Below are positions 1 to 64,000 of a DNA stretch of 64,000 nt, piece after piece. Numbering within the stretch: the first letter of the stretch is position 1; each line of letters starts with the position of its first letter. Origin of the DNA: Hippopus hippopus (Eukaryota; Mollusca; Bivalvia; Cardiida; Cardiidae); NCBI GenBank assembly GCA_946811185.2, contig OX328112.1, forward strand, positions 12,735,215 through 12,799,214, written 5' to 3'. The position numbers were made by a program, and so were the translations under genes. Below the pieces are notes generated by a model that saw nothing but the letters and a program-made list of their open reading frames with translations, was not told where the DNA came from and did not search any database.

Positions 1-167
1 CAATTTCATTGTGGCTCAAATGACGCAATTTTTCTTTGATAGGGTAGAAAACTTTGTGGGAACAGGAGAAAATGCTGGTTGCCAGCATTTTCTCCTTTTC
101 CCACAATGTTTTCAAAAGGCCTCTTCTTCAGGGTCGTTAAAAGGCGTCATTGTGTGGTAAAGGGTTA
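1..167 (+). mobile_element. TTAA-A element, young subfamily, cut by window start
   Basis: Begins inside the left arm; core hairpin near 60-115 and right end GTGTGGTAAAGGGTTAA intact. Nearly identical to copies at 14066, 27866 and 54639. Confidence 0.9.
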
Positions 168-222
168 ATCTGTCATCTGTGAATGCTTTGAATTTGGACC
201 AGTTTACCATTTTGTTGTTCGG

Positions 223-473
223 TTAGCCTTTTAGCACACAATCCAAAGTTTTAATGACCCTGGGAAATTAGATTTTTGAGAACATTGTGGAAAAAGGAGA
301 GAATACTGGTAACCAGCATTTTCTCCTTTTCCCATTATGTTTTTCTCCTTTTCCCACTATGTTTTCTACCCTGTCATAAACAAATTACATCATTTCAGCC
401 ACATTTAAATTGACATCTGCAAATGCAGTGAATCTGGACCTGTCGAAAATTTTGTCCTTTGGTACAGAGTTAA
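223..473 (-). mobile_element. TTAA-A element
   Basis: Left end degraded (TTAGCCTTTTAGCACACAAT), right end GGTACAGAGTTAA. A short internal duplication of the TTTTCTCCTTTTCCCA arm is visible at 322-362. Confidence 0.8.
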
Positions 474-570
474 ACAAAAAACCAAAAGCTTTATTCATGT
501 AGGTCTATTTGACTCATCTGGGGATGAAGGGGGCAAAGTATTTTGAATCTTCACCAAACATTCACAACTT

Positions 571-799
571 TTAACCCTTTACCAAACAATCCCCGGTTTT
601 CACGACCTGAGAAAGAAGCCTTCTGAAAACATTGTGAGAAAAGGAGAAAACGCTGGTTACCAGCATTTTCCCCTTTTCCCATAATGTTTTCTACCCTTCC
701 CAAAACAAATCTCAATTTTTGAGTCACAAATAATTTTGTCGTCTGCAAATGCTTCGAATTTGGACCAGTCTAAAATCATGTTGTTTGGTAAAGAGTTAA
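571..799 (-). mobile_element. TTAA-A element
   Basis: Complete, TTAACCCTTTACCAAAC to GGTAAAGAGTTAA, hairpin core at about 630-692. A truncated further copy follows at 796-905 using the same TTAA. Confidence 0.88.
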
Positions 800-969
800 C
801 AGCCCTGAGAGAAAAAGATTTTGAAAACACTGCAAGAATAGGAGAAAATGGTGGTAACTAGCATTTTCTCCTTTTCCAACAATATTTCCACACCTTCAAG
901 AGGCCCGAGATTTATGTCCACAAGTGTCATACTTTACCACCTAAGCAATTTGGGCTGGCTGCCTTCTTT

Positions 970-1220
970 AGATTGATTGATTGAATTTGCATTTACTGAT
1001 TGTTGCCCCCAGTTGCCCATATGGATGACACCCCCTGAAGGCTGTTAGTATTGTTACGGGGGATAGTGCAGATACAGGACAAAACCCATCCTAAGTTAAG
1101 CCTGGTTCTTTATTGTGCTTGGTGTATAGCACTGTCACACAGGACCTCAGTTTTATGTCTCACCCGAAAGACTATTAAAAATTTGAGATGGCTAGCAGTG
1201 GGAATCGAACCCACACTTGA
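970..1220 (-). mobile_element. SINE family S3, minus orientation
   Basis: Minus strand reads a tRNA-like B box (GGGTTCGATTCCC), then a body ending in a tail of AATC repeats (plus strand GATTGATTGATTG). The A box end is missing. It lies about 50 bp from exon p. Related copies are at 39889, 40160 and 58865. Confidence 0.75.
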
Positions 1221-1269
1221 AAAGACAGAGTCAAAATGTGAAGTATTACATACAGACATGGTTGCTTAC

Positions 1270-1422
1270 CTTTTGTTCTTTACCAGGAGTTTTTCTATAA
1301 AGTGTTTTCCATCATCTGAGACATTATCAAAACTTTCATCATCAAAGTCAAAATCTCCCTGTGTTACATTGGCCAGTGTTTCCGCATCTGTGTCACCCAT
1401 AAAGGGTGACAATCCTGTCAGC
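1270..1422 (-). CDS. MYLK: MYLK-like exon p: kinase C-lobe, last exon in window
   Basis: 153 bp, phase 2 to 2, acceptor TTATTTCAG, donor GTAAGC. Encodes [64 protein letters not shown] is the conserved helix G region. The remaining R-x-x-(A/C)-x-x-x-L-x-HPW segment and regulatory tail lie past position 1. Confidence 0.95.
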
Positions 1423-4400
1423 CTGAAATAAAATGAAGGTTATTTTTTACAAGACTTGAACCTTATTTAGCAACTCCCTGCTTTTAGAGGCTACTGCTTT
1501 GCTTCTACAACCCTTTCCCTTATACCACAGAATCCCAAGTTTTCACCACCCAAAGGAAAAAGGCTTTTGGAAACATAGAGGGAAAAGAAAAACTTACTGG
1601 TAACCATCATTTCCTTCTTTTCCCACAATGTTTTTTGCTATTTCATTGAAATATCCCATCATTTGAGCCAAGATGAACTTGTTATCCGCAAATGTGTCCA
1701 ATTTGGATGCCTTCGAATTTTTGTCATTTGGTAAAGTGTTAAAAGACCACCCTCTGTAAGCAACCACTTTTCTTGCTTTCTTGGATAGTCTCTGAATTCA
1801 GGTAATTTTCATATATTTTCTAAAGAAAAAAGGCACTTACATAAACCCATAAAGCCCTGAGCAAAATTTTTGTTGTTTTTTGCTGATTGCATAGATTCGA
1901 TATTACTCTGCACATCTTGGATTTCTTACAATATTTTAAACCTAGACAAGAACACCAGGTGCCAACGCTCGGCTAACGTTGCTTGATTTTCAGTGAAATT
2001 TTAATTCCTAAAAGGGGCATAACTCTGTTAAAAATATGTTGATGGTTACCTGCCCTTGTTGCAAAGATGCCCTGTTTAATGGATAACAACTTGTGTAAGG
2101 AAATATCGTTAGTAATAACAGACACATTATGTCAAAGTTTTTGCACAACAACCAAGACGCGCCCAGGGCTGACAATACCTTAGGCGTTTTCTTTGAAAAC
2201 AGCTGAGCTAAAAAAGGACCAGATTAATGCTACTTTGATACTTCCTTTACCTAAAAGCCAACAAACTTTCAAATATACACACAAAAGGCCATTTACAATA
2301 CACAAAATATATGAATTCCCATTTACAATACACAACACAATCCAGAAATTCTCACTGACAGCAGATAACATACATTGTAACAACATAATGTAGAACATCT
2401 CACAGAACATAACACAACATAATGTAGAAATTCTCACTTACAGCACATAACAGACAACACCAATGCTCCACATGTCAGTTGTAAAACCAATCTCATCATA
2501 ATTCACCACTTCAGGGGCAATGAACTCTGGTGTGCCAAACAGCACTCTCACATTCTCTCCTGGCTTGTAAAATCTGGAATATATCTTTAAGTTTTAACTG
2601 TTAAGAAACAAATCCATGGTTTAAGTCTTTACCACATGACAGTATTTCACACTGATCAAAATTGAAACAATTTGTAGACAACAACTTAACTGTGGCACAG
2701 ATTATGAAATTTGTCTTTGGACAGGTAGAAAACTTTGTCGGAAAAAAAAAAGAAAATGATGGTAACCAGCATTTTCTTCTTTTCCTACAATGTTTTCAAA
2801 GGTCCTTTTCCCATTAAAGCCCCGGATGGTTTTTGAAAATAATGTGGGAAAAGAAGAAAATGCTGGTAACCAGCATTTTCTCCTTTTCCCACAATGTTTT
2901 CTACCCTAACAATGTTCATGTTCATCATATGCGCCAAATTAAACTTCTTGTCTACAAACACTTTAAATTGGGATGAGTCTAGAATATTATTGGTATAGAT
3001 ATAACTCTAAATAAGTATACTAATGGCAAACTTAGGGGCTTTAAGTAGATCAAGATCAGATTTCACATAACATGCAGTCTGATCCCTGATCCCTTACACT
3101 CTCTTTTATTATATGAAGTAAATGTATACCTTTATGGGGAATAAATGAAATATAACAATATTAAAAAACATGCAAGTAAATCTCTCTTATGTCAACATAA
3201 TTGATACATAACCAAGTACACATACATGTACCGGTAATAGATTGGTTGAGATTATCTTAAAATCATTGATACATAACTAAGTACATATAATTGATTGAAT
3301 GAGTAATGGATTGACTAGCATTCATTTTCATTTTACGAACATTATATGGCAGAAAACTGTATGTAGAATGTAATTGAGAGTGTTTAGTGAGTATTACCAC
3401 TAAAACATAAACACAACTGATCAAATAAAAGGTCAAAGATTAAGGTTACCTGGCCAACCCAAAGTCAATAATTTTGACCTTGTTGCTCTCATTTTTCACA
3501 CAGAGAATATTTTCTGGTTTGAGATCGAGGTGAAGGATGTTTCTGTTATGCATGTAATTCACTGCGTCCAGTATCTGTCGCATAAACTGGATGCAGTCTC
3601 TCTCAGTCAGTTCGAAGTCGTCGTCAAGGACTCTTTCAAATAACTCCCCACCTCCAATCCTGAAAGTTAGGTAGTGAATGAATTAATGTTGTTTTACGGC
3701 ACATTGACAGCTGAACTCATTAAGACAGCATGAAAGGTTATAAAGTGGTAAAAGGGTGACAAATATTAAAGAGTGCCAAATGGGAACTGCTTAACAAAGT
3801 AAACAAGAAAAAATAGATCTACTAATAAAGAAAACAGTTAAACACTTGTAAAATGTTGAAATGATGATGAAAATGATGAGCCCTTGATAAATTCTGGAGC
3901 TATGGTTATAAACTGCAGGCTCATCACTGAATCCATAAAGTGCAGTCCCTTTCAAGACAAACATCACATAACAACAGACTGCAGTCTCATTCAATAGGCA
4001 CATTAATATCATGATTACTATAAATAATAGTCTCCATAACTACAGATATTACTAGAGTCTCTTTGGATAAAAACATGACTAAAACTATAAATTGAAGTCT
4101 CTTTTGATAAAGCTATGAATTAAAAGCTCTTTCAATAAAGACAATACTATGACTATAAATTGCAGTTTCTTTCAATAAAAGCATACATTACAATAAACAC
4201 ATGTATGAATTGGAGTCTCCTTCAATAAAGACATTGCTAAAACAATAAACTAAAGTCTCTTTCAATACTGGCATTTATCAAAACTATAAATTGAAGTCTC
4301 TTTCAATAAAGGCACTACCAAAACTGAAAATTGAAATCCCTTTCAATAAAGGCACTACCAAAACTATACATTAAATGCTTTGTTAAAGACTTTACTTAAG

Positions 4401-7400
4401 TCTCTTTCAATAAAGACATTACTTTAACTATAAATTGAAGTGTCTTTCAATAGGACATTAGAAAAATAAATTAAAAGCTCTTTCAATACAGACATAACTA
4501 TTAATACAAATTGCAATTTCTTTCAATAGAAACTTACATTACTATAATCATCAGTAAATGTATAAATTGCAGTCTCTTCCAATAAAGACATTGCTATACT
4601 TTTAGCTATAAACTATTACTTCTTTCAATAAAGACATTACTGTAACTATAGATTGATGTCTCTTTCAATAAAGATATTACTGTAACTATAACTTGATGTT
4701 TCTTTCAATAAAGACATTACTGTTACTGTAACTATAGATTGATGTCTCTTTCAATAAAGACATTACTGTAACTATAACTTGATGTCTCTTTCAATGAAGA
4801 CATTACTGTAACCATAAACCCATGTTTCTTTCAATAAAGACATTACTGTAACTATAAATTGATGTCTCTTACAATAAAGACATTCCATTTCTACAAAATG
4901 GAGTCTCCCTCAATATGGACATTACTAGAACTACTACTTGAACTGTTTATTAAAGTTTCCTTCACTAAAGGCAGTTTGAAAACCATAAATTGAAGTGTCT
5001 TTCAATAAAGACATTCCACTACTACAAAACAGAGTCTCCCTTAATCAGGACATTACTATTTATTTAACTGTAAATTAAAGTCTCCTTCAAGAAGAAATTA
5101 TCAAAACTATAAATTGAAGTCTCTTTCAGTAGTGATGTATACAAATACATATAGACATTTAGATTTCTAAACACTTACAACTCCATAACGAGAATCATTT
5201 TACGAGGAGCTTCAAATACATCCCACAACATCAAGATTTTTGGATGTTTCAGCTGGTTCATGATTTCTACTTCCAGTTGAATTTTCTTTTTCTCTGATTC
5301 CCGACATTTCAGAATCTTGGCAGCCCAGAGCTGACCAGTTGACTTCTCAATGCATTTGTACACATAGCCAAACTTCCCTCTGCAAATTGTAGATAAGAAA
5401 CATCTTAAGCATTTTCTCTTTTTCTAACAATGTTTTCTGCCCTTGCAAAGATGAAGTATGTCATTTGAGCCACAAGTATTGTGTTGTCTGCAAATTCGTT
5501 TACTTTGCAGATGACAAATAAAATGATACCGGTACTCAGAAGACTGGGTTCGTGTGGGAAAGTGTAGAAAAAATTGTGGGAAAAGGAAATGCTGGTTACC
5601 ATCATTTCCTCCTTTTCAAACAATGTTTTCAAATGCCTACTTCCTAACGGTCATTAGATGTCAGGGTTGTGTAGTAAAAGGTTAACTGTTTACCACATGA
5701 CAAAATTTTGGTCCAAATCAAAAGCTGGTGTAGATGACAAATTAATGCTGCATTTACATAAACCACGATGTACACGATGTCCACGATTTCAAACATTGCA
5801 AAACTTCACAATTCATTGCGTTTTTGAAGTAGCGAAACATATGTACAGCTTTTACATTAGCTACAATGTCCATGATTTGAGAGAAGCGTGGTGAGCGTGC
5901 AGCATCTTCAGACCAAATCGCATTGATCTTGAGGGAATGTGGCGCGGTAGCAATGATCATAAAGATCGTCACATAGTTTTTGACCGTCAAACATTTGGTC
6001 ACGATTACCCCCATTTATTATTAATCTTGTGAGAGTGTAACAGAACGTAGAAATCGCAGTAGAAGGTAGCACAACTTAACATACCTTAACGCGGTGCATC
6101 AGACCTTGATTGCCCATCGTATTTGATCTAGGTGTACTTTGAAACACAATAAGAGGATGGATGACCCATGCCATCAAATTATACCCAAATTGTGCTCAAC
6201 AAGTGACAATCTCAATCAAATCATTGACATAATTCGTAGCATGTTGTAGTAATCATTAGAGATCCTAGAGAGAACTTAAGAGAACGTAATGAAAATCATG
6301 GTATATCTTTACCAGAATTGATTTAGTTTTCGCTGAAGTGCGTAGATTAATATTAAATCGGTCTAATCGTGGCAAAATTTTTGACTGTCAAAAATTCTGT
6401 GAAGATTCTTACAATCATCCGGATAGCACCAAGTTCCCTCAAGATCAACACGATTCAATCCCATAAACCCACATGCTCACCATGCTCGTCTCAAATCGTG
6501 GGCATTGTGGCTTATGTAAACGTAGCACAAACATTGCTGAAATAGTGGGATTTGTTCTGGAGAGGTTATAAAACATTGTTGGAAAAGGAGAAAATGCTGG
6601 TTACCAGCATTTTCACTTTTTCCAACAATGTTTTCAAAAACCATGCGCAAGGTCGATAACAAGGTTCAAGGTTAGTGAACGTTCTTGTTCAAGGTCAAGG
6701 TCAAGGTTGCGTGGTAAAAGGTTAAAGTTGTCTCATGCACTGTATGTTTCTACGTCGGCTCTGTCTGACAAACCCCCCCCCCCTTTAATAAGTTGGAACA
6801 AATAGGTTTTAGTTTTTCAAAATTTGTAACAGCATGCCTTTCAAATGACACCTCTTATCGAATAATTTATAACTTCCTTAATGACTTTAACTCTTTACCA
6901 CACAATCCTGAGTTTTAATGACCCTGAAAAAGAAAGCTTTTGAAAACATTGTGGAAAAAGGAGAAAACAGCAGTTTTCTCCTTTTCCCAAAATGTTTTCT
7001 ACTGAATTCAAGGTGAGTTTCAGCATTTGAGCCACCTTTGATTTGTTGTCTGCAAATGCTTTGAATTTCTGTCATGTGGTAAAGTGTTAACTCTTTACCA
7101 AACCACAAAAATTTAGACCTGTCCAGATTCAAAGCAGTAATTTGTAGACCACAATAAAATGTGAATCAAAAACTGAAATTCGTTTTTTGGAGAGGTACAT
7201 GTACAAAACATTTGCAAAAAAGGAGACAATGCTGTCTTTGCTAAGGTCGTTCAAGCTTGGGATTGTGTAGTATCGAGTTAAACATAGCATGTACTTAACA
7301 CTATATCACAGAGCATGTGTTTTCATGTCCGTGCACAAAACATGCAATCTGATCTACACTGTCCACTTTGCTGAGAAATTCTAGACAAAAGCAACATTGA

Positions 7401-10400
7401 AATTACAATTACTGGGGTTTTATTTCATGACTGAAAAAGTTTGTTTGGTTTATTTTGCACTCTAAGGATCAAGTATAGTACTACACAATACTACAGGCTG
7501 ACTTAACTCTTTACCACATGACAGAAATGTAGACTTGTCCAAACTGAAAGCATTCACAGATGACAATTTAAATGTGGCTCAACTGATAGAATTTGTCTTT
7601 CATAGGATAGAAAATGTTGTGAGAAAAGGAGAAAATGCTGGTTACCAGCATTTTTTCCTTTTCTCACAATGTTTTCAAAAGCGTTCTTCCCCAGGGTTGT
7701 CAAAAGTTGGGATTGTGTGGTAAAGGGTTAAGGCAAACCACAAACTAGTACAAAGATGACACAAAGATAAATAATTGCAGGAAAAGGAAATGTCTCGGGG
7801 AGTGATGAGGAACAAGAACACATGCGGGTGCCAATGCTCAGTTGCAAGCAGTTGCTTTTCAAAGAAAAATCTAAGTCTAAAAAACACTTCATGCGGGTGC
7901 CAACACTCAGTTGCAAGTACTTGATTTTCAAAGAAAAATCTAAGTTTAAAAAACACCTCATGCGAGTGCCAACGCTCAGCTGCAAGTACTTGATTTTCAA
8001 AGAAAAATCTAAGTCTAAAAAACACCTCATGTGGGTGCCAACACTCAGCTGCTAGTACTTGCTTTTCAAAGAAAAATCTAGTTTAAAAAACACCTCATGT
8101 GGATGCCAACGCTCAGCTGCTAGTACTTGCTTTTCAAAGAAAAATCTAAGTCTAAAAAACACCTCATGTGGGTGCCAACACTCGGCTGCTAGTACTTGCT
8201 TTTCAAAGAAAAATCTAAGTCTAAAAAACACCTCATGTGGGTGCCAACGCTCAGCTGCAAGTACTTGATTTTCAAAGAAAAATCTAAGTCTAAAAAACAC
8301 CTCATGTGGGTGCCAACACTCAGATGCTAGTACTTGCTTTTCAAAGAAAAATCTAAGTCTAAAAAACACCTCATGTGGGTGCCAACACTCGGCTGCTAGT
8401 ACTTGCTTTTCAAAGAAAAATCTAAGTCTAAAAAACACCTCATGTGGGTGCCAACGCTCAGCTGCAAGTACTTGCTTTTCAAAGAAAAATCTAAGTCTAA
8501 AAAACACCTCATGTGGGTGCCAACACTCAGCTGCTAGTACTTGCTTTTCAAAGAAAAATCTAAGTCTAAAAAACACCTCATGTGGGTGCCAACACTCGGC
8601 TGCTAGTACTTGCTTTTCAAAGAAAAATCTAAGTCTAAAAAACACCTCATGTGGGTGCCAACACTCAGCTGCTAGTACTTGCTTTTCAAAGAAAAATCTA
8701 AGTCTAAAAAACACCTCATGTGGGTGCCAATGCTCAGCTGCAAGTAGTTGCTTTTCAAAGAAAAATCTAAGTCTAAAAAACACCTCATGCGGGTGCCAAC
8801 ACTCAGCTGCAAGTACTTGCTTTTAAAAGAAAAATCTAGTTTAAAAAACACCTCATGCGGATGCCAATGCTCAGCTGCAAGTACTTGATTTTCAATGAAA
8901 ATTTACATCCAAGAAGGGACATAACTGTGTGAAAAATACTTTGATGGCTACCTGCTCCTGTTGTATGAGTTCCCCTTTTGATAGTTAAAAACCTTGTCCA
9001 AGTTTGAAGTAAATATTTTCAATAATAACATAGGTATTACAAAATGTCAAAGTTTTCGCATGACGACAACACCAGGGCTATGACGGCATTTCGTCATTTT
9101 CTTCAAAGACACCCAAGCTAAAAACATCAGAAAAACAGTCTTTTCAATCTTGTTTTGGCCAGAACACCTAACAAAGTAGCCAATAGTGTAGATCCAAGAT
9201 CAGACTGCACATTCTGTGCATTCTGATCTTGATCTACACTGTCTGCAAAAAAAAAAATTTAAAAACGACTTACTTCCCAATTTCTTCCTTACACTCATAA
9301 AACTGTTCAAAGTTACGTCCACTTTGTACTGTAACTTCTCGATGTTCAAATGGTATTTCATCTGAAAAAGACAAAATTTTGTGTTAAACATTTATAATTT
9401 ATGACAAATTTTCAATGATAACTCCTTTTGTTGTCAATTTTAATGTCCAAGCAGACGAAAACTTCAGAAACTTCTCAGTACAACTTTACAGTTGCCATAC
9501 CAAAAAAGAAAGGTTAGAATTATAAAGCCGTGGAAAACAGCAGCAATCAAAGGTACACTGCAAACAAGCTTCAACCTTTTACTACATGACCTTGACTTTT
9601 AATGACCCCAAAGAATTTTTGAAAACATTGTGGAAAAAAGGAGAAAATGCTGGTAACCAGCATTCTCTCCTTTGTCCACAATGTTTTTCCTACCAGTCTA
9701 TAGACAGTCATTCTTGAGTCATGTTTATTTTGTAGCCTGCAAATGCTTCAATTCGGACAAGTCTAAAATTTTTTTGCGTGGTCAAAAGTTAAGAATCATT
9801 GCCAATCAATGCATTTACTTCTCTACTTGTCTAAATAGATACATCTAGACAGAGCTTGTGAAAGCCGGGAAAATATTTCATCTGAATAACAACACTCCTG
9901 CCCCCACCCCCTCCTTCCCCTTTGTAAAAAAAACCCAGTGTAGACAAGAATGTAACACAAGAATAACACAAATCAAATTCAGAAGCATTCGAATTTCAAA
10001 TGAAGAAAAAAAATTCTTTAGTTTCAATGTCTGTTTGAACCACAAATTTGAAAACGATCTCCATGGGGAAATTAAAGCACCAAATAAACCTACATGTATC
10101 AGACATTTTCATCCGAGAAATACAACCCAAAATATTGTAACATGATAGTTGCTTTAGTATACAGCCTTTCAGCAAAGTGGACAGTGTATATCAAAGATTA
10201 GGCTGCACGTTTTGTGCAGCCTGATCTTGATCTACACTGGCCGTACAGGCAACTCACTATAGTTGTGAAAGGTACCTTAAGAGTTAAGAAGTATGTTAGT
10301 ATGGAGGAACACTGTTTTAATTTGTTTTAATTTAATGATTTGAAATATGATTTCTAATCAAACTACTGTTAGTAGGTAGATTACATTATCTGCAAGAGCT

Positions 10401-13400
10401 TCTAACAGATTACCAGAGCAGACAACTTTGAAAACATTGTAACATATGGATAAATCAATACAAATCATCTGACGGCAACAACTTTTAAGTACAAATTGCC
10501 CATTAGGATCAAATTATCCTGTTGCCACAATGTCCTTGCAGACAATAAATATAATTAAAAAAAAAAATTGAATGGCAAAGACACATTGCCTATTATGATC
10601 AAATTATCCTTTTGCCACAATGTTTTCAAGGGTGAGCTGATGCAAGGCAAAAGGTCTTGTCTGGGGGACGTGTTACAAGTATGAGTACTAACAAACTGAA
10701 GCGTATGGAAATTAATATTAAAATAACTTGAGAAAAAAAAATAAACCAACCATCTAAAAGGTCCAGATCCATGTTAGCAATAAAATCCAAGTAAGAAAAC
10801 AAAAGATCACATGCAATATGAAGTCTTCCCAAGAAAGGTCACAAAAAATTGAAGTCCACTTCTCGTAAAATTTCACACAAAAATAGTACCCTGTTCAGTA
10901 CACCAGTAACTTCAACTTAACAGGCAGGTAATTTATCACAGTTTAACACTTTACAAAAAATCAAAATTTTAAACCTGTTCCGAATGCAAGCATTTGCAAA
11001 CAACAAAATAAAAAAATTATGATAAAAAGAAAAATGAAATTTGTTTTTGCAAAAGTAGAAAACATTGAGGGGAAAAAGGAGAAAATGCTGGTTTACCAGC
11101 ATTTTCTCCTTTTTCCCTCAATGTTTTCAAAAGCCCCCTTCTTTGCAGTCTCTAAAACTCCAGACATTTTGTTAAAGGTTAAAAGCTTGACAAAAAAAAA
11201 ATTAATGTTGAGTAACAAAAGAAACTGCCTATTCATTTATAAATTATTAGTGCAATACAAGAACAGCAAATCATGTCAGGACAAAACGAAGGACAAAAAG
11301 AATAGATACAATGTATGACAAGCCTAAAAAACATGCCAATACCCTCAACTCTCAACCCTTTACCACACAATCCCAAGTTTCAATGACCCTGTAAAAAGAG
11401 GGCCTTTATTGTGGAAAAGGAGAAAATGCTTGTGACCAGCATTTTCTCCTTTTCCCACAATATTTTCTATTCTATAGTAGAAAAAATCCATTATTTGAGC
11501 CACCTTTGATTTATCATCTGCAAATGCTTTCAATTTGGACTTTTAACAACCCTGAGAAAGAAACCTTTGGAACACAAGGTGGGTAAAGGAGAAAATGCTG
11601 GTAACCAGCATCTTCTCCTATTCCCACAATGTTTTCTACCCTTCCCAAAACAGATTTTAATTTTTTCAAGTCATATTTATTTGTTGTCTGCAAATGGTTT
11701 CAAATCGGACAAGTCTAAAATTTTGTTATTTGGTAAAGACTAATAGTGCCTATCACAACAATAATCCCATTTTTGTCTAGTGCAGATCTAGATGGGACTG
11801 CACAAAACATGTAGTCTGATCTTAGAACAAGACTGTCTGCTTTGATAAGACATTGTGCACAAGAGCAATCTTCAAACTGCAATGACACGGGTGTTATTTC
11901 TGGACTGAAAATTTGGGTTTATTTGGCAATCTAAGGGTTAACTCTTTCCATACGACAAACTTATTGAACTGTGCAAATCAAAGCACTTGCAGATGCCAAA
12001 TTAAACGTAACTCAAATACTGGGATTTGTCTATGAAAGAGAGAGTAGAAAACCATTTGGGGGAAGGAGAAAATGCTGGTTACCAGCATTTTCTCCTTTTC
12101 CAAAATTGTTTTCCATAGCCCTCTCTGTCAGGGTCGATAAAACTCAAGATTGTGTGGTAGAGGGTTAAAAAACCACTACAACATGCAAACTGAAGATTCA
12201 ACATTCCTTTGTTAAGTGTCCCATCTGATTCATCCTTATAATGGCCTGAAAAAGTTTAAAGTATGTTTACATTGATTGGTTGTATGGTGTTTAACACCAT
12301 TTTCAACATTTTTTAGTTATATCATAGCAGACCATGCTTTCCTGGAGTTTCTTTTAACCAGTATTCCACACAATATTCTTTCAAAGCTATTGGCTGCTTT
12401 CTGAAAAAACCATGGTAGAAACAATGGTCAGCATTCTCAAGTCCTGTTCAATGATTAATATCAACCCTCGAAAAGAAAGTGGCTGGGCCAGGCATTAAAC
12501 CAGCGACTCCATGTTCTCAAGTCCTGTATGCTACCAACTAAGCTACCGGGACTCGGCAGTACTGTTACAAAAAGGGTAAATCCAAGATCAGATTGCACTG
12601 CACATCACAATTTATAGTCTGATCTGTGGTCTTACCTGTCCAATACCGAGTGAAGAAATGACTGAAAACATCAAAGTTTCATTAATTTTGGAGGTCCTAG
12701 GTTTGATCCATTGCATTTTTTGTAATATTTGTGCTCTCCCGAAATCCAAGCTCCTTGTGACAATTCAGGAATATTTGGATGATTACAAGCTTGGATTTAA
12801 ATATAGCTTTAGAAAGATCCCAGCAAAACAAAAAAAACAAGTTTAGGATAAGTCACTTCTCCATTTATCACCCTACCCTCCTTTTCCATTTGCCACCCTA
12901 TCTTCTTCCATGGGCCTAAGATTAACACTTTACCAAACAATCCCGAGATAAAATGACTCTGAGTAAGAAAGTTTTTGTAAAACAATGCAGGAAGAGAAGA
13001 AAATGCTGGTAACTAGCATTTTCTATTTTTCCCCCACAATATTTTCTACTCTTTCAAAGACAAATCCCTCCTTTTATGCCACCTTTTAATTATTCTGCTA
13101 ATGCTTTCAATTTGAACAAGTTTAAAGTTTTTATTGTTTGGTAAAGAGTTAAATTGTAACATCCTCAAATGAATTTGCAGAAGACTGTAAAAATACCTAC
13201 ATAAATGAGGGATAATCTGACAGAATTAAATTTTGTTTCTTTGAAGCAATTTTCCTTTTATCACGATATTCTCATGAAGTGTTATGATGCAAGCTGCAAA
13301 ATGTCATCTATAGGAGATAACAACTTTTAAGTTTTAATAAAGTGATGCAGTTTTTCGACTTGTCCAAATGGAAACCATCTGCAGTTGACAAATTCATTGT

Positions 13401-16400
13401 GGCTGAGATGGCAAGAAATTGTGTTTTAAAATGTAAAAAACATTGGGGAAAAAAAGAAAATACTGGTTACCAGCATTTTTCCCACAATGTTTTCAGAATT
13501 CCTAGTCCTTTAAATAAACATGAGTATCAAAAGGAGTCAAATCAACAATGAAGGAGAGTGTAACAGTGCAGCCCCAACACGAAAACTTTGAATTAGCATC
13601 TCAATTTTCTGTCATTAAGAAATTTGATAACATTAGCATATCAGGAAGATTAATCCCCTCAAATTTTAATTTTATATCAAAATACATCTTTACCCCTTAC
13701 CAAAGCACGTCATGAGCAAGTTTAGCTCCTTTTTCAAAGGCACTGTTTACTTCATATGTAGGCTATGATCTGTGAAAAAGGGGTTAAATGTATTACAAAG
13801 TACCGAGGTCAGCCTGCATAGTCTGGCCAGGCTGACCTGGATCAAAACTTTTTGCCTTTTCAGTGAACTTCATGCATGTCAAAAGACCAGTTTACCTCAA
13901 GTTGTTTAGACAACGATTCCCAAAAGCTCTGGTATAATTGAAGGTCAGAGAAATCAAATCTCAAGGAAACAGATCAATTAGTGGCTATTTCAACAACGTT
14001 GCTATCCATAGTAGAAGGCCAATCAGTGGTTATCTCAAGTATATATACGTTAGAGACAAGCTACCTTAACCCTTTACCACACGGCAAAATTTAAGACCTA
14101 TCCAAATTGAAAGCATTTGCAGACGACAATTTCATAGTGGCTCAAATGACGCAACTTTTCTTTGATAGGGTAGAAAACTTTGTGGGAAAAGGAGAAAATG
14201 CTGGTTACCAGCATTTTCTCCTTTTCCCACAATGTTTTCAAAAGGCCTCTTTTTTAGGGGCGTCAAAAGGCGTCATTGTGTGGTAAAGGGTTAACTGAAT
14301 TTGTCAGATGATGAGCTACCTCAAGTACAGAAATTCAAAGAGTGGCTACTTTGAAAAAAAAAAAAAGGTCAGAAAAGGGTACTTAAGTAAATGAGTCTTT
14401 GAACTGTGTCAAAAATTAGAAAGGTCAGAGGGAAGCTACCTCAAGTAAAAAGGAAGAGTAGCTATCTTAAGTATATAGGTCATAGAATAGCTACCACAAG
14501 TTTATAGATCATGCAGTAGCTACCTCAAGTATAAAGGCTATAGAGTAGCTACCTCAAGTTTATAGATCATGGAGTAGCTAAGTCAAGTATATAGGCTACA
14601 GAGTAGCTACCTCAAGTAGATAGGTCATAGAGTAGGTACCTTAAGTATATAGGTCATATAGTAGCTACGGTACTTCAAGTATAAAAGCTATAGAGTAGCT
14701 ACCTCAAGTTAACAGATCATAGAGTAGCTACCTCAAGTTGACAGGTCATAGAGTAGGTACCTCAAGTATATAGGTCATAGCATTGCTTCCTCAAGTTTAT
14801 ATGTCATGGAGTAACTGTCTCAAGGTCATTGGGCATGGAGAAGCTACCTCAAGAATATAGGTCATAGGGAAGCTACCCCAAGTATATAGGTCAAAGAATA
14901 GCTACCTCAAGTATATAGGTCATAGAGAAGCCACCTCAAGTACAACAGTTACAGGGTAGCTGTCTTTTATATAATAGTCATAGAGTGTCTACCTCAATTA
15001 TAGGTCATATTGTAAGTAGCTATCTCAAGCATATGGGTCACAGAGTAGCTTCCTCAAGTACATAGTTCAATGGCAAGTGGATAGGTCAAATAAAGCTTCC
15101 CTAATTTCATAGGATATGAAGTATCTACCTCAAGTGAAGAGATCATTGAGTAGCTTACTAAAATCTTTGGGCCAGAGAATAGCTCACTCAAATATAGAAG
15201 GTCATACAATAGCTAACTCAAGTATATAGATCATGTGCCAGCTGTCATTAGTATTAAGGATAGAGCACCCTAATGGGATATGTGTAACGTCGCCTTTCAT
15301 CGCCAAAATTGTACGGATTTGGCTAAGATTCAGGTAATCCGTACTTGGTGCAGGGAGCCTGCATCTATAAGCCGATCGATTACAGATTACCTGAGTCTTA
15401 GCTGAATCCGTACGTTTTTTTCGGCGATGAAAGATGATGTTACACAAATCCCATTAGGGTACCCTATCCTTAAATCTTTACCAAACGACAAAATTTTAGA
15501 CTTGTCCAAATTGAAAGCATTTGCAGATGACAAAATTAATGTGACTCAAAAATTGAAGTTTGTTTTGGGAAGGGTAGAAAACATGGTGGGAAAAGGAGAA
15601 AATGCTGATTACCAGCATTTTCTCCTCTTCCCACACTCAAAAGGCCTCTTCATCAGGGTCTTGAAAATCAGGGATTGTTCGGTAAAGGGTTAAGGTCATG
15701 CAGTAGCTATCTCAAGTAGGTTAGCGAGTTGCTACCTACATCAAACAAGTCTTAGAGTAGAAAACCTCACATAAATAGGTCAGTGGCTACCTCAAGTAAA
15801 TTGGTCACAGAGTAACCAAATTTTAGCTAGGTGCAGAATCTTTTCATTAAATAAATTGGTCAGACAGTAACTGCCTCAAGCAGACAGGCTAGGGATTCTA
15901 CTTAGTTTAAGTACTGGGAACAAAAATTCAATTTCTTCAAATAACAAAGCATTCATCGGAGAACAGATTTATTTAAAAGACAACTACTTACCATTACCAA
16001 TTTTGAATCAAATCAGGAAATAATTCAATTCTTTGGCCGCCATGCGTGACTCACTGACCTTTTGTGGGCAGTGAAGATCAAGATCAGACTGCACAGAATG
16101 TGCAATCTGATCTTGGATCTACACAGTCCGATATAGAGATATGTATCCTCCCAAAAATACCTTTGAAACAGCAAAATTTGGGTGTATACTAGTGGCTTGA
16201 AAATTTCATTCACTTATTTCACAGGACAAGGGTTAACTCCAAGTACAATTGGAGAGATAACTGACTCAATACTTAAAGATGCATCTTTACTCGTTTTCAT
16301 CCAGTTTTGTAACCAAATTTATTTATGAAATCATAATCATTCTTGTACCTTCATGCCAAATGTTGCCCCTGACGGTTACAAGGTTGCACAGATTACGACG

Positions 16401-19400
16401 TATAGAAAATGCAATTCCTTCTATGGAGGCTATCCGTAGACATTACAACCACAGTTTCCGGTTTAAATCGAAGACAAATCCCTGGCGTCTCTTTATCCCA
16501 TACACCTCATATCGATTTTTTATCTATGCTTACACCGCTATCTATATTCTACACACTGTAAAGTTTTAACAGCGTTTGTTTACTCTCTGGCTGTAAGGGT
16601 GCATCTTAAAAATTCAAATGACCTTCAGTACAAATGCGACACAGTGCAAATATCTCAGGCAAGAAGGACTAAAATGCAAATAGCTTCAAGTGATGACAAC
16701 TTTACCATTCATTCTTAACTGTTTCATTACTGAATAAATAAACTGCATTTTCTCAAAGGCTAAAAATAAAGTTTCGCTACAAAATCAACACAGAGTTCAC
16801 TCTTAATCCAAAACAAAACAGTGGACAGTGTAGATCAATGATCAGACTGTGTGTTCTGTGCAGTCTGATCTTGATCTACACTGTCCACAAAACTTCTGGT
16901 GTAGTCTATGATATGAAAAGAGTTAATGACTTTACCCTCATGCATGTACTTTTACATTCATCTACGTATAAGGCAATAGAGAAAATTCTGGCCAATAATT
17001 TTTCTCTTCTCCAAATGCTTTGAAATTCAGTCAGTGCAGAATTTTCATGCTTGGTAATAGTTACATAAATTGAGTTATGCAAGACCGATTTAACATCTGT
17101 CACCCAGACAACAAGAAACTATTAGTAGATATAACCAAATAAGGCATGCTTATTTTAAAGACAAACCCTCATGCCAATTAAGATAACCCTTACAGTGCCT
17201 AATAAATCTAATTTCTTTTTTATGGGCAGACAGCTCTACCATAAAACAAAGTTGTATGCTCATTCATATTAAAAAAAAAAATGTTTACTGTGGCCCAAGT
17301 GGTGAAGTATGTTGTTGAAAAAGTGAACAACAATATGGAAAAGAAGCAAATACTGGTTTCTCCTTTTCCCACATTTACAAAGGCTTTTTTCCCTAGGGTT
17401 AAAGATAATTGGTTAGTAAAAGACTTATAAAACCGTCAAGATATTGCAATATCGAGGCAGAGGTTGTCGGAATATCTCTGAAGATATCAGACAGTGACAA
17501 TCTAAAGATCACGGCCCGTATTCAACGACCATTCATAAGAACATTCTTAGTCTTATTCTCAAGAATTTTCCAAATTTGAAAGTAACACAATTTCTGATTG
17601 GCTAAACCAATCGGTTAAGCCAATCAAAAGTTGTGTTACTTTCTAAGTCTAAAATTAGACAAAGAATGATTGATGAATACAGACCCAGATTGCAATTAAT
17701 TTTTAGTCTTATCTTGGTCTAATTGCAACAAAACAACATTGTTTTAGCTAGGCATTCTAAGGGTTATGTTTTTCAAACAAAAACTGTCATAACACAAATT
17801 ATTGTATAAAAATCATACCAATGTCACAATGTAAATCCTTAGCTCTTGAATTCTCTACAAATGTTAAAAAACCCTCTTCCGATGAGAATCACATGACTAA
17901 GTATATTAGAAATGCATTTTTTACAGAATTAAATCGTAATTTCTGTATCCACTAAAAATGCCTACAAAAATGACTTACTGTCTGCTAGAAATTTATCTTT
18001 AGCTAGGTCCCCAATGAACCTAATCTAGCTCTTTTTCTTAATAACTTTAGTCTAAATCCAGAACAATTCCTGGTTATTCTATACATTTTGTCATCCAACT
18101 GGTAGAGTGTTCATTACACAACCCTACCTGGTATACATTTCAAAACAATGATTTCTTAAAAATACTAACTTATGATTCTCTTTTGTTTATTTATTGCTAG
18201 TAATACAAATCACTTATAATAGTGAGTAACATAAAATAAGTAGTGTTAGCTTAATGTATTGCTCACTAGAAATAAATCCATCACCAATCAGTTTTTCAAG
18301 GGATTTTTCTACGGATTCACTAATGCTGTCAAATTCATTGTTTCTCAAATACAATTATTCAAACTTGACAGAAAAAAAGACATACAGACATACGCATACC
18401 ATTCTGCTCTAGAGACACAAATACACACACAGTTACACTGACAAAATTAATATACACAATTTTATATATACACACTTTGACAACAAAACACATACACAAG
18501 TTTAGAGACAGAAATACACAAACATATGCTGACAAACATACACATACCTGGTGATAGAGGTGACACTATGGCATATTCAGACAAAGGTGTGCATACATCG
18601 TTAGTCTCATGTGTAAACACGTCTGCAAAAGGCACAGCAAGCAGTCAAACAAGCAAAACTAAAATGTACACCTAAAAACTATACAGCTCTATAGCAAGCA
18701 AGGTCCCAGTGCTTATTTTAACACCAAATGCTTTCAACCCATTACATCATTTAAAGGCTTTTTCTTGTAACTAAAACTACATGGAATAGCAGCCAGGAGG
18801 CAGCACCAACAAGTAAACAGAAATGGAAGTATCAATTTTGATTTTTCGAAAAATGAGAGCCAAGGAAAAAATTGTTGTGACATACCAGTATTCTATAAAG
18901 CTATTCTTTTTTACATTATAGTTTGGAAGAACTTGATCCCTTAACTGTGCAAAAATTAACTGTCACAACCCTAATGTAGACAAAAAATTTTCCTTTTATA
19001 AATGCATTCCATATGGTTTTAAAACAAGAGCCCCGCATGTGGGTGCCAATGATTGACTGCTGTTGCTTGATTTTCAATGAAAATCCAAATTTGAAAAAAA
19101 AAAAAACGTTACTCTGTCAAAATACTTTAATGGTTACCTGCCCTTGTTATATGAGTTCCCCTTTTGATAATTAACAACTTGTCCAAGTTTGAATTTAATA
19201 TCTTCAGTAATTAAGGTGATGTTATAAAATGTCAAACGTTTTAAAAATGTCGAAGTTTTTGCACTATGATGACAACATCAGGGTTACATCAATACCTTTA
19301 TGTTCTTGTTGAAAACAGCGGAGCTAAAGATCCTTGTTACATTTTCTCCATTGATCATTGGAACACATATTTGGTAGGTCTTAACTCTTTACCAAACAAC

Positions 19401-22400
19401 AAAATTTTAGACTGGTCCAAATTGAAAGCACTTGCAGATGACAAAATAAAGGTAACTCAAAAATTGAAATTTGTTTCCAGCTGGGTAGAAAACATTGCGG
19501 GAAAAGGTGAAAATGCTGGTTACCAGCATTTTCTCCTTTTCCCACAATGTTTTCAAAAGGCTTCTATCTCAGGGTCATAAAAACCAGGGATTGCTTGGTA
19601 AAGGGTTAAAAGGGATAGATGGAAGGGGATAATGCTAAACTCTTACATGCATAATTGAAATTTGTCTATAAATAATCAAAAACTATTTGAAACTGTAAGA
19701 AAGGCCATTTAAAGGGAAGGAAGCCACGGCATTAAACTACCAACCTATTCCTGCCACACCAAAGTCTTAAGCAAATATCTACAACTAGGCAAATTTCTCG
19801 AAATGTACATGTACATGGCTATTTGAAGGGGCTCACTTTTTTTGTCAGGTAAGGTTTCCCTAATATATACGTATTTACTGAATAATAATAACAAATTAAT
19901 ATTTTTAAGTCACATTTTTTGTGTTGTCTGCAAATGCTTTTAATTTGGACAAGTCTACAATTTTGTTGTTTGGTAATGAGTTCAGTTTATGAACATACAC
20001 AAAAGATACATGTACCTATCAAAAGCATCATTAAAAAAAAAAAAGCTAAATAAAACAGTCTATGATGTAGCACCTTATACAAAACCCTGCTTGCTATAAA
20101 GCTGCTTTTGATAAATACTTTTTAATCAAAACATATATGTAAACTAAATAAGGGACTTCTACAAGTTATATAATAATATTTTGACAACAATAAAGATGTG
20201 CACTGGTTCTACAAGATACATAAATTATGGTGAAGTTCCTCTTAAACAGCCAAACCTCTCAAAAGAAACAAGATTTTAGATCTAAAATTTATCAAGCCTG
20301 CATTGAACTAAGGAGCATTTTTAACTTTACATCCAATTCTACTGTAATAACCAAATGAACTTCACTCTTTCAATTTTATTCTATGGTTAAAACTGAAAAC
20401 TCCTTCGTTTTTACGACTCTCTCCCTAGAAGAAAGCACTTGAAAACAGGGAGAGAGTAAAAATGCTGATCACCAGCATGTCTTCTCTTCCCACTAATTTC
20501 CCGATCCTATGACATAATGCATCCTTTGAACCACATCTGAGTTATTGACTGCACATGCTTTCGTTATAGACGAGTCAATCTACAGAGTTGTGTAACACAG
20601 ATAACACAGTGGGCCTCTATGAAAAGCCTAGTAACACTAAACTCCAAAAGGTTAATTGACACCAAGCTGCTTTTTTATTTTAAGCACAGTGACCATAGTC
20701 TGATAAATTGTTTCAGATATGTGACTTCTCATAGTCTGATAACAATTTGTCTTTAACAGGTAAAGTCAGCGGAGTCTGATAACAGTTGGTTTTAAGTAAG
20801 TAAAATTCCCAATATGATAACACTTTGTCCTTAACAGGTAAAGTTAACAGTCTGATAACACTTGGTTTTGAAGTCAGATAAAACAATATCTTTTAAAGGT
20901 AAATTTCCAATAGTCTGATAACACTTAGTTTTGAACATGTAGAAAAGCAACCGTCTGATAACACTTTGTTTTGAATTGGTAAAATTGCTATAGTATGAAA
21001 GCACTTTCTTTTTCTAAGTAGTTAAAGTTATCATAGTCTGATAACACCTTCATAAGTAAAGTGAAAATAGACAACAACAAAGTTCTGACATGTAAAAAAT
21101 GCAGTACTGCCTTGATCAGGCTTGTTTTAAGAAAGCAAAATAACACTTGAATATGAAACTTTGTCTACAAATCTAGTTCAATCTATATGCAACTTTAGTA
21201 CAATCATATGACAGAGTTACATACATGTATCTATATAAAACAATACATTGCTATATCTGTTACATGGCAATACCATAAAACCTTGAAATGACAGCCAAAT
21301 AGCATCACCACCGTAGTACAAGAATACAATGTCATGTACATAGCAATGAGAAACATGAAAGCTATTACACTAGTAATGATCCACCAGTGTTACGTAACAA
21401 AAATTCTGAAACCTTGTCAGTGTTTAGCTCATAGAAAGCAAAACAAATGAAATTCTTAATAAAGAAGATCCAAATGTTGCAACATAAACCCCTTTTTTTG
21501 GTGGTCAGAATTTCATATAAAGTATCAGATGGTGCAATGATCAAAAAAAAACTGCATGCTCTGGAAGGTCTCATCTTCATTCACATTGTCTGCAATTACA
21601 ACTCTAGATGTGTCTTTGTCTAGCAAAGCGGGTCTAATCCATCTGCAAAAAGTTTCAAACCATCTCAGCTTGTGCCGCCAAAGCAGGCTGACATTGGTCG
21701 AAAATATTTTTGCTATTTGTAAACTTATTGCATGTCAAAGGACCTTTCTACCTGTATTTGGACAAAATGGATTTTATGGATCCATGATATGATGACTTGC
21801 TTGGTATTATTCATCACAGAGATGCATTAAGCCCCCTTTTTACAGGGCATGGCTCAGATGCTTTTGACGTTACAACAGTTACAAGATCTAACTCTTTACC
21901 ACACAATCCCGACTTTTAACGACCCCGAGAAAGAAGCCTTTTGAAAACATTGTGGGAAAAGGAGAAAATGCTGGTAACCAGCATTTTCTCCTTTTACCAC
22001 AGTGTTTTCTACCCTTGCCAAACCAAATTTCAATTTTTTAGTCACATTTATTTTGTCATCTGCAAATGCTTTCAATTTGGACCAGTCTATAATTTTGTTG
22101 TTTGGTAAAGACTTAAAAGAAAATGCATTATACAATCAAGAAAGATATGTAAAAAGTCGGCAATGAAGTTTTGATAATTATTTTCCAGTTCATGCACTTA
22201 ATGAAGTGAAACTATCATAAGTCCATGCAAAATTGAACATTGCAGGCCAAACGAAGTGTTTCAAAATTGATATGCCTGTGTTTCTCAAGACTTCAAGAAT
22301 TTTTCCTTTGTTCTATTGTTTTTCTTTTTTTGACTATTGAGGACAGCTGTCAATATTTCTCCTTTAGAGCAAAATGTTTACTTTACTTTGAGGCTAGATT

Positions 22401-25400
22401 ATCTAGAATAATGCAATGAGGGAACACAATAATACAGTATTTAGCAGTCTGTGCATTTTTAATGGCTTCATTGCACTTCTCCATGCATTCAATGTTGTTT
22501 CTTTAACAATTATTTTAAGCAATACATGTAGTTACAACATCCTTTCCAAACCAGTGAATGCTTCTCTAAGTATGTAGACAGAAAAAAAATTAAAGCCCTC
22601 AGAGTAGAATGACTGCTGTAGCAAATATTTTCAGCATACCTTGGAAATAATTTTTGCTCAGCAGGGTTTTGAACTAAAAACACAAGAGTTACCACTCATC
22701 TGCAATACTAAGCTACAGTGATTCATAAAACAAAATGCAATTAGGTCTCACTACATAAGGTAAAAGTAGAATTGGGTAACAGGCCTTCAAGTCTGTGCAA
22801 CATAAGCCATATAGATCTAGATATATAATAAGGGTGCCTGAAGCATATTTACCAGAGTGAGAAACTATAATCAAAGAGTTATACAAAAAGTTTGCAATTA
22901 ATTGTTCCATCAATTAATTTCTATAATTATAGAAAGGGTAGACTTGAACTAACTAATCTTTAAATTCATTATAAATGAATCGCAAATCACCACCACAATT
23001 AAGACACCCTTAGGGTGCATTATCAATGAGGTAGACTAAATAAGTCACCAGAAAATACCAAGAAAGAGAATTTCAAGGGTTTTGTCTATATCTTGTATAA
23101 TTTTACAGTGAAAACTGAGACCAGTCTATTCTGTGCAGACTGATATTTATCTACAAAGTTGACAAAGCAAATCAAGTCGTGTATTGCACTCTAATTGTTA
23201 ACATCTGCAAAGTTTCTCTATGCTGTAATTATAATTGACTATACAGCGATTTTTTAATAATTCAATCCACTTTACCCTATCAACACAAAAGTCTATAAAG
23301 AACGAAATAGCTTTAAACCATAATCTTTCCAATGACATGCAACGACATGTGGCCTAAGATGTATCTTATTATAATATAATGTAATGTAAGTTTGTTTAAA
23401 AAATCTTTGTCACTATAAAATTTCAAAACAATGTGCTTTTGCAAACAATTATTACCTTGACAAAACTTTTACAGAATATTTAAACCTTTATCAAACAATC
23501 GCATGTTTTAAGAACCCTACAAAACAGAATTTATTCTCTTCTGCTGATGATACATTTTGTAAATAATGCAATAGTAATGTCATTCAAAGCATATCTATAG
23601 ATCAAAATGCAAATCTATCATATTTTCTCAATACAAACTTTAAGCGCAGAAAATGGACTACAATTTGCGAACAAAGCTTTAACCCTTTACCAATCCCATA
23701 ATTTAACAAACCTGAAGAAAAAGGCTTTTGAAAACATTGTGAAAAAAGGGGCAAACGCTAATAAAAACCAATTTTCTCCTTTTCTCCCCATGTTTTCCAA
23801 CCTTCCAAAAACAATTTTAAATTTTTCAGTCATATTTATGTTGTCGTCTGCAAATGCTTTCAATTTGGAGTAGTCTTAAATTTTGTTGTTTGGTAAAGAG
23901 TTATGACATAATAATGACAAGCACACATACAAACTGTAAATATGTAAAATTTATAACTTTGAACATCACACTATTATGGGTAAACACTCTGTTAAATATA
24001 AATCACTGAAATTAGTAAGATAATGCAGAGGATTTGTTGAAAATTTCATTGATTAAAGATATTACACTCAAATCTGTCTTAAACAGCCAGACAAGAGAAC
24101 AAACATGACTAGCCTTCTAAGGCAGGTGGCTGTGTGAAAGAGGGTTTTCCATATTCAAGACTAGAATTTTGAAACTAAATACGATGATTGCAAGTGGCAT
24201 GATTAACCCAGTGCCAAAAAAAGTTTCCTGTGTTTTTCCAATCCTGAGGAAGAAGGCTTTTGAAAACACTGTGGATACTGGTGAAAATACTAGTTTTCAG
24301 AATTTTCTACCTTTCGCACATTTTTTTCTATTCTTTACTTTAATTTAAACATATTTATTTTACATCAATTGAGAAACAAGTTCTTACAACTTATACTAAT
24401 CTCTCTCGATGCTGCTTCCTGGGAACTACACCAGCACTCGCGTCGAATGTGTGGGCCAATGAAGGATCCCAAAGTTGACAAATTCCATCATTTCAGTGAA
24501 ATTAAATATGAAAATGCTTTGAATATGGACAAGCTTAAAACTGACATTTTTTAACTTTTATGCTGCTACAATGCTCTTTTGCAGACAGTGTAGATCAAGA
24601 TCAGACTGCACAAAACATGCAGTCTGATCTTGGATCTTCACTGCCTGACACAGTGAGTTTTTTTTTTTCCAGCAATAAGAACTTTGTAATTGCAATGTTT
24701 CGGTTAATATTATTGGCTGGAAATCTTTATTCTGCTTATTTAGCAGTTTAACTCTTTACCACACAATCCCGAGTTTTAACGACCTTGAAGAAAAAGCCTT
24801 TTGAAAACATTGTGGGAAAAGGAGAAAATGCTGGTAACCAGCATTTTCTCCTTTTCCGACAAATGTTTTCTACTCTTCCCAAAACAAATTTCATTTTTTG
24901 AGCCACATTTGTTTTGTCATCTACAAATGCTTTGAATTTGGACCAGTTTTAAATTTTGTCCTTTGGTAAAGACTTAATGGTTAAAAGTTCATACCAGTGA
25001 CTCCTAATATTCATATTGATCAGAAAAAAGCATTATTCCTTGAGTTAAACTATCAATTATGGTAAGGCATTTCAGAATTCAATGTTTTTCAAAAAAGAAA
25101 TAAGCGTTGTTGAAAGAATGTGAATAGAATGTTAATAACGAAAAAAAGCTTTTAAAGCAAATTGTTAAAAAAATATCTACAAAACATATCCTACATTGGA
25201 AAACCCAAATCTATCTGGCAAAAAATTCACACACATACAACTATATAAACAATATACCATTCAAAAGACATACCATCTGATTCAACACTATTCATTCTTG
25301 AGGTCAATGAAGGTCGTGTCTCCTTGGTAACTGTGACCTCTGATGTCTGACAAGGTGGACTGAGTCCATGTTTATTTTCAGCGAAAATTCGGAAGAAATA

Positions 25401-28400
25401 CGGAGTGTGTGGGGTCAAGTTTTCTATCTTAAATGATGTGCTCTGAAACAAGATATAAAGAGAGATTACCATTTTTTTGATTTTCTGATTTTACTATTTG
25501 CTAAACCTGTATAACGCTTCAACAGATGACAAAATTTGAGAGTCATTGAAATAACAGCACTTGCATACAAGAAATAGAATTTGGCTCAAATTATGGGCTT
25601 TGCTTGTGAAAGGGTAGAAAACATTGTAAGCAATAGAGAAAATGCAGAGTTAAGGGTTAATGGCAAAATTTTGTACTCAGACATTTAAGAGCATTTGTAG
25701 ACAACAACTTAATGCTGCTCAAATGATCATTTCTATCTTTCAAGGGGTAGAAAACAGACTGGTAAAAGAAGAAAATGCTGGTTACCAGCATTTTCTCCTT
25801 TTCCCACAATGTTTTCAAATGCCTTCTTCTTCAAGGTTGTTTAAAACTCGGCATTTTTGTGGTAAAAGGTCAAAAAACCCATATGGAATCTACACTTACC
25901 ACACAACTGTTTGATATACAAGTCCATTCCTGTTCCTCTGCATCACACACTTCTATCCTATAATTTGTAACAGGACAGCCCCCATCATAGGCGGGGCCAG
26001 ACCAAGCTAAAATTGCAGAGGTCAAGGTCACCTCACTGACCCATGGTTCCCCTACAGGGGCTTCTGGGACATCTGAAAAAGACAGCAAAATAAATGCCTT
26101 TCATTGTGAGACTATCAAAGCTTACAAGAGCACCGCATGCAGGTGCCAAAGTTCAGGTGCTGTTGAAAAAGGGGAATAACTGTAAAAAATATTTTGATAG
26201 TTACCTACCCCTGTTGCATGGTTTGAAATTTTGATAATTAACAACTACTCCAAGTATGATGTTTGTTTCTTTAGTATCAGCAGTGATATTACAAAATGTC
26301 AAAGTTTTTTAAAATTTTAAGTTAAAAAAGAGGCATAACTGTGTCAAAAATATTTTGATGGTTACCTACCTCTGTTGTATGGGTATCCCTTTTGATAATA
26401 GTTAACAAGTAGTCCAAGTTTGAAGTGAATATCTTCAGTGATAAGAGAGATATTATAAAATATCAAAGGTTTTGAATGACAATGCAGATGACAACAACAC
26501 CGGCAACACCAGAGACATAACAATAACTCCAAATTTCTTCAAAAACAGACGAGTTAAAAATTGAGGTGCATGAAATCTCACCTAAACTACTTTGATTTTA
26601 TCCTATTCCCTATTCTAAACAGTCCTGTGTTTTAACTAACCTATGGAAAAAATTGAAAACACTGTAAGAAAAGGAGAAATTGCTGCTCAAAATGTTTTCA
26701 ATCCTTTTATAGACAAATCCTATTACTTGGCCTACCTTTAATTTATCCTCTGCAAATGCTTTCAATTTGGAAATGTCTAAGATATTGTAATCTGAATTCA
26801 GCTTTTCTCCTTTTCCCAAAATGATTTCAAAGGCATTTTTCCTCCAGACCCTTAAGCACAGGATTGTGTTGCTAAAGCTAACTAGTTTATAAAGATTCAG
26901 ACATTAACTCAGATATTTGAGGTCCTCAGTGGTAAGATTGTTCAAGCCTTGGATATGTAATCTCAGGGCATTCTGGTTTGATCCTGGCAGGCAACATCGG
27001 TCACAAGTTGTGCTACTTGAGCGATTCACTACAGAACTCCGCCTTTCATTGATGAATCCCAACAATGACATAATTAAGTGAACTGCCACTGCAATATCAC
27101 TAATATATCATTGGACATATTTAACTTTTATCCTGCTAAATATGTGAAATGAAAGTTTTAAGCTGATAGTAAAAACCAATAGTTTGCTATTTCAACGGTA
27201 TTGGGGGAGGTGGGGAGAGAGAAGATATATCTCCTTTTCGGACAGTGTAGATCTAAGATCAGACTGCACGTTCTGTGCAGTCTGATCTTGATCTACATTG
27301 TTCACTAGAGATCCTTGAGTCGTGCTTAGTAGCAGCCTAAGCAACCAACCAACCTCACCTTCAACTGTCAACCAAGCCTTGGACTTGTCACAACCAAGCG
27401 CATTCTCCACACAAATATCAAATCTACCACTGTCTTCAGGCTGTATGTTTGTGATTGTCAATGTACTGAAATGTTCACTGGTCTCTGTATACATTCTTCC
27501 ACCTGGAAACAGATCAAAATTCTTGATATACCCAACAAACCACTTTGTGTTTTAAAGTAACAATAGCTGCCAAAAGTAAACAAAGCAGGTGTTAAATTGC
27601 ATTTAGATTTCAATCATATCATTTAAAAGTATGGAAGTGACTGTGAAGACGACAATCTGTTACAGTATGGTCTGTCCAAGTGTTACTCTATGGCAGAGGA
27701 ATTAATTTTAAAACCAGGTTAAAAGTTGCCAGGTCACTCTATCTGTTGTTTATGTTTTACCTGATTTTAAAATTCATTTTTCTGCCAACACCTAACACTT
27801 GGACCAACAACACAATAACAGGTTATCATCTTCATAATATTTTCTATACTTTTGAATGGTATGATTTAACCCTTTACCACACGGCAGAATTTTAGACCTA
27901 TCCAAATCGAAAGCATTTACAAACGATGATTTCATAGTGGCTCAAATGATGCAATTTTTCTTTGATAGAGTAGAAAACTTTGTGGGAAAAGGAGAAAATG
28001 CTGGTTACCAGCATTTTCTCCTTTTCCCACAAAGTTTTCAAAAGGCCTCTTCCTCATGGTCGTCAAAAGTCGTCATTGTATGGTAAAGGGTTAAGCCTAA
28101 ATGCATTTCAATACCTGCATTGTCCTTTTGGCTGCTATTGGGCCTAAAATTTTGTCATTTGGTAGAGAAAAAAGGTTTAGATATCCAATTTTATCCATTT
28201 TATTTATCTAGCAGTATTTAGTGAGAGTTTTCTCTTTCCAGGTTATTTCTGTGTTAACACCATACAACTTTTCCTCCAGGTATGGAGGTATATGATGCCT
28301 TAAAATCGATAGGGGTTCCCCTGAGTATAGAGAAACTCTGATGTGAGCAATCTTGTAAACTTTGGATGGTGTAGCTGCCTAGAAAATTGCTGTTCTAGGA

Positions 28401-31400
28401 CAGGTTGATTACAGATTTAAAACTACCAAACGTTGATTAGATGTTAAACAAAATTTACCTGAAGTTATTTCCGTCTTGCTTTTACACCATGTCACTTTTC
28501 CTGGGGGTACAGAGGTATATGATGCCTTAAATTCAATGGTGCCTCCTCTCAGTATACAGAAATTTGACGGGGAGACGTTATAAACTTTTGGTGGTGTGGC
28601 TGTTGGAGAAAATGGCTCTTCAAGGATTTCCGAGTCTGAGTTTTCTGGAGTTTGGTGACTGTTTTCTGAAATAGTACAAGAAATAAATCCTGGTTCATAC
28701 CTGTATCAGTGACTTGAAAACTTGTACCTTTACCGAAAAGCCACATATAATTTGCAAACGTTTCGGTATTGACATTTAATTAAGAGTGCTTCCCTGACAT
28801 TTCTTTGGCAGTTCTCGTATACACAATATGCATTCCAGGCCACTGGTTGAAATACAGCCTGAAAAGCTCAGAAAAAGCTAACACCTTGTCATAGGACTAA
28901 TGGTAAGTAAGAAAATGTTTTTGTCCTAATGAGCCAGGTATTATTAGTGCACCCATACTATCAAAATTAATCCTTTACCACACAATCTTGAGTTATACTC
29001 ACCCTGAGAAATTGAAAATTTGAAAACATTTTGGAAAAAGAAGAAAAGGCTGTTTACCCTTCTACCCTGTCAGAATGAAATCCGATCAGTTGATTCACAT
29101 TTGTCATCTGCAAATGCTTTCAATTTGGACCAGTCTTAAAGTATTGATAGTTGCCAAAAGTAAACAATGCAGGTGTTAAAATGCATTTCAGTTTAAATCA
29201 TGCCATTTAAAAGTATGGAAATTATTGTAAAGATGACAATCTGTTATTGCACAGTCAGTCCAAGTATCAGTTGCTGACATAGAAATTAATTTCAAAACCA
29301 GGTCACTCTATCTTTTGTCTACTTTTGCCTGAATTTAGAATCAATTTTCCTGCCAGTGACTTACACTTGGACCAACCACACATTAGACTATTGTCATCTT
29401 CGCAAAATTTTCCATACTTTTAAATGGCATGATTTAAATCTAAATGCTTTTTAACACCTATGTTGATTTTTTTGGGCTCTATGGGCCTTATGGGCCTTTA
29501 AATATTGTTATGTGGTAAAAAGTTAAATACAGAGAATTGTTTCAAAGCTGTCTGCAGCAAGTCAGAATGGAGAGATGTAAGTGGAAATACACTGCATCAC
29601 TAACAACATTCATAAATAAGGGCACTGCATCCGGGTGCCAAAACTTGGTTGGAAGTGCTGAACTTTCAGTGACAAAAGGAGGCATAACTGTCAAAAATAT
29701 ATTGATGGTTACCTGTCCCTGATGTACAAATTCTCCTTTAGATAGTTAACAACTTGTTCAAGTTTGAAGTAAATATCTTCAATAATAAAGTGATATTACA
29801 AAATGTCAAATTTTTTGCACCATGACTAAGCAGATGATGACAATGAAGATGACTACCCCAGGGCTATGACAATAATTCACTGTTTTCTTACCCTTGTATT
29901 ACCCTTTACCAAATGACAAATTTTACACTAGTCCAAATTGAAAGCAGTTGCTGATGACAAAATGAATGAAGGGTAGAAAACATTGCGGGAAAAGGAGAAA
30001 ATGCTGCATGTTACCAGCATTTTCTTCATTTCCCACAATTTCTTCAGAAGGCCTTTTTCTCAAGGTCATCAAAAGTTGGGATTGTGTGGTAAAGAGTTAA
30101 TACAGGTTGCACTGTTTTTAAATCTGGAATCACTGATAATGTTTTTTAAACCACTTCTAATAGTTTTAGTCAAAACACTATGACAGCTTGTTAATTCATG
30201 TGTGTTACGTGCGCTGTATTTCACCAGTACTAGGCTGGGCTGCTCAAAGCCTTACCTATGCACACTTTCGCATGACCATATACTTGTATCAATGCCAAAT
30301 TTATATATACATACTTTGTACAGAAACTCTGCATGATATGGATGATGTTCCTGCAGTGTTTTTGGCAGTACATGTATACTCCCCTTCATCTTCAGAGAAT
30401 GCCTCAGAAATGGCAAGTCGTGCAATCTCATCTTGGTAGGACATTTTGAAAAACTTGGACGGCTGAAACAGAAATTTTCATGGTTTCATTGATTGATTGT
30501 ATGGTATTTAATGCCATTTTCAACATTATTTCTGTTATATCACTGCAGGCAGTGCACCTATCCATGCTTACCTGGAGTTTCTTTTACAAGTACTTTGCAC
30601 AATATTCTTCAACCTAGGTCAGTCTGCACAGTCCACGCAGGCTGACCGAGTTGAAACTTTATGCTATAGGTCAATATTTTGCATGTCAAAGGAACAATTC
30701 TCCCTCATGATTCAGTCGTTGTTACACAAAATGGATTTTACGGTTCCATAATTATGTGATGTCTTGCTTGGTACAGTGCATTATGGAGATGCATTAAGCC
30801 CCCTTTTACCAGAGCATGGCTCAAATCTAAAATTTTGTCTGGTAAATAATACACTCTTTACCACACTATCATGACTTTTAACGAGAAAGAAACCTTTTGA
30901 AAACCTTGTGGGAAAAGGAGAAAATGCTGGTAACCAGCATTTTTTTCCTTTTCCCGCAATGTTTTCTACCGTTCCCAAAACAAATTTAAATTTTTCAGTC
31001 ACATTTATTTAATCATTTGCAATTGCTTTCAATTTGGGATAGTCTGAAATTTTGTCGTTTGGAAAAAAACAACAGTGATAATCAACAATGTAAATATTTA
31101 CCTTTACTGTTTTTTCATTGACAGCCCAGGATATTTCTGGAACAGGAATACCAATTACTCCACATTCTAGAATTACTCCACTGCCATAATTCACAGACTG
31201 GTCTCTTAACTTTGTCTTAAATTCAGGTTTTGAATCAAATTGTGTTTTATTTTTTGACTGAAACATGCTACCAGTCCTACTAGACTGGTCCTCTCTCAGT
31301 TTAGTTTGATATTCTGTCAAATTTGAAGGTCTCGGTAGTTCAACACTTTTTCCCCTTGGAACATATCTATCACGAATGTCTGGTTTTGGATTTTCTACAC

Positions 31401-34400
31401 TGTGAGCTTTTGTGAATTTTCTTTCTGACTTACTGAAATCCATATTTCCTGGAGACTTAAATCTTGATGCTCTGTCAGCTATCGTTAATGACAGATTGGC
31501 TCCACTTTCTCTTCTGTCTTTTAATGACACTTTAGTTTCTGGCTGAAAGCCAGTCTGTCTGGTTCCAGTTTCTCTTCTACTTGTCCTTGAGTAATTATCA
31601 TCAGGTTGGAAAACAGTATCTTTTGTTGAGTTTTCAAACATCTGTAATACTTGATTAACTTTATTTCCACTTCTTACGTTAGTTCTAGATCTAACACTTT
31701 GAACACTTTTTGGGGGTAGGTCTTTGACCTTAGAGTCACAATCTTCAAAGAATTGTCTTTTTTGAGACAAACCACCTAAAGATCCATTTGTCTCACCAAA
31801 GTTTTTATCCTTTGATTGGCTATATGAACTGGTATCTCCATGACTAAATGCACCATTGGGTTTACTCTTGTCAGTAGATTTGTCAGATTTAGTTGATAAA
31901 CCTGACAACTTTGTTGTCAAACCACTTATATTACCATGAATCTGTGACTCACTATGGGTTGTATCCTGTTTTCTAGAATCTAATTTACTAAATGGACTAT
32001 TTGATAAATTACTGGGGTATGATCTACTGTGTTGACTTTTAAATCCACTGTTTGGAACTTCTACTTCTTTAACTAACTTGTTTCTCTCACTACTAGATTT
32101 CTCTAAATCACCACTAGAATCTGAAAGACTTGAAGTAACACTGCTTGTATTCTCATTATTCTTTGCAGCACTTGTTTTATTTTTCAACACTCCACGATAG
32201 TCTATCTGGTTAACTCCCCTTTTCTTTTCTACAGTTAATGGTGGTGAACTGCGATGTTTTAAATTTCCATTAAAATGACTAAACCCATCTGATTTGTTTG
32301 TTTTTGAATCAGGGTTAGATTTTTCTTTTGCTATGCTGTTTGTGGTGGCATATTTATCTTCTGTTTTCTGAGATCTGAAATGTTCAAAAGTTAAGAATTC
32401 CAAAGCCATCGAAATCTGTTTTCTGATACCAGCCACAAAAACCTAGCTTTCTATTGGTAAACAGTAAATAAAATTTTGACTAATCAGAGGTCTGCAGTTT
32501 TAGACTGGTCCAGGTTGACAGCAAAACATAGTTATCAATTTGTGTGAACAAAACCTGAGTGGAAAAGCAGCCAGTGGCTTGTTAGGAGTGCTTACTTAAT
32601 AACTGTAAATCAATGCTAAAAACACTGAATGTGCAGTCTGATCTTGGATCTACACTGTCCAACAAGGAGATTTTTCCCTCTTAACCCTTTATCACCCACT
32701 CCCAACATTTAACAACCCTGAGAAAAGAAGCCTTTTGAAAACATTGTGGGAAAAGGAGAAATCCTTTTTCCACAATTTTTTGTACTTTCACAGACAATTT
32801 TCATTATTTCAGCTAAATTTAGTCTGTTATCTGCAAATGCTTTCAATTTGGACAAATCTACATTTTGGTCCTTTGGTAACGGGTTAACCACCATTAAAGC
32901 AAATAAATCTCTTACCTTTTCTTAAGCACAGCCCTATAATCTGTTTGAGCCGACGTATGTGTTGATTCCCCAACTATAACCCTGGCAGATGTACAGGCTG
33001 TGCCAGCAATGTTACTGAGGTTACAGGTATAAACACCACTGTCTTCAAGAACACAGTTTGTGATTTCTAAGAAATGTTCATCACCCACACTGGATATCTT
33101 CAAATAAAAAATTATTTAACTGTTGACCATCTCAAACAACTTTGCAGCAGACAATTTCGAACATATCCTTGTAAAATAGCAAAAATAATATAAATTATTT
33201 TAAACTTAAAATAATTTCTTTTATTTCCATTGAGAATTTGTCGTCTGCTAGTAGAGTTTTTTCCAATAGTAATTACCAATGTAAAACGCTCGCGTAAGTT
33301 ACACATGATTGCTTTGGCTTCCCGCCAAGATGAGAGTATTTAACTGCGGGCTTCCACGTGCATTGCCCTCTTCTTTAAACTTTCGGCGACCAAGTCAGTT
33401 TGTAGAGAAAACCCCACCCGCCTCTCCCTTTATCTTTGGCAAAGTTAGAGAACGTTATTTAGGACAAACATCTCGCTTGTCCATAGTAATGGGGCAACAG
33501 TTAGGGTAGAATACAACTACCGAGGCTTATTTTTGCAAAGGCTGTTACGTTAGTGTCACATTGTTATCAGAAAATTCTTTGAAATCTTTTACAACTACAT
33601 CTAAAATAGCCGTGCTGGTTGTATTTCGGTCTATTCGAGGCTTAGCTTACACTAAATCTCTCCAGTTATTATTCTTTACAGAAACGAGTAGTCGGTCAGA
33701 AGGACAGAGGATACACACAAAGGACGCATGTTCAATGGTATAGGGCAGAAGTCCAGCAAAGGCAAAGTAGACAGCTCAGTGGATTCAGCAAAGAAAGCCA
33801 TTTTAAAGCCATAGTGATATTAGGACTGTCGCTCTTGTGGTCAGTGAGGTTCCGTCTAACATAGGGCTGTTTATGTAAATCTTAATTCCAAGTAGCTCTA
33901 TTTTTAATTCTGTTTTAGGAAACTTTACTGATTGATCAAGGAGTCGCTATCCGCTGTCAGGCACCCACTTCGGGAGGGACTTCTTGGTAGATCGCAACTG
34001 TAAATTCCACGAATCAATCCGCCCCTTCATTGTCGTATAAACGTGTATTTGCTGTTACAAAGGTTTCGCCCTAGTCCTTGGTGATGCCTTTCTTGCCATT
34101 GCGTTGCTTTCACTTTCTGCTGTATGAAACAAGTTCTAAGTATGTTCGGCATAGGTTATTGCTAGGTGGAATCATGTAAGTTCTGCCTATTACTATTGCT
34201 GTGGTGTTCTATGTAAATTGCATTTAAGTAGCTAATTAGCGGATTGCTCATTTTACGTTTGGACAATTTATAGCAGCATCATGTGTAAAGGAAAAGCCAT
34301 ATTCGCCGTGTAAAGGAGCGAAATTTGCATATCTAATTCGGATTGTATACATTAGAGTGTAGTATGCTATTGCTTGTCGGTATAAGCCAGAAATAAAAAA

Positions 34401-37400
34401 AAATACATAGTTCATTGCTGCTTAGCCTTGTGTCGCTTATCGCTGTGATTAGCTTGTAAGGGGCGGCAAAAATCAGTCGCGTGTAGAGCAATAGCTGGCT
34501 CACTTCCTGGGTACCCGGTAGTGACTTAATTTTGCTTCTACAAATGGAAATTTACTAGCATAATAGTTACTTGTTTTCGCTCTCTGGATGTCTTATTTTC
34601 GACGGAATCTACACAATGCCAGGACGTTACATGGGTAACCCGGTATCGTCCTTAAGAGCGGCCAAATCATTTCACGCCTATATATTTACATCCTCTGTTT
34701 TTTCCTGACAGTATTTGCGTTTAACGCTTATTAAATTGTGTTGTTATCACTCCATCTTGTTTATTTATTCGAGTATGAAATAAACAGGAAATATCCTTCA
34801 TATTTATTATTTTTTTTTTATTACATACAGATAAAAGTGAAAAATTGAAAGCAAAATGAAGTCATACTCTGTGAAAAGGGGGTTTAATGCATATGCAAAA
34901 GTATCGACCAAGGTCTGCCTACGCAGTCACTGCAAGCTGATCTCGGCTGAAACTTTTTGCTTCAGGTCAATTTTCTGCATGTCCATGAACCAGTTTACCT
35001 CATGTTTCAGTTGTTTGTTAGACAAAAAGGATTTTATGGATCCATGATCATGTGATGACTTGCTTGGTATCGTGCACCATGGAGTTGCACTGGGCCCCCT
35101 TTTGCCAGAGCATGACTCAAATATTTGTCACATGTCTTTTTCACCCTTAAAACAACCTCTAACAAATCTGGTTACTTCTGAAGTCAGTGTAGACCAAGAT
35201 CAGACGGCACAAAATTTGCAGGGTGATATTAACCTACACAGTCCACTATGCTTGAAACTTGTCTTATTTCTACACTAAAAGTGTGCATCAGGTTTATTTG
35301 GAACTGAAAGAATTACCGGTAACTCTTCTACAAACACAAAATTTTGGACATGAGCAAATTGAAAGCATTTGCAGGTAACATAGTAAAGGTTGTGCAAATG
35401 ATTTCTGTGTACAGTAGGTTAGAAAATATTATTGGAAAAAGAGAAAATGCTGGTTACCAGCATTTTCTCCTTTTACCCCTATTTTTTTTAAAAAACCTTC
35501 TTTTTTCATGACTGTTAAAAAGTCAGGATTGTGTGGTAATGGGTTAACTCTTTACCATACAATCCCAAAATTTCACGACCTGGAGGAAGACTTTTAAGGT
35601 TTTTAAAAGCATTGTGGGAAAAGGAGAAAATGCTGGTTACCAGCATTTTCTCCTCTTCCCACAATGTTTTCTGTCCCACCAAAGACAAATCCTATCATTA
35701 GAGCCACATTTTTTGTTGTCTGCAATCTTTTCCACTTTGGACCAGTCTAAAATTTTGCTGTGTGGTAAAGAGTTAATATTTTTTTTCATTCAAATATTAA
35801 TCCTTGTCACATGTATAATTTAACACCAAATCCACAAAGGACCTATGTATTAATGGCCTCATACTGCAATAGACATATTCAAGATTCTCTAGTCTAACAA
35901 TTAAAACTGCCAACTTAGTTGCCAAGAAACTATGTCTGTCAGATTCAATATGTAAGCATTACCTTGCTGAAGAAGAAAACATTATGTTTGGCCCAAAAGA
36001 TGTCACAATATGAGATAAGAGATTGGCATAACCACATTGGCATGTTTACTTTTTTGTCTTCTGACATTTCATATAACTCTTAATCAAGTGACAAAATTGT
36101 TGCCTAGGCCATATTGAAAGCATTTGCAAGACCACTAAATAATAAATCATAATTATAGCAAGTTATTTTGTTGAAATGATATCCCCTGCCGAACAGAACT
36201 TTTTTGATAGAAACATTAAATGACATGACATTAAATTTAAAAAAAAAAATCATAATGGCAGACTCTCATAAGGAACACATGAATAAAGTTTCATAAACCT
36301 TCATCACAGATTTTTGAAGATATCTGTCCAGAAAAATGGACAAAGGGACAGATGGATGGCCGGACAACTCAAAAATTATATCCCTCCGCCTTCCGCAAGG
36401 GCCTCCGCCTTCCTCAAAGGATGATAATTATAATAATACATGAGACAGTTATACAGTAACTAAATTTAGAACAACATAAAACTGTGTGATGCTCAGCCAT
36501 TAAAATGTAGCTTTAATGGTGAGATTCGGCTTGAAAACATTCAATAGAAAAGGATTTCTCCTTTTTGCACAACATTTTCAAAAGATTGTTTGGCTGGGAT
36601 GTTAAAGACTTAAACAAGCCTTTTGACAAAAATGTAGGAAAAGGAGAAAATGCTGATAGCCACCATTTTCTCTCGTTCCAACAATGCTAATGCTGAGTGA
36701 AAAGGGGGCTTAATGCATCTACAAAAAGTATCGACCAATGTCAGCCTTTGCGGAGCTCTGTGCAGGCGACCTGGGTTGAAACTTTTTGCTATTGGTCAAT
36801 TTTCTGCATGGACCAGTCTACCTCATAATTTAGTCAGTTGTTATACAAAATGGATATATGGATCCATAATTACATGATGACTTGCTTGGCATCATGTATC
36901 ACAAAAATGCATAAAACCCCCTCTTACCAGAGCATGGCTCAAATGAATCCAACTTCTTGTTACCTGGTGCCAGAGTTCAAACATTGTTTTCCTACACTTA
37001 CCTTATAATGGTCTCCATGTTTGATAGTTCCTGAACCTTTTAACCATAGAACAGAGGGTGGGGGTTCACCAGAAACTTGACATTTCAATATTGCACTGCT
37101 TCCCGTTTTGACATGTACTTTTTCTGGACGAGTCACAAATTCTGGCGCACGTTGAGTAATTTCAGGTACAGAATCCTTGTCGTAGACTTTATTAGTAAAA
37201 ACAAAAAAGGCACATGCAAATTTTGTCACAATTTAGATAATAAATAACAAATTGTTCATTGCAGAAAACTGGACCTTGTATAGAATGCTTCACTTTGTAA
37301 AGTCATGTTTTTATTAATGTAACACAACAAACACTGGATTTTCAGAGAAAACAAAAAAGTGGGGAAAGAAAAAGGGGAAAAAAATTAAAGACGATAAATA

Positions 37401-40400
37401 GAGAAACTATAAGAATGAAAGAAACTGAAAAATAAAGAAAACAAAGGTTTAATTAGTAAGGGGGGGGAGGTTTAACTGTTGAAGATTATTTTCGGAGTCC
37501 TGAGCGGAGACCCTCTGAAAAGACAGAAAAAGAAAGAAAACATCTCAGTAATCTGGATTAAAGTTTATTTTCCTTTTTTTCACATGCTGTTAACTTGCAA
37601 ACACATGCTACACAAACTTATGAACTATGCTCTGGCAAAGGGGGTTAACTCTTTACCAAACAACAAAATTTTAGACTTGTCCAAATTGAAAGCATTACAG
37701 ATGACAAATGTGACTCAAAAATTGAAACTGTTTTGGGAAGGGTAGAAAACACTGTGGGGAAAGGAGAAAATGCTGTTACCAGGATTTTCTCCTTTTCCCA
37801 TATTGTTTTCAGAAGGCTTTTTCCCCATGGTCATTAAAACTCAGGATTGTGTGGTAAACAGTTAAATGCATCTCTGCAAAGCATGATACCAAGCCAGTCA
37901 TCACAGCATTATGGATCCATAAAATCCATTTTGTCTAAGAACTAACTGAATCATGAAGTAAACTTGTCCTTTGATATGCAGGAAATTGTCCAATACAAAT
38001 AATTTAAACTCAGGTAAGCACAGACTGCGCAAGGTGACCTGAGTCAGTATTTTTTTGCAGATGCATTAAACCCCCTTTTCACAAAGCATGGCTCACATGT
38101 CATTCATTCAGTCATAATAATTTACTAGGTCAATCCCATCACGCATTTTCCACATTACTATTCAGAATCTGTTTTAGACCACAGGCCTTTGAAAGTTCAG
38201 TTCTAAATGGACATTTACACTTCTGTAAGCTTTTTATACAGCCTCAGTTTGACTGTTTTCATTTAGTCATAATTTTGACTGTCCAGTTATAACGAAAACT
38301 GTTCCTACATTAAAACATTACTTTGCGTTTACAAATCAACGTGCATTTTCCAAGGAAAAAGTGCTGAATATTTTTTACTTTCCCACATGTTCTTCTTTTA
38401 CAAATCAAAGTATCAGCAAATGCTACTTTCCTCCCTAAGAACAGGTCAATAGTCAAGATTCAAGAAGGGCCTCAGAAAAAGTGAAGAATAAGTAAGATGC
38501 AGAAATTGAACATTTATGTTTAGTCACATGATGCAAGTGAAAAGGCAAGACTACCAACAACATAGTACAATCCAACTTGCCTTAGGCAGCCATCCACAGA
38601 AACACAAATAACTTCCTAACCCTTAAAATGCTTACTACCCCTTTAATATCACAAAATCCAATGTTTTAAGGACCCTGAGGAAGAGGCCTTTTGAAATTAT
38701 TGTGGGAAAAGGATAAAATGCTGGTAACCAGCATTTTCTCCTTTTCACACAATGTTTTCTACCAAATCAAATACAAATTTGCATTCAGTACGATATGATC
38801 TTGGTCTAAACCTGGTTCAACAGTCAAACTGTTACAGTGGGTGGCTGTTATATACAAGTGGCTTTTACCACAGGTTAGACTGCACATGATCTAAACACTT
38901 GAAGCATTCCATACAAGAGTTCACTGTTCCTGGTACATGCAAGAGAAAAAGGTATAGTGCTTGGTAGTAAAATGAAACTGACATTTTAAGTGAAAAATTA
39001 AAGCAACATGATTTTGAAGCAAAATTACTTGGAACACTGTATGACTGAAAAAATGTTTGAGCCATGCTATGTGGAGAGGAGGTTTAACACATCTGCGGAA
39101 AGTATTGACCCTGGTCAGCATGCAGTCCCCACAGACTGACCTTGGCCGAAACTTTTCGCTATTGGTCAATTTTCTGTATGTCCAAGGACCAGTCTACTTC
39201 ACAATGAAGTTGGTTGTTAAAAAAAAAGGATATTATGGATCTATAATTATCTGGTGACTTGACTGCTATAATGCATCACAGAGATGCATTAATCCCCCTT
39301 TTACCAGAGCATGGTTCAATTGTATTTAAGTATTTACTTGACATTTGTTTTAAATAACAGATAAATAAGTTTCTACAAATATTTTCATTTATATGGATAA
39401 ATAGGTAATGAAAAAAAATCTGGTCAAAACTGAGGACAGATAAGTATTGTATTATAAATTACCTCCCTTTGTGTTCTGAGCGAATTGGGTTGTTTTTCTG
39501 TTTCATTGACAATTCCTTTTAATCAAAATTTGAATTAAAAAATAACATCGAAAATTAAATTCTTTACCACTGATGTTTGACCAATTGACTGTAAGGAAAC
39601 TTGTTACTACAGAAAATCTTTGAAGTATACAAAGTTGAATTATCTCCCTTTACAACATATACTTTAACATTATACCCTTTACAAAAAAAAAAAATATGCC
39701 GTTTTAAAGTTTTAAAAGACCAGCCAAAAGAGCTCAGGTGGTAGAGCATGGGAATTGTGAACATCACTTTTTTTTGCCACTTCATTGTGTGGGTTCAATC
39801 CCCTAAGCTGGGCACCTAAAATTACTATTAAGTCTTTTGGATGAAAAATAAACTCTAGGTCCAATATGATTAAACTCTGAAAGACCAGCCAGCATAGCTC
39901 AGCTTGTAGAGTGTAGGACTCATGAACTTGAGGGTGTGGGTTTGATTCCCATGGCTGGCAATCTAAAATCACTAATAGTCTTTCGGATGAGACATTAAAC
40001 TGAGGTCCTGTGTGACGGTGCTATACACCAAGCATGTTAAAGAACCAGGCGAAACTTAGGATGGGTTTCATCTTGTATCTGCACTATCCCCCATAACAAT
40101 ACTAAAAGTCTTCAGGGGCCTCGCCTGTATGGGCGATGATAAATAAATTCATTCAATCAATACTCTGAAAATGTTGTAGAACCATGTGTAACATAGGATG
40201 GGCTTTGTCCTATATCTCTCACTATAAGTTTTAAAATAACTAACAGTCTTCTAGGGTATTGCCCTTACAGGCAACTAGTGGTCATGGTAAGTCAAAGAAT
40301 ATCAACCAACCAAGCTTTAAAGCCAGGAAGAAACATGGTTTTTGAAACCAATGTTCAAAAAGAATAAAATGCTGGTTACCAGTTTTCTAGCCTTTTTCAG

Positions 40401-43400
40401 ACAAACACTATTACTTGAGCCACATGATTACAATGTGTCATCTGCAGATGTATTCAGTATGAATCTGTCCAAACCTTGTGAAAAAAGCGAAGGAGGAAAA
40501 AAGAAAATGTGGTACAGCAAATATCATTAGGCTTAACAAATCATCCAGCCATGGTTGGTATATGGACAATAGCCTTGAGTAAATAGTTAATAAAGACAAC
40601 CTATCTTCTTCATGTTAGTAAAAAGAACAAAAACACTAATCAAAGAAAACACTTCAAAGAAGTGTGGAAGATCGAAATTATTTTATTGAGTGAACGTCAT
40701 TGGTAGTATTTTCATGAGTGGCACAGATGAAAGATGATGTTCACTCGATGAGATAAATTTCGATCTTTCACCGAAAAAAACAAATATCCTCTATATACTC
40801 TTTGCTAGCACAATTCACAAAGTCTTATATAGCTCAAAAAGTAGAACACAGAGCAGTGATACCTTCTAGTTTGAAACATTTTAAGTTTTAGAAATCTCTG
40901 AAAAGAATCATCACTGTAAAAATGTTAACCCTAAAAGCACTTTTTACAATGACAGTTGCCTGTGTGACCAGTGTAGACCAAGATCAGACTGCACTTAAGG
41001 GTCTGTATTCACCAACCATTCTTAAGAACGTTCTTAGTTTTATTCTTCCAGATTTTCTAAATTTGAAAGTAACACAACTGAAATTGTCTTTTGGGTTTAT
41101 TATTCCATCATATGATGGAATATGTTGTCAGAAATATTTCTGCATCCTTGATGGATTTGCTTTTGTCAGCCGGTAAATATTTAAAAATGACAACTTTGAA
41201 AGACTGGATAAAAAACTGTTCCCACGCAACTCGGTTTCATCTCTTAGACTCCAGGATGCACGAAAAATAAATCTTCTGTCTGTACAAAATGTTGAAATTT
41301 CAAGGCAACAACAACAGTATCGCCCAAAGTCTTGTACAAAGTAGATCAGTGTCCAGACTGCAATAATTTCTCTGCAGTGTTACCTTGATCTATGAGTACA
41401 CTGTTCACTAGTACCTTATGTTTCCCTTCCAGTTCTTTTCTGTTCACACGAAAACAGATACCAGTATATCCAAACCATTTAATGACAAAACATGTCACAG
41501 TGACATTCAAACTGCTATTTTCTAGCAATAAACAGTAATTTTCATCATTTTAGAAGGTTTTGTGTTTCACCACCCATACTATTACAGGCCTCTGACCTAA
41601 ACAAAATTACAGCTATTTAACCCTCTACCACAGGGCAAAATTTTAGACACATCCATATTGAAAGAATTTACAGACAAAAATTCAAAATGTGTTTCAAATG
41701 ATAGTATCTGTCCTTACATGGGCAGAAAACATTGTGGGAAAAAGAGAAAATGCTGGTTACCAGCATTTTCTCCTTTCCCAACAATGTTTTCAAAAGGCTT
41801 TTTTCCGAGATTCGTTAAAACTCAGGATTGTGTGGTAAAGGGTTAACTCCATACCAGATCACAAACTTTTGAGAAGTCCAAATTGAAAGCATTTAATGGA
41901 GACAAATTAATAGTAGCCCAAATGATGGCTTTTTGTTTCTGATACAGTAGAAAATACTGTGAAAAAAGGAAAAAAAGGCTGGTTACCATTTTTTTCTCCT
42001 TTTCCCAGAATGTTTTCAAAAGCCTTTTTCTTTAGGGTTTTTAAAACATATGATACTTTGGTAAAAGAGTTGAACATTTCAATAATCAAAAATGACAAAG
42101 TCAAATGTTTAAAGCTAAAATCTATCTTAAAATAATTGACAGTATATATTTAGGATCAGACAGCACAGTCTGTACTGTCTCATCTCTATCTACACTGTCT
42201 GCAAAAACATTACAAAGTGTATCCAAAACATTTTATTGATAGATTGTATGGTGTTTTATGCTGCTGTCTACAGAATTTCATTCATATCACATCAATAGCT
42301 CAATTATTCATTATTTCACAAGTACTAGGCTGCAGCTCTAGAATGCCTTGCTTAAGGACACCTCTACGAAAAACTCAGTGCCTAATAGGATAGGCAAACC
42401 CAGCACCTGCGGGTAACTAATCAAACAACTCAACCACTGAGCCCAAAAGATCCTGTCCTCACATACAAAGAGCTTGTTGATTTTTATGGTAGTTCATGTT
42501 TTATGCAAAATAACTTCACATATATCTGTGCACCTATCCATGTCTTCCTGGAGTTTTTTTCACAAGTGCTTTGCACAGTATGCTGTGTAAGCCACTTGCT
42601 GCTTTCTGACATATCCAACACTGAAAACAATGATCAGCACGGAGAGAGGTATAAATCCTCTTGAGATGACTACCATCAATCCTTGGAAAAATATATGCCA
42701 AGCTTGAGATTCGAATCCCTTGGTTTAAAGCCCTGCATGCTACCCATTGCACTACTGAACTCGGCAACAAAGATCTAGAGAAACACAAAAAAAGTAATAA
42801 CATACCAACCTATTTAAGTAAAATATCTCCACCACTATCCCTCTTTACCAGCTCAATACTTTTATAAGCCTAAATTCTCAAAAAATGACCAGTCTGAAGA
42901 TACAAGATCTTACACTCAAGCAGTAGATAGGATTGAAAAAACATTGTGGAAAGAGGAGCAATAAATCTAAAAAAAAAAATAAGTCTAAAAATTACGAGTA
43001 ATAAAATACCAGAGAATTCAAGCACAAAATATCCACCTTGATCCTCCTCTACAAGCTCAAGAGATTTTTAAACTGAAATTCTCAACAAATGGTTCACCCT
43101 TTACTAAACGACAAAATTTTAGACTTGTCCACAAATTGAAAGCATTTGCAGATGACAAAATAAATATGACTAAAACTTCAAATGTTTTTTTTGAAGGGTA
43201 CAAAACATTTTGTGAAAAGGAGAAAATGCTGGTTACCAGCATTTTCTTCTTTTCACACAATGTTTTCAAAAGCATTCTGTCTTGAGATTGTGTGGTAAAG
43301 GGTTACGTAAATAATTATTTTTTTTTTTACATTTGAGTAGTTTTGCTTCAAAGGAATTCCAGTTTTTGATGCTTTTTTTTCTGGTATCAGTTTATTTCCC

Positions 43401-46400
43401 TTCAAATTATCCAACATGGCTTATTACCTCATTAAATGCTTATATACCAATAAAACTTTTCCAGTTGTTCATACAAGTACAGTATTCTCTTTGCAATTCT
43501 AACCCTTTACCAGCATTTTCTCCTTTTCCCACAATGTTTTCTACCCTTCCCAAAACAAATTTCAATTTTTGAGTCACATTCATCTTGTCATCTGCAAATG
43601 CTTTCAATTTGGATATGTCTAAAATTTTGTCATTTTGATACAGGGTCAACCATTCTATTTTACAGAGACATTTTTCCTTAAGTTGCCTTGCAATCAGTAT
43701 AAATAAGGATCAGAGTGTATAGATGATTTGCAGTCTGATCATGGAACTAAACCCTACATGTTTTATTACTTATTCTTGCTAAAACCGCTTGTAAGTTCCT
43801 ATAATTCAGTCTTTTTGTCTGGAAGAAAACGTCTGGATCACTTATTTATTTTCCTAAGGGCTCAAAACTGCTGCAGAAAATAACAAAGCTACAGATAGTT
43901 ACAGCCTTAGTATAGACAGAGTCAGATAAACAATGTGACAAACAGAGAAATTGCTCTTTCTGAGCTGTTCATCTATCTGCCAAAACATTTCTACAATATC
44001 TATTAACACTTTCAAATATGCACGCAAAACCCCTGTAGTGCAGTCGGTAGCATGTAGGACTTTAGAACAGGGGGTTGCTGATTCGATCCCCTGCTCGGCA
44101 AATTTCTATCCGAGGATTGATGGTTGTCATTGCAACAGGATTCATTCCTCTCTCACCACTGACCATTGTTTCAACAATGGATATGAGTGAAAGCAGCCAG
44201 TGGCTTGGAGAGAATATTGTGCAGAGTACTGGTAAAAGAAACTCCAGGAAAGCATGGATAGGTGCACTGAAATAATGTTGAAAATGACATTAAACACCAT
44301 ACAATCAATTAATCAATCAAATATGTATAAGAAACTTGGAAATACTTTCAAATATAATTATAAAAAGAAACTTCGATCAAATAATAAGGATTTTTCTTTG
44401 AAAGGTTAATGGAAAACTGTGTGGGAAAAAGGTGAACAGGCTGGTTTCCAGCATTTTCTTCTTTTTTCACAATGTTTTCACTAGTCTTCTTCAATGGGAA
44501 TTGTTCCATAAAAGGCAAAATTTTAGACTCTTCCATATTGAAGAAATTGACATAAGGCAAGTCAAATGTTTTTCAAAGGATAGTATTTGCCCTTAAATGG
44601 GTAGAAAACAATGTGGGAAAAGGAGAAAATGCTGGTTACCAGCGTTTTCTCCTTTTCCCTCAGTGTTTTCAAAGGCCTCTTACTCGGGTTCGTTAAAACT
44701 CGGGATTGTTCCTTAAAAGGTTAATCTTACCATCGATAAAGATTCAATTCATATCCCCAGTAAAGTACATACTTCACTTTTATACTTTTACAAAGCCATC
44801 ATTCAATAGTAGGAATGTCACATTATTTAGCATTAGTGACAAAATGAACGTTTAAGAAAACCACTCTTTCTGATTATTACCTCTTCCCTTCAGTTTACTT
44901 AAATATCAATATTTATTATATACCTGAAAATTTTCCGGCTCAAAGACATGTGTCGCAATTGGATTGATTGATTGATTGTATGGTGTTTAACGCCGTTTTC
45001 AACATTATTTCAGTTATATCGCGGCCGCCAGTGCACCTATCCATGCTTTCCTGGAGTCTCTTTTACCAGTACTCCGCACATTTTTCTTTCCAAGCCACTG
45101 GCTGCTTTCCCACATAATCATTGTCGAAACAATGGTCAGCGGTGGGATAGGAATGAATTCTGTCGCAGTGACTATCATCAATCCTCGGAAAGAAATTGGC
45201 CTAGCCAGGGGTCATAGCCAGGGATCGAACCCTGGACCCCGTGTTCTCAAGTCCTGCACGCTACCGACTGAGCTACCGGGGCTCGGCTCGCACTTGGATA
45301 AAATATCACACACGACAGAAAAAAAAAATCTGTATCTACACAATGTGAAATACAGTTCCAATATGGTATGATGATGTAATAATGACATTACACACCCGCG
45401 GCATATGTAAGCATTCATTTGCAATTTGATTGGTCAAAATTTTACACTGTTATATTAATTCGCCATTTATAAACAAGAGCCTCGCAGAGCGGCGCATATA
45501 CACCTTAAGGGACTTGTCAGTGAAATGGGTTAAAATCTAGAACGCCTACAGAGATCTGAATTTTAAGAGTGACATGCACAACTACACATCATAGAGATTC
45601 ATTGTGGAAAGTTTGAACTTATTCCCATGGAAACTGTAGGAGGAGTAGCACACACAAGAAATTGCTAACGGACGGACAGACGGACGACCGGTGCCATAAC
45701 ATAATACGACCCTTCAGGTGTATAAAAACAGAGTTTACTACCTTCCACACTATTAATTGTCTCATTTTGTTTCCGTTATCAAAAAAAATGTCAATAACTG
45801 CAAAATGTTGTCCTTGAAAGTTTTAGGTATATAATAAAAGGAATATTATATTGTGGTAACTTTCCTGGTGCTTGTATTTACTTCTTGCTGCGTAAGAAAA
45901 TTTCGACCTCCGCTCTTGGGCGACATCAAATTTTCTAACGCGGCTGGAATAAAATAAAAGCACCAGGAAAGGAACTACAACATAATATTCCATATTTATA
46001 TCATGCTCTTCGGTAGTTTATCGAGAAATAATGGTGTATTATGGTTTGATACTTCAACCAGTGAAAAATACCGATTTAATATTTTCTAACTCTTTCATTG
46101 AAGGATGAAACTGTAGTTCCCGCGTACTAGTTACCTAGGTAAACAGTGAGTGCCATTCAACCATAGGGAAATGTGATGTAATTAACATGCATTTACTCTC
46201 TATTTCTTGCGCTTTACATGATAGAAGTATGGCTAGATTTAATGGCTACTCCTGTTCTTTAGCTTTTAATTGTCATGCTGCTAAGCCCACCTCAATGACC
46301 TATGTAGACAGTGTAGATCAAGATCAGACTGCACAGACTGTGCAGTCTGATTTGTGATAGAAACTGTCTGATACGAGGACATTTTTCCCCAAACAATACG

Positions 46401-49400
46401 TTTTACATAATAACATCTGGGTTTTAACTTATTTAGTAGGTTAAGAGTTAACCCTTTACCACACGGCAAAATTTGAGACTTGCCCATATTGAAGGAATTT
46501 ATATCAACATTTCAAACGTTTTCCAGTTGATAGTATTTGTCCATTAATAGGAAGAAAACATTGTGGGAAAAGGAGAAAATGCTGGTAACCAGCATTTTCT
46601 CCTTTTCCAACAAAGTTTTCAAAACCTTTCTTCATCAGGGTCATTAAAAGTCGGGATTGTGTGGTAAAGGGTTAAAAGGATATGCTACATCCAAAATTCA
46701 GTATCATTTTTATAACCTTTCATACACCATCATAATGATTAATTAAATTGTGCTTTGTGAACTGGTGGTTTTATGCATTTGCAAAAAGTTTCGCTGACCC
46801 AGGCCGCAACATTTTGCTCTTTATACATTTTCCTGCATGTCAAGATATCGTTCTAACTCAGGATTCAAACTATTTTAAACACTACAGCTCACACAGCTGA
46901 TCCAGGTCGCAACATTTTGCTATCTATATATTTTCTGCATGTTGAAGTATCGTTCAAACTCAGGACTCAGACGGTTTTAAACAATAATAGATCCGTATCA
47001 TGAGATAACTTGCTTGGTATAATGTGTTACAAAGATGCATTAAATCTCCTTTCCTACTCATGTATTATATGTATAGATATTTTGGTGAATGACCAGAAAG
47101 ACCTTGGCATAGTTGCTGATGATTTTTATTGTATCGAAGTTTAACAGCTTAGGTCATATTATTGTGTTTAGTTCACCCCTGCGTAAGTTTACTGGTTTTC
47201 TCACAACAGTACTGATACAACTTTCTTTCAAAGTCACTGATTATTTTCTCACATGCATCAAGGGTGAGAGGCGAAAAATCACCGTAAAGAAAGTTTGCCT
47301 CAACCGGGTATCAAACTCATAACACCAGGTCATGAGTCAGATACACTAACCAATGAGCTACCTGACCGGGCCATGGTAGATGGCAAAATACCTAGTAATT
47401 AGACACCAAATTCTCTCCTGCTATAAAACCTAATTATTTACGATTTTCATCGGGTATCTAGATCTATTTATATTGAAAATAAAATGTAGACCTATCAAGT
47501 GAAATTCAATTACCGTGGATGTATTAGCTCTTTACTAAACAATCCAATGTTTTCACAATTCTCAGGGAGAAAGGCTTTTGAAATTATTGTCTGAAAAGGA
47601 GTATTATGTTGGTTACCAGTGTTTTTTACTTTTCTTACAATAATTTTTACTAATTAAACGAGAAATTCTTATCATTTGAGCCACATTTTATTTGTAATCT
47701 ACTAATACTTTCGATATGGACAAGCCTAAAATTTTGTTGTCTAGTGAAGATTTAATCCTTTACTATGCAATCAGAAGAATTCCAAATTTTTGACCACCCT
47801 GAAGAAAGCCTTGGAAAACATTGTGGGAAAAGGAGAAAATGCTGGTTGCCAGCATTTTCTCCTTTTCCCACAATGTTTTCTAACCTGTCAATGAAAATTC
47901 AAATCATTTGAGTAATACTTTATTTATTGCCTGCTTTCAATATGTACTAATCTGAAATTTGGTCATCTGGTAAAGGCTTAATAGTTTTTTGAGGGTCCAC
48001 TGTAACACCTATTGTGATTTAGCAATTTTCTTTGGTTTCCCCCCCCCCCCCCCCCCCCCCAACGGTAACACTTTGATGTAGCAAATAAAAACAGCTTACA
48101 TCATGAAATAGAAATTTACTTTACAAAACAGAAATACACAAGATCTGTAATCTGAAAGGTACATGGTAATATAATTATGTTTTCCAGCTAAAACAGGGTA
48201 TTTTATATAAAGCAATAAATGAATTATCACATTAATAAATTTGGTCGAGGCTGTCGATTTAGTATATAAATGAAAATAGAGAATAATTTATTCAATACCA
48301 CTGAGTGAAAAGAAGTTATTCTTGATCCAAATATTTTTTTCCCATCATATATCACATTTTATTTTCTTTGTGTCAGTCACTATAAATTTGCCCACAAAGA
48401 GCTAGGGGCCCTTAAAACAAACATGTCCACATTTTTGACCAATCACAAATTTCTATTTATTCATTTGTTATCAGTGTCAAAAAGTAGGTCAAAAGCCAGC
48501 ATATTCAGCTACTCCGAAACACAGAACAACAGCCCTGCACTATTCTTTCTTCTCTATTAATCTTTGTTTCATTTGCATGTTTTTCTCTCATAAAATTCCC
48601 AATGAGGAAAACTAAAAAATATTAATATTAGGGCGGCATGACAAGCAAATAATAAATTCATCATGCAATCTCTGGATGAGAGCTGATAAGCAGATGAATT
48701 GAAATTCCTGACCGTCTTTATCTTTCACCAGCAAAGCCTTAGTAACAAAAACACTTTGTACGCCCGGGTTTGTCAGTTTGTTTTGGGCTCCTGCAGATGC
48801 TCTTTCAGTGCTAAACACTTTGCCACACAATCCTGAGTTTTAATGACTCTGATAAAGATGTCTTTAGAAAACATTGCGGGAAAAGCAGAAAATGCTGGTT
48901 ACCAGCATTTTCTCCTTTTTCCACAATGTTTTCTACCATATCAAAGACAAATTCAATAATTTGAGCCTCATCTAAATTGTCGTCTGCAAATGCTTTCAAT
49001 TTGGATAAGTCTAAAATTTTGTCATCTGGTAAAGAGTTAAATCTCTACCACAGGACCAAATCTTATACTGGCCCAAATTAAAAGCATTCGCAAACGACAT
49101 AATACATGGGTTGAGTGTTTAAATCTCTACCACAGGACCAAAATTTCATACTTGCCCCAATTGAAAGTATTTGCAGACAACAATTAAGCGTTACTTATAT
49201 GGTGGAATTTTTGATAGGATTGAAAACATTGTGGGAAATGGAGAAAATGCTGGTTAGCAGCTTTTTCTCCCTTTTCCCACAATGTTTTCCAAAGCCGTCT
49301 TTCTTGGGGTCAATAAAACTTAGGATTATGTGGTAAACGTAAAATGTTTAATCAAAACCACTTTTTCCTCATACACCAGTGCTAATTTTTGAAATCATTG

Positions 49401-52400
49401 TGTGAAAAGAAAAAAACAGTATCATCCAGGAAATTACATGGACATAGAAAAAATCTTTTTTCCAAAGGTCAAATATCAGGAGAAAAGGATTAATACCTTG
49501 TTACTCTTTTCCCAACAGTGTTTTTAAAACATCTCGAAGGGCAGGAGGTGATTTTAAATTGCAGTCAAAATTGTCCATGTCTCACTAAAAACAACTATTG
49601 TGTGGTCAGTTCAAGTTTTAGTCGCCGTCAGAAAAAACAAATTTCAAAATCAGGCAAAAAGTAAACAAAAGATAGAGTGTCCTGGCAACTTTTAATCTAG
49701 CTCTGAAATTAATTTCTCTGCCAGCGACTAACACTTGGACTGACCGAACAATAACAGATTGTCATCTTCAAAATAATTTCCATACTTTTAAATAGTATGA
49801 TTTAAATTTAAATGCATTTCAACTCCCGCTCTGTGTACTTTTGGAAGCTATTGTTATCCCCTGCCGAAGGTGGACGGATACAGTTTTAGCGTTGTCCGTC
49901 CTTCAGTCCGTCCGTCCGTGTGTTCGTCCAGGAGAATATCTCCAATACAATTGGACGGAATTTTGTGAAACTTTATACATGTGTACAATAACTCATTCCA
50001 CTGAGACACTTTTTTTTTGATTCGATGAAAAATTGCTGACTGGGAGCGATTTTAAGTTACGCGGTCAAGTAAATTTTTCAGCGGGGGATATCATTTCAAC
50101 GAAACTGCTTGTTTCTTTAAATTTTGTTACTTGGATAAGAGTCAGATGAAAAAAAAAAAAACTTTTACCTTTGAAATGTAATCAAAAACATGCAATTTGA
50201 AATATTACATGAAAGCAATCATTAAAATCCTTTAATCACTCAGGTAACCATGGAAACAAAATTAATTTCAGTCTCAACAAGAAATAAATCTAACCCCAAC
50301 CTTCATAGAGACACCTCATGATGCAGCAACCACAATATTGCTATCAAGAACACTTTCTCAGGTTAACAAACTACTCAAAGCAAGCTATTTTCTCCATGTA
50401 CCGCATTTCTTTTTTTAAAACTTTCTCTACATCAAGATCATAATTTGCTACATCTTAACTTCTTTTTTTCAACTACAATAAAACTATTGGTATACAAACT
50501 GCATTCTGTTTCTTGTATTTGACATATTACTAAAAATGTTCAGGTATAAAAGGGGAATCACTTTTAACCCTTTACCAAGTTTAAATGACCTACAGGAGGA
50601 TGGCTTTTGAAAATATTAAGTGAACAGAAGAAAATACTGGTAATACAAACATTTTGTCACAATAATTTCAACCTCCATCAAAGATAAATCCCAATGGTTA
50701 AGTCATACTTAATGAATTTGTAGTCTGTAAATGCTTTGGGTTTGGACAAGTCCAAAAATTTGTCATTTGGTAAAGAGTTTACAAACATCATTTTCCGAGA
50801 ATTCCTCTTATGTAACGCAAAAAATGTTGGTTATCTAACACAAAAAAAAGTTCTTCAGTAGAAGCATTGTCTACCTGCAGACTTTATTCTTTGTCTTTCA
50901 CAAAACCATTTTCTAACATTTTTAGCCGATCCCTGGTAGCTCAGTTTGTAGCGTGCAGGACTTGAGAACAGGGACATGGGTGCCATCCCTGGCTAGGCCA
51001 ATTCTTTCCTAAGACTGATGATGGTCAGCGCAACAGGAATCATTCCTCTCCCACTGCTGACTATTGTTTTTGCAATGTATATGAGGGAAAGCAGCCAGTG
51101 GCTTGGAAAGAAAATTGTGTGGAGTACCGGTAAGAAAAACTCCAAGAAGGCATGGATAGGTGCACTGGCCACCGCAATATAACTGAAATAATGCTGAAAA
51201 GGGTGTTAAACACAATACAATTCATCAATCAATCAATCAATCTAAAACATTTAACTATAGTGAGAAATTGTTATTAACTCTTTACCAAATGACAAGATTT
51301 TAGACTGGATCAAACTGGAAGCAAATAAATAAAATATTGCTAAAATGATGATTTCTGTCTTTTACAGGGTAGAAAGCATTTGAAAACATTGTGGGAAATA
51401 GAGAAAATGCTGGTAACCAGCATTTTTTCTTTTTCCCGCAATGTTTTCTAACCTTTCAAAGAAAAATCCAATCAGTTGAGTAACATTCAATTCATCATGT
51501 TCAAATACTTTCAATTTGGACAAATCTAAAAAATGTTCATGTGTTGAAAATTTATTTTTTTTAAATTAAAATCATTATACCATGACTATAATAACTTCCG
51601 ATCACGTAAGCTCCCCTCCTCCCTAAAAAAACTCATCAATTAAAAAATCTAATTTCCATGTCAATACCAAAAAGAAGTATAAAATCAAATGTAATCTACC
51701 AATGTCACATATGCTATCTTTTCTATTTGAGGACCAGTAAATAAACATTTCTTACAGATATGTACTGGCCAAACTTTTATTACTGTATAGTGGCTATTCA
51801 AGTTTTTTGTTCACCCTTTACCACACAATCCCAAGTTTTAGTGACCATTGGCTTCTGAAAACATTGTGGGAAAAGGAGAAAATGCTGGTAACCAGCATTT
51901 TCTCCTTTTACCACAAGGTTTTCTTCACTTTCAATGACAATTACCACCATTTTAGCTAAATTGAACTTGTCATCTGCAAACGCTTTCAATTTGGGCCAGT
52001 CTAAAATTTTGTTGTTTGATAAAGAGATAATCTTGTTCAGCAATGTAAAACTTGAAATTTCACAGTTAACTGTAGTTTTCATGTATCACAGCGAATATTT
52101 TTTGAAATAAAAGATTGTACAAAATTAATGATTTTATCTAAATAACTCCCCTCCCCTCCCAGGTTCAGGAAGTTTTTGAAAGCCCTGGGTTCCTATTTAC
52201 TAACCATTTTCATTGATATTCTTAGTCTTATTCTTCAAGACTTTTTTTTACATTTGAAAGTAACACAACTTCTGATTGGCTAAACCAAAAGGTTTAGCCA
52301 ATCAGAAGTTGTGTTACTTTCAAATTTAGAAAATTCCGATTGATTGCATGGGGTTTAATGCCATTTTCAACACCATTTCAGTTATATCACTGCAGCCAGT

Positions 52401-55400
52401 GCACCTACCCATGCTTTCCTGGAGTTTCTTTTACCAATACTTCACACAATATCCTGTCCAAGCCACTGGCTGCTTTCCCACAAAACCATCATCGAAACAA
52501 TGATCAGCAGTGAGAGAGGAATGAATCCTGTCGCCATGGCTATCATCAGTACCCAGAAAGAAACTGGCCAAGCCGGAAATCTAACCAGCGACCCCCTGTT
52601 CTCGAGTCCTGTTCACTACCCACTGAGCTATCAGGGCTCAGCAGAAAATTCTGAAGAACAAGACAAAGACAGTTCTTAAGAATGGTTGGTGAATACTTAC
52701 CCTGGCAACTAGGTATGTTGGTATTATTGACTTTTGTCATTTCAACGGTAACTGTTTTTTTTTCGTCACAGCAACAGCTCACATGTTGATGTCTTCCTAG
52801 GTTTTACCAGGACTAAACTTGGGCTTAGGAGTGCCTTACTCAAGGACATTTCCTGGGCCCTAATTCAACACCTTAAGCACTAAGCCTAAAATGACCCTAA
52901 TCTTTTGTAACAAAAAGTAGCATAAGTAACCTACTTGTACTGCAGTAAAAATTCCTTAGCCATTCATCACATTGTTTTTCTCTACTAATCCTCCCAACAC
53001 CATATGTTTTGTATCAATAGTAACATCTATATAATACTTGTTTCCTTTTCAATACAGCTCAAAGACATAGACCTATAACCCCATAATAATGTCTTTTCCA
53101 AATGCGGGCAAAATTAACACACATAATTATCACACTAAAAGTAGACATGTAGAATAAAGACACTTAAAATTTGATATGTGTGGTAAAGTATTGTGGCAAG
53201 TGGGGAAAATGCCCATTATGAGCAATAATTGTTCATTTGCCTCAATGCCCCCCCCCCCCAACCAATAAATAACTGCAGAAACATGCACGATAGAAAGGGT
53301 TGAACAATATTAATGTGACCATATCTGAGTCATGCTATAGCAAAAGGGGGCTTACTGCATCTCCGTGAAACATCATACCAGGCAAGTCATCACATGATTA
53401 TAGATCTATATAATCCATTTTGTTTAACAACCTATTGAATCATGAGGAACATTGGTCCTTGGGCAAGCAGAAAATTTACCAACAGTAAAAAGTTTCTGCC
53501 CAGGTCAGCCTGTGCAGACTGCACAGTCTGACCCCGGATTGATGCTTTTTGCAAATGCATTAGGCCCCCTTTTCACACAGCATGCCTTCTATAGTTATTA
53601 TGACAGTGCTGGGGACCTAGTGGCAGGCCAATGACCGAAATCATCCTCGTAACATCATTGATGTATGTTTGATGGTTGAATGGTGGTCAAAATCTCTTTT
53701 TACAATATTTCAGTTAATATATCAGGGAGGACAGTACACCTACAAGTGTTTCTTTATCAACACCATAAAGAATATCAGACAATTATTGTATTTAAAGACC
53801 AACTGCACACAGTGTGAAATCATTATGTAATATGGTGACAAATCTAAATCATATTTTTTGTACTAGTTACTCTTTTTACCAAACGACAAGTTTGGACTGG
53901 ACCAAATTGAAAGCATTTGTTGATGACAAATGAAGTATTGCTTCAATGGTGATATCTGCATTTGATAGGGTAGAAAACATGGTGGGCAAAGGAGAAAATG
54001 CTGGTTACCAGCATTTTCTACTTTTCCCACTGTTATCAAAAGGCATCTTCCTCAACTTTGTTAAAACCCAGGTTTATGTTGTAAAAGGTTAACCCTTTAA
54101 CAGATGACAAAATTCTAGCCTTGTCTGAAATGCAAGCATTTTCAGACATCAAAACAAAAATGACTCAAAAACTGAAATTTGTTTTTGGAAGGATAGAAAA
54201 CATTATGGGAAAAGGACAAAATGCTGGTTACCAGCATTTTCTTCTTTCCCAACAATGTTTTCAAAATCCTCTTTCCCTAGGGTCATTAGAACATCTGATT
54301 GTGTGCTAAATGGTTAAGGCATTTTCACCAGGTTTGCTACCAACCAGATAAAAAAGTAGAATGTAATACTATGGGTAACAATTCCCATGTCTGTGAAACC
54401 CCCCCCCCCCCACACCATGAACACATCCCCCATCAACCACACCATGAACAGTTATATCAGTGAGGACAGAACACCTATAAATATTTCCTAGTAGTTTCCC
54501 ACACTATGAACAGAAAAGTAAAATAAGCAAGGTAAAAAAGGCTTAACAGATTTCATCAGACTATGTGATCCAAATTCTTGCTCGAAAGCTGTCTAGTTCT
54601 TAGGATTTTTTTTAAACTCTTTACCAAATGACAATATGTTAATCCTTTACCACACGGCAAAATTTGAGACCTATCCAAATTGAAAGCATTTGCAGACGAC
54701 AATTTCATAGTGGCTCAAATGACGCAACTTTTCTTTGATAGGGTAGAAAACTTTGTGGGAAAAGGAGAAAATGCTGGTTACCAGCATTTTCTCCTTTTCC
54801 CACAATGTTTTCAAAAGGCCTCTTCTTCAGGGGTGCTAAAAGGCGTCATTGTGTGGTAAAGGGTTAAACTAGTCCAAATTCAAAGCAGTTGCAGAACACA
54901 ACATAAATGCAACTCAAAAATTGAAATTTGCTTTGGGAAGGGTACAAAACATTTAAAGTTGCTTTTGTTCAAAATGTTTCAGGAAAGCAGAGTAGATCAA
55001 GGATCATAGTGCACATTTTTTTGCAGACTGATCTGGATCAATACTGTGCACATTTTTTTGCAGACTGATCTGGATCAATACTGGCCACAATGTCACTGTC
55101 AATTAAGTTGTGAAAGGCACCCTAAGGGACAATACTGGTCCATACTGAAAAGGATAAGATTGTATTGGAGTTTAATGCCATTTTAACAGCTTAGGTCATG
55201 TCATGGCAGTCAGTGCACCTGTGCATGTGTTTCCTGGCTTTTTCACACAAGTACTGATACAACCCTCTTTCCAAGTCACTGACTCCCTTTCTCACATGTG
55301 TCAGAGGTGAGAGGCGAAAAATCGTCAAAAAGAAAGTTTGCATCAACCAGGTATCAAACTCACAACCACACAGGTCACTAGTCAGATATGCTAACCACTG

Positions 55401-58400
55401 AGCTACCCGGGCGGGCTAAAATGATAAGAAGACGAGCTACCTGGGCAGGCTAAAATGATAAGAAGACAACAAACTAAATGTAGCTCGTAAGATGGGATTT
55501 GTCTTTGAAAGGGCAGAGAAGAATCATGGGAATAGACCAAAATGGGAAAACACAAAAGTAACATTTACCCCTTTTTTCCCATGATATTCACAAAAGCCCA
55601 GTGCCTCTAGCGTAAAATCACTGGATTGGGCAGTATTGGGTTAATATTTCAAATTTTTCTGGGCTACCCCTTTCAAAATTACTGACAGATACTTACATTT
55701 CATCATTTAAATACAGAAAAAGCTTTCAACCATCACAAATCTGAGAGCAGTATCAACCTTTAGGCTGCTAGGCACAACTCAAAGACCTTTTGCAGACAGT
55801 GTAGATCAAGATCAGTCTGCACAGACATGCAGTCTGATCTTGGATCTACACTGTCCAATATGGAGATATTTTTCCCCAAAAGACAACTTTGAAATAACAG
55901 TATTTGGACTTTTACTATTGACTTGAAAGTTTCATATTAGTTATTTAGCATGTTAGGGGTTAACTCTTTTACACACCAACAAAATTCTGGATGGGTCTTA
56001 ATTCAAAGCATCTGCAGTGTACAGTTTAAATGTGACTCAAATGATGGGATTTGTATCAGAAAGGGTAAAAAAAATTGTGGAAAAAGGAGAAAATGCTGGT
56101 AATCAGCATTTTCTTCTTTAGTATCCACAATGTTTTAACCCTTTACCAAACAATCACTGGTTTTAACGACCCTAATGTAGAAGCCTTCTGAAAACATTGT
56201 GGGAAAAGGAGAAAATGCTGGTGACTAGCATTTTCTCCTTTTCCCACAATGTTTTCTACCCTCCCAAAGTCAAATTTCAATTTTTGAGTCACGTTTATTT
56301 TGTCGTCTGCAAATGCTTTCAACTTGGACAAGTCTAAAATTTTGTTGTCTGGTAAAGGGTTAAAGAGTTTGTTTATCAAGCTTATTATAATAGGAGATTG
56401 TATGCCCATTGGGGTTAATTTTTAGTCAGATGGCTTGTTGGTTTTGGTTTTAAGGCAATTTTTTACATTAATTATCATTCCAGGCAAAGAGTGAACCAAT
56501 CCATGCTTTCCCAGAGTTTCTTTCAGAGCTTTCAAGAATGTTCTCTCTGAACAAATGGCTGCTTTCCTGATATAAAATCATTGAAAAAATGTTCATTGGT
56601 GAGAGAGGAATGAATTCAATTGCAGTAACCATCATTAATCTTGGAAAGAATTTAGCCAAGCTGGCAATCAAGACAGCAAGTCTGGGGTTTCAAGCCCTGT
56701 ATGTTATCCGTTGATCTATGAGGATTGGCCAAGACTCTTACAAACACACTGCCTGCAACATGCAGTTTCCGTTCTTACGTAAGTTTCTGTTTTGTGCAAG
56801 TGTTCTGTAAGGCAAAATCTAATGTAGTCGTAAAATGCCGTCTTGGATTAGCCTGCATCGACTGTGCAGGCTGATCCGAGACGACACTTTACGCAAATGT
56901 CAGAATGCCTCTTTTCATGTGTTGAAGGTCACATCTCAGACTCTTACAAACTCATCTCACACAACATTGGACAGTGCAGATCTAAGGCCAAACAAAGCAG
57001 ATTCTTTCATCTGATCTTCATCTATACTGTCCAGAAAAAGCACCTAAATTTGCCCCGAGCATGCTTAAACCTTTACCACAAAATCCCAAGTTTTAATGAC
57101 CTTGAGGAATTTAAGAAGCCTTTTGAAAACATTGTGGGAAAAGAAGAAAATGCTGGTAACCAGCATTTTCTTCTTTTTTCCACAATATTTTCTACCATAT
57201 CATGGACAGAAATAATAATTTCCGACACTTTCAATGTGTTGTCTGCAAATGATTACAATTTGGATGAGCCAAAAATTTTGTTGTTTGATAAAGGGTTAAG
57301 TGTTTTGGCGCCAAAATATATATTAACTTAACCTCTATCGACAACTGAATTACAACCCAATGAAACTCAGATTTTTATCCAATCGGTGTAACCAAACAAG
57401 CTGTTAGTGCTAATCTTAGTAAGATCAGACTGTACATTCTGTGCAGTCTCACCTTGATCTATGTCATTCATAAAAGCCCCTGTTCTCTCCTGTGGCACTG
57501 ACAAGGGTTAGAGATGCTGATGGGGAAAGAAAAAAACATGACAAGCTGTAATACTCCACTATATGACACCACAATGGCCACCTTACACCCAAACTCCTGC
57601 TGTTCAAATATTTTGTGATTAAAATGTCTAAATGTTATACAGCATTTCAAAAGGTAAGAAAATGATTCACCAGCAACTCAATCCATTTCATTAGTATGTT
57701 ATGAGGAAAAAAAATTATAATTTGATTTCATTATTTACCAAATGACAAAATTTTGCACTTGTTCAAATCAAAAGCATTTGCAGATGAAAGTTGCTAAAAT
57801 TATGATTTCTCTTTTTTATAGGGTAGAAAATGTTGTGGGAAATGGAGAAAATGATGGTTACAGGCATTTTCTCCTTTTCCCACAATGTTTTCAGGAGTCT
57901 AATCTACCAGGGTCATTAAAACTTGAGATTGTGTGGTAAAGGGTTAGCCAAGTTTTAATTACCTTGAGGAAAAGGTCTTTAGAAAACAATGTGGAAAAAG
58001 GAAAAAATGCTGGTAACCAGCATTTTTTCCTTTTTCCACAATATTTTCTGCCCTATCAAAAAGGACTCCTATCATTTGGACAACATTTAGTTTGTTGACT
58101 GCAAATGCTTTCAAACTGGTCAAGTATAACATTCTGCTGTTTGGTAAAGAGTTAACGATCCAGTTGAAGAAGGTTTTGAAATCATCTTTGGATATTAGTA
58201 AAATGCTGGAAAGTGACATTTTTCTCTGTATTTTATGATATAATTTGGCAAAGGCGTAAGTACAGGGTGTCTAGAAAGTAAGGTAACATTTTTTTTTTAT
58301 GCTTTTTAAATGGCTCTTAATTTCAGATAAAGAGATAAAAATATATATACATGTATATTGTGAATGTTGGGCGTGGAAAGATCATAAAAGCCAATCACAT

Positions 58401-61400
58401 TGAAAACGTCTTTAATTGCAAAATTGACACCAAAGTCAAAAAGGTACTTCTGATTTAAAATCTGTAGAAAAGTGCATAATGTTACAAAAACTGAATAAAA
58501 TTATCACATAAAAAACTTTCATATACTATATTCATGTATATATAATTTTGTCTCTACATCTGAAATTAAAAGCCATATAACAAATGTACAAAAGTGTTAC
58601 CTTACTTTCTGGACACCCTGTATTACCACCTAAAACAGCAATATCATAGAAACATTTAACTTATCCATGGTATCTGGGTTATTTGTCTCAGGTACAGTGA
58701 CTCTGTTTAGCTTTCAGACAGAAATAACCTCCATCAAACTTTGCATAGAGGCTTTGCCAAGCCAGACTTAAAACCACCAACCCCTCTTTTCTTTGCATGA
58801 ATATTACTGCTTTTTCATATTGCATTTATTTATGGTCGCTACCGGTAGCTGTAAATCACTTTTAGTGCAAGATACAGGACAAAACCTATACAAAGCTATG
58901 CCTGGTTTTTAAATGTGCTACGTGTGTAGCATAGCACTGTCACACAGGGCCTCAATTTAATCCTTAGGCTCCTGATTGCAACTCATGGACATCTTGCAGA
59001 CAGTTCAGATCAAGATCAGGCTGCACAAAACGTGAAGTCTGCTCTTGGATCGACACTGTCCAAGGAGATATTTTCCCCTAAAGATAACTTGGAAAAAAAA
59101 AACATTTGGGTTTTCACTATGGGTGTGAAAGCTTTATCTTACTTATCTAGCAGCTTAACTCATTACCAAACGACAAAATTTTAGGTTTGTCCAATTCGAA
59201 AGCATTTGCAGACGACAAAATAAAAATGACTGAAAATTTGAAATTTGTTTTGTGAAGGGTAGAAAACATTGTGGGAAAAGGAAAAAAAGATGGTTACCAG
59301 CATTTTCTCCTTTTCCCACAATGTTTTCCAAAGGCTTCTTTCTCAGGGTCATCAAAAGTAGGGATTGTGTGGTGATGGGTTAAGGGTTAAAGTCCTATCG
59401 GAAAGACAATCTGCAGTTGCAGTTGACCAGCCATCAAAATAGAACCAACACTTGGAAGTTTCATGAGATTACCAATCCTATGCGTTACTACATGAACAAA
59501 TCCAGCTGTCTTATGTGTTACCAGCTGCAAAGACTTAAATTTAGTGTAATAACTCTTTACCATACAATCACAAATTTTAATGGCCCTGAGTTAACAGCCT
59601 TTTGAAAACCTTATGGGAAAGGGGGAAATGCTGGTAACCAGCATTTTCTCCCTTTCCCACAAGGTTTTCTACACTTTTACAGCCAAAATTCATCATTTCA
59701 GCAACATTCTGTTAGTCATCTGCAAATGCTTTCAATTTGGACCAGTCTAAAAATTTCTTGCATAGTAAAGAGTTAAACTAAACTGTCAAGGTTAAAATCT
59801 TTTGCCATTTGGAACAGACTCCAAATTCTTTAATTCTATTTAAGAGGTTACTGAAAGAGATGCATTCGATCATATTTACATTAATATTTCAGATGTGTCA
59901 CAACAAAGGGAGATAATTCATTGTCCTTAATTATGCTATCTAAATAATTTAGAAAATTCATCATTTATCATAAAGGGAGGTAACTCAATCATGTGCAATC
60001 ATATTATGTTAAAACTAAAATACCTTCATTCACAGTTAGCCGACAAAAAGTGTCTGTATCACCATAAGCATTGTAAGCCTCACACACATATTCTCCAGAA
60101 TCTTCTGGAAACACTTCAGGAATCACCAGTGTTCGGACATTTCCGTCATTCACCATGCGACACACAGGGTCAGTGGCGGGGATTTTTCGGTTATTGTGAA
60201 CCCATACTATATCAAAGGGTGGGGTACCTAGTTTTTACAATCATCAACAAAATCATAGCACAGTGAAACATGCCATGCATCCAAAGCAATAGCTTGTCAT
60301 AGTAAAACCATAATTATAAGTGTCAACATTGCATGTCATAGCATATCTTCAACATTGCATATCATAGCATATCTTATCAATGACTCTTTCATCTACCAAA
60401 TTTATGAGCCAGGCTCTGGCAAATGGGGGCTTAATGCATCTCCGTGGTCCACTATACAAAGCAAGTCATCACGATCATGATTATGGATCCATAAAGTCCA
60501 TTTTATCTAACAACCCACTGAATCATGAAGTAGAATAGTCCTTAGACAAGCAGAAAATTTACCAGTAACAAGAAGTTTCAACCCGTGTCAGCCTGCACAG
60601 ACTGTGCAGGCTGACATGGGTTGATGCTTTTTGCAGATGCATTAAGCCCCCTTTTCACAAAACATGACTCATATGAATTTGACTTCTTGAGGGCTAAAAA
60701 TACGATCTTTAGACACGCAAAAATTTTTTTTATCTCATTGCCTTAACTCTTTACCAAATGACACAATTTTAGACTGGTCCAAACTGAAAGCATCTGCCGA
60801 CGACAAATTACAGATGGCTCAAATGGTGGAATTTGTTCATGATAGAGTAGAAAACATTGTGGGAAAAGGAGAAAATGCTGGTTACCAGCATTTTCTCCTT
60901 TTCCCACAATGTTTTCAAAAGACTTCTTCCAAAGGGTCGTTAAAACTCGGGATTGTTTGGCAAAGAGTTTAACGAAACAAATTATATAGAACCAAGATCA
61001 TACTGCAACCTCTGTACTGTCTGATCTTAATCTATGCCTATGTCAGAATATTTTCATAATGTTCCACTATAGCAAAGAAAAACACTTTTCATCTGCCCTA
61101 AGCTTTTAACCACGGAATATTCAAGTTTAACTAATAATAAGCACATGCACATGTAATCAACCAATAGTAATTAATATTTTCTTTACTTCACTAAATTTTA
61201 ACTCTTTACCACACAGAAAAATTTTAGCTTTGTCCAAACTGAAAGCATTTGCAGTCGGCAAATTAAATGTGACTCAAAACATGAAATGTGTATTTCATTG
61301 TGTAGAAAACATTGTGTGAAAAGGAGAAAATGCTGGTGACCAGCATTTTCTCCATTTCCCACAATGTTTTCAAAAGCTTTTGGCTCAGGGTCATTAGAAG

Positions 61401-62690: not shown

Positions 62691-62734
62691 CTGTGAATGA
62701 GAAAGACAGAAATCTATATAGTTTTATCTTTCGC

Positions 62735-62950
62735 TTAACCACACAATCACCAGTTTTAACGACTGAGGAAGAAGCCTTTTGAAAACATCGTGGGAAAAGG
62801 AGAAAATGCTGGTAACCAGCATTTTCTCCTTTACCCACAATGTTTTTTAACTATTAAAGACAAGCTCCATCATTATAGTCTCATTTAGGTTGTTGTCTGC
62901 AAAATTAATACATTCAATTTCTAAATTTTTGTTGTTTGGTATAGAGTTAA
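62735..62950 (-). mobile_element. TTAA-A element near exon a
   Basis: TTAACCACACAATCACCAG (terminal CCCTTTA deleted) to TTTGGTATAGAGTTAA; hairpin 62790-62842. Confidence 0.85.
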
Positions 62951-63193
62951 TTAGTTCTATTTTGAATTTTTATGCCCTCTCAGTAAACAGACTTTGAAAA
63001 CAGAGGGAAAAGGAGCGCTGCTTTGAACAAGCTACTGCTTCTTTTCTTATGTACCTTTAATTTCCATGACAAAACTTTTTTTTCTTGTCCTCAAATTGTT
63101 TCTTTTTTTCATAAAATGATTCATAACATTTTTTAATAAGGTCTAGAACTATTCAGTACAGAAACTGGATAAGTTTTCAACTATGAATTTTAC

Positions 63194-63559
63194 TTAACTC
63201 TTTGCCAAACAACAAATATGTAGACTTGTCTAAATTGAAAGCATTTGCAGACAACACATTAAATGTAGCTCAAAAGATGGAATTTGTCTTAGGATAGAAA
63301 ACATTGTGGCAAAAAGGAGAAGAGCTGGTTACCAGTATTTCCTCTTTTTCCCGCTATGTTTTCCAAAGCCTTCTATCTCAAGCATTTGCAGACAACAAAT
63401 TAAATGTAGCTCAAAAGATGGAATTTGTCTTAGGATAGAAAGCATTGTGGGAAAAAGGAAAAGAGCTGGTTACCAGTATTTTCTCCTTTTCCCACCATGT
63501 TTTCCAAAGCCTTCTATCTCAAGGGCATTAGAATTCTGGATTATGAGGTAAAGAGTTAA
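63194..63559 (+). mobile_element. TTAA-A element with 141-bp internal duplication
   Basis: TTAACTCTTTGCCAAACAAC to GAGGTAAAGAGTTAA. The segment from AGCATTTGCAGACAACA to TTCTATCTCA occurs at 63240 and again at 63381, so it has two hairpins. Confidence 0.9.
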
Positions 63560-63808
63560 CAAAACAAATTGGTGTTTCAAAAAACTGTAAGAGAAAAAGC
63601 TTAATATGAAAACATTGAAGGAAAAGGAGAAAATGCTGGTACCTAGCATTTTCCCCTTTTCCCCCGTTTTCTACCCTGGCAGAGCCAAGAAGATTCAATT
63701 GAGCCACACTGAGACAATACTAAACATTCTTTTAACTACATTGAATTTGTCGTCTGCAAATCCTTTCAATTTTGACCAGTCTTAAATTTTGTTGTGTGGT
63801 TACAGAAT
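63556..63808 (-). mobile_element. TTAA-A element abutting the previous one
   Basis: Starts at the shared TTAA; right arm poorly conserved, hairpin GGAAAAGGAGAAAATGCTGG at 63620, far arm to GTGTGGTTACAGAATTC. Confidence 0.75.
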
Positions 63809-63899
63809 TCATTAAAAGGTACATATAAAATTAGAATTACTGGATTATAAATACTCAGTTTTGACTTTTAGAGTGTTAAACACAGCTAAATTTCCCTTG

Positions 63900-63985
63900 T
63901 AGATGGTGTCAGTGAAGATCAGATTAGAATTAGCAGTCTGATCTTGCATCTACAGCATCTGCAACTTTGTGATATAATCTGGCAA
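63900..63985. mobile_element. TTAA-B hairpin, diverged
   Basis: AGTGAAGATCAGATTAGAAT and CAGTCTGATCTTGCATCTAC arms. Confidence 0.55.
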
Positions 63986-64000
63986 AAAGAGCTATGTTAT

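What the first reader, a model, noticed from the sequence alone, without database searches (positions are those of the whole stretch)
1..63808. TTAA-A: a very dense palindromic MITE family with piggyBac-type ends
About 70 copies and fragments in 64 kb, all inside one gene's introns and in both orientations. Seen directly: ends TTAACCCTTTACCACAC / GTGTGGTAAAGGGTTAA, TTAA on both sides, ~225 bp, no coding capacity. TTAA target and CCC-starting inverted ends are established piggyBac traits; assignment to a piggyBac-type transposase is inference. I do not recognise a named family.
Basis: partly seen in the sequence, partly recalled or inferred. Interest (0 to 1): 0.8.

Follow-up and report, generated by a model that had tools for sequence, protein, structure and literature searches.

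The report
Million-copy palindromic TTAA MITE in clam
A 229-bp non-coding hopping DNA with piggyBac-type ends has multiplied to roughly a million copies in what looks like a bivalve genome; the kind of element is known, but the scale and its strongly conserved hairpin middle are unusual.

Summary
The window carries 88 copies or fragments of one 229-bp element (36 near full length, 24.8% of bases; shuffled control 0), in both orientations. Ends read TTAACCCTTTACCACAC; the centre is a 33-bp perfect inverted repeat.

Genome-wide the 17-bp end occurs 49,796 times exactly and a 31-bp core 95,422 times (controls 0). Twenty 10-kb stretches put the family at 17% of the 1.07-Gb genome (95% 12.5–21.9%), about 0.9–1.1 million copies and fragments.

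TTAA duplication is shown: one copy sits in another repeat whose empty paralogues hold a single TTAA. The genome encodes many piggyBac transposases, several with open frames and near-identical copies. Among 18 loci read, ends could be identified in about five families and none matches; the nearest shares 15 of the first 18 bases. 'piggyBac-type' is well supported; the driving transposase is not found.

The core is more conserved than the ends. In a young subfamily rare changes do not differ significantly between core and arm (p 0.41, left half only), so the constraint more likely acted on source copies. Nearest known kind: coral CMITEs, with unrelated sequence. Host: probably a bivalve; species undetermined.

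The parts
571..799 (+). near-full-length copy, 229 bp
6887..7090 (+). near-full copy; abuts the next fragment (7087-7234) sharing one TTAA
7503..7731 (-). near-full copy
9571..9792 (+). near-full copy
10943..11179 (-). near-full copy
11938..12168 (-). near-full copy
12922..13152 (+). near-full copy
14066..14294 (-). young-subfamily copy, 3.1% different from the copy at 54639
15470..15693 (-). near-full copy
19381..19609 (-). near-full copy
21888..22116 (+). near-full copy
23679..23904 (+). near-full copy
24748..24977 (+). near-full copy
27866..28094 (-). copy with TTAA at both ends inserted into another repeat; empty paralogues at 49748-49853 and 29147-29249 hold one TTAA
29898..30100 (-). near-full copy
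32681..32887 (+). near-full copy lacking the hairpin tip
35320..35547 (-). near-full copy abutting the next one, one shared TTAA
35544..35776 (+). near-full copy
37645..37865 (-). copy inserted in another repeat family
41617..41846 (-). near-full copy abutting 41843-42070
41843..42070 (-). near-full copy
43093..43306 (-). near-full copy
46448..46675 (-). near-full copy
47526..47754 (+). near-full copy abutting the next
47752..47981 (+). near-full copy
48812..49040 (+). near-full copy
50564..50781 (+). near-full copy, hairpin decayed
51810..52030 (+). near-full copy
54089..54317 (-). near-full copy abutting 53873-54092
54639..54867 (-). young-subfamily copy; fold tested
56135..56363 (+). copy used as orientation reference
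57065..57299 (+). near-full copy
59155..59383 (-). near-full copy
59549..59776 (+). near-full copy
60743..60971 (-). near-full copy
61198..61425 (-). near-full copy

Best explanation
It is a non-autonomous cut-and-paste DNA transposon of piggyBac type: a TTAA MITE of 229 bp with short inverted ends (CCCTTTACCACAC) and a long central palindrome. A piggyBac-family transposase made elsewhere in the genome cuts it out and inserts it at TTAA, duplicating the TTAA. Its own TTAA ends serve as targets, so copies end up abutting. Repeated bursts of a few source lineages produced about a million copies. The palindromic core was kept in the source lineages, most likely because it helps transposition or amplification. 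Shown: anatomy, TTAA duplication, abundance, young and old subfamilies, presence of piggyBac transposases. Inferred: that a piggyBac transposase moves it, and what the core does.
For: Ends and length. TTAA within 3 bp of both predicted ends in 50 of 106 near-full copies, at one end in 44, at neither in 12, in copies whose median identity to the consensus is 84%. Empty paralogous sites with one TTAA for the copy at 27866-28094. 17 of 270 neighbouring hit pairs abut end to end, each with one TTAA at the junction. Genome-wide exact counts 49,796 for the 17-bp end and 95,422 for a 31-bp core, controls 0. 17.1% coverage of 200 kb sampled. A young subfamily with 1,086+1,054 pattern matches, rare changes about 1% in the 47 copies analysed. 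119 PF13843 matches, several with open frames; copies of one family up to 99.8% identical. Transposase L029 matches piggyBat 9c0f (4.8e-40) and piggyBac 6x67 (2.6e-37).
Against: No transposase gene with matching ends found: the nearest identified (505-aa family, TTAACCCTATACTCCACAG) agrees in 15 of the first 18 bases (counted from the strings), 11 of 17 positions after the TTAA. Only 18 loci were read, and in several families the ends were not found. MITE-like stretches in transposase loci look like nested or decayed copies, but for the 505- and 495-aa families an ancestral relation was not excluded. Post-insertion selection on the core was not shown.
Confidence: 0.82

Rival explanations
1. 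It is a MITE of another TTAA superfamily (Kolobok), like the T2-MITEs of Xenopus.
For: Kolobok also targets TTAA (PMC6004289 passages); one Kolobok lineage is especially rich in bivalves (PMC9587614 abstract).
Against: Kolobok ends are said to be RR, T2-MITE ends AGGRR (PMC6004289); these begin CCCTTTACC. No Kolobok search of the genome was made.
Confidence: 0.07
2. It is a long terminal repeat-like part of a composite piggyBac transposon (MITE, transposase, MITE), as in KolobokP.
For: In L030 and L036 MITE copies lie on both sides of the transposase frame in the same orientation.
Against: A second copy (L046, another chromosome) is 99.7% identical to L030 over all of its 3,295 bp, beyond the MITEs on both sides; and left of the MITEs L030 (126-250) still matches the 5' region of the related 505- and 495-aa transposons. 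So the transposon runs on beyond the left MITEs. The ends of the 491-aa element were not found, and on the right a larger duplication is not excluded.
Confidence: 0.03
3. The palindromic copies are kept by the host for a function (for example small RNAs or chromatin), so selection after insertion preserves the core.
For: The core differs less than the arms (8.8% against 21-23% non-consensus), also in close pairs; compensated double changes 27 against 9.7 in shuffles, none of 1,000 shuffles reaching it; one copy folds at -91.9 kcal/mol, z -9.3.
Against: In the young subfamily rare changes are 8 of 1,222 in the left half of the core and 15 of 1,551 at non-CpG sites of the left arm (20 of 1,739 with CpG), p 0.41 for the former pair; the test is small, and two of the five copies dropped beforehand had core changes. 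Most changes in the stem are one-sided (365 against 50 two-sided). The shuffles do not control for relatedness.
Confidence: 0.08

Closest known systems
CMITE, coral (Acropora) piggyBac-related MITEs (PMC2872659; parts 1-3 of 4 read)
   Same: TTAA on both sides, ends mostly starting CCCTTT, non-coding, an internal region more conserved than the ends, copies found in arrays, probable piggyBac partner
   Different: about 100 bp against 229; about 1,600 copies (A. millepora) against about a million; the published 60-bp internal sequence shows no similarity (score 15.0 against 15.3 in shuffles); CMITE arrays are attributed to slippage, here abutting copies share one TTAA
piggyBac / piggyBat transposons (PDB 6x67, 9c0f)
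   Same: TTAA target and CCC-starting ends (CC[C/T]T as given in PMC2872659); related transposases are encoded in the same genome
   Different: the MITE encodes nothing and its ends were not found on any transposase gene whose ends I could identify
T2-MITE / Kolobok (PMC6004289, passages)
   Same: TTAA target, short non-autonomous elements, several subfamilies
   Different: ends AGGRR rather than CCCTTTACC
KolobokP with LTDR-INT-LTDR structure (PMC9587614, abstract and outline)
   Same: repeat unit with its own short inverted ends, found in bivalves; TTAA target as for Kolobok in general
   Different: no composite structure seen: in the 491-aa family the transposon runs on beyond the MITEs

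Membership tests
piggyBac-type (TTAA) MITE | short, non-coding, homogeneous length | tested here: met
   229-bp consensus, aligned copies 203-235 bp, longest ATG frame 46 codons
piggyBac-type (TTAA) MITE | TTAA target-site duplication | tested here: met
   TTAA at both ends in 50 of 106 copies, one end 44, none 12; empty paralogues with one TTAA for one copy, weaker or failing candidates for others
piggyBac-type (TTAA) MITE | inverted ends starting CC[C/T]T (motif as given in PMC2872659) | tested here: met
   consensus end TTAACCCTTTACCACAC; the other end reads CTCT in the consensus (TTAACTCTTTACCAAAC) and CCCT in many copies
piggyBac-type (TTAA) MITE | autonomous piggyBac element with the same ends in the host | tested here: inconclusive
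   18 loci read, 119 matches; ends identified in about five families, none identical
piggyBac-type (TTAA) MITE | excised and inserted by a piggyBac transposase | not testable with these tools
   needs an excision assay
Kolobok / T2-MITE | terminal RR (AGGRR) motif | tested here: not met
   ends are CCCTTTACC; motif from PMC6004289
CMITE | conserved 60-bp internal sequence | tested here: not met
   no similarity above shuffles
KolobokP-like composite | transposase flanked by the repeat units as its ends | tested here: not met
   491-aa family only: homology of two copies, and with related transposons on the left, runs beyond the MITEs; the 492-aa family (L036) was not tested with a second copy

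The most novel reading that the evidence does not exclude
A cut-and-paste MITE that reached Alu-like numbers (about a million copies, roughly a sixth of a 1.07-Gb genome) because a palindromic core acts in cis as an amplification or transposition enhancer, letting it be cross-mobilised by piggyBac transposases whose own ends differ.
Probability: 0.25. Interest if true: 0.75.

Novelty: new member of a known kind. Interest (0 to 1): 0.5.

Why it matters
A single family of this size would be among the most successful DNA transposons known to me (recalled; the calls give only comparison points: 239,126 MITE insertions of all families retrieved from four wheat-group genome drafts, PMC6200218 abstract; about 1,600 CMITE copies, PMC2872659). 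It offers a very large natural series for asking what a MITE must carry in cis to amplify, and it may be hidden in 'unclassified', SINE or rolling-circle fractions of bivalve repeat annotations (speculation).

Tried and rejected
Composite piggyBac with MITEs as its terminal repeats: suggested by direct MITE copies on both sides of the frames in L030 and L036, contradicted for the L030 family by L046 and by the match of its left part to related transposons.

Excess of MITEs in the orientation of the transposase frame: an impression in a few loci, some outside the transposon; too few independent events, not claimed.

Singleton analysis for post-insertion constraint: singletons were if anything commoner in the core than in the arms; at this divergence the count is saturated and I do not rely on it. 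It was replaced by the young subfamily. Of 52 copies displayed, five (other subfamilies or shifted) were dropped by eye before counting, leaving 47; two of the five have changes in the core. Only bases 18-80 were compared.

Compensatory changes in the stem: an excess over shuffles, but shuffles ignore relatedness; not taken as proof of selection.

Empty sites: one search gave 368 raw matches across joined flanks, many of them MITE against MITE or the copy's own flank; its output was cut, so I saw part of the list, and one search shows six sites chosen by eye.

Host by name: not established. The best named matches of the transposase are bivalves (Mercenaria 73%, Pecten 60%, Ruditapes 57%); two unnamed ones are closer (82%, and 98% over 66% of the length). 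Eighteen large contigs (C1–C17 of 36–82 Mb; C18 at least 31.5 Mb) and 1.07 Gb resemble giant clams (T. maxima 18 putative chromosomes; genome sizes 1,048, 1,176 and 1,320 Mb, the first taken to be T. crocea from the column order; PMC11700175 passages); only a lead.

Rfam and ARAGORN on the window: one tRNA-like match at 39888-39960 in Rfam, none in ARAGORN; nothing on the MITE at the gathering threshold.

Full report
Observation. The 17-bp end TTAACCCTTTACCACAC occurs 50 times in the window with at most two mismatches, against 0.02 expected. Thirty-one copies of 203–235 bp were aligned to a 229-bp consensus, to which they are 77–90% identical. A profile of these finds 88 copies or fragments in the window at E 0.001, 36 near full length, covering 24.8% of bases, and none in a Markov-shuffled version of the pooled window and sample. 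Orientation is balanced (40 and 44 of 84). Ten exon-like pieces with limits set by eye are free of copies; seven lie in frames with kinase, I-set or fn3 domains, and the kinase exon 3446-3682 is nearest MYLK4 and twitchin.

Scale. The window is G000:C17:12735215-12799214 of a 1,068-Mb genome in 34 contigs. The exact 17-bp end occurs 49,796 times (control 0), a pattern for full-length elements has 10,052+9,911 matches, some elements counted on both strands, and a 31-bp stretch of the core occurs 95,422 times (control 0). Twenty 10-kb stretches at round positions, one or two on each of C1–C17, hold 210 hits in one search and 205 in the pooled one: 10.25 per 10 kb (bootstrap 7.4–13.15) and 17.1% of bases (12.5–21.9%), scaling to 1.10 million copies and 183 Mb. 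Two of the 20 stretches hold none. Exact-end density in that sample (10 in 200 kb, 50 per Mb) agrees with the genome (46.6 per Mb). Calibrating the two whole-genome counts by the sample (22 and 10 exact matches) gives 0.89 and 1.02 million. The window is about three times richer than average in exact ends (141 per Mb). These counts include fragments; near-full copies scale to about 0.34 million.

Anatomy. In 100 near-full copies, mean non-consensus is 12–14% in the terminal 17 bp, 21–23% in the subterminal arms and 8.8% in the 71-bp centre. The consensus centre is a 33-bp perfect stem with one unpaired base. One copy folds as RNA at -91.9 kcal/mol, z -9.3. The two ends differ in the consensus: one reads CCCTTTACCACACAATC, the other CTCTTTACCAAACGAC.

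Target site. Of 106 near-full copies (a slightly wider cut than the 100), 50 have TTAA within 3 bp of both predicted ends, 44 at one, 12 at neither. The copy at 27866-28094 lies in another repeat; paralogues at 49748-49853 and 29147-29249 run through the site with one TTAA, and L014:4908-5018 aligns through it with a gap at the site. Of the five other sites shown: paralogues of 37645-37865 carry TTAA one base off; for L011:2268 one paralogue (L017) carries TTAA and one (L020) does not; those for L016:5262 and L016:7859 carry none; the 35544 match is to a MITE end. Seventeen of 270 neighbouring hits abut end to end with one TTAA at the junction. With 2,246 TTAA sites in 264 kb this looks like random use of TTAA sites, many of which are MITE ends (my estimate, no call).

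Conservation of the core. Pairs of close copies and nearest-neighbour comparisons also show a lower rate in the core than in the arms. That could mean constraint after insertion or subfamily differences in the arms. In 47 copies of a young subfamily (52 of the 1,086+1,054 matches were displayed, 5 dropped) rare changes, seen in at most two copies, are 8 of 1,222 in the left half of the core, 15 of 1,551 at non-CpG sites of the left arm and 20 of 1,739 with CpG sites (p 0.41 for 8 against 15), while the common polymorphisms lie in the arm. The test is small, but the simplest reading is that constraint acted on source lineages. Compensated double changes exceed shuffles (27 against 9.7, sd 3.1), 14 of 19 types seen once, but 365 one-sided changes remain.

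Transposases. PF13843 gives 119 matches in the genome (a lower bound) and 0 in 14 control genomes, many with open frames. Eighteen loci were read. Families and ends: 505 aa (L029, L039; TTAACCCTATACTCCACAGAA, same at both ends, about 3.9 kb); 495 aa (L040; left end TTAACCCTATCCTCCACAG); 534/602/485 aa (L032, L035, L042; TTAACCCTTTATATAC or TTAACCCTTTAGATAC); 548 aa (L041; TTAACCCATATA); 593/519 aa (L031, L044; TTAACCCTAGTCATGC and TTAACCCTTGTCATGC). For the 599/571, 590, 491, 492 and 472-aa families and L037/L038 the ends were not found. Copies of one family are up to 99.8% identical, so piggyBac transposition has probably been recent. None of the identified ends is the MITE's; the 505-aa family is nearest (11 of 17 positions after the TTAA, 534-aa family 9). 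The stretch shared by two copies of the 491-aa element contains three MITE copies, and a decayed MITE-like stretch lies downstream of the frame in the 505-aa family, so MITEs appear to have inserted into, and travelled with, these transposons. The transposase L029 is a piggyBac relative by Pfam (1.6e-94) and by sequences of solved structures; its best named relatives are bivalve proteins, Mercenaria 73%.

Comparison. Coral CMITEs (PMC2872659) share TTAA, CCCTTT ends and a conserved interior, but differ in length, number and sequence. Kolobok has RR ends and T2-MITEs AGGRR (PMC6004289). A bivalve repeat survey says MITEs occupy a considerable share of bivalve genomes and left them unclassified (PMC10294476 passages); a Mercenaria repeat table lists almost no piggyBac (0 and 228 copies in two columns; PMC8905726 passages). 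I found no description of this family in seven literature searches; repeat databases were not available.

Verdict. A new family of a known kind, piggyBac-type by its target site and ends, with unusual abundance and an unusual conserved palindrome; its transposase is unidentified.

Noticed in passing
window 7821-8901: 69-bp minisatellite, 15.7 copies at 94% matches, open in several frames and so listed as long reading frames.
   Followed up: no
window 4204-4884: degenerate 40-bp tandem arrays.
   Followed up: no
window 63239-63523: 141-bp tandem duplication made of MITE sequence: part of a MITE repeated in tandem.
   Followed up: no
window 39888-39960: tRNA-like match in Rfam (44.8 bits) not called by ARAGORN; may be a tRNA-derived SINE.
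   Followed up: no
reading frames 24545-24751 +, 27192-27551 -, 35048-35278 +, 40892-41176 +, 46139-46357 +, 55711-55926 +, 58930-59184 +: recurring translated motif like S(V)DQDQTAQN(V)QSDL (read by eye): another interspersed repeat.
   Followed up: no
L037, L038 and similar rows: a piggyBac-like family with split frames at several places (matches 52-182 and 197-349 of the profile); two copies 97% identical over 3.6 kb.
   Followed up: partly
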